In this document: piece after piece, positions 1 through 64,000 of the stretch
Layout of the letters: every line of letters begins with the position of its first letter
Numbering within the stretch: position 1 is the first letter of the stretch
Assembly: GCA_943736015.1 (NCBI GenBank)
Contig: OX031071.1
Location: forward strand, 28,614,619-28,678,618
Reading direction: 5' to 3'
DNA from: Tridacna crocea
Taxonomy: Eukaryota; Mollusca; Bivalvia; Cardiida; Cardiidae
DNA length: 64,000 nucleotides
Position numbers and translations under genes: made by a program
The notes under the pieces: generated by a model
The model's database searches: none
What the model saw: the letters and a program-made list of their open reading frames with translations, nothing else
Told to the model about the DNA's origin: nothing

Positions 1-32
1 ATAGTGATGGCCATAAAAATATAAAGTGGGTG

Positions 33-271
33 TTAAAATTCATTGAAACTTGAATCATGTCATCCAAACTTTTACAATCCTGGAAAAGAAGCCTTTTGAA
101 AATACTGTTGGAAAAGGAGAAAATGCTGATAACCAGCATTTTCTCCTTTTCCAACAATGTTTCTATCCTTCCCAAAACAATTCTCAAAATTTGAGTCACA
201 TTTATTTTGTTGTCTGCAATTTTTTTTTAATTTAGACTGGTCTTAAATATTATTGCTAGGTAAGGAGTTAA
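33..271 (+). mobile_element. TTAA palindromic MITE
   Basis: Left end eroded; central palindrome intact. Confidence 0.7.
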
Positions 272-424
272 AAATATGGAAATTAATGTGAAGTTTAAAG
301 TATGGAAATGAATGTGAAGGTGACAGTTTGTATTGTAGTTTCTCCAAGTGTTATTGGCTCAAAGAAAAAATTATTACAATCACCAGTTTAACAAGGAAGA
401 GTTTTTTTTTTAAACGTACAGAAT

Positions 425-605
425 TCCAGATAAGAGGGAGTGATGGTTTTCTAAATCCATTATGTCTCTTCAAAACCCTATGTTGTGGGTACTCATTAGA
501 ATCGTCTTGACAAGACGATTCTAATGAGTACCTACATCATAGGCTTTAGCGGGGAATAAATCATATTTTCAATTTTGAAATCAAAATCACTCCCTCTGGT
601 TAGAG
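425..605. repeat. small palindromic element with central perfect palindrome
   Basis: The ends AGAGGGAGTGAT / ATCACTCCCTCT are inverted. The centre, GTACTCATTAGAATCGTCTT and its complement (about 489-531), is a perfect palindrome around GAC. This is a different family from the TTAA MITEs. Confidence 0.65.
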
Positions 606-749
606 CTCTGTTGTGGGCAAAAAAGAAAAAAAAATGGTAACTAGCAATTTCTTGTTTTTCAACACTGATTTCTACTGTTTCATTTGTTGTCTGCAAATGC
701 TTCCAATTTTGATAAGTCTGAAATGTTTTTTTTTGGTAAGTAGTTAACC
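595..749 (+). mobile_element. TTAA palindromic MITE, 5'-truncated
   Basis: Decayed hairpin, right arm recognisable (GTCTGCAAATGCTTCCAATT). Confidence 0.6.
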
Positions 750-769
750 CTTATCCCCTGCAAAGTAAT

Positions 770-998
770 TTAACCCATTACCACACAATCCCTTCTTTTG
801 ACGACTCTGAGAAAGAAGCCTGTAGAAAACATGTGGGAAAAAGAGAAAATGCTGGTAACCAGCATTTTCTTCTTTTCCCACAATGTTTTCTACAGTTCAC
901 AAAACAAATTTCAAATTTTCAGTTACTTTTATTTTGTCGTCTGCAAATGATTTCGATTTTGGACAAACCTTAAACTTTGTCGTTTGGTAATGAGTTAA
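770..998 (+). mobile_element. TTAA palindromic MITE (reference copy)
   Basis: This is the dominant repeat. It is ~225 bp, bounded by TTAA, with similar ends: TTAACCCATTACCACACAAT at the left and, reversed, TTAACTCATTACCAAACGAC at the right. At the left arm's inner end lies a near-perfect ~50-bp palindrome (GTGGGAAAAGGAGAAAATGC, TGGTAACCA, then the complement). The right arm holds TTCAGTCACTTTTATTTTGT and GTCTGCAAATGCTTTCAATT. TTAA sites and CCY-type ends fit piggyBac. It does not encode a protein. '+' means the AATCCC…AAGAAGCC arm is on the left. Confidence 0.9.
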
Positions 999-1019
999 TG
1001 GAAACTTTCAAGCGGGTGG

Positions 1020-1246
1020 TTAACCCATTACCACTCAATCCCTACTTTTGACGCCCCTGAGAAAGAAGCCTTTAGAAAACATTGTGGGAAAAGTAGAAAA
1101 TGCTGGTAACCAGCATTTTCTCCTTTTCCCACAATGTTTTCTACCCTTCACAAAACAAATTTCAAATTTCCAGTCATTTTTATTGTCGTCTGCAAATGCT
1201 TTCAATTTAGACAAGTCTATAATAATGTCGTTTGGTAAAGAGTTAA
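1020..1246 (+). mobile_element. TTAA palindromic MITE
   Basis: Full length, close to the reference copy, 21 bp downstream of it. Confidence 0.9.
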
Positions 1247-1285
1247 CTCAAAATCTTAATTTTATTGTGACAGCCATTGTTAAAG

Positions 1286-1495
1286 TTAACCCACTACCAC
1301 ACAAACCCTACTTTTGACGATCCTGAGAAAGAAGCCTATATAGAAAACATTGTGGAACCAGCATTTTCTACTTTTCCCATGATGTTTTCTATCCTTCACA
1401 AAATGAATTTCGAATTTTCAGTCACTTTTACTTTTTCGTCTGCAAATGCTTTGGATTTGACAGGCCCAAAATGTTGTTGTTTTGTTATGAGTTAA
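1286..1495 (+). mobile_element. TTAA palindromic MITE
   Basis: Left side of the hairpin partly deleted (ATTGTGGAACCAGC). Confidence 0.8.
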
Positions 1496-1584
1496 ATGTT
1501 AGTCAAGGGATGGGTTATGTGTTTTGAAGGACAGAAAATACTGTGGGAAAAGGAAAAAAAATGAATAAAACTTACTCAGGGTTG

Positions 1585-1769
1585 TTTAGCCCTGTAGTGA
1601 CCCGTTTAAAAACAAAATTGCAGAAAAAGGAGAAATAACTGGTGAATAGCATTTTCTTCTTTTTCCACTGTTTTTCACCCTCCCTGATCATTTTAGCCAC
1701 ATTGAACTTGTTATCTGCAAATGCTGTCATTTTGAACCAGTCTAAAATGTTGTTAGGTACATGATTAAC
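1585..1769 (+). mobile_element. TTAA palindromic MITE, diverged
   Basis: Left end lost; loop reads TGGTGAATAGCA. Confidence 0.55.
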
Positions 1770-2100
1770 CCTTTACCAAACATTAACAATCCCAGGTATT
1801 CACAACCCTGAGAAAGAAGCCTTCAGAAAACATTGTGGGAAAAGGAGAAAATGCTGGTAACCAGCATTTTCACCTTTTTCCCACAATGTTTTCTCCCCTT
1901 TCCAAAACAAGTTTTTAAAAAAAAAAAAGTCCCTACCTACCCTACCTACAGTCGGACTCGAGCCCAACCAGCATTATGTCCATTTCCCAGGATGTTTCCT
2001 ACCTTCTTTTAGGCAACTTACATGAGTTGAGCTGTTTCATTTTGTGTCTGCAGACTTTGTAATTTAATGAGTCAAAATTTGGTGTTTGGTACTGGGTTAA
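1767..2100 (+). mobile_element. TTAA palindromic MITE with ~90-bp internal insertion
   Basis: After the hairpin, an A-run and unrelated sequence (CTACCTACAGTCGGACTCGA) are inserted, and part of the hairpin (CCAGCATTATGTCC) is repeated. Confidence 0.65.
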
Positions 2101-2144
2101 AATTGCTAACTTGTAGGATTTCAGATTTAGTAACTTGCTCTCTT

Positions 2145-2358
2145 TAACTGTTAATCACACAGTCCCTGAGAAAGAAGCCTTTTGAAAACATTGTGGGAAA
2201 AGAAGAGAATGCTGGTGACCAGCATTTTTTTCCTTTTCCTATAATGTTTTTTACTCTATCAAAGAAAAATTACACTATTTGAACCACACTGAAACTGTCG
2301 TCTGCAAATTCTTTCGATTTGGACAAGGCTAAGATTTTGTGGTATGGTAAATGGGTAG
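2145..2358 (+). mobile_element. TTAA palindromic MITE
   Basis: Ends eroded (CTGTTAATCACACAGTCC). Confidence 0.7.
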
Positions 2359-2415
2359 CTCCTTTCCATTTGATAAAATTTTAGACTTGTCTATATGGAC
2401 AGTATTGCAGACTAC

Positions 2416-2643
2416 TTAACCCTTTCCCAAACAAGACCTTGTTTTTATGTGTCTGCAGTACAAGTCTTTTGAAAGCACTGTGGGAAAAGGAGAAATTGCT
2501 CGCAACGAGCAATTTCTGCTTTTCCCACAGTGTTTTCTGCCCCTTCGGATAATTTTCTGCCAGTGTTATGAAAGTTAAAATTGTCGTCTGCAGACTCTTT
2601 CAGTTTGGAAGAGTCTAAAATTTGTTGTTTGGGAAAGGGTTAA
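2416..2643 (+). mobile_element. TTAA palindromic MITE, subfamily B
   Basis: Ends TTAACCCTTTCCCAAACAAG; the loop stem is TTGCTCGCAACGAGCAA instead of TGCTGGTAACCAGCA, with pairing kept. Confidence 0.85.
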
Positions 2644-3002
2644 ATGTTGGTTCAAGTGGTTGGATTTTACTATGGAAGTGTAGAAAATGTTGCGGGTAAT
2701 CAAGGAGGTATGCTAGTTACAGGGATCATATGTAAAAAGGTTACAAGAGTTGACCAGTCCTCATGTCAACTTTGATTTGGTGTAGCATGCAGGGTCCATG
2801 ATTGTGCAAATCTCACTGTCTACATCTTTAATCCCACAATTTCGAATATTTAAGGGTGACAAAGTGCATGGAAATGTAATGAATCTTCTGCACAGCATAG
2901 GTGGTACGCGATAGAAATTTATACATTTTAAAAACGAAGATACTACGATACCCTATAAATTTGAAATACTTAGAGGATTTGTTTGTTGTGGACTTCGACA
3001 CC
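2644..3002. other. no recognised feature
   Basis: AT-rich unique-looking sequence; short frames on both strands lack any family signature. Confidence 0.5.
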
Positions 3003-3240
3003 GAAGTTAACAACTTAGGTCATATCAGGACTGCCAATGCACCTATGCATGTGTTTCTTGGCTTTCTTACGCAAGTACTGACACAACTTTCTATACAAAT
3101 CACCAACTACTTGTCTCACTTGTATCAGAGGTGAGAAATGAAAAATCGCTGGTAAGAAAGTTTGTCTCATCCTGGAATTGAATTTGCAACCACCAGGTCA
3201 GGAGTTTGTTGCACTAACCACTGAGCTACTAGGTCGCGCC
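3003..3240 (-). mobile_element. tRNA-derived SINE, diverged reversed copy
   Basis: Contains AACTTAGGTCATATC, GTACTGACACAACTTTC and ACCACCAGGTCAGGAGTTTG of the SINE body; the tail end is truncated. Confidence 0.6.
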
Positions 3241-3707
3241 ACTCCAAGGACTAGGCCACCTGAATACATCGTAGACTTTTTCATGGCAGGGGCATGTCAT
3301 CCGTGTAGACCATTTAATGCCCATTTAAATCGAGGGTTTGCAATTGACATCATCTGAGTGTGAAGAGGCAGAGGGCAGCATTGTTCAAAAGTATCGTGCT
3401 AACACAGAGAGATGTTTATTTCACAACTGTTAATGTGAGTAGATCTATCTATCTGTATGGCTTTGACACTTTTTTTTTCAAGGTACACTAATTCATTGAT
3501 CATATAAAATTTATGATCCTAGGCTAAATTAGGTTATTTAGATGCCCTGGAACTTTTCAGTCCCGTTTTGATTGTCTGATGGGGGAATCTCCCCCCTCTC
3601 TAATATCAGCCTGTATGTAACACTGTGTATCAAATTACAACCCATCTTGGGGCTTCAAGCCCATTAATAACCCTTGGAGTTGAAGGTCGTATAGATTAGG
3701 AGGATTG
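3241..3707. other. no recognised feature
   Basis: Non-coding sequence with no repeat match inside the window. Confidence 0.5.
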
Positions 3708-3926
3708 ATAAAGAACGACAAAATTTAGACTAATCGAAATTGAAAGCATTAATAGACAATAAAATGAAAGTGACTGAAAAATATAAATTTGTTTGGGAAA
3801 GTGTACAAAACATTATGGGAAAAAGAGAAAATGCTGGTTACCAGCAATTGCTTCTTCTACCACAATGTTTTCAGAAGGCTTCTATCTTAGGGTTGTTTAA
3901 AATGGGGATTGTGTGGTAAAGAGTTA
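3708..3926 (-). mobile_element. TTAA palindromic MITE
   Basis: Hairpin right arm eroded (AATTGCTTCTTCTACCAC). Confidence 0.75.
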
Positions 3927-4026
3927 CATCTGTACTAATCAACAAAATTGTAGAAATATAATAATTATTAGGACAGCCAAAGTGCGGAAAGCGCTATGAA
4001 AGTCAGAAGAGGAGGTGCAAAGCATC

Positions 4027-4250
4027 GTTGACTCTTTACCAGACAACAAAATTTTGCCCCTGTCCAAATTGAAAGCATTTGCGGACGATAATTTTAGTTT
4101 GGCTCAAATGGTGCAATTGTTTATCAAGGGTAGAAAACACTGTGGGAAAAGGAGAAAATGCTGGTTACCAGCACTTTTTCCTTTTCCCACAACAATTTTA
4201 AAAGGTGTCTTTCCACTTATTGTTAAAAGTCGTCATTGTGTGGTAAAGGC
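4027..4250 (-). mobile_element. TTAA palindromic MITE
   Basis: Hairpin shortened on the right (CACAACAATTTTAAAAGG). Confidence 0.75.
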
Positions 4251-4431
4251 TTTAGGATTTGCTGAACAACAAAGCATGTACACCATAATTTTGTGGCAAA
4301 CATTTAGACCACCGCTATGTGAAATGTAATCTTTATACTAAATTTCATTTTACCAATTTGTGTGTGACTGAGTTACAATCATAAAACCACCGACAGACAC
4401 GTTGAACTTGTTAGAAAAAGCTTGTCATAGT

Positions 4432-4668
4432 GTTGACTCCTTTACGCACAATGCCGACTTTAAAGCAACCTTGGAAAGAAGCCTTTTGAAAAAATTATGG
4501 GAAAAGGAGAAAATGCAGTAACCAGCATTTTGTCCTTTACCCATAATGTTTTCTAGCCTATCAAAGAGGAGTAAAACTGTTGCACTGTTTATGCTCAAAT
4601 TTTGTCTGCAAATGCTTTGAATTTGGACATTGAAGGCTGAAATTTTGTTTGCTGGTAAACCCTTTCCT
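4432..4668 (+). mobile_element. TTAA palindromic MITE
   Basis: Hairpin loop ATGCAGTAACCAGCAT has lost a base pair. Confidence 0.75.
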
Positions 4669-4878
4669 TTTTTAGCCCTTTGACTGCTTATCGCGACTCC
4701 CAGACGTTTTGCGGACAGCGTAGATCAAGATCAGACTGCACAGAACGTGTAGTCTGATCTTGAATCTATGTTGAGATCTGGAGATTTTATTCCCTAAAAC
4801 ATAACCTTAAAATAACAATTTATGGATTTTTACAATCGAATTGAAAACTTCATTTTAGTTGTTTAGCAGGATACGGGT

Positions 4879-6031
4879 TAGCTCACCTGAGCACAACGTG
4901 CTCAAGGGGAGCTTTTAGGATCACTGGGTTTTCCGTCGTGCGTTGTCAACAATTCTTTAAACATCAACTCCTCCTAAACCACTGGGCAAATTTGGACCAA
5001 ACTTGGCTGGAATGTTCCTTGGGAGGTCCTCTTTACAATTTGTTCACAGAATTTGATTCCGTCAAAAACTCTGGTTGCCATGGCAACCAAATGGAATTTT
5101 ATAGGAAATTCTTTAAAAATCTTCTCGGAAACCAATGGTCAGATTTTAAAATAATTTCACAGAGATGTTCCTTGGGTGACCCTTTTCAAAAAGTGTTGAA
5201 ACATGGCTCTGGTGAATTGGGGCTTCTTGCACTATACAGAAATAAAGGAATTCTTAAAAATTCTTCTTCTCTGAAACGGCTGGTCAGATTTTGAAATAAT
5301 TTCACAGAGATGTTCCTTGGATGACCTTTTTCAAAAAGTGTTCGCGAAATTTTGATCAGTCAAGAATCATGGCTCTGGTGAATGGGGGCTACTTGCACTA
5401 TACAGAAAGAAGAAATTCTTTAAAATTATTCTTCTCTGAAACCGCTGGTCAGAATTTGAAATAATTTCACAGAGATGTTCCTTGGATGACCGTTTTCAAA
5501 AATTGTCTGCGAAATTTTGATTCGTCAAACAATGAGGCTCTGGTGAATGGGGGCTACTTGCACTATATAGGGAAATGAAGAAATTCTTAAAAACTCTTCT
5601 TCTTTGGAACTGCTGGTCAGATTTTGAAATTATTTTACAGAGATGTTCCTTGGGTGACCCTTTCAAAAGGTGTTCATGAAAGTTTGATTCGTCAATAAAC
5701 ATGACTCTGGTGAATGGGGGCTACTTGCACTATATGGCCATGAAGGAATTTTTTAAAATTCTTCTCTGAAATGGCTGATCAGGTTCTGAAATAATTTAAC
5801 ATAACATAATTTAAACGTATCTTAGTTGACCCTTTTCAAAAATTGCTTGAAATATTTTGATCCATCAAGAAACATGGCTCTGATGGCTGTGGGCTATTTA
5901 CACTATACAGACATGAAGAAATTCTTAAAAATTCTTCTTCTCTGAAATGGTTGTTTAGATTGTGAAAAAATTGGCTATGGTCCTCTCAAAAATTCAGGTG
6001 AGCGAACCAGGGCCATCTTGGCCCTCTTGTT
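4879..6031 (+). mobile_element. Helitron-like element with tandem core, copy A
   Basis: The 5' end is TTAGCTCACCTGAGC with hairpin GAGCAC-AAC-GTGCTC. The 3' end is TTCAGGTGAGC followed by hairpin AGGGCCA-TCT-TGGCCCT and CTTGTT. The 10-bp words GCTCACCTGA and TCAGGTGAGC at the two ends are inverted repeats. Between them lie about five ~175-bp direct units, each containing CTGGTCAGATTTTGAAAT, GATGTTCCTTGGGTGACCC and GGGGGCTACTTGCACTATA. Hairpins at both ends and no TIR suggest a Helentron/Helitron-type non-autonomous element; the tandem core resembles the oyster 'pearl' elements. Short frames within it are artefacts of the repeat. Confidence 0.65.
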
Positions 6032-6278
6032 TCATATCCTCTTTAACAATGAAATATAGGATACTTTTACACTGATTTCTCAAAGAGCAGATTAAAAGGT
6101 ACTTGGCGCTATATTTTCTGCATACGAGGATATGAATATGATGCACTAAACATACTGTCGGCCAAGTATGATTTCTGTCGATGCCTAGGAAAATTTTGTC
6201 TTGTGATTGTGGGCAACATGATAGACATGAAAGTGTGACGTGTACAATGTATACACCATTCATCATAGCATAATGTGA

Positions 6279-6503
6279 CACTTTACCAAATAACAAAATT
6301 TTAGACAAATCCAAATTGAAAGCATTTGCAGACGACAAAATTAACGTGAATCAAAAATTAAAATTTGATTTGGAAAGGGAAGAAAATATTGTGGGGAAAG
6401 GAGAAAATGCTGGTTACCAGCATTTTTTCCTTTTCCCACTATGTTTTCTATAGACTTCTTTCTCAGAGTCGTTAAAAGTCGGGATTGTTTGGTAACGGGT
6501 TAA
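6279..6503 (-). mobile_element. TTAA palindromic MITE
   Basis: Full length; left TTAA mutated. Confidence 0.85.
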
Positions 6504-6821
6504 TGAAAAATTGTTCTTTTGTATAAAAACCTTAAATCCGATTACATGAGAACATCAGGAAACTAATTCATGTCTGTCAAGACAGAAAGTTCAAGGATTC
6601 AATGTCTTTTAGAAGTATGTGACAGTGAACTATGCCATGGACCATTTCTAGGTTCAATCGGTATTTCTTAAGTTGATAAACTTAACCAGTAGCCACCACC
6701 ATGTGAACGTGACGTCATCACAGAGTATTCACATGTCATCAGAAGCTGTAATACAGTCGTCTCGATATATAAGAAGATCCCTGTACAGAATGTTAATTTA
6801 GGTAGGACTTGCGTTGTCTTT
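6504..6821. other. no recognised feature
   Basis: Unique-looking non-coding sequence between two MITEs. Confidence 0.5.
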
Positions 6822-7047
6822 TAACTCTTTACCAAACAACAACATTTTAGACTAGTCCAAATTGAAAATATTATAAACTGACAAAATGACAGTGACTCAA
6901 AACTTGAATTTTGTTTTAGAACAGGTGGAAAAGTTTGCTGGGAAAAGCTAAAATGTTGGTTCACAGCGCTTTGTCCTTTTCGAATGGTGCTTCTCTCCCA
7001 AGATTGTTAAAAGTCGGGATTGTGTGGTATAGCACTGACAAATTCCA
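6822..7047 (-). mobile_element. TTAA palindromic MITE, diverged
   Basis: Decayed hairpin (ATGTTGGTTCACAGCGCT). Confidence 0.65.
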
Positions 7048-7174
7048 TTTTCTGAAATTAATGCATGTATACAATTCATACGAGTAGGAAAAAAACTTTC
7101 ATTTTGGATGAACATCTATATGGTAATGTAATTCACTTATAGGTCACATAAATTACTAGTTCATAACTTTTCAG

Positions 7175-7401
7175 GTAAAATAGCAATGTCTAGAGCTGAA
7201 ATTCAGAGAAGGTACCGTGAGAGAAAGAAAGCCAAAGAAGGTAAAAAGTATCTAGAGAAAGAAGCAGCTCGAGTACGGAAATACTATGTGAAGAGTACAG
7301 ACCTTCATCCATTTAAGTTGGAGCAGAGGAGACAAAAAACTAGAAAATGTATGAGGAAAAAGAGATCAAAGGAGAAAGAGGGAATATTTGTGCATTTCTA
7401 A
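7175..7401 (+). CDS. possible alternative terminal exon, basic non-zinc-finger peptide
   Basis: An acceptor (ACTTTTCAG) ends at 7174. The reading frame after it is open in the phase used by the zinc-finger exons (two bases complete a codon) and runs through an in-frame ATG at 7186 to a stop at 7399-7401. The peptide is strongly basic: it begins MSRAEIQRRYRERKKA, continues with a Lys/Arg/Glu-rich helix-like stretch, and has a second basic block (RRQKTRKCMRKKRSK). The RRYRERKKA start resembles the N-terminus of uncharacterised invertebrate and fish proteins, some transposon-derived, but I cannot name a family. An AATAAA lies about 70 bp after the stop, as expected for a 3' exon. It could be a terminal exon of the same gene as the finger exons, an independent small gene starting at the ATG, or an old transposon N-terminus. 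No cysteine/histidine finger is present. Confidence 0.45.
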
Positions 7402-7885
7402 ACAAGACCAAGATTCTGAGAGTCAAGAATAGACGGACAAACAGAATTCAAACTGCAGAACATTGTCCAAAATAAATATCGACCCTCTGATTCAAGCATT
7501 TCCATGAATGTTATTTACCCAAGCACAAATTATGAGTCACTTAGTCCACCCCTGGAGTATTTATGAGTAAGAAATAGATGAGAATGAGTGAATTATCAGT
7601 CATGGTTGTATATGACAGGATTAGTGGTAAATAGGAGGTAGTAAACAAATGAAGTTTTTAAGTGCATATGTTATGTAACTTACAAGAAACAAAACTGCAA
7701 TTCTATTACTGAATAAGCAAATTAAGGGTATCCTTGAAATCAAATATTGAAACAGGATATAAAACAGCTAGTCCCCCGTGCCAAATGTAGGACGGTTTCA
7801 AGGCATCCTAATGATATACCTTGGTAATTTTCGTTGCAATAAAAAGTTTAGTATTATGACTGTTTGTTTGCTTAGTCCACATTTT
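7402..7885. other. presumed 3' flank of the 7.18-kb exon
   Basis: AATAAA near 7472 could serve polyadenylation. No other feature is seen before the SINE at 7886. Confidence 0.4.
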
Positions 7886-8132
7886 GATTGGTTAGTTGTA
7901 TTGGGGTTTAACGCCACTTTAACAACTAAGGTCATATGGCGGTTGGTGATGCACAACAGTTACCGTTTCCTGGCTTTCTCACACCAGTACTAACTCAACT
8001 TTCCAAAGCCAAGACTACTTTCCTCACATGTTTCAGCAGAGCTGGAAAGAAAGTTCAACTCAACAGGGTATTGAACTCACAACCACCAGGTCATGAGTTG
8101 GACACGCTCATCACTGAGCCATCCGGGTGAGC
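7886..8132 (-). mobile_element. tRNA-derived SINE, reversed copy
   Basis: Same family as 24141-24392; the head (GGGCTCACCCGGATGGCTCA on the minus strand) is at the right. Target duplication CCACATTTT at 7877-7885 and 8133-8141. Confidence 0.8.
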
Positions 8133-8185
8133 CCACATTTTAGATATAGTGGTAATATGAAATGCAGTCCAGGTTGACCCCGTTT

Positions 8186-8413
8186 AACTCATTACTAAAC
8201 AACAAAATTTTAGACTGGTTCAAATTGAAAGGATTTACAGACAACTAAATAAAAGTGATTGAAAATTTGAAATTTCTTTTTTGAAAAGGGAAGAAAACAT
8301 AGTGGGAAATGGAGAAAATGCTGGATACCAGCATTTTCTCCTTTTCCCACAATGTTTTCAGAAGGTTTCTTTCCCAGGCTCGTTAAAAGTCGGGATTGTG
8401 TGGTAAAGAGTTA
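8186..8413 (-). mobile_element. TTAA palindromic MITE
   Basis: Full length; hairpin nearly perfect. Confidence 0.85.
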
Positions 8414-8646
8414 CAAGTTACTATAGAACAGTTGGTTCACTAATGATATGTCAAATTTTGAATGTCAAAAAGTGACACCTGCTGCGGCGAATGACCCCTA
8501 TAACTGTAACAATGGTTGGGGAAGCACAACAACGCCCTTGAAAAAGTCAAAGGAAACCCTGAAGGAAGATGGAAGAAAGACAAACACTAGAAGTCCTACA
8601 AGTGTTGGTACCACCATATCTCTGTTGAAGACAGTGTTTGTCACAC

Positions 8647-8874
8647 TTAAACATTTCCCAAACGATAAACTTTTGGACTAGACCAGATTGAAAGCATTTG
8701 CAGACGACAATTCAACTGTTGCTGAAAAGATGATTTCTGTCTATGATATGGTAGAAACATTGTGGGAAAAGGAGAAAATGCTGGTTACCAGCATTTTCTC
8801 CTTTTCCCACAATGTTTTCAAAAGGCTACTATTCCAGACCCGTAAAAACCAGGGATTGTTTGGGAATGGGTTAA
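8647..8874 (-). mobile_element. TTAA palindromic MITE, 'AGACCCGTAAAAACCAGG' type
   Basis: Right end CCAGGGATTGTTTGGGAATG; near-identical in structure to 18658-18886. Confidence 0.88.
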
Positions 8875-8929
8875 GTGTGACTGAGTGTCACATGTCACTG
8901 TGCAAAGCTGTTGTACATGTCTTGAGAGC

Positions 8930-9740
8930 AACTTTGTTCAGACTGAGTTTTGAAATGGGGTTTTATTTAGACATGCCCTTTGTGAACAGTCCTGAAGTAT
9001 GTTGGGGTTTATACTGAGATTTGACTAGGAGTTTTGTTTAGAATTGTTCCATATGAACAGTGCTATCAAACATTGAGGTGTATAGCAAGAATTGACAAGC
9101 AGTCTTCTATAGACATGCCCCCATGTGAACAGTTTTAGTATACATCTGAGTTTATACTGAGATATGAAGTATAGTTCTCTTTAGACATGGCCCTTGTGAA
9201 CAATCTGATAGAGTTTTTCTTTGACATGTTCCATGTGAACAGTCATGTAGTACATAAGGGTTTATACCAAGATTTGACAAGGTGCTTTATGTAGACATGC
9301 CCATTGTGAACAGTTTTGGTGTACATTGGATTTATACTGAGATTTAAGATATAGTTTTGTTAGACATGTTCCTTGTGAACAGTCCTGGAGTATGTAGAGG
9401 TTCATACTGCGATTTGAAATGGAGTTTTATTTAGACATTTTTCTTGTGAACAGTTTTGGTGTACTAGTATATTGGGATTTACACTGAGATTAAAAATATA
9501 GTGTGGTTTAGACATGCTCCTTGTGAACAGACTCACTGTAATTAGAGATCATTATCAGATTTGCAATGGAACTTGCCATGGAAGCTTTTCTTGTGAAAGA
9601 TTTTTATGTTGATTTGGTATATATACATTTAGATTTGAAATACAGTTTAATTTAGACACGTTCTGATTGAACAGTTCTTTATGTAAATGTTAAATTTTAT
9701 TTAGAAGATACAGTTTTCTTTTGACACATTCCTTGTTTTT
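8930..9740 (+). repeat. ~72-bp degenerate minisatellite, about 11 units
   Basis: Units contain TTTAGACATG…CTTGTGAACAGT…TTTATACTGAGATTTGA and a trailing AGTTTT. Divergence is high, so the array is old. No frame is conserved. Confidence 0.8.
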
Positions 9741-9835
9741 ATACCTCTAGACACACCATCCCATGTTTTGATGACTCCAAGGAAGGAGTGTTTTGAAAAT
9801 ATTGAGTGTAAAATGAGAAATTGTTGGTTACTGAA
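9741..9835 (+). mobile_element. TTAA palindromic MITE, left-arm fragment
   Basis: CACACCATCCCATGTTTTGA to ATTGTTGGTTACT only. Confidence 0.5.
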
Positions 9836-10039
9836 AGTTCTAGTATAGTTACCTATGACATAGTTTTTGATCTAACTGATTCATTGGACAATGTAAATGC
9901 AAGTCACTTTCTGGCAAAAGGGGGCTTAGTGCATCTCTATGAGCCATGATACCAGCAAGTCATCGTACAATTGCTGATCCATAAAGTCCATAAAGTCGAT
10001 TTTCTCTGACAATCAGCTGAATATGAAATAGTCTGGTCC

Positions 10040-10266
10040 TTTAACTCTTTACCAAACAACAAAATTTTGGACTAGTTCAAATTGAAAGCATTTGCAGATG
10101 ACAAAATAAATGTGAATAAAAAATAGAATTTTGCATGGGAAAAGGTAGAAAACGTGGGAAAAGGAGAAAATGCTGGTTACCAGCATTTTCTCCTTTTCTC
10201 ACAAAGTTTTCTATAGGCTTCTTTCTCAGGGTTGTTAAAAGACGGAATTGTGTGGTAAAGAGTTAA
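10040..10266 (-). mobile_element. TTAA palindromic MITE
   Basis: Both TTAA ends present; hairpin CCAGCATTTTCTCCTTTTCT with one mismatch. Confidence 0.88.
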
Positions 10267-10504
10267 CATACATAAAATTGACCAATAGCGAAAAGTTTTG
10301 ACCCAGGTCAGCAGCATAGGCTGGTCTGGCACAATACTTTTCGCAGATGCATTAAGCCCCCCTTTAACAGAGCATGGTTCATAGACTGGGGTTTACCAGT
10401 AAAGATCACAAACAGGTCTGGAGTTTTTCTGTCAGCATGTTCTATATATGGGAAGTTCTAATTTACATCCTCCATATTTGAGCAATGTTTTGTGAAAGCT
10501 GGGT

Positions 10505-10650
10505 TTGTCTGTGGTCGTGAGGTAGAGCGTTGGCCTCATAACCTCAGGGTCATGAGTTTGATACTCGGAAACGGGTGTCAACTTTGGGATTTTTCATTGG
10601 CCCACACATTCTGCGTGAGTACTGGTGTAGTTCCCTGGAAGCAGAATCGA
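10505..10650 (+). mobile_element. tRNA-SINE head fragment
   Basis: GTGAGGTAGAGCGTTGGCCT (box A-like) and ATGAGTTTGATACTC (box B-like), then GAGTACTGGTGTAGTTCCCT of the SINE body. Confidence 0.5.
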
Positions 10651-10745
10651 GAGAGATTAGTATAAGTTGAAAGAACTTGTTTCTCAATCGATGCAAAATG
10701 AATATGTTGAAATCAAAACTGGGTCCCTTTAGGACTGAATCCTGT

Positions 10746-10942
10746 TGTTTAATGACTCTGAAAAAGAAGCCTTTTGAAAACATTGTGGGAAAGACACCTT
10801 TTGAAAACCAGCAGTTTTTCCTTTCCCACAATGTTTTCTACCTTTCCCAATACAAATTTTAAATTTTCAGTCTCTTTTATTTTGTCATCTGCAAATGCTT
10901 TCAGTTTGGACCAGTCTAACATGTTGTTTGAATTAGAGTTAA
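10746..10942 (+). mobile_element. TTAA palindromic MITE, 5'-truncated
   Basis: Hairpin left arm replaced by a second AGACACCTTTTGAAAACC. Confidence 0.7.
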
Positions 10943-11069
10943 CCCTTTCCCAAACAAGCCCTGGTTTTTACATGTCTGCAGTAAAAGTCTTTTGAAAACA
11001 CTGTGGGAAAAGGAGAAATTGCTCGTAACGAGCAATTTCTCCTTCTCCCACATTGTTTTCCACCCTTTT
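10939..11069 (+). mobile_element. TTAA palindromic MITE, subfamily B, left half (right half 12788-12875)
   Basis: Loop TTGCTCGTAACGAGCAA. Interrupted by Helitron-like copy B. Confidence 0.85.
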
Positions 11070-12787
11070 TAGCTCACCTGAGCACAACGTGCTCAAGGGG
11101 AGCTTTTAGGGTCACTGGGTGTCCGTCGTCTGGCCTGCGTCGTGCGTCGTCAACAATTCTTTAAACATCAACTTCTCCTAAACCACTGTGCCAATTTGGA
11201 CCAAACTTGGCAGGAATGTTCCTTGGGAGGTCCTCTTTGAAAATTGTTCACAGAATTTGATTCCGTCAAAAACTGTGGTTGCCATGGCAACCAAATGGAA
11301 TTTTTTAGCAAATTCTTTAAAAATCTTCTCCTCTGAAACCGCTGGTCGGATTTTGAAATTATTTCACAGATATGTTCCTTGGGTGACCCTTTTCAAAAAT
11401 TGTTCATAAAATTTTGATCTGTCAAAAATTGTGGCCCTGGTGAATGGGGGCTACTTGCACTATACAGAAATGAAGGAAGTCTTTAAAAATCTTCTCCTCT
11501 AAAACCGTTGGTCGGATTTTGAAATAATTTCACAGATATGTTCCTTGGGTGACCCTTTTCAAAAACTGTTCGTAAAATTTTGATCCGTCAAAAAATGTGG
11601 CTCTGGTGAATGGGGGCTACTTGCACTATACAGAAATCAAGGAATTCTTTAAAAATCTTCTTCTCTGAAACTGCTGGTCGCATTTTGAAATAATTTCACA
11701 GATATGTTCCTAGGGTGACCCTTTTCAAAAATTGTTCGTGAAATTTTGATCCGTCAAAAAATGTGGCTCTGGTATGTGGGGGCTACTTGCACTGTACAGA
11801 AATGAAGGAATTCTTAAAAAATCTTCTTCTCTGAAACCGCTGGTCAGATTTTGAAATAATTTCACAGATATGTTCTTTGGGTGACCCTTTTCAAAAATTG
11901 TGCGCGAAATTTTGATTGGTCAAGAAACATGGCTCTGGTGAATGGGGGCTACTTGCACTATAGGGAAATGAGGAAATTCTTAAAAAAATTTCTTCTCTGA
12001 AACCGCTGGTCAGATTTTGAAATAATTTCTCAGGGATGTTCCTTGGGTGACCCTTTTCAAAAACTGTTTGTGAAATTTTGATTGGTTAAGAAACATGGCT
12101 CTGGTGAATGGGGGCTACTTGCACTTGAGGGAAATGAAGAACTTCGTAAAAATTCTTCTTCTCTGAAACAGCTGGACAGATTTTGAAATGATTTCACAGA
12201 GATGATCCTTGGGTGACCCTTTTCAAAAATTGTTCACAAAATTTTGATCCATCGAGAAACATGGCTCTGGTGAATGGGGGCTACTTGCACTATATGGAAA
12301 TGAAGACATTCTTGAAAATTCTTCTTCTCTGAAACCCCTTGTCAGATTTTAAAATATTATTTGACAGAGATGTTCCTTGGGTGATCCTTGCTCTTGTGAA
12401 TGGGGGCTACTTGCACTATATGGACATGATGAAATTCTTGAAAATTCTCTTTCTCTGAAACCCCTGGTCAGATTTTAAAAGAAATTTTCCGAATTGTTCC
12501 TTGGGTGACCCTTTTCAAAAAATTGTTTGTAAATTTTGATCCATCAAGAAACATGGCTCTTGTTGATGGGGGATACTTGCTCTTATACAGAAATGAAGAA
12601 TTCTTAAAAATTCTTCTTTTTGAAACTGATGGTCAGATTTCGAAATGAATTTCACAGGTGACCTTTTGAAAATTTCTTAGCAAAATTATAAATTTGGTTC
12701 CAATGTTTCAATACCTCAAAAAAAAATAGGCTATGGTCATCTCAAAAATTCAGGTGAGCGATCCAGGGCCATCTTGGCCCTCTTGTT
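11070..12787 (+). mobile_element. Helitron-like element, copy B (longest, ~8 core units)
   Basis: Complete ends, inserted in a T-rich stretch of a palindromic MITE of the GCTCG-loop subfamily (halves 10939-11069 and 12788-12875). Confidence 0.7.
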
Positions 12788-12875
12788 GAGAACTTTTTGG
12801 CCATTTTTTCCAAATCTAAAATTGTTGTCTGCAAACTCTTTTGGTTTGGAAGAGTCCAAAATAGTCCTACCTTAA
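12788..12875 (+). mobile_element. TTAA palindromic MITE, subfamily B, right half
   Basis: GTCTGCAAACTCTTTTGGTT then TTAA at 12872-12875; matches the right arm of the copy at 2416. Confidence 0.8.
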
Positions 12876-13102
12876 CCCTTTACCACATGATTCCCTGGTT
12901 TTTATGACCTAGAGAAAGCAGACTTACGAAAACAAGCTGGGAATAGGAGAAAATACTGGTGACCAGTATTTTCTCCTTTTCCCACAATGTTTTTTACCTT
13001 TCCCAATACAAATTTCAAATTTTCATTTGCTTTTATTTTGTGATCTCCATACACTTTTAACTTGGACCAATCTAACATTTTTGTCGTTTGGTAAAGAGTT
13101 TA
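12872..13102 (+). mobile_element. TTAA palindromic MITE
   Basis: Loop ATACTGGTGACCAGTAT: an A-T pair replaces G-C, with pairing kept. Confidence 0.85.
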
Positions 13103-13327
13103 CCCATTACCACACTATCCCTACTTTTGACGCCCCTGACAAAAAAGCCTTTAGAAAACATTGTGGGAAAAGGAGAAAATGCTGGTAACCAGCATTTTCT
13201 CCTTTTCCTAAAATGTTTTCTACCCTTCACAAAACAAATTTCAAATTTTCAGTCACTTTTGTTTTGTCGTCTGCAAATGCTTTCAATTTGGACCAGTCTA
13301 AAATATTGTCGTTTGGTAAAGAGTTAA
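13099..13327 (+). mobile_element. TTAA palindromic MITE
   Basis: Full length; abuts the previous copy. Confidence 0.9.
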
Positions 13328-13349
13328 TGGACCTACCTAAAGTTTGAAC

Positions 13350-13490
13350 TAGTATTTTCTTCTTTTCACACAACTTTTTTTGTATCTTTGCAAAGACAAT
13401 TTCCTATACTTGGGCCACATTGAATCTGTCATCTGAAAATGTTTCAATATTGGAGAAGTTGAAAGTTTTGTTGTTTTGGAAAGGAATGAA
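13350..13490 (+). mobile_element. TTAA palindromic MITE, right-half remnant before exon 1
   Basis: GTCATCTGAAAATGTTTCAA to GTTTTGGAAAGGAATGAA; ends 59 nt before the exon 1 acceptor junction. Confidence 0.6.
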
Positions 13491-13549
13491 TCCATTTTTC
13501 AAAATGTAGCAGTCGCAAACTACAGTGGAAAATTCTCTTGTACTTTCAG

Positions 13550-13743
13550 AAAAGAATTCTGCTACAGGTCCGTTCGAATGTGCAATATGTGGCAAACAAT
13601 TCATGTGGATGTCCCATTTCGAGCGGCATATGAGAATACACACAGGAGAAAAACCTTTCGAGTGCAACGTGTGTGGAAAGAGATTTTCTGTGAAAAATAA
13701 CATGAAATCACACATGATACAACACTTTAAGGTTCAACTTTGA
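13550..13743 (+). CDS. C2H2 zinc-finger pair, terminal exon 1
   Basis: The exon follows a pyrimidine-rich acceptor (TTGTACTTTCAG) ending at 13549 and enters in phase 1. It encodes 63 full codons. Finger 1 has C10, C13, H26, H30; finger 2 has C38, C41, H54, H58; the linker is TGEKPF. Both fingers fit C-x2-C-x12-H-x3-H. Predicted base-contact residues (-1, 2, 3, 6) are W, S, H, R in finger 1 and V, N, N, S in finger 2. A five-residue tail (FKVQL) and a stop end the protein, so this is a last exon. The product is probably a nuclear DNA-binding factor whose N-terminal part is encoded elsewhere. An ATG at 13525, upstream of the acceptor, keeps the frame open but lies in intron-like sequence, so I do not use it as the start. 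Confidence 0.85.
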
Positions 13744-13771
13744 TGTGTGACTGTGGATTATGGTTTATGTT

Positions 13772-14000
13772 TTAACCCTTTACTCCATAGATACTCATTT
13801 CTACGCATTGCTTGTAGGAGCCTTTGGAAAACATTGTGGCAAAAGGTGAAATTGCTCGTGACGAGCAATTTCACCTTTTGTCACAATGTTTTCAATGCTG
13901 TCAAAAGGTTTCATATACTCATAAGAAACGGCTTCATCCTTGCTGTTATTTAGGGTCAATTAGAGATAACATAGAAATGCCTTATGGAGTAAAGGGTTAA
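13772..14000 (+). mobile_element. TTAA palindromic MITE, subfamily C
   Basis: TTAACCCTTTACTCCATAGA start, loop TTGCTCGTGACGAGCAA, and a distinctive right arm (GAAACGGCTTCATCCTTGCT). Very like 51693-51921. Confidence 0.88.
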
Positions 14001-14197
14001 CTTTTTACCAAATGATTAGACTTTAGATTGGTCGAAATCAAGAGCCATTGCAGACGATAAATAAATCTGGTTCAGATGGAAGGATTTTTCTTTGAATGGT
14101 TAGAAAACATTTTTGGAAAAGGACACAATGATGCTTACCAGCATTTTCTCTATTTCCCACGATACTTTCAAAAGCTTTCTTCCTTGGGGTCTCTCAA
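13997..14197 (-). mobile_element. TTAA palindromic MITE, diverged
   Basis: Shares the TTAA at 13997-14000 with the previous element. Confidence 0.65.
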
Positions 14198-14418
14198 CCT
14201 TTACCAAACATTTCCTGGTTTTGAGGATCCCTAGAAAAGAAGCCTTCTGTGAACAGTGGGAAAAGGAGGAAATGCTGGTAACCATCCTTTTCTTCTTTTC
14301 CCACAATGTTTTCTACTCGACCAAAGTCAAGTTGCAATTTTTGAGTCCGGTTTATTTTGTAGTCTGCAAAAGCTGTAAGTTTACTTGTCTAAAATTTTGT
14401 CATTTGGTAAAGAATTAT
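14196..14418 (+). mobile_element. TTAA palindromic MITE, diverged
   Basis: CCTTTACCAAACATTTCCTG start; hairpin partly decayed. Confidence 0.7.
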
Positions 14419-14440
14419 CTCAGAAACGTGTAGTAATGGG

Positions 14441-14663
14441 TTAACCCATTACAAAACGACAATATTTTAGGCTTGTCCACATCGAAAGCATTGCAGACGA
14501 CAAAAAAAAGTGACTCAAAATTTGAAATTTGTTTTGTGAAGGGTAGAAAATATTGTGGGAAAAGGAGAGCTAGTTACCTGCATTTTCTCCTTTCCTCACA
14601 ATGTTTTCAAAAGCTTTCTCCTTCAGGGGTGTTAAAAGTCGTCATTGTGTGGTAAAGGGTTAA
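14441..14663 (-). mobile_element. TTAA palindromic MITE
   Basis: Both TTAA ends present; hairpin left arm has a small deletion. Confidence 0.8.
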
Positions 14664-14696
14664 AGAGTCCCATGGTACTCTCTTTAGATTTTAAAA

Positions 14697-14921
14697 TATC
14701 TCTTTCCCAAATGACACAAATTTGGAAGCAACCAAATTCAAAGGTTTGCAGAAGATAGACTAAATATAGCCAAAGTGAGGGTTTTTTGTCTTTGATACTG
14801 AAGAAAACATTTTGGGAATGGGAGAAACCGATGGTTACCAGCATTTTGTCCTTTTTCCATAATGCTTTTGAAAGCTTTCTTTATCAAGATGGTTAAAAAC
14901 TGTGATTGTGTGATATAGGTT
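14697..14921 (-). mobile_element. TTAA palindromic MITE, diverged
   Basis: Ends eroded; loop CGATGGTTACCAGCATT. Confidence 0.6.
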
Positions 14922-14960
14922 CATTTGATAAAGGGAATTTTTAACTTACAAGAGAAATCC

Positions 14961-15071
14961 TTAACCGTTTACAGTTTAAGTCTATACCAAATTACAAATT
15001 TGAAGACTTGTCCAAATTTAAAGCAGTTGCAGACAACAAATTAAGTGTGAGCCAAAAGAGGGTTTTTTCCA
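14961..15071 (-). mobile_element. TTAA palindromic MITE, left-end fragment
   Basis: GACTTGTCCAAATTTAAAGC then GCAGACAACAAATT; truncated where the next copy begins. Confidence 0.55.
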
Positions 15072-15299
15072 TTAACTCTTTACCACACGAGAAAATTTAG
15101 ACTGGTCCAAATTGAAAGCATTTGCAGACGACAAAATAAAGGTGACTCAAAAATAGAAATTTGTTCTGGGAAGGGTAGAAAACACTGTGGGAAAAGGAGA
15201 AAATGCTGGTTACCAGCATTTTCTCCTTTTCCCACAGAGTTTTCAAAAGGCTTCTTTCTCAGGGGCGTCAAAAGTAGGGATTGTGTGGTAATGGGTTAA
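15072..15299 (-). mobile_element. TTAA palindromic MITE, hairpin nearly perfect
   Basis: Very similar to 41986-42214 and, reversed, to 47646-47874: a young subgroup with CACGAGAAAA ends. Confidence 0.9.
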
Positions 15300-15431
15300 A
15301 GAAGCAAATATCATTATGTGAAAAATGAGAAAATGACGAATATCAAAGTTTTCTTTCTTTCCCAGAATGTTTTCTATATAACCATTAGATGATGGGTGAC
15401 ATCCCAATGAGCTTCAATCTAATTGTGAGCT

Positions 15432-15661
15432 TTAACCCAATTCCAACACAATCCCTACTTTTGATGACCCTGTGGTAGACGCCTTTCGAAAACATTGTGG
15501 GAAAAGAAGAAAATGCTGGTAACCAGCATTTTCTCCTTTTCCCACAGTATTTTCTACCCTTCACAAAACATCTTTCAAATTTTCAGTCACTTTTATTTTG
15601 TCATCTGCAAATGCTTTTGAAATGGACAAGCCTAAAATATTGTCATTAGGTAATGAGTTAA
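15432..15661 (+). mobile_element. TTAA palindromic MITE
   Basis: Both TTAA ends present. Confidence 0.88.
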
Positions 15662-15935
15662 TCAAAATCAAGAATAATTGTTAAAAAACAAGATATTTCA
15701 ATTGATACAGAAATAAAAAGACTTAGTCAAAAAGAGACTGTATCCTTTATATTCCCAGCACATTAATTTAGTAAGTCAAAAAAAAAAAGGAAAACCTGTG
15801 CACTTTAGAGGTAATAACTTACGTCCAATACACTTGAAGCCTGATTGGAACAGCATCAGAAAAAATTCATCTTAAGGGAAACTAGAACAGGCTACTTGAT
15901 TATTTGATAGAAAAGAGAAAAAAACTTTCTACTGT

Positions 15936-16024
15936 TTAACTCTTTACCTATACAACAAACATTTAGGCCTGTCATAATTGAAAGCATTTGCAGGCTACAA
16001 TAATTAGTTTGGTTCTAAAGATAG
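15936..16024 (-). mobile_element. TTAA palindromic MITE, first part (continues 16428-16582)
   Basis: Split by the CATCTTCGCAAGCC MITE. Confidence 0.75.
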
Positions 16025-16427
16025 CATCTTCGCAAGCCAAGGCTGACGATTCACTATGCTACTTTACCCTCGGCGGATCGAGCTCGATTTTTACATTCCC
16101 ACGATACGCTTTTTCATTGGATGCAGCCAGCTCTGACTACGAAGAATGAAATTGCTGGTAGCATTTCATCTTTGATAAAAATAGAACAAGGTTGCTACCG
16201 TTCGAATAGAAGGTAGACATGGAAACCCATGTGGAATGTCTGCTTATTGCTTCATGTGTAATCGTGAGCGGTTTGTAAAACAATATTACATTGGCTTTTA
16301 GAAATATGATTTAAAGGGGGGTAATAACCAGCATCCAATAGAGGGTGCATTGTAGGAATCTCGAAATTCAGCTCAATCAGCCAAGGTAAGATCCACGTAG
16401 TGATCGTAACCTTGGCTTGCGAAGATG
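16025..16427 (+). mobile_element. ~400-bp TIR MITE, copy 1
   Basis: Perfect 18-bp TIRs CATCTTCGCAAGCCAAGG. Flanks AAAGATAG and AAAGAATAG suggest an 8-9-bp target duplication with one indel (hAT or Mutator-type). It interrupts a palindromic MITE. Confidence 0.75.
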
Positions 16428-16582
16428 AAAGAATAGAAGATATTTTGATTTAGTAGAAAACATAGCAGGAAATGGAAAAAAAATGCTGGTTACCAGCATT
16501 TTCTCCTTTTCCCACAATGTTTTTATAAGCCATCTTTGTATTAGATTTTAAAACTAAGGATTAATAATGTGTGGTAAAGAGT
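16428..16582 (-). mobile_element. TTAA palindromic MITE, second part
   Basis: Contains the hairpin and the GTGTGGTAAAGAGTT end. Confidence 0.75.
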
Positions 16583-16786
16583 TCAGATTAGGGCACCCCA
16601 ATGGGATTCTTGAAATATTGCCTTTCATAACTAAAATTATATAGTTTTGGTGATTTGTTATCTATGCAGGAAACCAGTGTGTATCGGGTAATCGATTACG
16701 AATTACCAGTGTCGTAGCCAAATTGGTATGTTTTTTGGGAAGTGAAAGGTCATGTTACAAGAATCCCCCATTAGGTTGCCCTAATC

Positions 16787-17020
16787 TTAACCCTTTGCCA
16801 CATAATCCCGACTCTTAAAGACCCTGATAAAGAAAGGTTTTGAAAACATTGTGGGAAAAGGAGAAAATGCTGGTAACCAGCATTTTCTCCTTTTTCCACA
16901 ATGTTTTTCTCCCTTTCCAAATTAATTTTCAATTTTTGATTCACATTTATTTTGTCATCTGCAAAATGAATGCTTTCAATTTGGACTGGTCCAAAATTTT
17001 GTCATTTAGTAAAGTGTTAA
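16787..17020 (+). mobile_element. TTAA palindromic MITE before exon 2
   Basis: Both TTAA ends; 58 nt lie between its right TTAA and exon 2. Confidence 0.88.
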
Positions 17021-17041
17021 TGTCTTGTAAAAAGCGATTAA

Positions 17042-17600
<559 letters not shown>

Positions 17601-17828
17601 TTTAGTACTGTTAGTGAAGACCATTCCTTCATGCATGGCATTGTCCCGATTTAAAATACAATTTGTGACTACTGTTTTGGGGAGATATTCTTTGCTCAGT
17701 GGCTATGGTATTGATCTTTTAAACTCGAAAAACGAGGATACAGTCAAATCTGAGTAAGCGGTCATACCTGAACAGCGGCTGATCTATTGACAACGGCCAC
17801 TCGAATTCCAACAGTGCAATTTTCTTCT

Positions 17829-18074
17829 TTAACCCATTACCACACAATCCCTACTTTTGACGCCCCTGAGAAAGAAGCCTTTTGAAAACACTGTGGGAAA
17901 AGGAGAAAATGCTGGTAACCAGCATTTTCTCCTTTTCCCACAGTGTTTTTTTTCCCACAGTGTTTTCTACCCTTCTCAGAACAAATCTCAATTTTTCAGT
18001 CACCTTTATTTGGTCGTCTGCAATTGCTTTCAATTTGGACCAGTCTAAAATTTTCTGGTGTGGTAGAGAGTTAA
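17829..18074 (+). mobile_element. TTAA palindromic MITE with duplicated hairpin end
   Basis: TTTTCCCACAGTGTTTT occurs twice in a row at 17932-17966. Confidence 0.88.
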
Positions 18075-18344
18075 TTGCACTGTGTATAGCGTGATATTGT
18101 GAAATGCAGCCAGAGGTCACATTAATTGGTCGGGATCAACAGTTTATCACTTCTAAACAAAGGTCAGCTGAGACAACACACGACCTAATTTGTCGGATAG
18201 GGAAAAGCGATAATTAACACTATACTGCAGTTATTGACGAAGTTGACTACACAATGTAAAACATGCAAACAGACAATTACAGATTATACAACTCCTAATT
18301 ATAGGTAAATGACTACAATTGTTGTTTTTTTTCATGTTTGATTT

Positions 18345-18573
18345 TTAATCCATTACAACACAATCCCTACTTTTGACTCCCCTGAGGAAGAAGCCTTTAG
18401 AAATCATTGTGGGAAAAGAAGAAAATGCTGGTAGCCAGCATTTTCTCCTTTTCCCACAATGTTTTCTACCTTTCACAAAACAAATTTGAAATTTTGGGAC
18501 ACTTTTATTTTGTCGTCTGCAAATGCTTTCGATTTGGACAAAGCTAAAATTGTGTCATTTGGTAACGAGTTAA
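18345..18573 (+). mobile_element. TTAA palindromic MITE
   Basis: Loop TGCTGGTAGCCAGCA has one mismatch at the centre. Confidence 0.87.
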
Positions 18574-18657
18574 AGGATGAATGGCAATGAGAGTTTATCG
18601 GTATTTTTGCAGATGGGTAATTTGTTGTTACAATATGAAATTGAACATCACGTCAAT

Positions 18658-18886
18658 TTAACCCTTTCCCAAACGACAAATTTTTGGACTAGACCAAATT
18701 GAAAGCATTTGCAGATGACAATTCATTTCTTGCTGAAAAGATGATTTTTGTCTATGATAGGGTAGAAAACATTGTGGGAATAGGAGAAAATGCTGGTTAC
18801 CAGCATTTTCTCCTTTTCTCACAATGTTTTCAAAAGACTACTATTCCAGACCCGTAAAAACCAGGGATTGTTTGGGAAAGGGTTAA
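18658..18886 (-). mobile_element. TTAA palindromic MITE, 'AGACCCGTAAAAACCAGG' type
   Basis: Both TTAA ends; immediately precedes the pogo-like fragment. Confidence 0.9.
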
Positions 18887-18904
18887 GTATGTAATGGAAA
18901 TGTA

Positions 18905-19223
18905 AATTCCTCTCTCTCTGAGGACCATGTGAAAATTGTTCAAATGCTTGAATCTGGACGTTCTTCATGGATTATTGCTACTGACTTCGGCGTAGGCCGC
19001 ACACAAATTCAGAGTGTTGCAAAACGCATACGAGAAATTTTAGAGGAGTTCGAAAGTGGTGACCCTCGTTCTAAACGAATCAAAAAGAATGTCTTTTATG
19101 AAGAGGTTGATGCTCTGTGCTATAAATGGTTCTGGATGCTACATCTCGGCAAATTAATGTGTCTTTCTAATCAAAGAGAAAGCTCTCAAATTCGCTGCAG
19201 ATGTAAATTAAGTTTTTACATGC
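18905..19223 (+). pseudogene. pogo/Tigger-type transposase fragment (CENP-B-like N-terminal HTH)
   Basis: The frame reading SEDHVKIVQMLESGRSSW… then FGVGRTQIQSVAKRIREIL matches the N-terminal helix-turn-helix of pogo/Tigger transposases and CENP-B. It continues with a KNVFYEEVDALCYKWF segment typical of the second DNA-binding domain. A one-base frame change near 19135 is then needed to continue into FLIKEKALKFAADVN, the expected next motif, which ends in a stop. No DDE catalytic domain follows. I read it as a truncated, frameshifted relic of a DNA transposon. Confidence 0.65.
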
Positions 19224-19807
19224 TTTCTTGCAAACAATGCTTTCTTGCAAACACTTTAGATGAACGTAGTATAACACACGAAACCTGTGAGCACTATTAT
19301 TGTTAAATATGATGGAAAAGGATCGAAAAGGAAAATAAATCTTTTAAATCAAATTCTTTTATTCGAGTCTTCTTTTGTACATAATGTGAGGCAGAAGTTC
19401 ATTGCGACATACACAAGATGATTCAACAAGCTAGAACATTATACAGTACTGCAAAGTACCAACTATAGTATGATAATAATGTGCAGTAAATAAGCACTGT
19501 GAACAGCAGCCAATCTTTCTTGCAAACAATGCTTTCTTGCAAACACTTTAGATGAACGTAGTATAACACACGAAACCTGTGAGCACTATTATTGTTAAAT
19601 ATGATGGAAAAGGATCGAAAAGGAAAATAAATCTTTTAAATCAAATTCTTTTATTCGAGTCTTCTTTTGTACATAATGTGAGGCAGAAGTTCATCGCGAC
19701 ATACACAAGATGATTCAACAAGCTAGAACATTATACAGTACTGCAAAGTACCAACTATAGTATGATAATAATGTGCAGTAAATAAGCACTGTGTACAGCA
19801 GCCAATT
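19224..19807 (+). repeat. 292-bp tandem duplication
   Basis: Two adjacent units (19224-19515 and 19516-19807) differ at only a few positions. Each starts TTTCTTGCAAACAATGC and ends in a CAGCAGCCAAT word. The unit begins within the tail of the pogo-like fragment. Confidence 0.9.
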
Positions 19808-19880
19808 TGTGTACAGCAACCAATTTGTGTACAGCAGCCAATCTGTGAACAGCAGCCAATCTATGGACAGCAGCCAATTG
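19790..19880 (+). repeat. 18-bp minisatellite
   Basis: Five imperfect copies of TGTGTACAGCAGCCAATT at the end of the 292-bp duplication. An inverted copy (TGGCTGCTGTGCACAAATTT) follows at about 19896. Confidence 0.8.
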
Positions 19881-19915
19881 GGCACATTCCCTTGACTGGC
19901 TGCTGTGCACAAATT

Positions 19916-20699
19916 TGACTATTTATCTGTCATTGGTTCGAATCCTGCCAGATATTGTTTGTATTTTGGCCATGCATTTGTTACAAACTTCAACGTTTGT
20001 AGGAGTACTCCTGATCTGGAGCCACTTATAAAAAGTCTTAAATTGTCTTGGTATTTAGCTACTTATTAATAGACCTTTATGTTTATTATTAGCTTCACTG
20101 GCTGAGGGCAAGCTGGGTTATGTCATGGCTCTTGTCTGTCTTGCGTGGGTGAGTCAGGGCTTCCCCTGCAAGTTTTAATTTTTGTGCCATCAAATTCGCC
20201 ACCTCATAAAAATTGAGTCCAATAGGAGCCAACTGAGGTAGCCACATAATACATTAGACACTTCAGTTTATTGGCCAATGTTAAAGCTTCTAAATACATT
20301 GCTCAGTATTGCTGTACAAGGTTACTTATGTTCCTTTTCCCCCAATGGTTTTCAAGGTTTTGATTTGCAGGGACATAGAATTTGTATTTGAACAGTAATA
20401 CAGCTCCATAATTCTGTGACTGTAAATCTGTTAGAATTCTGTCAGCTTTTAAGAAATTCAGGAAGAAATTTGGGATTGTGTGGTGAAGAGTAACATCATT
20501 TCTTCTCTTATCCTAAAAAATATTTAAGTTTTATTTTTCAAAATGTCCTTTTATTCTGGTCTTTTCTCTTCAGTATGAGTGTCCTATATAGTTACTTGTT
20601 CCTGTGCTATCACTAAGACAAAGTGGCCTACAAAGTGTAATTCCCCCCCCATTCATTCAGCATTTTCACATCTTAAAATCATCTGTGTTTTTTCCTCAT
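19916..20699. other. mostly unassigned; one decayed MITE near 20320-20490
   Basis: CCTTTTCCCCCAATGGTTTT and GGGATTGTGTGGTGAAGAGT are MITE remnants. A run of C lies near 20645. No gene is seen. Confidence 0.4.
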
Positions 20700-21060
20700 T
20701 ATAAGACATATTTTAGCACCTACTTTAAAGTTTTATACATATATTTGTGTAAACTTATTGTTTAAAGTCATCATCAAAGCTAAAGACAGTCTGAAATGCT
20801 TTTGATCGCACAACGTCAAACTGACATCATGTTGTGTCATGGGTTTTCACCTTTTATTCTGCGATCCATTTTTTCATATCGGTTAATTTTCAGAAGATTT
20901 TCGGCATTATAGTGTATAAAATTTTCGGTATATGTAGCATCTAACTTCAAAATCTGTCATTTTTACGCTAGATAAGCAGATCATTACCATATATCATGTT
21001 TTTCATTGACAACATCCATAAATACACACAATAAATTTCTAGCCAGTACGTGTTCGTTGA
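20700..21060 (+). repeat. dispersed repeat, related to 26460-26780
   Basis: It shares GTTTAAAGTCAT, TTGTGTCATGGGTTT and GTAGCATCTAACTTCAAAA-like blocks with 26460-26780, about 65-70% similar by eye. Origin unknown. Confidence 0.5.
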
Positions 21061-21377
21061 CCAGGTAAGGCATGATGAAGGCGTGGTTTTAGAAATTAAG
21101 GGCGGCCACTAAATCATGTATCTGATTTCTGATTGGTTTGATAAAGGGTGGTCAAAGGGCGTGGCGAAATATTGATATTCAATTGTTTAGCATTGCGTGG
21201 TGTGTATGCAAGTATGGTGTGTAATTTAAACAAGACTCTTCAAGAAAGCCAGCCTGGTAAGGTGTGATAAACAGTTATGCGAGCTTCCTTTACACTTGAT
21301 ACATACTGTGTATGTCAGAGGATAGTTTATAAACATTTACTTGTCGCCAATACATTTGCCATTTTTGGTGCCATTTT

Positions 21378-22625
21378 TAGCTCACCTGAGCACGTGTTCA
21401 AGGGGAACTTTTAGGATCTACCGGTGTCCGTGGTCTGTAGTGCGTCATGAACAATTCTTTAAACATCAACTCCTCCTAAACTGTAGGGCTAATTTGGACC
21501 AGACTTGGCAGGAATGTTCCTTGGGAGGTCCCCTTTAAAAATGGTTCACAGAATTTGACTCCGTCAAAAACTCTGGTTGCCATGGCAACCAAATGGAATT
21601 TTCTAAGAAATTCTTTAAAAATCTTCTCTGAAACCGCTGGCCTGATTTTGAAATAATTTCACAGAGTTGTTCCTTGGGTGACCCTTTTCAAAAACTGTTC
21701 TTGAAATTTTGATCTGTCAAGAAACATGGCTCTGGTGAATGGGGGCTCCTTGCACTATGCAGAAATGAAGAAATTCTTAAAGATTCTTCTTCTCTGAAAC
21801 CGCTGGTCAGATTTTGAAAAAAACTCTCAGGAATGTTCTTTGGGTGACCCTTTTCAAAATTTGTTTGCGAAATTTTGATTGGTCAAGAAACATGGCTCTG
21901 GTGAATGGGGGTTACTTGCACTATAGGGAAATGAAGAAATTCTTGAAAACTCTTCTTCTCTGAACTGCTGGACAGATTTTGAAATAATTTCACAGAGATG
22001 TTCCTTGGGTGACTCTTTCCAAGAAATGTTCATGAAATTTTGATCCATCAAGAAACATGGCTCTGGTGAATTGGGGCTTCTTGCACTATACAGAAATGAA
22101 GAAATTCTTGAAAATTCTTCTTCTCTGAAACCCCAGGACAGATTTTAAAATAATTTGACAGATATGTTCCTTGGGTGACCCTTTTCAAAATATATAATTT
22201 TGATCCATCAAGAAACATGGCTTTTGTGAATGGGGGCTACTTGCACTATATGGACATGATGAAATTCTTGAAAATTCTTTTTCTCTGAAACCCAAGGTTA
22301 GATTTGAAAAGAATTTTTCAGCAATGTTCCTTGGGTGACCCTTTTCAAAACTTGTTTTGTAAATTTTGATCCATCAAGAAACATGGCTCTCGTGGATGGG
22401 GGCTACTTGCTCTTATATAGAAATGAAGAATTCTTAAAAATTCTTCTTTTTGAAACTGATGTTCAGATTTCGAAATGACTTTTACAGGTGACCTTTTGAA
22501 AATTGCTTGGCAAAATTATAATTTTGGTTCCCATGTTTCAATACCTCAAAAAAAAAAAAAAAAATGAGCTATGGTCATCTCAAAAATTCAGATGAGCGAT
22601 CCAGGGCCATCTTGTCCCTCTTGTT
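21378..22625 (+). mobile_element. Helitron-like element, copy C
   Basis: The 5' hairpin is partly lost (GAGCACGTGTTC). It has six or so core units and a 3' end, CAGATGAGCGATCCAGGGCC, whose hairpin is weakened by a G-to-T change. Confidence 0.65.
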
Positions 22626-23093
22626 TCTAAATTCTCGCATTTGGCGCCACTGGCAGTCGACAGCGGGAGCCCTGTGTGTCCATCAATCTGTCTGTGTCAC
22701 AACTTTTATTTCAAACACCTTTGCTGAAACTACCCATCTTATTTTGATGAAATTTCACTGAAATGATCCTGCCATAGTCCTCTCCACAATTTGTTTTAAA
22801 GAACTTGATTTCATCAAAAACTTTGGTTGCCATGCCAACAAAACTTAAAAATCTGGGAAATCTTAGAAAATCTGGTCTGAAATGGAAAGGCCTATTGCTA
22901 CCAAATTTAGCTTGTAGCTATATCTAGAAGATCTCTATCAAGTTTCTTCAAATTATAGCCCTGGGTTCAAAATCGGCTATGCCACTGGGGTCACAAGCTT
23001 TACATGGGCTTATACGGAGAAAACTTTAGAAATCTTTTTTTACCTAGCCTTAGCGTAGTGGACCCGTAATAGAAAACAGCTTTTTCCACTTTA
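22626..23093 (+). repeat. diverged Helitron-like sequence
   Basis: Directly after copy C. It shares CTTTGGTTGCCATGCCAACA and GGGGTCACAAGCTTTACATG with the core types but has no recognisable ends. Confidence 0.4.
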
Positions 23094-23535
23094 TTATTTT
23101 TCTACAAAATATGCAAAGATTAAAAATGAGTATTATTGTACTACTTTCACCGAGCCACTTTTTCCTTTTTATCCTTCCTGGAATTATCATTTATAAATCT
23201 AAAACCACTAAATTCTCATTACAAAGAGATATGATAATTACCTCCCTTTTCTAGAAACTAACAAAAGTATCAACAAATAATTTGCTGATAGACATCAAAG
23301 GAGTTTTTGGTCGGTTAAAAATGTGCAAAAGTATTATATCCGTATAAAAATATCTTTACTAACTGCCAAGAAAAGTTATGCTGCACTGGAAGTATAACAG
23401 GTACACTACCTTAAGGCCTAGGGTTACCAGATTTTGTCATCCAGGAAAACTTTGATTTTCGACAAGTCTAATATTTTGTCCATTGGCGAAAAATGAAGTG
23501 GACTGTCAGAAGTGTTTTACAGCCAATTATAACCT
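23094..23535. other. no recognised feature
   Basis: AT-rich non-coding sequence. Confidence 0.5.
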
Positions 23536-23764
23536 TTAACTCATTACCAAACAACAAAATTTTAGACTGGTCCAAATTGAAAGCATTTGCAGACGACAAA
23601 ATAAAAGTGACTGAAAATTCAAAATTTGTTCTGTGAAGGGTAGAAAACATTGTGGTAAAAGGAGAAAATGCTGGTTACCAGCATTTTCTCCTTTTCCCAT
23701 AATGTTTTCTAAGGGCTTCTTTCTTAGGGGCGTCAAAAGTAGGGATTGTGTGGTAATGGGTTAA
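23536..23764 (-). mobile_element. TTAA palindromic MITE
   Basis: Both TTAA ends; shares its right TTAA with the next copy. Confidence 0.9.
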
Positions 23765-23956
23765 CCTTGTACCACAATCCCGAATTTTAACGACCCTCAG
23801 GATGAAGTCTCTTGGTAACCAGCATTTTCTCCTTTTCCTACAATGTTTTCTTGTCCCTTTCCAAAACAAAATTCATATTTTTAGTAGCTTTCATTTTGTA
23901 GTCTGCAAATGTTTTCAAATTGGACCTGTCTAAAATTTTGTCATTTAGTAGAGTTA
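23761..23956 (+). mobile_element. TTAA palindromic MITE, hairpin left arm deleted
   Basis: Deletion joins GATGAAGTCTC directly to TTGGTAACCAGC. Confidence 0.8.
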
Positions 23957-24026
23957 AGACAACAGAAATTTAGACCTTAAGATTGAAAGTAATTGGAGAT
24001 GACAAAATGCTTTAGGCTTAAGATTT

Positions 24027-24140
24027 TTAAGCCTTTCCCAAACAGTCCCAGGATTTTACAACCCTGAGATAGAAGCCTTTTTGAAAACATTGTGGGAAAA
24101 GGAGAAAATGCTGGTAACCAGCATTTTCTCCTTTTCCCAC
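24027..24140 (+). mobile_element. TTAA palindromic MITE, left half (right half 24393-24519)
   Basis: CCTTTCCCAAACAGTCCCAG type; split by the SINE. Confidence 0.85.
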
Positions 24141-24392
24141 GCCCGCCCGGGTGGCTCAGTGATGAGCGTGTCGGACTCATGACCTGGTGGTTGTGAGTTC
24201 GATACCAGGTTGAGGCGAACTTTCTTTTCGCCTCTCACCTCTGCTGAAGCATTTGAGAAAAGTAGTTGGTGGCGTTGGAAAGAAAGTTGTGTTAGTACTG
24301 GTGTGAGAAAACCAGGAAACACGTGCGTCACTGACCGCCATGATATGACCTTAGCTGTTAAAGTGGCGTTAAACCTCAATACAACCAACCAA
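24141..24392 (+). mobile_element. tRNA-derived SINE with perfect 13-bp target duplication
   Basis: The head carries pol III box A-like GTGGCTCAGTGATGAGCG and box B-like GAGTTCGATACC. The tail ends GGCGTTAAACCTCAATACAA then CCAACCAA. CTCCTTTTCCCAC flanks both sides (24128-24140, 24393-24405). It sits inside a palindromic MITE. Confidence 0.85.
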
Positions 24393-24519
24393 CTCCTTTT
24401 CCCACAATGTTTTCTACCTATCATGTAGAAAAATCATCTTTTTGGCAACTGTTAATTTGTCATCTACAAAATGCTTTGAATTTGGTCTGGTCCAAAATTT
24501 GCCGTTGGGAAAGGGTTAA
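24393..24519 (+). mobile_element. TTAA palindromic MITE, right half
   Basis: Right arm with GGTCTGGTCCAAAATTTGCC and terminal TTAA; the arm type matches 39659-39888. Confidence 0.85.
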
Positions 24520-24549
24520 AGCACAGTCATAATTTAGGACCAACAGGAG

Positions 24550-24778
24550 TTTTACTTTACCAAACGACAAAATTATAAACTGGTCCAAATTAAAAGCATT
24601 TGCAGATGACAAATTAAAGATGGGTTCAAATGGCATAATTTGTCCTTGATAGAGTAGAAAACATTGTGGGAAAAGGAGAAAATGCTGGTTACCAGCATTT
24701 TCTCCTTTTCCCACAATGTTTTCTACAGGCTCTTTTCTCAGGGTAGTTAAAAGTCTGGATTGTGTGGTAAAGAGTTAA
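24550..24778 (-). mobile_element. TTAA palindromic MITE, perfect hairpin
   Basis: Left TTAA mutated, right TTAA intact. Confidence 0.88.
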
Positions 24779-24915
24779 TTAAATACTAAATGACATACTG
24801 AATGCAGTTTTAGACTTGTCTAAATTGAAAACTTTTGCAGAAAACGGATTATATCAGGTCACAGGCCTTCTTTTACAGGGTTGTGAAAACCAGGGTTTGT
24901 TTAGGAAAGGTTTAA
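24779..24915 (-). mobile_element. TTAA palindromic MITE, hairpin deleted
   Basis: GACTTGTCTAAATTGAAAAC then CCAGGGTTTGTTTAGGAAAG, with no centre. Confidence 0.55.
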
Positions 24916-25018
24916 ATATAATGTCAATTTAGAGAATGGCAAGAAAAAAAGAATTTGCCAAGGAGAAAAAACTGCTTTCTACTGTTTCTAGCATCTCTAT
25001 AAACTATTCAAAAGGTTT

Positions 25019-25860
25019 TTAGCTCACCTTAGCATGAAGTGCTCAGAGTGAGCTATTCTGATAGTGCTGTGTCGGGAGTCTGGCGTCAACTTTTACCTTT
25101 TGTACGCTCTAGAGGCCACAGTTTTCGTCCAATACTCATGAAACTCGGTCAGACTGTTTGCCTTGATGAAATCTTGGACAAGTTAGAAATTGGATCGTGT
25201 CGGGTCAAAAACAAGGTCACTAGGTCAAATCTAAAAAAAACCTTGTGTACGCTCTAGAGGCCACATTTTCATTCCAATACTCATGAAAGTTGGTCAGATT
25301 GTTTGTCATTATAAAATCTCGGAAGAGTTTGAAAATGGGTGATGTGGGGTCAAAAACTAGGTCAAACCTTAGAAAAACCTTGTGTATGTGCAAGAGGCCA
25401 TATTTTCAGACCAATACTCATGACAGTTGGTCAGAATGTTTGCTTCGATGATATCTCAGACAAGTAAAAAGTGGGTCAAGTTGGGTAAAAAACTAGGTCA
25501 CTAGGCCAAATCTTAGAAAAACCTTGTGTACGCTCTAGAGGCCACATTTTCAGTCGGATACTCATGAAAGTTGGTCAGAGTGTTTGCCTTCATGATATCT
25601 CAGACAAGTTCGAAAATGGGTCATGTTGGGTCAAAGATTAGTCACTAGGTCAAATCTTAGAAAAACCTTGTGTACGCTCTAGAGGCCACATTTTCAGTCC
25701 AAAACTCTTGAAAATTGGTCAGAATGTTTGTCTTGATGATATCTTGGATGAGTTTGAAAATTGGTCATGTCGGGTCAAAAACTAGGTCACCAGGTCAAAT
25801 ATGAAAATAGGTCATGTTGAGTTAAAAACTAGGTATAGCCTGAAACCCTAGATAATTGAT
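25019..25860 (+). mobile_element. Helitron-like element, copy H (third core type)
   Basis: TTAGCTCACCTTAGCATGAA start, then five ~145-bp units with TGTACGCTCTAGAGGCCACA and AAACTAGGTCACTAGGTC. The 3' end is missing. Confidence 0.55.
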
Positions 25861-25949
25861 TGGTCACTCTGAAACTTTCTGTAAATATTATTGGTCTATG
25901 TTTTTTCCGTAATAAATAAGTATAGATCCTGCACACATCCACAGAAGTA

Positions 25950-26101
25950 TACATGTTTACCTTCTATTTTTATTCGAAAGGTGGCGACCTTGTTCTATTT
26001 TTATCAAAGACAAAATGCTATGAGCGATTTGATTCGTGCACTTAGAGCTAGCTGCAAATGTGTATGGCGAGACTGTCGAAATCGAGCTTGATCTGCCAAG
26101 G
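25950..26101 (-). mobile_element. ~400-bp TIR MITE, reversed partial copy 3 (continues at 27471-27519)
   Basis: It matches the reverse complement of the middle and left part of copies 1 and 2 (AATGCTATGAGCGATTTGAT, CGAGCTTGATCTGCC). The remainder, AGTAGCATAGTGGATCGTCA then CCTTGGCTTGTGAA, lies beyond the inserted CAGGGTTCGACATTAA element. Confidence 0.6.
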
Positions 26102-27470
26102 CAGGGTTCGACATTAACATTTTTTCCAACTAAACCAGTGGACCAGTAACTTGAAATTTTTACTAGACCACTACAGATTTCTACTAGACCATTTTTGCAG
26201 AATGAAGAAAAGTATGAAATAGATCTAATTCTATGTTTTTTTCCTTGTTAATACATGTATACCACAATTGTGAAAAAGGACAATGTCATGTTCAGAAATG
26301 ATCAATGAATGTCTGTCTGTTAGAATATTTCAAATACGATTTTTTCCAAGAGGAAAAAAAAGCCTTACCCATTTGAAAGCATTTGAAAGGGGTAAGATTT
26401 CAAAATTTGGGGGTATGACAATATTGTCTCCAAACTAGAAGTAAAGTAATCAATTTAATGATGTTTTGTACCGCAAAAGTATATCATATTAAGATTTCTT
26501 TGGAAATTTACTGTTTAAAGTCATTAAAATGCTGAAAAAACTGTGTGAAGTGACTCTTATAGGACAATGTCAAAAGGACCATTGTTTTGTGTCATGGGTT
26601 TCCATGCTTTTTGCATCGAGAATTTTTTCGTCTGTGTTAATTTATTGGCAGGTTTTTCCAAGTGATTTGTCAAAAATTATCAATAAGGGTAGCAAGTAAC
26701 TTCAAAACCCATCATTTTGCACAAGTTAAGCGGATAATGGATTCTTTTACGTTTTTTTTTCCCTTATGTGAAGTCTCGCATGTAACCAAAATTTGGTACG
26801 TGAATTTCAAGTCTATTACATGATTTACGCAACAATATGCGTGATTTTTCCTTCGATCCATTTGTTTTTAACTTTATATTAGGACTCTGCTTTAGGACTC
26901 TGCTTCTCCTCGATCAGATTTTATTTTGACGCAAGCTTGGCATTTTTCCCACTCGTCTGCTCCGTTGTCTATGTAAACATCTTGGCAACTCATTTTCGGT
27001 TGTCGTCAAAATGAAACTACGGTATTCCAAGAAAAAGAGCTAGACATGGGAAATTCTTACTTAAAAATCAAATACTCTGATGAAATGAAGAAAATCACGT
27101 TAAAGTTAAGACATATTCTTGACGAAAAAATTGCCCGTAGACAACGGTCTACTAAATCTATTTTCGGTTCGAGTTGGTTTTTCCACTGAAAATATTGACT
27201 ATGGCGCATGCGCGATGGGCTTCCTATAGAAATTGTCTCTGAATTTTGTCGCTTGTTGGACAAAATCACAAATTATGTAAGCGATCTTTTTCGAGGAACG
27301 GCATGTTAGGTCAATTTTTGTCACTTATACCAAGCATTCAAACTGATACTCAACTCATTGTCCCGATTTTTGCGCTAGATCATTCGGGCTAGCTGGACGC
27401 AGTCTGTACTAGCCCGAACCGATGTTTTGCTAGACAATGTCGTTCGGACGTGCCTTAATGTCGAACCCTG
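26102..27470. mobile_element. hAT-like non-autonomous element (CAGGGTTCGACATTAA ends)
   Basis: Perfect 16-bp TIRs CAGGGTTCGACATTAA. CAAGG is repeated at both junctions, shorter than the 8 bp expected of hAT. It has split a copy of the CATCTTCGCAAGCC MITE (25950-26101 and 27471-27519). No coding frame is recognised. Confidence 0.6.
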
Positions 27471-27534
27471 CAAGGGTAGAGTAGCATAGTGGATCGTCAC
27501 CCTTGGCTTGTGAAATGGGGAAAAAAGGTGAAAT

Positions 27535-27693
27535 ATTAATTCGTTGTAAAATGACAAAATTCTAGGCTTGTCCAAATCAAAAGTATTTGCAGACAACAAA
27601 ATAAAGTGACTGAAAATTTGAAATTTGTCTTGTAAAGGGTAAAAAACATTATGGGAAAAGAAAATGCTGGTTACCAGTGTGGTAATGGGTTAA
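27535..27693 (-). mobile_element. TTAA palindromic MITE, right arm deleted, before exon 3
   Basis: The deletion runs from the loop (GGTTACCAG) into TGTGGTAATGGGTTAA. Exactly 54 nt separate the terminal TTAA from exon 3. Confidence 0.8.
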
Positions 27694-27747
27694 GTACCCT
27701 TCAATACATTGTATACAACCTGACAGTTGGAGTTTTCAATTTTTCAG

Positions 27748-27968
27748 CACAAATATCGCCAGTTAGAGGCAGGAAAGGGTATACTTGCAGAACTTGTGGA
27801 ATAATCCTTGTCACCCCTTCGGCTTTGGAAATACATGAGCGAATACACACGGGGGATAAACCATTTGCTTGTCACATATGCGGAAAGACCTTCAGACGTA
27901 AACAGCATGTGAATACTCACATGCTTACGCATATAAATACTGCACACAGGGCAGACCAGTTTTTATAA
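27748..27968 (+). CDS. C2H2 zinc-finger pair, terminal exon 3
   Basis: The acceptor (CAATTTTTCAG) ends at 27747; entry is in phase 1, with a stop at 27966-27968. Finger 1 (YTCRTCGIILVTPSALEIHERIH) keeps both cysteines and both histidines but has lost the usual K-x-F core after the cysteine knuckle, replaced by IIL. The linker is TGDKPF instead of TGEKPF. Finger 2 (CHICGKTFRRKQHVNTHMLTH) is complete. Contact residues are T, S, A, I and R, Q, H, T, making this the most divergent pair of the set. The frame is also open 97 bp upstream of the acceptor, through a deleted MITE, which I regard as chance. Confidence 0.83.
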
Positions 27969-27988
27969 TGTGAGTGCATTTTAATTGT

Positions 27989-28020
27989 TTAACTCTTTAC
28001 TACACATTCCTGAGCTTTAA
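27989..28020 (+). mobile_element. TTAA palindromic MITE, left end (right part 33387-33515)
   Basis: TTAACTCTTTACTACACATT through CTTTAA, where the small TTAA element carrying copia inserted. Confidence 0.7.
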
Positions 28021-28393
28021 AGGTGGCCCTTCAGATTTTGGGTCGAAAATTTTACAAAAATGCAAAAAAATCATCCTCATACTACCAAAGCCTTTTAATT
28101 TTCTTTCATAAAACCCCAGTAATCGAAAACCGTCCGACAACACGAGAAATTAGGGATTTACTATGGCCCAGGTTGACACCAACGGGAGACACGTTCTATT
28201 TCTAGATGATCAGTTCGCTCATTTACTTACAGGAATACACAGAAGAAGCTTCAAAAATAGTGTCTGAAGAAGACGAAAAATGCTCTAATTATTACAAGTT
28301 TGTTATGTAATGGAATTTAAGCGTTATTAGTCACGTGCCAGCCACTTGGCATTCCCGAAATGCTTTATTGATTTTTGGCGCGAAATCTAAAAA

Positions 28394-28421
28394 TACCTTA
28401 AAAGGCTACGTAGCCTTTTAA
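28394..28421. repeat. perfect 28-bp palindrome
   Basis: CCTTAAAAGGCTAC followed by its exact reverse complement. It lies near the centre of the small TTAA element and probably forms its internal hairpin. Confidence 0.7.
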
Positions 28422-28490
28422 GGGAATACCATCAAAAAAATTTTTTTTGTAATTTTCTGAATCTTAATTATTGATGATATGTATTATTTT

Positions 28491-28659
28491 TGTTAAACCT
28501 TTATTGTTTGTCTAACGCTTATTTTTACTCAAAAATATATCACAAACACTGACAGGATTTCCTCCACATGTAAAACAAAACACACCAGATTTTACCTCTC
28601 TACTGGAGAGTAACATTGTCAATAAAGTTAAAAGAGTTATCTTTCTTTCTATATTAACA
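28491..28659 (-). repeat. copia 3' LTR (relative to element transcription)
   Basis: On the plus strand it runs from TGTTAAACCTTTATTG to TTCTATATTAACA. At 169 bp it is unusually short even for copia LTRs. A poly(A) run on the coding strand (28672-28686) lies about 12 nt inside the LTR and is the nearest polypurine-tract candidate, although such tracts normally abut the LTR. Confidence 0.93.
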
Positions 28660-28830
28660 TTAATTACAATGTTTTTTTTTTTTTTTAGCTACCCCTGGGT
28701 AAGAATAAAAACAAATAAAAAATGAAGAATAACTGAATGAAACATCTAAGAGTAACCATCATAGGATTAGACTATCCTCAGGTCATGGGGATTATTCTGC
28801 CCCTTAAAACTATCTCAAGGAATTGCAAAA

Positions 28831-31800
28831 TCACACAAACTCTTCTGGCATTTTCCCTTTCTGTAAAACATTCAAAAGTTCAAGACTAGATGCACCTCTC
28901 TTCGTCATTGAATTAGCAAGCTGAATTTTCCCAGGGCACCACTTTATTTCAGTCCTATTGTTTTGTCTCATCTCCTGTATAGCTGCAATGTCAATTCGGA
29001 GCCTTTTGTCATCGACTAGCTTCGTTGTACCAAGTGCTTCAATTACACTTTTGTTATCGATAAATGCTGTAATCGGCAAACAGTCACCAGCAACAAAACC
29101 AATATCTTGAATCAGTTCCCTGTAATAGATTGCTGATTCTAGTCCTTCACTTAAGCTTAAAGCTTCTGCTGCTATGGTCGAACGCACAACCCTTTTTATT
29201 TTATTTGATTGCCAAAATACAGGACAACAATTTCCAAGCCTGTCTTTGATCCAAATTATATGTGCACCAGTACTGCCTTGTCCATTATTAATGTTCCCAA
29301 GTGCAGCATCACAAAACAAGAAAATTTCCCAGTCTTTGTTTGGGCTACCTTGTAACCGTGGGAATAAATGAACTGACCACATATCCTTTAATTTACCAAC
29401 AGCCTTAATGGCATGTAATAAATCACTGACAGACGCCTTTGTTAACTTTGTACTCAAATCAACAAGTTCAAAAGCCATATCTGGTCTCGAACCTTGCACT
29501 ACCCAGTTTAACTGGCCCACTAACTTTCTGTACACTGTTTGCTCATTTTCATGAAGCACCTTATGTTTTTCTGAGGCACGAACAGGGTCTAATTTTGGAC
29601 GAATCAATTTGTCAATATAAGATGTATGATCAAAAATTATTCCCTTCTCATCTTCTCTGATATGGAAACCTATGTATGTGAGCTTTCCTTCTTCTACTTT
29701 TCTCGCTTTAAAACGACTTTTTAACCTATCAAATAAAGTTTCAAAGTCTATGTTTCCTGCATGAAGAAAATCATCAACATGACAACATACGATGCCTTGC
29801 AGAGTCTCATCTGAAACTAGGGTAAACACAGCTGGGTCTAGTTTGGATTGTCTGAATCCAAGTTTCAAAAGTTCATCCTTTACACTTATATAAAACTGAC
29901 GAGCACCATCCTTTAACCCGTAAAGTCCATGCTTTAACTTCCAAATGTAGCCATCAGGCGTGTTACTTTCAACAGGTGGTTCAACATACACCTCCCGTTC
30001 AAGTTGATTTCCCTGCAGAAAAGCAGATTTTATGTCTGTAGTTTTTATTTTCCAGTTTTTACTTGATGCTACCGCAAGACATACTCTCATAGACCCTTTA
30101 CCTACTGTGGGACTATCTTTTGGAATGAATGATTTCTCCTCAAATCCTCTTGCAACTAAACGTGCCCTGATATTGCCTTCTTTATTTGTTATAACCCAAC
30201 GTGTTGAAATGGAATTTTGTCCTTCATCTTTCACCTCTTCATAGGTATTGAACTGTAAGAGTTTCTGTAATTCTGATTGTTTTGCTTGATAGGTATCATT
30301 TTCAACCTCCCTACTATCTAATACAACACTGTTGACATTCTGTATCTTTCTCCATTCAATACTACCCAAATCAACACTTTTCTGATCCCTTGTTATTTCA
30401 TCTTCTATATTGTACCACATTTTGTATTTACCACTTGCTTTTCCTGCCCGTCCAATTATTGTGGCTTTTGTCCATTCTAAGGAATTTGGCAATTTATACT
30501 CTATTTCATCATGTAATAGAACATTGGATCTATTTTCATTTTGATTAACTTCAGATTTGGTTGAAATAGTCTCTGACATGACATGAGAGTTGTCGTAATC
30601 ATTTGAGGCAGAATTACTACAATTTGAACTTTTATTTTGTTCCATCTGAATTCTCTTTTCACTTCTATTTTGTACATCTTCATCAACTGTATCATCATGT
30701 CTCACTTTGCAAAGTCTGTTTGGAGATACTCTGACGAAAATGCCTCCATGTCTTACAAACACCACCTTTCCATCTTGAAATACAACTTTACCAGGCCCCA
30801 GCCAACGGTCTCTACCATCTCTTTTGTAAAATACATTATCACCATTTTCAAAAACCTGTTCTGCTGCACGAACCTTTGAACGAAGAGCACGGCGAAGTCG
30901 CTCATCTGCTTCAGTCTGGATGTATGCTTTCCTAGTTTCATGTAGGGCATTTAAATGCTTGAAAAATGTTTCACTGGTCGTCACACCTTCAAGAGCTGGC
31001 ATTTCTGCCTGCATCATACTTGGTAAATTTGGGTTTCTTCCAAAAACAAGCTGATTACTACTATAACCATTCCACATCTGGAGGGAGTTTCTTGCCATAT
31101 TTGCCCATGAAAGTAGAGTATCTAAGTCCACTGTTGTATTTTCTGCTTCAAGTTTTACTAACATACTGTCGGTCACTGAATGTACTCTTTCACAAAGCCC
31201 ATTCTGAAAAGGACTATATCCTGCTGTGGTATGTACTTTGACATTCAGAATGGATGCTACCTCACGCATTTCATCTGAGCTAAACTCGCCTCCATTATCA
31301 GTCATGATTGCCCCCATAATTCCAAATACACCAATCCAGTTTTTCATCATTGCCTGAATGACATTTTTTGGTTCTTTTCTATTTATGAAGACTGACAATG
31401 TGTATCTGGACCACATATCAATCATATGTAATATCCAGCGACCCTTATATTGCTTCAGATCCATTGCAACTTTCTCGTTAAATTCTTTTGCAGATGGCAG
31501 GGCAACAACTGGCTTTGGTTGCGTTTTAGCGTATGTTTTACACAGAACACATGTAGACTCAATCTGTGTCAAATCCTCACCATAACTTTCTTTCCAGGCT
31601 CCAGCATCCTTCAATAGTGCGACCAACTTCCTTTTAGGAGGATGGGCAAACTGACGGTGAAGTTTCAACAGAGTTGATTTTTGTTTTTCATTATCCTGCT
31701 CCCCCATATTTACTATGTTTACATTTTCTACTGGCAGTGTCTCAGTTTTATCTATTGGTATACAGTAGTGACCAGAAGATGTAAGATTAAGGTTCACGTC

Positions 31801-33042
31801 TTTTCCGAAAATCTCAGCTGTATCATTTTCTAAGTCCATCTTAATACTAGCTTTTTTCATTGCTGATCTTGACAACAACAGTGGAATGTCAGAATCCACA
31901 ACATCTGTTTTAACTTTCACGTGTTTTCCAGCAATGTACATGGGTAGGTCATATTCTCCATTTGATCTCAGTCGAGTACCACCACCAAATTTGAACACTT
32001 TACTACCCTCATTCTTCACTACTGCCCGATGATCGTCTTCTGATAATGAGTCAAGATATGTATCCAACCATACTTTTCCACAAACTGTACTTGTACATGC
32101 ACTATCAAGCACAGCACAGTTTCGGGCATCTGCACCTAATCTTAATACTTCATCTTTGTGATAGCCAGTGAACAGAACAGCATGTTCTTCAATTTCTGTA
32201 CTATTCACCTTGGCCATATTTTCCCAACTGTCTGGACATTTGGCTACCAGATGTCTAAAAGAACCACAAGATCTACAGGTTAGCACTTTACCATCTGGCC
32301 CCATAGGATTTAAGTTCTTTACGCCTCTCTGGGATGACTGAAAACCTCCCCCTCTACTACTACCTCGTCCACGCCAACCTCCACGACGACCATAATAATT
32401 GTTGCCCCTTTTCACATACCCTGCGGCCAACAATGCTTCTTCATTTTCTGCCAAAAATGCTGGTTCCAGTTTGATACTGGGAGTACTATTTGTAGCTCTT
32501 GCCCCATCACCCATAAATTTTCTCAGGGATCGTTTAGCTTCCTCATATAATGTTTCTCTTTGCTCATAATTCATTCCAGTCAGTACCAGCAACTTTTCTT
32601 CCTTTGTAATATTAGATTTTCTCAATAGCTTGAATGCAAGAATTTCTGATGGAAGAGTCATTCCTTTCTTTTCAATTTTTCTGTACTTACTGTCAAATTC
32701 TGCAATAAAGTCACTGATTGATTGACCTTCATTTCTAGTGAGATCCTCAAATTCTTCAAATTTTTCAAGACTGTCTGCTAAATCATCCTTTGCTAAGTGC
32801 TTATCCAAAAAAGTTACAAGAGTATTGAAGCCAGTGTCTCTCTTTAAGTCATCAATACTAATTTGATCAAATACTTTCTCACGAATTCTCTGTTCGTCAT
32901 CCTCAGGAAGTGTTAAAGCAATAGCAATACCTCTCTTAGCCTTGTCTATCTCTGTAATTTCATTCCAAGCTATTAACTCTTGCTTGTACAGTTCGTAAGA
33001 CTTTCCCTTATGAAAAGATGGGGGGTTGATTTTGGTCGCCAT
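28831..33042 (-). CDS. copia-type gag-pol polyprotein
   Basis: A single intact frame of 1403 codons with every domain of a Ty1/copia polyprotein in copia order. Gag covers about residues 1-250. A CCHC knuckle (CRSCGSFRHLVAKC) lies near 256-269, after an Arg/Gly-rich stretch. The protease motif DSACTS is near 311, where most aspartic proteases have D-S/T-G. Integrase has the HHCC zinc site (LHRQFAH near 462, CVLC near 499) and a complete D-D-E triad (AMDLKQY ~527, MTDNGGEF ~580, GLCERVHS ~617). Reverse transcriptase contains DIKSAFLQG and the catalytic CHVDDFLHAG (~1089), with HVDD in place of the commoner YVDD. RNase H follows (FCDAALG ~1243, AFIDNKSV ~1329). Integrase before RT defines copia rather than gypsy. 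No stop or frameshift is seen, so the element could be autonomous. GalEa/CoMol-like clade membership is inferred. Confidence 0.95.
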   Translation of the reverse strand: MATKINPPSFHKGKSYELYKQELIAWNEITEIDKAKRGIAIALTLPEDDEQRIREKVFDQISIDDLKRDTGFNTLVTFLDKHLAKDDLADSLEKFEEFEDLTRNEGQSISDFIAEFDSKYRKIEKKGMTLPSEILAFKLLRKSNITKEEKLLVLTGMNYEQRETLYEEAKRSLRKFMGDGARATNSTPSIKLEPAFLAENEEALLAAGYVKRGNNYYGRRGGWRGRGSSRGGGFQSSQRGVKNLNPMGPDGKVLTCRSCGSFRHLVAKCPDSWENMAKVNSTEIEEHAVLFTGYHKDEVLRLGADARNCAVLDSACTSTVCGKVWLDTYLDSLSEDDHRAVVKNEGSKVFKFGGGTRLRSNGEYDLPMYIAGKHVKVKTDVVDSDIPLLLSRSAMKKASIKMDLENDTAEIFGKDVNLNLTSSGHYCIPIDKTETLPVENVNIVNMGEQDNEKQKSTLLKLHRQFAHPPKRKLVALLKDAGAWKESYGEDLTQIESTCVLCKTYAKTQPKPVVALPSAKEFNEKVAMDLKQYKGRWILHMIDMWSRYTLSVFINRKEPKNVIQAMMKNWIGVFGIMGAIMTDNGGEFSSDEMREVASILNVKVHTTAGYSPFQNGLCERVHSVTDSMLVKLEAENTTVDLDTLLSWANMARNSLQMWNGYSSNQLVFGRNPNLPSMMQAEMPALEGVTTSETFFKHLNALHETRKAYIQTEADERLRRALRSKVRAAEQVFENGDNVFYKRDGRDRWLGPGKVVFQDGKVVFVRHGGIFVRVSPNRLCKVRHDDTVDEDVQNRSEKRIQMEQNKSSNCSNSASNDYDNSHVMSETISTKSEVNQNENRSNVLLHDEIEYKLPNSLEWTKATIIGRAGKASGKYKMWYNIEDEITRDQKSVDLGSIEWRKIQNVNSVVLDSREVENDTYQAKQSELQKLLQFNTYEEVKDEGQNSISTRWVITNKEGNIRARLVARGFEEKSFIPKDSPTVGKGSMRVCLAVASSKNWKIKTTDIKSAFLQGNQLEREVYVEPPVESNTPDGYIWKLKHGLYGLKDGARQFYISVKDELLKLGFRQSKLDPAVFTLVSDETLQGIVCCHVDDFLHAGNIDFETLFDRLKSRFKARKVEEGKLTYIGFHIREDEKGIIFDHTSYIDKLIRPKLDPVRASEKHKVLHENEQTVYRKLVGQLNWVVQGSRPDMAFELVDLSTKLTKASVSDLLHAIKAVGKLKDMWSVHLFPRLQGSPNKDWEIFLFCDAALGNINNGQGSTGAHIIWIKDRLGNCCPVFWQSNKIKRVVRSTIAAEALSLSEGLESAIYYRELIQDIGFVAGDCLPITAFIDNKSVIEALGTTKLVDDKRLRIDIAAIQEMRQNNRTEIKWCPGKIQLANSMTKRGASSLELLNVLQKGKMPEEFV

Positions 33043-33130
33043 TTCTCCCTTTTCAAAACAAATAAACTGCTAAGCTGTGAACAACTACACTCTTTGTACG
33101 CTCCTATTATTGGCTTATCTGTTGCCCCTC

Positions 33131-33142
33131 GCTCTGCTACCA
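33131..33142 (-). other. copia primer-binding site (initiator tRNA-Met)
   Basis: One base inside the 5' LTR the coding strand reads TGGTAGCAGAGC. The first 11 bases are complementary to the 3' end of animal initiator tRNA-Met (…CTCTGCTACCA). This placement is standard for initiating minus-strand DNA synthesis. Confidence 0.75.
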
Positions 33143-33143
33143 C

Positions 33144-33312
33144 TGTTAAACCTTTATTGTTTGTCTAACGCTTATTTTTACTCAAAAATATATCACAAAC
33201 ACTGACAGGATTTCCTCCACATGTAAAACAAAACACACCAGATTTTACCTCTCTACTGGAGAGTAACATTGTCAATAAAGTTAAAAGAGTTATCTTTCTT
33301 TCTATATTAACA
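33144..33312 (-). repeat. copia 5' LTR (relative to element transcription)
   Basis: Same length as 28491-28659, and I could find no base difference. It should hold the element's promoter. I see no convincing TATA box within so short a sequence. Confidence 0.93.
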
Positions 33313-33386
33313 ATTTTTTCATATGAATTTCAGTAATATATATATTTTTTAATTTGGTAAGATGTAAAAATTCTAAATACCCACCT

Positions 33387-33515
33387 TTAACAAACGTGAG
33401 AAAGAAGCCTATAGAAAACATTGTAGGAAAAGGAGAAAATGCTGGTAACCAGCATTTTCTCCTTTTCCCACAATATTTTCTACCCTATCCAAAAATTTGT
33501 TTGGGAAAGAGTTAA
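33387..33515 (+). mobile_element. TTAA palindromic MITE, right part
   Basis: Resumes with TTAACAAACGTGAGAAAGAA; hairpin intact, right arm shortened, terminal TTAA at 33512-33515. Confidence 0.75.
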
Positions 33516-33528
33516 CACAATTCAGACT

Positions 33529-33734
33529 GTAACCCTTTACCACACAATCCAGAGTTTTAACTACCCTGTAGGAGAAAGCTTTTGAAAACATTGTTCGAAA
33601 ATGAGAAAATGCTATTCCCACAATATTTTCTTCCCTATCAAAAACAAAAATCGTCCTTTCTGTCACATTTGATTTGTCTGCCAATACTTTGAAATAGGGC
33701 CGTTCTAAATTTTTCTCGTTAGGTAAAGAGTTAA
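33529..33734 (+). mobile_element. TTAA palindromic MITE, loop deleted
   Basis: AATGAGAAAATGCTATTCCC joins the two arms without the loop. Confidence 0.75.
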
Positions 33735-33759
33735 ATGACTTTGAGTTAAAAGACTTTTG

Positions 33760-33858
33760 TAAACAATATGTTACTGGTATATTCTCCTTTTCCCATAATG
33801 TTGTCAAAATCCATATTTGTAAGGGTCCTTAAAACTTGAGATTGTCTTACTATTGGTT
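33760..33858 (-). mobile_element. TTAA palindromic MITE, right-end remnant
   Basis: TTCTCCTTTTCCCATAATGT then TTGAGATTGTCTTACTATTG. Confidence 0.5.
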
Positions 33859-33898
33859 AAGCCATTTCCTTAAAATCTTATACTCTAATGACCCATAC

Positions 33899-33990
33899 AT
33901 CTGCCAGGTTAGCTCAGTGATTAGTGTATCTGGGTCATGTGACCTGGTGGTTGAGGCTCACTGTCTTTTTAGTGACGCACATGAAAAAAG
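33899..33990 (+). mobile_element. tRNA-SINE head fragment
   Basis: GGTTAGCTCAGTGATTAGTG and GTGACCTGGTGGTTGAGGCT match the SINE head; the body is lost. Confidence 0.5.
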
Positions 33991-34488
33991 CAGACTGTGA
34001 CTTTGAAAGAATTTCTGTTAGTTTTATGCCTAAGTCACAAATAAAACAGGCGCGTGACGATTTCTTCCAACTTCGCCAATTAAAAAGACATCGTCCGTCC
34101 GGGCACCATACGATTTTAAGACATTTTGCTCAAGCAATCATAAATCAAACAGGCTTCGGACGGCAGTTTCTTTGGAAATGCTCTGCATGCACTTTTCAGT
34201 TCAGAAAGGCACTGGGCTACAACCGAACTGTCATCGGGTGCGCAACGGGACGGCAACTGCAAGGACGTCTTTCAGACTTTGTGCTGCCATCTGCCTAGCT
34301 ACAGAGGAAAGTCATACTGTCCGAGGATGATATGCCTCTGTAGCCACGTTTTGACCCACACAGTCCTCACTCTGCGGCCTTTTGTAAACAGCAGCAGCTG
34401 CTAATATTATACATTTATCTGGCTTAGGCGAACAGCTTGCAATCTCTTGATGAAGGAAAAGATTCGATAGATTTTGTGGCAGTATAAG
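33991..34488. other. unassigned sequence with a 124-codon chance frame
   Basis: A frame at 33924-34298 starts inside a SINE head and shows no family signature. Sequence with GACGGCA/TGCCGTC words recurs at 34860-35040. Confidence 0.4.
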
Positions 34489-34699
34489 TAATTTCCACAC
34501 AATCCCTACTATTGACGACCCTGAGAAAGAAGTCTTTGGAAAAGATTGTGGAAAAAGGAGGAAATGCTGTTAACCAGCATTTTCTCCTTTTTCCACAATG
34601 TTTTCTACCCTTCACAAAATAAATTTCAAATTTTCAGTCAGTATTTTTTGTCGTCTGCAAATGCTACAAGCCTAAAATATTTTCGCTTGGTAATGAGAA
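34489..34699 (+). mobile_element. TTAA palindromic MITE
   Basis: Both TTAA ends lost; hairpin good. Confidence 0.8.
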
Positions 34700-35159
34700 A
34701 ACTGCCTTTTTCGCCTCAGAACTGATAAATTATGATGAGGTAAGATATCTATATACACTTTTGTAATAAAGTCATCATGTTGCTGTCTGGAAAGATATAA
34801 CAAATGGCGATGCTGCATGGCCATCTGACAGTCACTGAATGGTGCCCGTACAAATATTCATAATGGGGCAGTACCCTTCAGGGCTCAGTCCGGCGCCTGG
34901 ACGGAGGCAGTCCAGTTGCCGGACGGCTGCAGTTCGGTTGCCGGACAATTTGGAGATAAACATTTTCATAAAAATCGGTTGGGTGCCGTCCTATTTCTGA
35001 TAGTCCGGTAACGGGACTGCATCCGGATAGAGCCAAAACGATGACTTAACAGGCTCTCCAATGGCCAAAAAATTGTCCGGTCGCCGTTTAATTACAACTT
35101 TGTTTTGAACCTTGAACAGGCACCCGACTGCGTCTCAAAATTGAATTGCCACTGGATGA
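34700..35159. other. unassigned; GC-rich stretch with repeated TCCGG/CCGGA words
   Basis: At 34880-35040, CGGACGG, CAGTCC and GTTGCCGGAC recur in both orientations, suggesting a decayed palindromic element. No frame is credible. Confidence 0.4.
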
Positions 35160-35265
35160 TTGCGTCAAAATGTCCTGAAAAGTTGGTTATCTGTGACTGG
35201 GGCATTAGTGTGAGAAAGCTGGGAAGCACATGCATAGGTGCACTGAATGCCTTAGAAACAAAACC
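35160..35265 (+). mobile_element. SINE tail fragment
   Basis: TTAGTGTGAGAAAGCTGGGA and CACATGCATAGGTGCACTGA correspond to the SINE 3' half. Confidence 0.4.
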
Positions 35266-35267
35266 CA

Positions 35268-35437
35268 GAAGAAAGACTATGTTGTCAGAAAAGATCATAC
35301 TGGTAACCAGCATTTTGTCCTTTCAACACACTGTTTTCTACCCTTCCCCAATCGAATTTCAATTTTTGATTCACACTTATATTGTTGTCTGCAAGTGCTT
35401 TGAACTTGGACAAGTGCAAAGTTTTGTCCTTTAGTAT
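35268..35437 (+). mobile_element. TTAA palindromic MITE, 5'-truncated, cut by hAT-like element
   Basis: The end TTTAGTAT continues as TAGTATAGAGTT at 38307. Confidence 0.7.
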
Positions 35438-38306
35438 CAGGGTTCCCACGCAGTCGGGAAAACGGGAAAAAGTCGGGAATTTCGTTAAACCCGTTCCCGG
35501 TCTTGAAAAAGTCTTGATTTTTGTTATTTCTATGAAAAATCGGGAAAAACCCGGGAAAAGTGCGAAACGTTTTGGGTATGAAACAAGAATTTAGGACGAT
35601 AATAATCTCCGGTTTGCGTCCTCCATTTTTCAGATAAAGGTCCAATATTTTTACAAATATAGAGACCGGTCGAAGAAGGTGAATTTCCCAAATACATTAC
35701 GGTCTTTTTTTTAGGTTCGCTGGTCCCGGAATAGTTATTCTAATATTCAAACAAACCGGGATCCAGTGTATTGATTTCGGAGAACTCGGTACTTATCCTA
35801 AAATACAATGCAGCTGCGCTTTGTATTTTCCGGGAGACGAGCTGAAGTGAATTGACGTGAAAATGAGCTACAACAGTAAATATTACTGAAAATTTAAATC
35901 CATAGGGGTCTGAAAGGTTAACAGACTTTATCTTTATGAAGCCATGTTATGATTCTAGTCGGGATGAGGTTGACGAGTCAGAGAAAACTGAAAATAAGAT
36001 TGCTTGTCTGCAATCGTGGATCAAAACACTTCAAGTATTAAATCTAACAAAGTTACAATTATTCGTATTTTCAGAAACTTTAAAAGCAGGGATATTGCCC
36101 TTTGAAAAGACCAATTTATTTATTCATGTATTTCAGGTCATGAAAACTGAACAATTAAAGTGAAAATAAAACATGGTACTTTTGAATTAGGTTTTAGTTT
36201 CAATGACTGAAGAGGGAAAATAACTTCTATTTGAAGGCTTACAACAAAACTGTTGTACACTATGATAGTAAAATACTAAATGATATGCAAGGACTTGATT
36301 CTGTGTCTTAAATCATAAAGAAAATAATTCCCAACATTAGAAAAAACAACACATTTTTAGCTCGCCAGAGCACAACATGCTCAAGGTGAGCTTTTGTGAT
36401 CGCCCTATGTCTGTCGTGCATCGTCCACAATTTCTTAACATCTTCTCCTTCTAAACCACTTGGCTAATCTTGATGAAACTTCGCGGGATGTCCCTTATTT
36501 GAATCTCTACCAAAGTTGTTCAAGAGATTAAATTCCACCCATAACTCTGGCTGCCATGGCAACCAAAGAATAAAATCGAGCAAAATCTTTTAAAATCTTC
36601 TTCTCTGAAAGTAGATGGCATAGAGCTTTGATAATTGGTATGTAGCATCTCCTAGTGGACTTCTACAAAGATTGTTCATATATTCCCCCTGGGGTTAAAA
36701 CTGGCCCCACCCCGGGGGTCACAAGTTTGAACATGGGAATAATAAAAGAAAACTTTGAAAAATCGTTTTCTCTGAAACAAGAAGGGGTATAGCTTTGATA
36801 TTTGGTATGTTGCATCTGCTATTGGACCTCTAGCAAGATTGCTCATATGATGCCCCAGGGTTTAAACTGGCCCCACCCCAGGGGTCACAAATTTGAAACC
36901 TAGGAACAAAGAAGGAAAACTATATTTTTTTTCTCTGAAACTGAAGTCCTAGGGCTTTGATGTTTTGTATGTACTATCTTGTAGAGGACCTCTACAAAGT
37001 TTGTTCATATGATGCCCCTGGGGTTCAAACTGGCCCCGTCCTGGTGGTCACAAGTTTAAACATGGGAACAAAGAAGCAAAACTTTAAAATTCTTCTGCTC
37101 CAGAAGTTCCTTATGATAGTTTGCCAATAACAATATTTTACATCTTTTCATTAAATGTCATGGAAAAAGGGGGCTTGGTGTATATTTTCACTGTGGACCA
37201 ATATCTCTTTCATTACAGGAAAAAATGTAATTAAAGTTCATCTTGTTAAGCCACAGACAATAGTTATTTGATTTTATTTCATGAAACGACATGTTATCAA
37301 AAATGGGGACTAAATGTATAATTTCATTATGGACCATTTATAGTCAGTTGGCGCATCCATCCACATTGACGGTTATCTTCTATAGTCCTTGGCATTTATG
37401 AAACTTCATACATGACTTCCTTACGATAGTCTTGTGATACACTTTTCTTCTGTAAGATGTGTCATGGAAAAAGGGGTTACCTTTCACATACTGGACTTAT
37501 CGAGGTCCAATAAATTAATCAGTAATGTTGTGAGCTTTTAGTCTAGGGTTCCCAGTTTGTGCTGGCTTGATTATTGTCTCAGTCAATATCCTTCGAAATT
37601 TGATAAAAAGTTGTTGAGACAAGTCTCATTTGTGTCTTAACAATGAGTGAATGATGTTTTATAATCCGTCATTTGACCACCATTTTGACCAGGAAATGAA
37701 CCCCATGCCTCTTCAATCCCTAACTATACAATCCTGACTTTCAATGACCCTGAAGAAGAAGGGTTGTGGAAGCATTTTGGGAAAAGAAGAAAATGCTTTT
37801 TGCACAGTTACATACCCTATCAGAATTATTTGGCCTTGAACTTCGATGTTTGGCATTTATCTTCACTGTAGACCTTTACTGCTTAGTACTCAGGTGAGTG
37901 ATATAGGACCATCATGGTCCTATTGTTCCCAAATTGCCTGGTTATGTAGTCTTACAAGGATCTATACTATTTGCCTTCAAATTCTTCATTACTTGTAGGA
38001 ACTGTAAGAGAACAGCATGGATCCTTATTAAACTGCCTGTATGGATAGGCTGATCTGAATCTATATTCGGTCATTTGTAGTTTTGTAACTGGCCAAGTAA
38101 AGAAATGAAATAACTATCATGCTGTTAGAATGTTCTTTAAATTTTAATTTTTCATTAAAACAAGGAATGTATGTAAAATAGTAGCTTTCAAAAGGTTTTG
38201 TATTTTCAGTTTTTCTATTGCGAAAAACCTTGAATTTTGAAAAAAATCCTGGAAAAAGTCTGGAAAAAGTCTGGAATTTTGCAAGCAGAAAGTTGTGGGA
38301 ACCCTG
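35438..38306. mobile_element. hAT-like element (CAGGGTTCCCAC ends)
   Basis: TIRs CAGGGTTCCCACG / CAGGGTTCCCACA with GGGAAAA-rich subterminal repeats at the left and GGAAAAAGTCTGG repeats at the right. TAGTAT flanks both ends. It interrupts a palindromic MITE (35268-35437 continuing at 38307) and itself contains a Helitron-like copy (36358-37927). Short frames inside are not convincing genes. Confidence 0.65.
36358..37927 (+). mobile_element. Helitron-like element, copy F (different core)
   Basis: TTAGCTCGCCAGAGC start; ends CAGGTGAGTGATATAGGACC with hairpin AGGACCATCATGGTCCT. The hairpin keeps pairing although its bases differ from copies A-D. The core has ~150-bp units with GGTCACAAGTTTGAACATGG. 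It lies inside the hAT-like element 35438-38306. Confidence 0.6.
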
Positions 38307-38425
38307 TAGTATAGAGTTTTATCAGATCTACCTGATAATGATCATACCTTACTATGAACCTGATGGATAAAAATATCTCATACCTCAGCCCCTCAAAAGT
38401 GACTTCATCTGATACAGAACTTGGC

Positions 38426-38648
38426 TTAACTCATTAACAAACAACAAAACTTTAGGTTTGTCCATATTGAAAGCATTTGCAGACAACAAATTAAATGAGA
38501 AATTGAAATTTGTTTTGGGATGGGTAGAAAACATTATGGGAAAAGGAGAAAATGCTGGTTACCAGCATTAATTTTCTTTCTCGCAATGTTTTCAAAAGAC
38601 GTCTTTCTCAGGGTCGTTAAAAGTTGGGATTGTGTAGTAAAGAGTTAA
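38426..38648 (-). mobile_element. TTAA palindromic MITE
   Basis: Both TTAA ends; hairpin right arm shortened (AATTTTCTTTCTCGCAATG). Confidence 0.85.
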
Positions 38649-38689
38649 AGCAAATATCTGTTCGATAACTAAAGCTCATTTAAAACTGA

Positions 38690-39510
38690 CATTGAATCTA
38701 TTAGGGAATGCTGTTTGACCACAAAGCTATCTGAAACTGAACCTAATGAGAAGGTTGCCTGATAATGAATTTATTTGATATCGGACTACAAGCCTACCTG
38801 ATAATGTTCTAACCAGACAATAAGGATATAATCTGACAATGAATCCTTGATAATGAGCCTGACTACAAGCCTAACTTATAATGAACATACCAGACAATGG
38901 GAACATTATCTGACAACAAATCTATTTAATAATATTTGATAATTCCCCACGGGACAATTGCCCCTCGAAATATCAGCAGAGCATTACACATTTGAACCCA
39001 GGGTCTGATGCTGAAAGCCGACAATGACCTTGTCCCAAGGCAAAAAGCAGAAGAAATTTCAAGTAAGATGGGAGGAGGAATTGTTCGTAAGGAGGGTGGG
39101 GGGGGCAGTTTACATTTGGGGGGTAATTGTCCAGGGGGTAATGGTCTCAGGGGGGATTGTCGCGGGGGAATTTGCAGGGGGGGAGTTGTCCTGATATGTG
39201 ACTACAAATCAGCCAGAATGTGAGAACATTATCATTCTGACAATGAATCTTTGATAATGGGCCTATCTGACTGCAAACCTACATGATAATGAATCTTCCA
39301 GATAATGAGAACATTATCTGACAGTGATTTTATTTGATGATAAGACTGTCTGGCTACATACTTACATGATACTGAATCCACCAGATAATGAAAACATCTG
39401 ACAATGAATCTGTTTGAGTATAAACCCGTCGCACTACAAATCTACATGACAATAAACTTGTCTGATAAGGCATCTATCTGATTATAAACTCTTCAGATAA
39501 TGAATCTGAA
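38690..39510 (+). repeat. degenerate satellite of CTGATAATGAA-type units
   Basis: Irregular repetition of TCTGACAATGAATCT, TGACTACAAACCTACATGAT and CAGATAATGAGAACATT, with a stray group at 40520-40600. A G-rich block interrupts it at 39090-39190. Confidence 0.6.
39090..39190 (+). repeat. G-rich tract with potential G-quadruplexes
   Basis: Runs of 4-8 G occur about every 15-18 bases, each followed by AATTGTC-like sequence. A C-rich counterpart (GGGACAATTGCCCC) at about 38954 suggests the ends of a small element with GGGGGNAATTGTC repeats. Confidence 0.6.
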
Positions 39511-39527
39511 AAAATTATTTAAGAAAT

Positions 39528-39658
39528 AATCTTCTTCCTATGGTGGTTTATCATTCAATGAACCACAATTGTGAGTTATGAGGCACAATAAATAGTCCAC
39601 TTTGGCTATCGCCCGATTGGTTTATTTATTGTGCCATATAACTCACAATGTGGTTTAT
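39528..39658. repeat. long palindrome, copy 1 (truncated on the right)
   Basis: The arms GTGAGTTATGAGGCACAATAAA and TTTATTGTGCCATATAACTCAC pair around 39600. The right arm stops where the MITE at 39659 begins. Confidence 0.7.
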
Positions 39659-39888
39659 TTAACCCCCTTCCCAAACAATCCCTGGTTTTTACGGGTCAGG
39701 AATAGAAGCCTTTTGAAAACATTGTGGGAAAAGGATTAAATGCTGGTAACCAGCATTTTCTCCTTTTCCCACAATGTTATTTACCCTATCATATAGAAAA
39801 ATCATCTTTTTAGCAACTGTTAATTTGTCATCGGCAAAATGCTTTCAATTTGGTCTGGTCCAAAATTTGCCGTTTGGGAAAGGGTTAA
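39659..39888 (+). mobile_element. TTAA palindromic MITE inserted between two palindromes
   Basis: TTAACCCCCTTCCCAAACAA start. Its left TTAA cuts palindrome copy 1; its right TTAA touches copy 2. Confidence 0.88.
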
Positions 39889-40058
39889 GAAATAATCTTT
39901 CTATTGTAGTATATCGTTCAATAAACCACTGTTGTGAGTTATGATGTGCAATAAATAATCCACGAGGGCGATAGCACGAGTGGGTTATTCATTGCGCCTC
40001 ATAACTCACAACGTGGTTTATTGAACAATATACCACGATAGAAAGAAGATTATTTCGA
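39889..40058. repeat. long palindrome, copy 2
   Basis: About 75-bp arms: AATAATCTTTCTATTG…GTTCAATAAACCAC pairs with GTGGTTTATTGAAC…ATAGAAAGAAGATTATT. The strand would form a nearly continuous cruciform or RNA hairpin. Confidence 0.8.
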
Positions 40059-40500
40059 TTCTAACGTGACTAATTCTTAATGAAAGGAAAACAAGTTCAA
40101 ACTTAGAGTAAAAACGCGGATGAAGATTATGTTCCATTGAATAACTCACTAATTGAATGACAGATACAGAATGACGTCACTCTACATAGATTGTCGCAGA
40201 TTTTACCACGCTTTCCTTGCACTGTGTTTATAGAGCCAAATTTGCGTGTCATGTTAGAATGAATGATAAACCACAATAGAAAGATTATTTTGATTCTAAC
40301 ATGGCCAATTCTTAATGAAAGGAAAACAAGTTCAAACTTGGAGTAAACATGTGGATGATGATTTTGTTCCATTGAATAAACCACTCATTGAATGTCACTT
40401 AATATAGAAAGACGTCACTCTGCATGGAATTTCGCAGATTTTACCACACTTTCCGTACACTTTATTTATAGAACTGAATTTGTGCATCATGTTAGAATAT
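40055..40500 (+). repeat. ~236-bp direct repeat, two copies
   Basis: Both copies contain GATTCTAAC, TTCTTAATGAAAGGAAAACA, GACGTCACTCT and CGCAGATTTTACCACAC/G. The second starts near 40291. A fragment of the adjacent palindrome lies between them (40262-40288). Confidence 0.75.
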
Positions 40501-40993
40501 TTCATAACAAACTCTAAGAATTGATCTGATAATAAACATTTATCTGATAATGGAATCTGGTAGGGAACCTATCTGATTACAAGGATGTCGTACTAACAAA
40601 CCTATTGGTTATCTCTTTTCAAAAGAACATATTTTCTTTGATGGGAAAACATTAAGTTAATCAGCAAGGAAAACAGAGAACAAAGTTGTAAACGTTAGCA
40701 GACAAATTGACTGCTGGAATTCCACTCTTTGTCTAAAAGTAGACCAACCTCAATATTCTCGGAAATATTCAATTGGTTAGAGTCATTGACTAACATTATG
40801 ACGGCTTGTCTGACCAAAGTTTTGGGACAGCAGACAAAATGATTAAGTTTTTGTTGACCGAAGTATCCTGGGATATGTAAAAAAAAAATACTTATTTTTT
40901 ACTGTCTCAAAATTTAAGCACTGTACACAACTCTTCAGTTATCTCCATCTCACTACAAACCTATCTGATAACGCAATTTTTATGTCGTTTCAG
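40501..40993. other. intron-like sequence before exon 4
   Basis: Stray CTGATAATG words at the start; otherwise no recognised feature. Confidence 0.4.
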
Positions 40994-41199
40994 ATAGTAA
41001 AGGAAATAAAAGGGAGTTTGGTGGTCCTTGCACGTGCAAATATTGTGGAAAACCGTTCACCAGAAGGGCTGCTCTGGAGATGCACACACGTATACATACT
41101 GGTGAAAAACCGTTCGCCTGTGAAGTCTGCGGGAAAAGATTTACGCAGAAAGGACATATGAAATCTCATTATCTTGTGCATATGAATGTGTCTGTGTGA
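40994..41199 (+). CDS. C2H2 zinc-finger pair, terminal exon 4
   Basis: The acceptor (TGTCGTTTCAG) ends at 40993; entry is in phase 1, with 67 full codons and TGA at 41197-41199. Finger 1 is [21 protein letters not shown], the linker is TGEKPF, and finger 2 is [21 protein letters not shown]. Contact residues are R, A, A, M and Q, G, H, S. The leader ([11 protein letters not shown]) is short and polar; the tail is MNVSV. There is no ATG before finger 1, so the exon depends on splicing. This is one of two finger exons without a recognisable MITE just upstream. Confidence 0.85.
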
Positions 41200-41424
41200 A
41201 GTTATGGTTTTTCGTGTACTGATAAGTCTGGGGAGGAGTAAAAGAATGAGAAGAAAAATACAAAGACACTGATCTTCAAAGCGAATAAGTCATCAAAATG
41301 AAAAAAAAATAGGCTTAAATTTCAAAATGAGTGAAAAGTTCTTAAAGTAACAAATATTGCTTAAATGAATGATTATTCTTGAAATGTGATGATTGCAAAT
41401 AGTAACAGGGATCAATCTAAATAC

Positions 41425-41653
41425 TTAACTCTTTACCACATGACAAAATTTTAGACTGGTCCAAAATGAAAGCATTTGCAGATGACAAAATAAAGGTGAC
41501 TGAAAAAAGGAAATTTATTCTGGGAAGGGTAGAAAACACTGTGGGAAAAGGAGAAAATGCTGGTTACCAGCATTTTCTCCTTTTCCTACAGTGTTTTCAA
41601 AAGGCTTCTTTCTCAGGGGTGTCATAAGTAGGGATTATGTGGTAATGGGTTAA
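41425..41653 (-). mobile_element. TTAA palindromic MITE
   Basis: Both TTAA ends; downstream of exon 4. Carries AAAATAAAGG on the plus strand. Confidence 0.9.
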
Positions 41654-41985
41654 GGTTTGAGACAGATCACAGTCCCATGTAGAAATGTTATAACATCAAT
41701 AATAAGATACATGTATCTTGTATTAAATTTTCTGCAATAGGAAAAATTTTGGAGGACTGATTTTTCTGAAATTTTTCAGAAATATTGCCCTCTGATACAC
41801 CCACTCCATTAGGCTGCTATCTACCGCACTATAACAGAGCGCCATAGATGGCCATACTGAATGCCAAGAATGCCTAGAAGGCTAACAAATCTTTGACATA
41901 TTGCCAAAATTGCCATCAGTCTAGTCCCTAGGACAAGCATCCTTGACAGTCGGTTCAGAATGCCGTCACATTGCTACTTTATCAC

Positions 41986-42214
41986 TTAACCCATTACCAC
42001 ACGAGAAAAATTTAGACTGGTCCAAATTGAAAGCATTAGCAGACGACAAAATAAAGCTGACTGAAAATTTGAAATTAGTTCTGGGAAGGGTAGAAAACAC
42101 TGTGGGAAAAGGAGAAAATGCTGGTTACCAGCATTTTCTCCTTTTCCCACAGAGTTTTCAAAAGGCTTCTTTCTCAGGGGCGTCAAAAGTAGGGATTGTG
42201 TGGTAATGGTTTAA
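41986..42214 (-). mobile_element. TTAA palindromic MITE, CACGAGAAAA subgroup
   Basis: Very like 15072-15299. Confidence 0.9.
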
Positions 42215-42359
42215 ATCACTATTGAAACACAACTTGAATGTAAACATGATATCAGGAGCGCTATCTGATCGCTCAAGAGCACAAATGTTTGCCAGTATGC
42301 CGGTCATCGCACTCCGATGTGATCAGATAGTGGCCATTGGAGATGCAGTAGGGCTCGGT

Positions 42360-43190
42360 TGCAGTCAAATGATATGATAGCACTATGTTACCATCAAATG
42401 GTGATGTGATAGAGCTATGTTACCATCAAATGGTGATGTGATAGAGCTCCTATACAATCAAGTGGTGATATGATAGCACTATATTACCATCAAATGGTGA
42501 TGTGATAAAGTTATGTTACCATCAAATGGTGATGTGATAGAGCTCCTATACAATCAAGTGGTGATGTGATAGCGCTGTGTTACCATCAAATGGTGATGTG
42601 ATAAAGTTATGTTACCATCAAATGGTGATGTGATAGAGCTCCTATACAATCAAGTGGTGATGTGATAGCGCTATGTTACCATCAAATGGTGATATGATAG
42701 CACTATGTTACCATCAAATGGTGATGTGATAGCACTGTGTTACCATCAGTGGTGATGTACGTGATACCGCTATGTTACCGTCAAATGGTGATGTGATAGT
42801 GCTATGTTACCGTCAAATGGTGATGTGATAGCACTATGTTACTGTCAAATGGTGATGTGATAGCGCTATGTTACCATCAGTGGTGATTGGATAGCGCTAT
42901 GTTACTATCAAATGGTGATGTGATAGCGCTGTGTTACCATCAAATGGTGATGTGATAGTGCTGTGTTACCATCAGTGGTGATGTACGTGATACCGCTATG
43001 TTACCATCAAATGGTGATGTGATACCGCTATGTTACCATCAGATGGTGATGTGATAGCGCTATGTTACCATCAGTGATGATTTGATAGCGCTATGTTACC
43101 ATCAGTGGTGATGTACGTGATACCGCTATGTTACCATCAAATGGTGATGTGATAGCGCTATGTTACCATCAGAGTGTGATATGATAGCAC
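42360..43190 (+). repeat. ~32-bp minisatellite, about 26 units
   Basis: The unit TGTTACCATCAAATGGTGAT followed by GTGATAGCGCTA contains the dyad ACCATCAAATGGT. Variants (CTATACAATCAAGTGG, ACCGTCAAATGG, ACCATCAGTGGTG) are arranged in local blocks, as expected from unequal exchange. Confidence 0.9.
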
Positions 43191-43398
43191 TCGGTGATGA
43201 TCTAGTGGCAATATGATGGTGCTTTGATCACGCTCTTGGATGGCTATATAAAAGAGTGTCTGTCTCTGCTGTCATTATGTCGCATTTAGAAACCTTCAGG
43301 ACTGGCGTAGGTACAATTAATTCTTTGGTGTCAAAAATTTTTACTACAGTATGCCACCAAGTGGAAAGAGCAAAATTGGCATCAAAGTTTTGGGTTAC

Positions 43399-43668
43399 TT
43401 AACCCATTTCCACACAGTCCTTACTTTTGACGCCCCTGAGAAAGAAGCCTTTAAAAAACATTGTGGGAAAAGGAGAAAATGCTGGTTACCAGCATTTTCT
43501 CCTTTTCCCACAATGTTTTCAACCCTTCATAAAACCCTTTTCCAACAATGTTTTCAACCCTTCGTAAAAAGCAAATTTCAAATTTTCAGTCACTTTTATT
43601 TTGTCATCTGCAAAATTTGATGCTTTCAATTTGGACAAGCCTAAAATATTGTCAGTTGGTAATAAATG
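43399..43668 (+). mobile_element. TTAA palindromic MITE with duplicated hairpin end
   Basis: CAATGTTTTCAACCCTTC occurs twice (43512-43562). Confidence 0.85.
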
Positions 43669-43711
43669 AAACTTACAACCTGCAAAAACAGTACAGGTCA
43701 CTTGTGTAGGT

Positions 43712-43939
43712 TTAACCCTTTTCCAAACAATCCCTGGTTTTTACAACCCTGAGATAGAAACCTTTTGAAAACATGGTGGGAAAAGGAGAAAATGCTGGTA
43801 ACAAGTATTTTCTCCTTTCCCACAATGTTTTTTACCCTACTGGAAACAAATTTTAATTTTTGAGCTACATTTATCTTGTGGTGTGCAATTACTTTCGATT
43901 TGGGCTAGTCTAAAATTTTGATGTTTGGTAAAGGGTTAA
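43712..43939 (+). mobile_element. TTAA palindromic MITE
   Basis: Both TTAA ends; loop mutated to TGGTAACAAGTA. Confidence 0.87.
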
Positions 43940-44207
43940 AGGGAGGCTATGAAGGTGACTATTATACAATCACTATCGGATCTCGATGGTCGTTACTTAA
44001 TCGCCAGCTGAGCATCATCTGGTTGTTATCTGTCAGCCGGAGAGTGCTTGTAATCACCAATCGTACAGCAATCTGAGACATTCCTCAGCACTCTGTATGA
44101 GCACACAGAGCGCTGTAGATCGAAGCCTAGTGAAATAGTTGTATAATATCTTGTAAATATATTTAAAACATATCAAGCGGGAGATTGTTAAGAGATACTG
44201 TGCATTT
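43940..44207. other. no recognised feature
   Basis: Unique-looking non-coding sequence. Confidence 0.4.
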
Positions 44208-44313
44208 TTAACCCATTACCAAAAAATCCCTGGTTACCAGCATTTTCTCCTTTTCCTACAATGTTTTTCTTTGTCTGGGTGGTAAAAACCAGGGATTGTT
44301 TGGTAGAGGGTTA
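44208..44313 (+). mobile_element. TTAA palindromic MITE, deleted to ~105 bp
   Basis: The left end CCATTACCAAAAAATCCCTG and the right end AACCAGGGATTGTTTGGTAG are mirror images: both ends are now of the AATCCC type. Confidence 0.7.
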
Positions 44314-44426
44314 GATTAACCCACTGTTATACTAACCCAATATAACGTAATAGAGTTTGTAAAAAAGGAAGTACAGTGTTACTGTATGTGCAGCCCACTG
44401 AGCAGAACAAACTGGGGGATATGTCA

Positions 44427-44616
44427 TTAACTCATTATCAAACGACAATATTTTAGGTTTGTCCAAATTGAAAGCATTTGCAGACGACAAAATAAAAGTG
44501 ACTGAAAATTTGAAATTTGTTTTGTGAGGGGTAGAAAACATTGTTGGAAAAGGAGAAAAAGCTGATTACCAGCATTTTCTTCTTTTCCCGCAATGCTTTC
44601 TAAATGCTTCTTTCTC
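44427..44616 (-). mobile_element. TTAA palindromic MITE, right end lost
   Basis: Joined at 44617 to a Helitron-like 3' fragment. Confidence 0.8.
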
Positions 44617-44802
44617 CTAAAAATTCTTCGTTTCTGAAACTGCTGGTCAGATTTTGAAAGGACTTTTACAGGTGACCTTTTCAAAATTGCTTTGCAAAAT
44701 AATGGTTTTGTTTCCAGTGTTTCATTACCTAAAAAAACAAATGGCTATGGTCCTCTCAAAAAATTTAGTTGAAAGATCCAGGGTTATCTTGGCCCTCTTT
44801 GT
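44617..44802 (+). mobile_element. Helitron-like element, 3' end fragment
   Basis: Only the last core unit and the 3' end (GATCCAGGGTTATCTTGGCC) remain, joined to a palindromic MITE cut at 44616. Confidence 0.55.
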
Positions 44803-44803
44803 T

Positions 44804-45812
44804 TAGCTCTCCTGAGCACGAAGTGCTCATGGTGAGCTTTTGTGATCGCCCAATGTCCGTTGTCTGTCGTGCGTCGTCCATCGTCCAATGTGCGATGTCC
44901 ACAATTTCTTTTAACATCTCCTAAACCACTGGGCCAATCTTGATGAAACTTGGCAGGGATGTTCATTGGGTGAAGCTCTACCAAAGTTGTTCGAGAGATC
45001 GAATTCAACCCATAAGTCTGGTTGCCATGGCAACCAAAAGGAAAGAAATAGCAAACTCTTTGAAAATCTTCTTCTCTGAAACTAGAAGGCATAGGACTTT
45101 GAAATTTGGTATGTAGCATCTCCTAGTGGATCTCTACCAAGATTGTTCGTATGATGCCCCTGTGGTCAAAACTGGCCTAGCCCCGAGGGTTACAAGTTTG
45201 AAACATAGGAACAAAGAAGGAAAACTTTAAAATTCCTCTTCTCTGAAACTAGAAGGTGCAGAGCTTTGATATTTGGTATTAAACATCTCCTAGTGGATTT
45301 CTATCATGTTTGTTCATATGGTGTCCCAGTGTTCAAAACTGGCCCCGTCCCGGGGGTCACAAGTTTGAAACATAGGAACAAAGAAGGAAAACTTAAAAAT
45401 TATTCTTCTCTGAAACTAGAAGGTGCAGAGCTTTAATATTTGGGATGTAGCATCTCCTAGTGGACATCTACCAAGATTGTACATATGGTGTCCCTGGGGT
45501 CGAAACTGGCCCCGCCCTGAGGGTCACAAGTTTAAAACAGAGAAAAAAAGAAGGAAAACTTTAAAACTCTTCTTCTCTGAAACTAGAAGGCGCAGAGCTT
45601 TGATATTTGGGTCCCAAGTTCGAAACATAGGAACAGAGAAGGAAAACTTTAAAATTCTTCTTCCCTGAAACTAGAAGGCGTAGAGCCTTGATATTTGGTA
45701 TGTAGCATGTCTTAGTGGACTTTTACAAAGTTTCTTCATACGATGCCCCTGGGATCAAAACTTGCCCTGCCCCAGGGGTCACAAGTTTGAAACATAGGAA
45801 CAAAGAAGGAAG
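44804..45812 (+). mobile_element. Helitron-like element, copy G (core like copy F)
   Basis: TTAGCTCTCCTGAGCACGAA start with GAGCACGAAGTGCTC hairpin, then about five units with GGGGTCACAAGTTTGAAACA and CTTCTCTGAAACTAGAAGG. No 3' hairpin is found, so it is 3'-truncated. Confidence 0.6.
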
Positions 45813-45962
45813 AGTGAATTTAACATTCCAGAAAAAAATAAAATTAGACTTGTGTCTGCCGAGTTATGTCTCTCTATTTTGCTGAGGCTAGTCTGGAAAC
45901 TTATGTCAACCTCTGGATTTGCAAATGAATTATGCTTGTAAAATGTATCTCAACTAAAGAAC

Positions 45963-46180
45963 TCAAACCTTTACCAAACAGCAAAATTTTGGACTAGTTC
46001 AAATTAAAAGCATTTGCAGACAACAAAATAAATGTGAGTCAGAAATTGAAAATCGATTTTAGAAGGGTAAAAAACATTGTGGAAAAAAGAAGAAAAAGCT
46101 GGTTACCAGCATTTTTTTTCCTTTTCTAGGATGTATTCAAAAGCCTTCTCTTTCAGGGTTGTCAAAACTTTTAAAGGTAA
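45963..46180 (-). mobile_element. TTAA palindromic MITE, diverged
   Basis: Loop AAGCTGGTTACCAGCATT; ends eroded. Confidence 0.7.
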
Positions 46181-46601
46181 AAGATACATGCATGACAAGA
46201 TGCCCACATGTTGAATTGCCTTCGTATTTCTTCTCCATTGTCTGCGCATGTCATTTTCTTCAAAGATTCTACCTGTTTTATGTGAAGCATCACTAGCCCC
46301 AAAACTGTAATATTACGCTCTATAAAGTAACAATGTAGAAAACAGCTTTTATCATTATGTTTGAGGAGAAACGAGACCTGCTTTAGCTCAAGATTTCTCT
46401 AAAGTGCTCATCATAGCTGAGTGAATTGCACGAGGTAGCGTTTTATTGAGTAAACGTTTAATTTAGTTTGAAATTCAAAGTAACAGTTGTCACATAGGAA
46501 AGGGGTTTGGTTCTGTACCCAGGATGCCCAAATTAGATAGATGAGTATTTAAAGAATGCCATCTAGCGGGAGATAATTATTTTTTCTCTACTGTTTTTCA
46601 G
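46181..46601. other. intron-like sequence before exon 5
   Basis: A TTAA at 46549-46552 lies 49 nt before exon 5, near the position occupied by MITEs at other exons; no MITE is present. Confidence 0.4.
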
Positions 46602-46807
46602 AAAGGCATATGAAGATGGATGTACAGAATGGAATGCATGTATGTCTTTATTGCGGAAAAATGTTTCCGAAAAAGTTTGGACTTATGATGCATCAACGAA
46701 TACACACAGGGGAAAAACCGTTTGTGTGTAATGTGTGTGGTAAATGCTTCAATCAGAAAAGAAATATGCGTTCTCATATGTTTACACACATACAGACAAA
46801 AATTTGA
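46602..46807 (+). CDS. C2H2 zinc-finger pair, terminal exon 5
   Basis: The acceptor (CTACTGTTTTTCAG) ends at 46601; entry is in phase 1, with a stop at 46805-46807. Finger 1 is CLYCGKMFPKKFGLMMHQRIH, the linker is TGEKPF, and finger 2 is CNVCGKCFNQKRNMRSHMFTH. The tail is IQTKI, almost the same as exon 6 (IQTKY). Contact residues are K, F, G, M and Q, R, N, S. It is close to exons 6 and 7 in finger 2, which suggests recent duplication. An internal ATG at 46610 exists, but the frame is already open from the acceptor. Confidence 0.86.
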
Positions 46808-46857
46808 ATTGTGGCTGTTAAATAATTGAAAAGGATTTTAGGACAATCTCAAGACTT

Positions 46858-47102
46858 TATAACTTTTTACAAAATGACAAAATTTTAGACTGGTCCAAAT
46901 AGAAAGCATTTACAGACGAGATCATAAAGTGATGAAGAATTTGAAATTTCTATTGGGAAGGAAGAAAGCATGGTGGGAAAAGGAGAAAATTCTGGTTACC
47001 AAGAAAATGCTGGTTACCAGCATTTTCTCCTTTTCCCACAATGTTTTCAGAAGGCTTCTTTCTTAGAGTTGTTAAAAGTGGGGATTGTGTGGTTAAGAGA
47101 TA
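46858..47102 (-). mobile_element. TTAA palindromic MITE with partial loop duplication
   Basis: GAGAAAATTCTGGTTACCAA precedes the regular AATGCTGGTTACCAGC. Confidence 0.8.
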
Positions 47103-47645
47103 AATAACTGATAGAATACATACCATGTGTGGAATGTGTCAGACAGAAGGTGGAATTAGTGTTTGAAATATTAGTTTTACACCATCCTCAGAACCCAGGT
47201 TTAAGCATTATGTTACTCTTCATGCATTACCCCTGGGAAAATTGACTAGGAAATCTATGTTTCTTATGAATATTCACATGGTGGAAAATACCCTAATAGC
47301 CAATTGAAAGATCAGTAATTTTCTCGAAGAAACACCGAGATTACCAATCAAAATACTTCATGAATAATCCATGAGAACTAGGAGACACCAGCCAAATAAC
47401 CCAGGGTCTATTGCAATATGAATTAAAACTGGGTTAAGGAGGATGGTCTTACACATACAAACAAGTATTTCACTGTTGACTATTAATGAATGAAAATGAC
47501 TTTTTAACGGATTTTTACTGTGATTGTTTTTTTCTGGTAACAGATACAGCTGGTTACCACTTACCAGCATTTGTTCTATTTCAGAAAACATTCACAAAAG
47601 CCTTCTTTTGCAAGCTCTGTAACTCTATACCACGCAATTTTGAGT
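47103..47645. other. mostly unassigned
   Basis: A decayed MITE piece (GCTGGTTACCACTTACCAGC) lies near 47550. No gene is recognised. Confidence 0.4.
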
Positions 47646-47874
47646 TTAACCCATTACCATACAATCCCTACTTTTGACGCCCCTGAGAAAGAAGCCTTTT
47701 GAAAACACTGTGGGAAAAGGAGAAAATGCTGGTAACCAGCATTTTCTCCTTTTCCCACAGTGTTTTCTACCCTTTTCAGAACAAATTTCTATTTTTCAGT
47801 CACCTTTATTTTGTCGTCTGCAAATGCTTTCAATTTGGACCAGTCCAAAATTGTCTCGTGTGGTAATGAGTTAA
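47646..47874 (+). mobile_element. TTAA palindromic MITE, CACGAGA subgroup
   Basis: Perfect hairpin, both TTAA ends. Confidence 0.9.
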
Positions 47875-48045
47875 CGGTCCTCCTGAAAACAGCTTTTGTG
47901 GGAAAATGAATTCTTGCTGGTCACCGTTCCTCAAAATATTTACAACCTTTCTTAAGGCTAACTTCAGATTTTGAGTCACATTATAATTTGTCATCAGAAA
48001 ATGCTTTCAATATCGATCTGTCTAAAAATTCTAAGTAAAAAGTTA
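47871..48045 (+). mobile_element. TTAA palindromic MITE, diverged
   Basis: Hairpin mostly lost; right arm GTCATCAGAAAATGCTTTCA. Confidence 0.55.
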
Positions 48046-48071
48046 CCCAGGATTGCATGGTACATGTATAG

Positions 48072-48265
48072 GATTGACTCTTTACCAAACGCCAAATTTT
48101 AGACTTGAACCAAAGAAATTGAAAGAATTTGCAGACAACTATTTGAATGGGGCTGGATTGATAGAATTTGTCTTGGTTACCAGCATTTTCTCCTTTTCCC
48201 ACAATGTTTTCAAAAGGCTTCTTCCTGAGGGTCATTAAAACTTGTGATTGTGTGGTAAAGGATTA
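48072..48265 (-). mobile_element. TTAA palindromic MITE, hairpin left arm deleted
   Basis: GAATTTGTCTTGGTTACCAG junction. Confidence 0.75.
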
Positions 48266-48442
48266 CATGGTGAAGGGTTAATTATCGTGCTGTTTTGATC
48301 CCAAATCTGACGGCACATTCTGTGTAGTCTGGCCTTACCTCTATGCTGTCTACAAAAATATCTTTTACCATTTGCATCCCAGGTGACAAGAATATGAATC
48401 AAAAGATCCACTTTTAACAGCCAGTATTTTTTGTAAAAGAGT

Positions 48443-48640
48443 TCATCTTTACCACATGACAAAACTGTAGACTTGTCCAAACCCGAATCATTTGCAGATG
48501 AAAAAATCACTGTTGCTGATACTGTGTAAGCTGTCTTTGTTTGGATAGAAAACATTTTGGGAAAAGGTGAAAATGCTGGTTACCAGCATTTTCTCCTTTT
48601 CTCAAAATATTTCTGAAAGTTTTCTTTCCAAAAGTCAAAG
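48443..48640 (-). mobile_element. TTAA palindromic MITE, right end lost
   Basis: Hairpin GGTGAAAATGCTGGTTACCA then its partner; the GATTGTGTGG end is not found. Confidence 0.7.
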
Positions 48641-48837
48641 TATGTAAACTTTCATCTTAGAAAATGTGTGTTTTTTAAAAAAAAGTGGATAAGTATTCAA
48701 AAAAAAAATCCCCAGTGTCTTGTTATGTATGAGCAAAATTAGTAAATACTAGAAGAAACAAAGTTTGTTGGAATTTGAAAAATAAAAGGTTTCAATCAGA
48801 GCAGAAAACTGTGTTTGCATTATGTAATTATGCATAT

Positions 48838-49197
48838 CTTGACATGAGGCTTTTAAGCAGGTATTGACAAGATTCTTTCATGCAATATTGACATGATGCT
48901 TTTCTGCATAGATTGACATGATGCTTTTAGATACATACATTGACATGATGTCTTATGCGTATCTTGACATGATTCTTTTATGCATATATGGACATAATGT
49001 CTTTATGCATTATATTGACATGATTCTTTTCTGCATATATTGACATGATGTCTTTATGCATATATTGACATGACCCTTTTATGTATATATTGACATGATT
49101 CTTTATATTGACATGATGTCTTTATGCATATATTGAAATGACTCTTTTTATGTATATTTTGACATCATTCTTTTATGCATATATTGACATGATTCTC
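48838..49197 (+). repeat. ~25-30-bp minisatellite, about 13 units
   Basis: Units of ATATTGACATGATTCTTTTATGC with frequent ATGCATAT palindromes. Confidence 0.85.
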
Positions 49198-49229
49198 TTG
49201 GCTGTTGATTAATGTCAAGAACTTATATT

Positions 49230-49450
49230 TAAACTTTACCAAACAACAAAGTTATAGACTTGTCCAAACTGAAAGCATTTGCAGATGGCCAACGTGAGTC
49301 AAAAATTGAAATTTGACTTTAGAAGAGTAGAAAACAATGTAGGAAAATGAGATAATGCTGGTTACCAGGATTTTCTCCTTTTCCTAAATGTTTTGGAAAG
49401 GCTTCTCTCTAAGGGTTGTTAAAAATAGGGATTGTGTGGTAAAGAGATAA
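49230..49450 (-). mobile_element. TTAA palindromic MITE
   Basis: Loop AATGCTGGTTACCAGGATT. Confidence 0.78.
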
Positions 49451-49740
49451 CAAACAAATCCAGTTTAATGAGCCCGAGAGAGTAGACTTTTGAAAGTCAT
49501 AAATGTTGTGGGAAAAGGAGAAAGCATTGAGAAATTGTCATTGCCATAGTTGTAGTTTGTACAATATCTCTCCAAAACTTAACATTTCCTCATATCTATG
49601 TCAATTTCAGTTTACGTGTTCACTATGAACAGGGGAACCTACAATTTAAAAGTTACATCCCTTATTCAACCTCTAACCTTCTAGAAAATAAACCTCTAGT
49701 ACTGAAGAATCATGGCATCCACAAGCAATACTCTTGTGAT
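49451..49740. other. mostly unassigned
   Basis: A decayed MITE left arm (AATGTTGTGGGAAAAGGAGA) lies near 49500; nothing else is recognised. Confidence 0.4.
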
Positions 49741-49926
49741 ATCCTTTACCACACAAAGGCTTTTTAAAGACACTGAAGAACTGGCTGTTTGAAAACATTG
49801 TGGGAAAAGGAGAAAATGCTGGTTACCAGAAAAATTGTGTCTAGACTTTTGAGCCAATATGAAATCCTTGTCTGCAAATGTTATCAATTTGGATAGGTCT
49901 AAAATTTTGCCATGTGGTTAAGGGTA
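49741..49926 (+). mobile_element. TTAA palindromic MITE, hairpin right arm deleted
   Basis: TGCTGGTTACCAGAAAAATT junction. Confidence 0.75.
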
Positions 49927-49969
49927 AACCCTTTACCACACAATTCAGGGCCAAACTCTGGTAGACTTG

Positions 49970-50112
49970 TCCTGGGTAGCTCGTTGCTAGCCTATCTGAC
50001 TGGTGATCATGTGGTCATACGTTCCATACCTGCTTCAGGCAAACTTTCTATCGGGCTATATTTCCACTCTCCATTCTGATGTATGTGAGAAAAGTAGTCT
50101 CTGAAAGTGACT
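49970..50112 (+). mobile_element. tRNA-SINE fragment
   Basis: GGGTAGCTCGTTGCTAGCCT, then ACGTTCCATACCTG and GATGTATGTGAGAAAAGTAG of the SINE body. Confidence 0.45.
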
Positions 50113-50205
50113 TAACCTTTTACTGCTCAACAAAATTTTAGACCTGTCGAAAATGAAAGCATTTGCTGATGACACTTTCATTGTGGCTCATATGGAATGA
50201 TTTTC
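50112..50205 (-). mobile_element. TTAA palindromic MITE, left-end fragment
   Basis: CTTTTACTGCTCAACAAAAT then GAAAGCATTTGCTGATGACA. Confidence 0.6.
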
Positions 50206-50207
50206 CT

Positions 50208-50433
50208 TTAACTAAGTACCAAACAACAAAATTTAGGGTTTGTCCAAACTGAAAGCATTTGCAGATGACAAAATAGAAGTGACTGAAAATTTGAATTTTT
50301 TTTTGTGAAGGGTAGAAAACATTGTGAGAAAATGAGAAAATGCTGGTTACCAGTATTTTCTCCTTTTCTCACAATGTTTTCAAAATCTTTCTCTTTCAGA
50401 GGTTAAAAGTTGTCAATGTGTGATAAAGGGTTG
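50208..50433 (-). mobile_element. TTAA palindromic MITE
   Basis: Loop TGCTGGTTACCAGTA. Confidence 0.82.
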
Positions 50434-50439
50434 ATACAC

Positions 50440-50655
50440 AGACAGTTGTATCAGTACTGGTGTGAGAAAGGTAGGATACACATGCGTAGGTGCACTCGTG
50501 GCCTTGATACGACCCCAAAAGAGAGTCAAACTTTGGTAGAGCAGTCAGTAGTATATAGACATAAGAACAGGGGGTGCTAGTTCAAATCCCTACCTCAGCA
50601 AATTCCTTTCCATGGATTGATTATAGTAATTGTGGCAGGATGTATTCCTCTCTTG
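50440..50655 (+). mobile_element. SINE tail fragment followed by a tRNA-like head
   Basis: GTACTGGTGTGAGAAAGGTA is a SINE tail piece. GTAGAGCAGTCAGTAGTATA with GGTGCTAGTTCAAATCCC is a tRNA-like head of a second SINE type. Confidence 0.4.
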
Positions 50656-50970
50656 CCGAGCCCTGGTAGCTCAGTCGCTAGGGTGTAGGACTTGAGAACA
50701 CGGGGTCTGGGGTTCGATCCCTGGCTACGACCCCTGGCTCAGCCAATTTCTTTCCAAGGATTGATGATACTGCGACAGGATTCATTCTTCTCCGACCGCT
50801 GACCATTGTTCCAACGGTGATCATGTGGGAAAGCAGCCAATGTCTTGGAAAGAAAATTGTTGGGAAGTACTGGTAAAAGAAACTCCAGGAACGAATGGAT
50901 AGGTATACAGGCCGCCGCAATATAACTGAAATAATGTTGAAAATGGCATTAAATACCATACAATCAAAGT
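50656..50970 (+). mobile_element. tRNA-derived SINE, second type
   Basis: Box A-like CTGGTAGCTCAGTCGCTAGG and box B-like GGGGTTCGATCCCTGG are well kept. The body shares the AGTACTGGTAAAAGAAACTC and GGCATTAAATACCATACAAT tail with other molluscan-type SINEs. Confidence 0.65.
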
Positions 50971-50987
50971 TAGTGATTGAAGTTTTT

Positions 50988-51581
50988 GGCTCACCAGAGC
51001 ATAATATACTCATAGGAAGGTTTTGGGATCACTCTGTGTCCGTTGTTTGTCGTCCGTTGTCTATCAACAATTTTTTTTAACATCAACTCTTCCTAAACTG
51101 CAAGGCCGATTTGGACCAAACTTGACTGGAAATTTCCTCGGGAGGTCCTCTTTTAAAGTTGTTCACAGAATTTGATTCCATCAAAAACTCTGGTTGCCAT
51201 GGCAACAAAATGGAATTTTTAAAGAAATTCTTTCACAGAATTGCTCTATGGGTGACCCTTTTCAAAAAGTGGTCGCAAAATTTTGATCCCTCAAAACACA
51301 TGGCCATAGTTTGGAGGGAGGGAGGGGGGGGGGGGGGGCGCGCTCCTTGCTCTGTATTGACTTAAAGAAATTCAAATATGTTAGAGAAATTTGATCCGTC
51401 AAGAAACAAGGCTTTGGTGGTGGGGTGCTATTTGCACTATATGGACATGAAGAAATTCTTAAAATTTCTTCTTCTATTGAAGTTACTATGGAAGAGAAAG
51501 TTTTGGGATAACAAAGAAAACTGGCAATGGTCTACTCTGATATTCGGGTGAGCAATCCAGGGTCATCTTTGCCCTCTTGTT
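50988..51581 (+). mobile_element. Helitron-like element, copy E (short, diverged)
   Basis: GGCTCACCAGAGC start and CGGGTGAGCAATCCAGGGTC end, with one to two core units and the poly(G) tract. Confidence 0.55.
51312..51340 (+). repeat. poly(G) tract
   Basis: GGAGGGAGGG followed by an uninterrupted run of about 15 G, inside a Helitron-like copy. Confidence 0.9.
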
Positions 51582-51664
51582 TATGTGAAACAATGGTGTT
51601 CCAAGAGATAACCGGTGACTGATATGAGCTCTTGACCAAATGACAACATTTTGGACTTGCCCAA

Positions 51665-52120
51665 TTAACCCTTTACCACACAATCCTGACTTTTAACCCT
51701 TTACTCCATAGATACTCATTTTTACGCATTGCTTGTAGGAGCCTTTGGAAAACATTGTGGCAAAAGGTGAAATTGCTCGTGACGAGCAATTTCACCTTTT
51801 GCCACAATGTTTTCTATGCTATCAAAAGGTGTAATTTTCACCTTAGAAACGGCTTCATCCTTGCTGTTATTTAGGGTCAATTAGAGATACCATAGAAATG
51901 CCTCATGGGGTAAAGGGTTAACACCCCTGTGAAATAAGCCCTTTGAAAACATTGTGGGAAAAGGAGAAGATGCTGGTTACCAGCATTTTCTCCTTTTCCC
52001 CACAATGTTTTCTACCCTGCTGAAAACAAATTTCAATTGTTGAGTTGCGTTTATTTTGTAGTCTGCAGTGAACTTTCAATTAGGGCCAGTCTAAAATTTT
52101 GTTGTTTGGTAAAGGGTTAA
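51665..52120 (+). mobile_element. TTAA palindromic MITE containing another MITE (51693-51921)
   Basis: The outer copy runs 51665-51696 and resumes at 51918. Both of its own TTAA ends are present (51665, 52117). Confidence 0.9.
51693..51921 (+). mobile_element. TTAA palindromic MITE, subfamily C, inserted in another MITE
   Basis: The inserted element is flanked by TTAA on both sides, and the outer element's GACTTTTAA / TTAACACCCC reads correctly when one TTAA is removed. Near-identical to 13772-14000. Confidence 0.9.
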
Positions 52121-52273
52121 GAGCATTTGCAGACAACAAATACAGTTTAGCAAAAATGATCATTTATCTTTGAACAAACAAAAAGACATCGTAGGAAAAG
52201 ATTATGTCTTATAATTAATTTTATAAAAGGAGCAAATGCAGGGAAAAGTAGGGATTGGGTGGTAATGTGTTAA
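52121..52273 (-). mobile_element. TTAA palindromic MITE, decayed, before exon 6
   Basis: Loop lost; ends GGGATTGGGTGGTAATGTGT then TAA. Exactly 54 nt separate its TTAA from exon 6. Confidence 0.7.
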
Positions 52274-52327
52274 AAGATGTTCCACTTGTTAGTGCCAAAA
52301 GTATTTTTTTCTCATTTTTTTTTTCAG

Positions 52328-52533
52328 AAATAAATACAGATCTGGATTTGCCGAGTGGGAGACATGAATGCTCATATTGCGGAAAACTGTTTGCAAAAAA
52401 GTCTGCACTTACTCTACATGAACGCATACACACTGGAGAAAAACCGTTTGGTTGTAAAGTGTGCGGAAAACGCTTTAATCAGAAAGGAAATATGCGTTCC
52501 CACATGCTCACACACATACAGACAAAATATTGA
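52328..52533 (+). CDS. C2H2 zinc-finger pair, terminal exon 6
   Basis: The acceptor lies at the end of a long T-run (TTTTTTTTTTCAG, AG at 52326-52327); entry is in phase 1, with TGA at 52531-52533. Finger 1 is CSYCGKLFAKKSALTLHERIH, the linker is TGEKPF, finger 2 is CKVCGKRFNQKGNMRSHMLTH and the tail is IQTKY. Contact residues are K, S, A, L and Q, G, N, S. Length, layout and tail match exon 5. A deleted MITE ends 54 nt before the exon, and a MITE broken by a Helitron-like element starts just after it. Confidence 0.87.
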
Positions 52534-52542
52534 TCATCGGCT

Positions 52543-52645
52543 CTTTAACTCTTTACTGCACAATTCTGAATTTTAACTTCTCTGAAAAACAAACCTTTTA
52601 AAAAGCATCATGGGAAAAAGAGAATATGATGGCAACAAGCCTTTT
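52543..52645 (+). mobile_element. TTAA palindromic MITE, left part (right part 53881-54004)
   Basis: Split by Helitron-like copy D inside a T-rich stretch. Confidence 0.7.
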
Positions 52646-53880
52646 TAGCTCGCCTGAGCACAACATGCTCAAGGGGAGCTTTTAGGATCACCCGGTGTCT
52701 GTCGTCCGTCGTGCGTTGTCCACAATTTTTTAAACATAACTCCTCCTAAACCACTGGGCAAATTGGGCCAAACCTGGCTGGATTTTTTCTTTGGAGGTCC
52801 TTTTTAAAAATTGTTCACAGAATTTAATTTTGTTTAAAACTCTGGTTGCCATGGTAACTAAATGGAATTTTCAAAGAAATTCTTTAAAAATCTTCTTCTC
52901 TGAAACCGCTGGCCAGATTTTGAAATAATTTCACAGGGATGTTTCTTGGGTGACCCTTTTCAAAAAGTGTTTGCAAAATTTTGATCTGTCAAGAAACATG
53001 GCTCTGGTGAATGGGGGCTACTTGCACTATACAGAAGTGAAGAAATTCTTAAAAATTCTTCTTCTCTGAAACCGCTGATCAGATTTTGAAATAATTTCTC
53101 AGGGATGTTCTTTGGGTGACCCTTTTCAAAACTTGTTCGCGAAATTTTGATGTGTCAAGAAACATGGCTCTGGTGAATGGGGGCTACTTGCACTATACAG
53201 AAATGAAGAAATTCTTGAATATTTTTCTTCTCTGAAATGGCTTGTCAGATTTTAAAATAATTTCACAGAGATGTTCCTTAGGTGACCCTTTTCTAAAATT
53301 GTTAGTGAAATTTTGATCCATGAAGAAACATGGCTCTAGTGAATGGGGGCTACTTGCACTATAGGGAAATGCAGAAATTCTTGAAAATTCTTCTTCTCTG
53401 AAACTGCTGGTCAGATTTTAGAATAATTTCACAGCGATGTTCCTTGGGTGACCCTTTTCAAAAGTTGTTTGTGAAATTTTGATCTGTCAAGAAATATGGC
53501 TCTGGTGAATGGGGGCCACTCGCCTTTTATGGACATGAAGACATTTTTGAAAATTCTTCTTTGCTGGTCAGATTTTAAAATAATTTCACAGAGATGTTCC
53601 TTGGGTGACCCTTTTCACAAAGTATTCGCTAAATTGTGATCCATCAAGAAACATGGCTCTGGTGAATGGGGGCAACTTGCACTATACAGAAATGAAGAAA
53701 TTCTTAAAAATTCTTCTTTTCTTAAACTGATGGTCAGATTTTGAAATGACTTTTACTGGTGACCTTTTGCTTGACAAAGTAATAATTTTGTTTCCAATGT
53801 TTCAATACCTCAAAAAAAAAATAGGCTGTGGTCCTCTCAAAATTCATGTGAGCGATCCAGGGCCATCTTGGCCCTCTTGT
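52646..53880 (+). mobile_element. Helitron-like element, copy D
   Basis: The 5' hairpin is GAGCAC-AACAT-GCTC; six core units; 3' hairpin intact. It interrupts a palindromic MITE just downstream of zinc-finger exon 6. Confidence 0.65.
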
Positions 53881-54004
53881 CTCTTTTTCCCAAAATGTTT
53901 TCTGCTATATGAAAGATTAACTTTAAGGTTTATAGTTACACCTAAATTGTCCCTTGCAATTTTTTCCATTCAAGTAGGGCTTAGATTTTACCGTGTGGTA
54001 AAAA
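53881..54004 (+). mobile_element. TTAA palindromic MITE, right part
   Basis: CTCTTTTTCCCAAAATGTTT to ACCGTGTGGTAAAAA; diverged. Confidence 0.6.
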
Positions 54005-54044
54005 AAAGGTGACAAAAAGTTGACAGACACAGATCATTTGAAGA

Positions 54045-54170
54045 TTATAAGAGAACAGTCTGTGGAAAAAACATTTTGTGGTGCACATGGAAGCTCGCTT
54101 TAAGTTGGAATTTTGTGTTTGAGCACATACAGACCAAAATTTACTCATGGCTGTGAAAAGAACATAAAGA
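54045..54170 (+). pseudogene. possible decayed zinc-finger exon
   Basis: The stretch GAGCACATACAGACCAAAATTT followed by ATGGCTGTGAAA closely resembles the end of exon 5 (ACACACATACAGACAAAAATTT…GTGGCTGTTAAA). Weak finger-1-like sequence (GTCTGTGGAAAAAACATTTTG) lies before it. No open frame with two fingers remains. Confidence 0.4.
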
Positions 54171-54228
54171 ATTCAAATAAATAAGAGAACACATTCCTCG
54201 GCAGAAAACCTTAATGACAATTTTGGCT

Positions 54229-54451
54229 AACTCATTACCACACAATCCCTACTTTTGATAACCCGGAGAAAGAAGCCTTTAGAAAACATTCTGGGAAAAG
54301 GAGAAAATGCTGGTAACCAGCATTTTCTCCTTTTTCCACGTTTTCTACCCATCACAAAACAAATATTAAATTTTCAGTCACTTCTATTTTGTCGTCTGCA
54401 CCTGCTTTCAATTTGGACAAACCTACAATTTTGTCATTTGGTAAGAGTTAA
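54229..54451 (+). mobile_element. TTAA palindromic MITE
   Basis: Hairpin right arm has a small deletion (TTTTTCCACGTTTTC). Lies between the two decayed finger relics. Confidence 0.85.
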
Positions 54452-54559
54452 TTAGGAAATAAATTTGTGTTTGCATAATTACAGTCATATTCTAGAACAT
54501 ATACTCAAACAATTGATACTTGGTTGTGTACTGAATGAATATGAAATTCAAACAGTGAG

Positions 54560-54645
54560 AAATTATTTGGGGGCTGGCACTATTTGTGATGTGTGAGGAA
54601 TACTTCAATCAGAAAAGAACTTTGTATTTGCATACATTATGAACC
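54560..54645 (+). pseudogene. decayed zinc-finger exon (finger 2 remnant)
   Basis: The bases at 54578-54621 align with finger 2 of exon 5: TTTGTGATGTGTGAGGAATA then CTTCAATCAGAAAAGAA, against the exon 5 TTTGTGTGTAATGTGTGTGG and CTTCAATCAGAAAAGAAATA. A small deletion and a GGT-to-GAGG change destroy the second cysteine and the frame, and the histidine part has drifted. It sits between exons 6 and 7 and looks like a lost member of the array. Confidence 0.6.
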
Positions 54646-54672
54646 ATACTGTGTGGAAAAAAAGAAAAAGGC

Positions 54673-54903
54673 TTAACTTGTTATCGGACAACAAAATTTT
54701 AGACTGGTTCAAATTGGAAACATCAGTAGATGACAAAATTAAAGTGACTCTAGAAATTGAAATATGTTTTGGTAAGGTAGAAAACATTGTGGAGAAAGGA
54801 GAAAAGGCTGGTTATTAGCATTTTCTCTTTTTCCCCCACAATGTTTTCAAAAGGCTTCTTACTCAGGGTCGTGAAAACCCAGGATTGTGTGGTAAAGCGT
54901 TAA
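54673..54903 (-). mobile_element. TTAA palindromic MITE
   Basis: Both TTAA ends; loop AGGCTGGTTATTAGCATT. Confidence 0.85.
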
Positions 54904-55227
54904 AGATGCACCCTTGCTGCCAGAAAGTAAACAATCGCTGCTAAAACTTTACAGTGTGTAGAATCTAGAAAGCTGTGAAAACCTGATAAAAAATGTATTA
55001 TATGAAGAGATGTCAGGGATTTGCCTTCGATTTAAACCAAAACTGTGGTCGTTATGTCTATGGCTAGCTGCAATAAAGTGAAATGTATTTTCTACCCGTT
55101 GTAATCTGTGCAAACTTGCAACTGTCAGGGGCAACATTTGGTAGGAAGGTACAAGAATGATTATAATTTCATAAAATAAGGATAAAATTTGTTGCAAAAC
55201 TGGATTAAAACGAGTAACAATGTATCT
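54904..55227. other. no recognised feature
   Basis: Unique-looking sequence with a minus-strand 82-codon frame of no known family. Confidence 0.4.
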
Positions 55228-55456
55228 TTAACCCGTTACCACACAATCCCTACTTTTGAAGCCCCTGAGATTGAAGCCTTTAGAAAACATTGTGGGAAAA
55301 GGAGAAAATGCTGGTATCCAGCATTTTCTCCTTTTCCCTCAATGTTTTCTACTCTTCACAAAACAAATTTCAAATTTTCAGTCACTTTTATTTTGTCGTC
55401 TGCAAATGCTTTCAATTTGGACCAGTCTAAAATATTGTCATCTGGTAATGGGTTAA
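55228..55456 (+). mobile_element. TTAA palindromic MITE
   Basis: Both TTAA ends; loop TGCTGGTATCCAGCA. Confidence 0.9.
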
Positions 55457-55597
55457 TGCTTTGCTGTTTGCCAAAGAATTGATGGTGAAATTACTGCTAG
55501 TCTTTACCCTATTTAGATCGGAAAACTTTGCTTGAAATATGAAATTTGGCTTCAAAAATAAAGAAAACTTTGCAAGAAAAACACTAGCATCTTTGCC

Positions 55598-55812
55598 AGT
55601 TGCCAAATGACAAAATTTTAGACTTGTCCAAATTGAAGGCATTTGCAGACTACAAAATTAACATGTCTAAAAAATTGAAATTTGTTCTGGGAGGATATAA
55701 AAAATTGTAGGAAAAGGAGAAAATGCTGGTCATTAGCATTTTCTCCTTTTTCCACAATGTTTCCGAAAATCTTCTTCTTCAGAGTCATGAAAACCAGAAA
55801 TTGCCTGAGAAA
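55598..55812 (-). mobile_element. TTAA palindromic MITE, cut by hAT element
   Basis: Resumes briefly at 57187 (CTGAGAAAGGTTATAA). Confidence 0.75.
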
Positions 55813-57186
55813 CAAGGTTGGGCGGTCGGAACCAGGAGTGGTTTTAAGCGGCGATTTTAACTGGTTAAAGTGGTCGATTGGATATTTGAAGTGGTCATTT
55901 GGAAATTTTAATGGTCAGATGAATTTAAAGAGGATAGTCATGCCATTTAGTGCATGATTTATTGTGGGTTTTTGTTCTTTTTTTGGTTCCAAGTTTGATT
56001 AATTCACCAATTGATATGAAAGAGTTGAGTGGAAAAATTGTTTTGTTCCAGCCAAGGCCACTTATCAGCGGACAGGAATTACTGAGTGTAAAAGCTCCTT
56101 GTATTTCTGTAAATATGGAATATTATTAAAAATACTGTAATAACTTCCCTAGTACGGTACTCGTACTTGATTTTAGCAACCAGAGAAAATTTGATATTGT
56201 GCAAGAGTGGAGTTCAAGTGAGATGTTGAAATTTTCTTGCTTGGTAAAAATCAAATACTACCATCAGAAAGTACTGCAATATAATGTTTTCCTCTCTATA
56301 AAAGTTCCAAATAAGGTCTTTAGGTTTCATTTTTGACACCTTAAGTAACTGCTTGATGATAAGATATTGTCTTGATTGCATATAAGTCAGTATTTCACAC
56401 TATTGGAATAAGGCCTGGTGTCAAGATAAATACCCCAAATAGGGATACATGATTGGTCCCTATTGTAATTTAAGCCACACGCTCTCGGATAGAAAGGAGC
56501 AACTTTTACACCTTTTAATGTGTTTTGACAACAATTTAAAAGTGTAGGTAGACACTTAAAAGTGCTTCAGACACAAATGTATAACTATTGTTTTGTTTAA
56601 TCAATTACATCTTCTTCATGCATACCTCAGTATGCCTTGATTAATGACAGGTGTATTTCACATGTTTACGAACAGGTAACACTTTTTTCTGCAATTTTGA
56701 ATGAAAATTTCAAATTAGCTGCTTTTCGATGCTACCTCTGAACTTTTATGTCTAAAGACTATGTTAAAATAATCTAAATTTTTAAAACCTTAGAACTATA
56801 AACAGTTATCTAACCTATAAGGAATGATGATAGATAAATGGTTAAAAAGAATTGACCTGCATGTAAGTTCAAAAAGGAAAGTCAATCCAATCAACCTCTT
56901 TAGTTGACCAGCAATAATATTTTTTGAATTATGATCAAATAAAAAAAGGACCCTATTCATAGAAACTATTATACTGATGATAACATGTAATATACCTTCA
57001 GTGCAAGATGTAGGGGGAGAGCTTCTAAGACTAGTTTAGAAACAGGACAGGTATGCAAGTCAGTGATTTAATTGACCCAATCAACCACTCCAATTGACCA
57101 CCAATCGACCAGTATTGACGGGTTTTAACCGGTTAAAACCGCCGGCCCGGTCAATACTCGTATTGACCGGCTTTTTGCCAACCTTG
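55813..57186. mobile_element. non-autonomous hAT-type element
   Basis: Ends CAAGGTTGG…CCAACCTTG with a perfect 8-bp target duplication CTGAGAAA (55805-55812 and 57187-57194), diagnostic of hAT. It is 1374 bp long with no coding capacity. Subterminal regions contain inverted TTTTAACTGGTTAAA-like and GACCGG-like words. It interrupts a palindromic MITE. Confidence 0.8.
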
Positions 57187-57207
57187 CTGAGAAAGGTTAT
57201 AAACTTT

Positions 57208-57362
57208 TACTGCACACAATCCCTAGTTTTAATGGGTGAGAGAAAGAATGCTGGTAACCAGCATTTTCTCTTTTTCCCATACTGTTTTGTATTCTTTCAA
57301 ATAAAAATCCTGTCCTTCAGTTTGGACAAGTCTAGAATTTTGTCATCTTGTATAGGGATCAA
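57208..57362 (+). mobile_element. TTAA palindromic MITE, hairpin left arm deleted
   Basis: GAGAGAAAGAATGCTGGTAA junction. Confidence 0.7.
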
Positions 57363-57678
57363 CCCACTACCACACAATACCGAGTTTTAAAGACCCTGAA
57401 CAAGAGGGCTTTCAAAAACATCATGATGTAAAGAAGGATGCTAGTTACCAGCATCTTCTATTTTTTCCACAATTTTTATTACTCTGTTGAATACCAAGCC
57501 CATCAGATGACATAACAAATGTGAGTGAAAAATTGAAAATCGGTTTCGGGAGGGTAGAAAACATTGTAGATCAAGGAGAAAATGCTGGTTACCAGCATTT
57601 TCTCCTTTTCCCACAATGTTTTCAAAAGGCTTCTTTCTCAGGTTTGTTTTAAGTCGGGATTGTGTGGTAAAGAGTTAA
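57359..57678 (+). mobile_element. two fused TTAA palindromic MITE halves
   Basis: A plus-orientation left half (57359-57490) runs into a minus-orientation right half with its own hairpin (57500-57678). Both outer ends are of the AATCCC type. Confidence 0.65.
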
Positions 57679-57787
57679 TGGTTTTCTACAGGGTGACAAC
57701 ATAGTTCAAGATGTGACTGTGTTTGTATAATGTCATCCAGAATTTATGCTGACTCCAGAAGTATTTTTCTTTAAGTTTTCCTGTGGG

Positions 57788-57841
57788 CTAGGCTTTCAAT
57801 TTGGAACAGTCTAAAAACTTTTTTGTCAGGTAAAGAGTTAA
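57788..57841 (+). mobile_element. TTAA palindromic MITE, right-end fragment before exon 7
   Basis: CTTTCAATTTGGAACAGTCT to GTAAAGAGTTAA. Exactly 54 nt separate its TTAA from exon 7. Confidence 0.75.
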
Positions 57842-57895
57842 ACCAGAGCATGGTTCATTTTAGAGTGCCAATGACCTTTTTGTATCATTTTTCAG

Positions 57896-58185
57896 AAACA
57901 AGTAGAGACAAGTATTCACAGAAAGGAAAACTAAAATGCTCATTTTGCAGAAAAGAGTTCCCAAGCAAGGCTGCACTTATCACTCATGAGAGAGTTCACA
58001 CTGGGGAAAAACCGTTTGTGTGTGATGTGTGTGGAAAAGGGTTCACTCAGAAAGGAAACATGCGCTCTCATATGATTATGCATATACGGAGCTATGACAC
58101 CTTTTCGTCGGTTGAAAACCAGAACCTAGTATATGCTATTTTTGAAATTTTTCAGGGGGACCAAAAAACTGTCTCAAAGATTTAA
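57896..58185 (+). CDS. C2H2 zinc-finger pair, terminal exon 7, with transposon-derived tail
   Basis: The acceptor (TATCATTTTTCAG) ends at 57895; entry is in phase 1. Finger 1 (CSFCRKEFPSKAALITHERVH) has Arg in place of the usual Gly after the second Cys; the linker is TGEKPF; finger 2 is CDVCGKGFTQKGNMRSHMIMH. Contact residues are S, A, A, T and Q, G, N, S. The frame continues after HIRSYDTFSS into the left end of the 5.0-kb transposon starting at 58110. The last 24 residues (VENQNLVYAIF… to the stop at 58183-58185) are therefore transposon sequence. Sibling exons stop within 5-12 residues of finger 2, so the native stop has been displaced. Both fingers are intact, so the product may still work. 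Confidence 0.85.
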
Positions 58186-58989
58186 AAATTGGTGTTTTCG
58201 TATAATTTTCTCACACAATGATCGTAATCCCATTCTGTTATCACAACAGGAGGTGAAAATTCTTTTGCTTTGAAAACAGGGCTAGTAGATGCCTTTTTTG
58301 TTCTGGCATAACTTATTTTATCATTACACACTCGTTTTTCTCGACCAAAATGTTGTAACTTCTGATACTATCTTTTAGCTTTCTGAGAATAAGAAAATCC
58401 TACCAGGTTTTGTCAGCCATACCCTTGTATATGCAGATACAATGGATTGGCTGCACAGGATTTTGAACAACTTCAAAATCCTACCTGCCAGAAGATCGTA
58501 TATATCTATAACATTGTCTGGTTTTTATGCATGATGCAAAAATTCATGAAATTTTTAGAGGCAGAGTGTTACATATAAGAAAACACTATTCTGGTTTTAA
58601 CAGAGGCAACATTTTCAAAGCTGTTTTATTCTGCTGTAGTATAGTATATACAGTTGCAATACTTTGGCAGCACGATTTAAAAGCAAAAACCCAGTTTTTC
58701 AAAGATATAATATTGTATATAGGTTGAAGCATTTCTGATTTGAACACAAATATGGAGAATAACTTATAAGATTTATGTTCAACATGTTATGTTTAAGTAA
58801 TGTACCTCATTTCCACCTTCTCTGTGCACAACACATAAGCATTTGACAGAAGTATCACATGATATAAGTGAAAAACTGAAGAAAAAGCCCTAATAAGTGT
58901 GTATCTTAACAATGAATCAATTAACAATCTTTGTCTTCATCACTTTCCTCTCTATCTGGCTCTGGCAGATGCTCCTTTTCTGACTTAAA

Positions 58990-61667
58990 GATAGGCTTTT
59001 ATAGTAGTCATGAAACTCTGACGGTATTGCACCTTGCTTGCATAATGAAAGCAGATACTTTTTCTTTGCATTTGATATTTGTAATTTTCCCTTGTAAAGT
59101 GGTAGTAGTTGTTCTGATTGTCTCTTTCTTCCAACTAGTTTTATCCTCTGAAATTTCCCAGAGTTTTCCTATTCATATTTGAAGAAGCAAGTCTCTGGTT
59201 CTTCCCACTTTCTGTCTTAGACTATTTTAAAGACTTGTATTTCATACCTTTAAAATCTTTGAAATCATCATGTTTCAGCATCACAGCATGGTAAGGACTT
59301 TTTTGCAGTGCCATAGTTTCCCATAGTTTGGTCTAAATATTTTTGTTTTAGATGTTGCAAACTCTATGGCTGCGTGCATTGAATCACATTCCATGTGTGT
59401 GTGTGTGTGTGTGTGTGTCCATTTTCAAGAAATTTATGGTCAATCATTTTGATATTTGGTATTGTTGCAACAGAATGAAGAAAGCACCCTGCAACAATAT
59501 GGTTTCTATTCTGACCTGTGCATGCGTCTGGTTATCCCAAATTAGACAGATATAAAGAAAGACATGTTGAAATTTTATTTCGGATCACAAAAAAACAAGT
59601 GGCTTTTTTGTCTCTAGCACTTTTAAATTAGAACAGCAAAGTTTTCTCATGTAATGCATCAAACTTACAAGAGAACAGGGCGTATAGAGAACCGACTGTA
59701 AGTCAAAAGTGCAAGTATGTACATCCTTATTTTGCCTTGCTGTAACACTGTCAGTGTGCTTTTGTTCTCTGGCTACTACTTTTATTTTCTGTTAAATTGT
59801 GAACTCAACTTTTGTCTTTTCATTTAAGTGTCCGATTTGTTTTTGCATGATCAAATTTGTTTCAAACTTGACACTGGTCTTTTTTTGGTACATGGAATGA
59901 CAGGTTGTACTCCATATTGAAAACATGTCAGTAAATTGGTTCAGTTACAGGATCTGTACCTTGCTTTTCACATTTTGATACATATTCCTCATACATTCTC
60001 TTAATATTGAGATTGGTTGCAAGGTACATTCTGTTAGAAGATTTCCTCACATAGTGAGCTTCTACTTTAGGAAAAGATTCAGTGTGATCTCTGATTTCCT
60101 GCAGACGATCTTCACTTGTCTTGTTCGGAGCCCTATGCCTTCCTCGCTCACCTCTTCCATGAAAATGACCACACTATTTCTTAGAGAGGGCCTGGTGTAC
60201 TGTTGCTTCGCTTCGCTGATATCAAGTGTCTTTAAAAAGAACTTCTTGTAGACTCTTTAGTGCTTTTTACATACTTCAAGTGTATACATTCTCATTTTTC
60301 CTTTCTTCTTCTGTATTGCATTTCCATTCTCATCTAGAAATGTCCTTGTGTTTCTTTCCTGAACTGTTGCACAGATGTAATCTTTTTGCCTTTCATATGT
60401 ATCAAGTTTAAAATGAAAGTCTCTGATTTCACATCTTTGTTCAAATGATACTGTTACAATTATATTTACATTTTTAACAGTCACATTCTTGGACTTGTTC
60501 TTTTTTAACAACTTTTCCTGCAGTTGATACATATTCCTGTCCACTAAGCCGCTATCTTTATATTTTTTTTCCAATTTTTCAGTGTTGCCTTTCGCTTCTG
60601 ATAAGTCTCTTTTTTTTTTTTGTTAGGAGATACATAATTAGCAGCTTTACTCAGTGTTTGAATAACCTTTTTAGAAGTGTTGAACACAGAATATTGGGAT
60701 ATGTTTGTTGTACTTGGTACAGGGCTTGCAATGTATGGACCATGATAATATATACATCATAATGTTCAAGGATATTTGGAATTCAGATATATGCCAATCG
60801 TATTTCCTTGTTCACACTAGCATTACTACTATTTTTTGTTGATCTGGTTTACTTGTATATCTGGTTACAAAACAGTCAACATAGTTTGCCAAAGCAAGTG
60901 GTAGAAGATCAGCAGCTTTGTTTGACCAATATTCGTTTTTTTCAGATATTAAAGTTCTGCCGAATGTTCTGTAAACTATTCTTCTTTCTCCTGGCTATAC
61001 TGACTTTGGGAAAATCCTTTATATTCAACAGCATTATCTTGTAAATGCGTACATAATGACTGTCTAAGGTGTGCTGGAGACTCTGATATCAGTTCCGCAC
61101 AGCAAGTTGCTTACAAAAAATGACATATTGAGGGACAATTTTGGGCTGTAGACCTTCACTATGCAAAAGTCTATCAAGTCTCCCTTCAATTGCAGCTATC
61201 AGTGGTTACCTTAACAATTCCTCATGATAGCTCAATTTGGTTATTTCTTATTGCAATGAACATTCAACCCGATTGTTTTTGGTTGGTACTCTTTCTATTC
61301 GATTCCCAAATGGACAAACCCCATTTGTTTTGGTTATAGGTTTTACTGTTTCATCCCACACTTTCTTAAATCTTCTATTCCGTTTGTATGTTTTCATAGC
61401 CGAGTCTGACAAATCTGAAAAATACTCTGAATTAAAAGAATTCAAATCCTCTGGATTGGGTACGTAAGTTTCATCATCAGCACTATCACTTTGTTGTATC
61501 TCTTTGAGAACACAATAAAGAGGAATGTTGTCATTGGAGCAAGAAAGATAATGGACATGTTTTGTTGCAAGTTGTTTGGTTTTGTACACAACTTTTTCAT
61601 TTTCTTGAGAAAGAAATGTTTCATTGCTCTCTGTATTGCAACTTGTATTTACTAGTGTTTTTTTCAA
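58990..61667 (-). pseudogene. transposase-like gene of an uncharacterised family, frameshifted
   Basis: Fragments in several minus-strand frames lie in the order expected for a family of uncharacterised, transposon-associated invertebrate proteins that I know only by motif. From the N-terminal side: an acidic leader at 61667-61248 (DSADDETYVPNPEDLNSF); a block at 60574-60257 ending MRMYTLEVCKKH; then VYKKFFLKTLDISEAK just downstream. FDLQSVLYTPCSLVSL lies near 59700, DACTGQNRNHIVAG then MIDHKFLENGHTH near 59530-59420, MECDSMHAAIEFA near 59390-59350, and a C-terminal LLSLCKQGAIPSEFHDYYKSL segment near 59050-58990. At least three stops or frame changes separate these. The Asp residues in FDLQ and DACTGQNRN and the Glu in MECDSMHAAIE are candidate DDE catalytic residues, by inference only. 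Confidence 0.65.
59395..59418 (+). repeat. (GT)12 microsatellite inside the transposase relic
   Basis: Twelve GT units; on the coding (minus) strand they are AC repeats reading out of the His-Thr codons of a GHT motif. The repeat length leaves the downstream MECDSMH motif out of frame. Confidence 0.9.
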
Positions 61668-63120
61668 GATTTTTGTCTGGTATTTCTGATGTTATTTATT
61701 AGTTGCAACTAGTATATCTTGGCATTTCCTCAATAGTAGAACTCTTTGATTTCTCTTCAGATGTACTAAAGATGTTCTGCGTTGTGTAATTTACTTGTTT
61801 TTGTTCAGTTACCAAACTTCTCTAAATTCTCTTGTGTTGTTTTTATGCCTTTAATTTCCTCTTTTGTTTTATTGGATAAAGATATCTCTGAGTATTCTTG
61901 GGTTGTTTCTGTGTTGCTAACATCGTGCTTCCTTTTATGTAATTCAGGGCTCTCAGATAATAACTCTTGTGTAGTTTATTTTCCTTGACATAATTTATGC
62001 TGTGCCTAAGGGACAGAACTTTCTTTCTTTGTATTCAGTCGGTCATGATAGATTTCTTCAGCTGATACTTTTTACTCAATTTGTGTGGCACGAATAACAA
62101 GCTCGTCATCATTTTTGTCCGACCACATCTGAAAAATTGAATCGTATGATGGTATAGTTATCGTGGTAATTCTTGCCAGTTCAGTTTTTTTCCTGGTCAT
62201 TCTTTGGTCAAATCCACTTCATATAATGTCATTTAGACTTAAAATTTGTTTTGTATGAGTTAAAACTGTAATATATTACTTTTGACAAAAAGTATCTACA
62301 TTTTTACAGTGTTGCTAAACTGCTCCTCTGTACTGAAAATATTGTACAATCTTGAAAAAAGTTAAATTGCAAAAAGATTTGTACATACCTTTATATCCAA
62401 TAATTTATCCCGTTTAGTACACCAAATAGTTTCTCATAATGTTTGCAATGAAATTGACTATTTTCCCCTGAAATCACACATTCTAAATGATAAAACAACA
62501 ATGTGACAAAATCTGATATACCATGTTATTAACACTAATTAGCCCTATCAGGGGACAAAATACAGCACATAAAGAATCTTATGTACAGATACGATGTTCT
62601 GGTTCTTCAATAGGCATATCTAACTGAAAGATGGTTCAAAACCAGAACAAGTTAATGTTTACTACAACATTCTGGCGGAATACAAGCTAGCTCATTTAAC
62701 TACATGAAAATACGTATCCTAAGATACTACATTGTGGCAGGTGAATGAAGATTTTTACTCATAAATGGGTCAAAACCAGAACATCCTATAACTAAATACA
62801 AGATTCTGGTTGGAAAAATAGGTATTTTTTGTTCCTAAATGTTTAAAGCCACAACGTGTTTTACTTAAATGGTACATTCTGGCACTACACATTATTGCAT
62901 ATATGTGAAAAATATGTCGTATGTAAAATTACTCTGTTTTGGCTGGTGAGCTGCTGTCAATACCGAGATACGAGGTTTGATCTTTTATTGATATCTTCAA
63001 AACTATTCAAGCTACAGAGCTGAAATTTTGACACAATTTGTATCTCAATATGAGAGAATCAGAAATGCCAAAAAGTAAATTTTGGTAAATTTGCTATATA
63101 CAAGGGTCTGGTTTTCAACC

Positions 63121-63232
63121 ATCGTTTTGATGTTGATCTTTCCAAACAACAGAATTTGTCCAAGAAAAAATGTGCTTGAAGACAACAAATTAAATCTCTA
63201 CCAAGCAACAAAATGTGCTTGAAGACAGCATA
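63121..63232. repeat. short repeated MITE-end fragments
   Basis: CAAAATGTGCTTGAAGACA-like sequence occurs twice with CCAAACAAC/CCAAGCAAC starts. Confidence 0.45.
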
Positions 63233-63252
63233 TTAACTCTTTACCAAACAAC
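63233..63252 (-). mobile_element. TTAA palindromic MITE, first bases (continues 63653-63870)
   Basis: TTAACTCTTTACCAAACAAC, then the TIR MITE copy 2. Confidence 0.75.
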
Positions 63253-63652
63253 CATCTTTGCAAGCCAAAGCTGACGATTCACTGCTACTCTACCCTTGGC
63301 GGATCGAGCTTGATTTTTACATTCCCCCGATACGCTTTTTCATTGGATGCAGCCAGCTCTAACTGCAACAAATGAAATCGCTCATAGCATTTCATCTTTG
63401 ATAAAGATAAAATAAGGTAGCTACCTTTCGGATAGAAGGTAAACATTGAAACCGACATGGATGTTTGCTTATCGCTTCATGTGTATTCGTAAGCGGTTTG
63501 TAAAACGATATTTCATTGGCTTTTAGGAATATGATGTAAAGGGGGGTAATAACCAGCATCCAATAGATGGCGCATCGCAGGAATCTCAAAATCAGGCTCA
63601 ATCAGCCAAGGTAAAATCCACATAGTGATCGTAACCTTGGCTTGCGAAGATG
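63253..63652 (+). mobile_element. ~400-bp TIR MITE, copy 2
   Basis: About 90% similar to copy 1 by eye. Flanks CCAAACAAC and CCGAACAAC look like a 9-bp duplication of the first bases of the host palindromic MITE. Confidence 0.75.
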
Positions 63653-63870
63653 CCGAACAACAGAATTTAAGACTTGTCCTAATTGTAAACATCTGCAGAC
63701 AACAAATTCAAAAGTTGTACAGATGCAGATAAGTCTTTTGACAGGGTAGAAAACATTGTGGGAAATGGAGAAAATGCTGGTTACCAGCATTTTCTCCTTT
63801 TCCCAAAAGGTTTTCAAAAGGCCATCTTCTCAGGGTATTGAATTAAAGGGATTGTTTGGTAAAGAGTTAA
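63653..63870 (-). mobile_element. TTAA palindromic MITE, main part
   Basis: Hairpin nearly perfect; terminal TTAA at 63867-63870. Confidence 0.85.
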
Positions 63871-63897
63871 ATATGGCTCAGATGGTGGAAACTGTTC

Positions 63898-64000
63898 TTA
63901 ACCCTTTCCCAAACAAGCCTTTGTTTTTATGTGTCTGCAGTACAAGTCTTTTGAAAACACTGTGGGAAAAGAAGAAATTGCTCGTGACGAGCAATTTCTC
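63898..64000 (+). mobile_element. TTAA palindromic MITE, subfamily B, cut by window end
   Basis: Same left arm as the copy at 2416; loop TTGCTCGTGACGAGCAA. Confidence 0.85.

Follow-up and report, generated by a model that had tools for sequence, protein, structure and literature searches.

The question raised by this locus is whether the short zinc-finger exons spread along one strand of a clam contig are exchangeable endings of a single gene, and where the beginning of that gene lies. In the window (the whole stretch of 64,000 nucleotides of Tridacna crocea DNA that was analysed; C16 coordinates equal 28614618 plus the window position), seven C2H2 finger pairs were found, all on the plus strand, with starts at 13573, 17120, 27780, 41029, 46637, 52363 and 57931. 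The best-scoring acceptor before each pair is in phase 1 (7/7), and the frames reach a stop 5 to 33 residues past the second finger. The preliminary description had read them as plus-strand exons entered through a phase-1 acceptor and ending in a stop after two C2H2 fingers, which was borne out for all seven. Its count of seven holds for the window, whereas the whole array is larger, with at least 12 putative terminal exons, at least five of them downstream of the window:

13550..13743, plus strand: terminal exon 1, phase-1 acceptor, two C2H2 fingers, TGA
17079..17299, plus strand: terminal exon 2, phase-1 acceptor, two C2H2 fingers, TAG
27748..27968, plus strand: terminal exon 3, phase-1 acceptor, two C2H2 fingers, TAA
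40994..41199, plus strand: terminal exon 4, phase-1 acceptor, two C2H2 fingers, TGA
46602..46807, plus strand: terminal exon 5, phase-1 acceptor, two C2H2 fingers, TGA
52328..52533, plus strand: terminal exon 6, phase-1 acceptor, two C2H2 fingers, TGA
57896..58185, plus strand: terminal exon 7, phase-1 acceptor, two C2H2 fingers, 33-residue tail, TAA
1..64000, plus strand: part of the array locus; the window is its middle piece, with the hub outside on the 5' side and further exons outside on the 3' side
Near C16:28684684, 28690277, 28701719, 28714576 and 28720447, plus strand: matches of five downstream terminal exons

The match of the last downstream exon ends at C16:28720611. Transposon fragments are also present in the window region, including a copia-type frame at 28831-33069 on the minus strand. 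Poly(A) signals were considered as an extra proof of terminal exons and dropped. The distance from the seven window stops to the first hexamer ranges from 289 to 2762 bases, the random median being 520, which is no enrichment and no nearer than by chance.

The preliminary description had placed the 5' part of the gene outside the window and had proposed an upstream exon with a phase-1 donor. Both were found by looking further upstream, where three coding exons, here called the hub, lie 1.5-9.5 kb ahead of the window (the slash marks the exon end):

C16:28605155-28605244, plus strand: hub exon 1, coding part, phase-0 donor
C16:28610126-28610282, plus strand: hub exon 2, phase-1 donor
C16:28612376-28613143 (window numbering -2242..-1475), plus strand: hub exon 3, phase-1 donor, GGT TAT A/GTAAGT

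The marks of the hub family at this locus are the N-terminal PGY[KR]VILKA...DGTLSHLGS (exons 1-2), the EITGVE linker exon and the phase-1 A/GT donor, and in 8/8 hubs with the exon end read it is A/GTAAGT in phase 1 that closes hub exon 3. The shared part consists of a conserved N-terminal region of ~82 residues and a linker of ~256 residues, and this hub is identical to P0127 from Mya at 77/83 residues. The linker has two psi-K-x-E motifs of the SUMO type and comes out as disordered in a relative's model. The ~82-residue region appears helical in a low-confidence model; the AlphaFold2 model of the relative P0144 is poor N-terminally, with block mean pLDDT values of 41-83 along residues 1-110.

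A search of the upstream part for a BTB or other dimerisation domain had been suggested; what was found instead is the conserved ~82-residue region, without a Pfam match. None of the 114 BTB matches in the genome (150/177 candidates scored) is located on C16 between 16.7 and 33.6 Mb, and BTB as the hub domain was set aside after this genome-wide search, with none near the locus. Pfam gave no match in hub exon 3 nor in the N-terminal 91 residues of P0144, and neither KRAB nor SET nor SCAN was matched in the hub (hub exon 3; relative P0144). A PDB sequence search with the N-terminal region gave nothing convincing (best E 0.059), and in a PDB fold search with the P0144 model all 50 matches listed were zinc-finger structures.

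The exon structure was then compared across 87 finger exons of the same genome, namely the seven of the window plus 80 retrieved from the 89 that are listed outside it in seven arrays. Within the open frame, the best acceptor falls in phase 1 in 86/87, the sole exception, L074, being phase 0 by script, while 3000 random open frames (acceptor score of at least 2) gave a flat distribution of 1049, 1026 and 925 for phases 1, 2 and 0. With the open-frame condition removed and the best acceptor taken within 260 bases, phase 1 was obtained in 76/87, phase 0 in 7 and phase 2 in 4. Two fingers are present in 84/87 exons, one in 2 and three in 1, and the eight contact residues form a different set in every one of the 85 comparable exons. 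Exons without their own ATG, as described previously, are the majority, with no Met between acceptor and first finger in 65/87.

Hub exon 2 has 27 matches in this genome. A total of 148 short-frame finger pairs were listed. Of these, 138 sit behind a hub, on the same strand and within 200 kb downstream, and form 14 arrays; 10/148 are far from any hub, and no pair near a hub is misplaced in side or strand (0/148). The hub-led groups number at least 14, seven of which have at least 12 listed pairs, and one contig carries 118/138 of the listed hub-linked pairs.

In Mya, Mercenaria, Ruditapes, Dreissena and Mactra, the annotated database gene models include series of isoforms that share one N-terminal part and differ in the finger pair. 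These five clams match the preliminary description of many alternative two-finger ends on one N-terminal part and, the named relatives all being bivalves, its attribution of the locus to a mollusc. The junction residue is ANN-codable in 131/131 isoforms scored (134 with the exon-1 motif, 3 unscored). Exactly two fingers were found in 110/132 isoform ends, and no finger precedes the linker motif in any of the 132. The other 22 ends have one finger (9), three (9), four (1) or none (3), so that some ends differ, some models are faulty or some exons are joined. The database names (sal-like, luna-like, myoneurin-like, ZBTB-like) differ among isoforms of one hub and seem to track the exchangeable finger pair, suggesting that they mislead for the hub family. 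A first protein search with the seven exons strung together listed mostly ordinary poly-finger proteins.

At the sequence level, the exons, their phases, the strand order and the annotated isoforms of relatives are established. Since 86/87 acceptors are in phase 1 against a flat control, 8/8 hub donors are in the same phase, the strand order is kept and isoforms are annotated, the locus is very probably one transcription-factor gene, with a constant three-exon 5' hub and at least 12 alternative terminal exons. The transcript would begin at the hub and continue into the array, and the last hub donor (A/GTAAGT, phase 1) would be joined to one phase-1 acceptor, the chosen exon providing a two-finger DNA-reading end and a stop. 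Each isoform would thus carry the common ~82-residue N-terminal region, the common ~256-residue linker and its own finger pair, the ending probably being chosen by alternative splicing and polyadenylation in cis. Two C2H2 fingers alone read only about 6 bp, and for this reason we infer that the N-terminal region may bring at least two molecules together, which is a guess because its model is of low confidence. Different ends would target different sites.

As an improbable alternative, terminal exons with promoters of their own could be joined by trans-splicing to a separately made hub RNA, a mechanism reported for mod(mdg4) and in part for lola. The 65/87 exons without a Met ahead of the fingers must obtain their leader from another source, and finger pairs are found up to 175 kb from the hub, both in agreement with such a process; however, 138/138 hub-linked pairs are downstream on the hub strand, as cis-splicing needs, whereas trans-splicing would tolerate the other strand.

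It is very unlikely that the pairs are exons joined in series into a poly-zinc-finger protein. The gene models P0001, P0002, P0005, P0008 and P0011 do string many pairs, and 10/132 isoform ends have three or four fingers, but P0001, by eye, drops the end of a second finger at the first junction and looks like a faulty prediction. Moreover, across 86 exons the stop comes a median of 6 residues past the finger pair, and a donor-like site of at least 5 bits is present in only 2/87 tails, a blunt test because the three donors of the hub itself score just 2.9-3.9 on the same scale.

Equally hard to sustain is the idea that these are small independent zinc-finger genes with separate promoters and leaders, whose common intron phase would come from tandem duplication of one ancestor. 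Such duplication is real, as the nearest relative by sequence belongs to the same array for 41/85 exons against 11.6 expected, but the strict same-strand order behind a hub, the phase-matched donor in 8/8 hubs read and the hub part in front of the annotated isoforms all argue against separate genes. Dead or mobile copies, in the form of transposon-spread finger debris never expressed, are likewise very unlikely: the transposon fragments of the region, with their copia-type frame, and the internal stop of one listed array pair (C16:38469324) would fit, but 13 independent duplicate pairs give a pN/pS of 0.09 for the linker that joins the two fingers and of 0.29 for other positions of the fingers, and 86/87 exons keep an open frame with a phase-1 acceptor, both sets coming from a search for intact pairs that favours live copies.

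Returning to one gene with alternative endings, pN/pS, not corrected for multiple hits, is 0.52 for the contact residues of the same duplicates and 0.29 for other positions of the fingers, which does not establish positive selection. The zinc ligands, with 0 nonsynonymous and 30 synonymous changes, were not used as evidence of constraint because these Cys and His were required by the very pattern used to select the sequences. Among 131 representative ends, Ruditapes and Mercenaria share 2 reciprocal best pairs (at least 75% over 50 residues), and the other nine species pairs share none, although orthologous ends may be hidden because the database clusters at 90% and leaves representatives only. 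The endings seem to turn over faster than the hubs. Some endings may be captured DNA-binding parts of transposases, with a Tc5/CENP-B type end in Dreissena and perhaps a transposase zinc end in Mya.

Heterodont clams may, tentatively, own a splice-assembled repertoire of DNA readers, made of a slow hub that receives, in the RNA, one of more than 100 fast two-finger ends spread over many hub-led arrays, with a role in genome defence against transposons, a counterpart of the vertebrate KRAB zinc fingers built by exon choice and not by gene duplication. The fast turnover, the variable contact residues and the capture of transposase parts would fit this role; if it were true, different endings could possibly be used in different cells. 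As the endings seem to change much faster than the hub, the arrays offer a natural test of whether such a layout serves developmental wiring, like lola, or the recognition of invading DNA. The layout known from insects is found here on an unrelated constant part, in a bivalve, with at least 14 hubs and 138 listed finger pairs; a limited literature search found no paper on such a system.

Among known systems, SALL/Spalt proteins contain several finger pairs each, whereas two fingers are found in 110/132 clam ends and none before the linker motif. The modelled finger pair of P0144 resembles the BCL11A ZF2-3 and SALL ZFC4 structures, but this likeness to SALL/Spalt and BCL11A is limited to the pair, the rest of the protein having no Pfam match, and the sal-like database names are no sign of descent. 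The vertebrate KRAB zinc-finger genes and PRDM9 share with the clam ends fast-changing fingers, variable DNA-contact residues and a constant effector part. Their repertoire, however, comes from whole-gene duplication or finger-array change, in contrast to terminal exons duplicated behind one hub, and KRAB proteins carry long tandem arrays in one exon, compared with two fingers per exon in 84/87.

The closest parallels are lola and mod(mdg4), insect genes with alternative zinc-finger ends on a common start. In Drosophila and other insects, lola has a constant 5' BTB part and many C2H2 terminal exons of one or two fingers with a common junction phase; the clam array likewise has a constant 5' part and alternative short C2H2 terminal exons with a stop and one junction phase, but no BTB was found in its constant part. 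Furthermore, lola is one locus with ends conserved among insects, whereas the clam has at least 14 hub-led groups and few ends matched between species. With Drosophila mod(mdg4) the clam array shares a constant part and alternative 3' exons with zinc-binding ends; there, BTB is the constant part, the ends are FLYWCH and exons lie on both strands with trans-splicing, whereas the clam ends are C2H2, without a BTB found, and on one strand (0 opposite-strand pairs among the 138 near hubs). The clam system is one that works like lola and mod(mdg4) yet is no member of that group, and it looks like a large, fast-changing and independently evolved counterpart of the insect layout.

The seven plus-strand pairs of C2H2 fingers claimed in the preliminary description, each entered in phase 1 and followed by a stop, were found in place: Pfam confirmed the C2H2 fingers in all seven exons, the highest-scoring acceptor within the open frame had phase 1 in every case, and the seven frames end 5 to 33 residues past the second finger. 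An upstream exon with a phase-1 donor, as the preliminary description expected, was also predicted. A segment around 2 kb before the window, ranked fifth among all upstream frames of both strands by a rough codon-usage score, lies within a 272-codon frame that corresponds to exon 3 of a constant 5' part, here called the hub. This exon has ATAAATAG|GACATC as acceptor and GGT TAT A|GTAAGT as phase-1 donor, and two further coding exons lie upstream of it, all of them being predicted exons placed with the proteins of relatives and splice signals. A regular-expression scan of 200 kb of DNA preceding the window detected no further finger pair and four single C/H matches, none resembling one.

Predicted hub exons (negative window coordinates, upstream) and first bases of the terminal exons
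-9463 to -9374, hub exon 1, coding part, with MATPDMDVIKEIPGYKVILKAILKSQIQQL; phase-0 donor
-4492 to -4336, hub exon 2, with VEQLASCTDEESVILTASVSDGTLSHLGSDSGKFFLDDHEDIKSQFLGFCLK; phase-0 acceptor, phase-1 donor
-2242 to -1475, hub exon 3; phase-1 donor A|GTAAGT
13550, plus strand, terminal exon 1, phase-1 acceptor
17079, plus strand, terminal exon 2, phase-1 acceptor
27748, plus strand, terminal exon 3, phase-1 acceptor
40994, plus strand, terminal exon 4, phase-1 acceptor
46602, plus strand, terminal exon 5, phase-1 acceptor
52328, plus strand, terminal exon 6, phase-1 acceptor
57896, plus strand, terminal exon 7, phase-1 acceptor

Other elements were seen around these exons. A 1412-residue open frame matching a copia-type reverse transcriptase (RVT_2) occupies 28831-33069 of the minus strand, opposite to the terminal exons and between the third and fourth of them, and a 24-residue C/H-rich frame, not a typical C2H2 finger, occurs in two copies 292 bases apart (19223-19294 and 19515-19586). 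Repeated inverted-repeat elements, AACCCTTTACTCC...GGAGTAAAGGGTT and GAAAACATTGTGG..., detected by eye outside the exons at 13743-14040 and at several upstream places, look like MITE families.

The phase of entry was studied in 87 finger exons, the seven of the window and 80 of the 89 listed pairs outside it, from seven arrays. With acceptor weights set by us after the general consensus, the best acceptor was of phase 1 in 86 of them (finger exon L074 showed phase 0), and random open frames of the region, used as control, split into 1049 of phase 1, 1026 of phase 2 and 925 of phase 0. Two fingers were counted in 84 exons, one in two and three in one. The donor of hub exon 3 was A|GTAAGT in phase 1 in all eight hubs read (A, just upstream of the window, and B, C, D, E, F, H and I).

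The arrangement extends well beyond the window; the preliminary description was right in its finding and understated it. Two finger-pair searches of the genome, in which 150 of 1501 and 150 of 1578 candidates were scored, give counts that are lower bounds, and only listed matches in open frames below 200 codons were kept; a search with hub exon 2 scored 38 of 38 candidates and gave 27 matches. Taken together, the short-frame pairs cluster behind hubs: of 148 listed pairs, 138 lie on the same strand as a hub and at most 200 kb downstream, none on the wrong side or strand near one, and 10 are remote from every hub. These 138, of which one carries an internal stop, form 14 hub-led groups with at least 27, 21, 20, 18, 17, 12, 12, 3, 2, 2, 1, 1, 1 and 1 pairs, and the contig of the window (C16) holds eight of the 14 hubs and 118 of the pairs. 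With the end of hub exon 3 as query, nine candidates yielded eight matches, all on C16 and each adjoining a hub exon 2. Thirteen of the 27 hub exon 2 matches have no listed pair. Nine divergent ones (45-54% identity; none with a listed pair within 200 kb), at C17:1386930, C17:1539524, C3:36524935, C10:29526142, C2:16053965, C2:18524917, C1:39812613, C2:13230946 and C13:37276548 of the same genome (G000), are possibly older family members that have a single ending or lack one. On the contig of most arrays, at G000:C16:20284621-20286780 (minus strand), several finger-pair matches fall within an open frame of 2824 codons, perhaps an intronless poly-finger gene.

Proteins related to the hub were also investigated. 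Hub exon 3 retrieved 117 matches, the named ones from Ruditapes philippinarum, Mya arenaria, Mercenaria mercenaria, Mactra antiquata and Dreissena polymorpha, all heterodont bivalves; the 90 N-terminal residues of one relative, P0144, retrieved 212, and the named ones among the 120 listed came from the same five species. Many of the exon 3 matches belong to series of isoforms, with numbers up to X43, in which the N-terminal part is common and the finger pairs differ, the names within one series varying between sal-like, luna-like and myoneurin-like. Of 134 proteins with the exon-1 motif, the linker motif as defined was missing from one and a recognisable junction from two; in all 131 isoforms scored, the first residue past the shared ...GY or ...SY was K, N, S, R, T, I or M, residues that ANN codons can encode, as is required after a phase-1 donor whose last exonic base is A. 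In Mercenaria, the isoform groups P0151-P0163 and P0167-P0175 represent two hubs whose N-terminal halves differ and whose linkers are nearly identical in the 3' half, a pattern like that left by gene conversion or a recent duplication.

Two fingers are present in 110 of 132 isoform ends, three in nine, one in nine and four in one, and three ends have none. The fingerless P0219 (D. polymorpha, LOC127864620 isoform X1) joins the hub N-terminal part to DNA-binding domains of Tc5 and CENP-B type that exceed the Pfam cut-offs, and in this gene model the predicted ending is a captured transposase one. Fingerless P0261 (M. arenaria, LOC128205483 isoform X4) showed a weak transposase zinc-end match (zf-Tnp_2, 22.2 bits, below the cut-off of 24), and P0153 (R. 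philippinarum) a weak BEN match after a finger (19.8 bits, below 23.2); the third fingerless end, P0199, looks cut short. The endings of P0219, P0261 and P0153 suggest that other DNA-binding ends can be taken on by the hub, at least in gene models.

The hub itself gave no Pfam match in exon 3 or in the N-terminal region of P0144, for which no close PDB sequence was found either, and the BTB domain suggested for the upstream part had no match near the locus in a genome search that scored 150 of 177 candidates. In an AlphaFold2 model of P0144, built with 31 relatives, residues 15-37 and 62-105 form helices, modelled at low to moderate confidence, the linker is unstructured and the fingers are well modelled. 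The hub linker contains VKIE and VKKE, which fit the SUMO consensus. Given how short the DNA-reading end is, and by analogy with the insect genes, the N-terminal region may hold molecules together.

At the sequence level, the hub seems to change more slowly than the endings. The commonest residue has a share of 0.92 in the columns of exon 1 and 0.88 in those of exon 2 (18 distinct sequences), and the hub of this locus is identical to one Mya hub at 77 of 83 residues; among 131 representative endings, the best match between own and foreign ones was 67% over 51 residues. From 84 exons fitting the strict pair pattern, 18 pairs at least 70% alike were obtained and 13 independent ones kept, for which uncorrected pN/pS values were 0.09 for the inter-finger linker, 0.52 for the four contact positions of each finger and 0.29 for the remaining finger positions. 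The lack of nonsynonymous changes at the seven zinc-ligand positions was rejected as evidence of constraint, since the selecting pattern demands those residues. In the 85 exons with a standard pair, all sets of eight contact residues differ, and the nearest relative lies within the same array in 41 cases, versus 11.6 expected.

The main case rests on the phases, the order and the annotated isoforms. It is best read as one promoter followed by alternative terminal exons, among which splicing and polyadenylation would select in cis. The order of the finger pairs on one strand speaks for a choice in cis, and joining of hub and terminal exons in trans is the less likely reading. Serial joining of finger pairs is unlikely because a stop follows each pair and donor-like sites of at least 5 bits occur in only two of 87 tails, in a test that is not sharp, as the hub's own donors reach only 2.9 to 3.9 on that scale. 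The arrays would work like lola and mod(mdg4); BTB, the defining feature of these, was not found in the hub as far as tested. The arrays are best described as a putatively independent, multi-locus variant of the lola and mod(mdg4) layout, evolved in heterodont bivalves.
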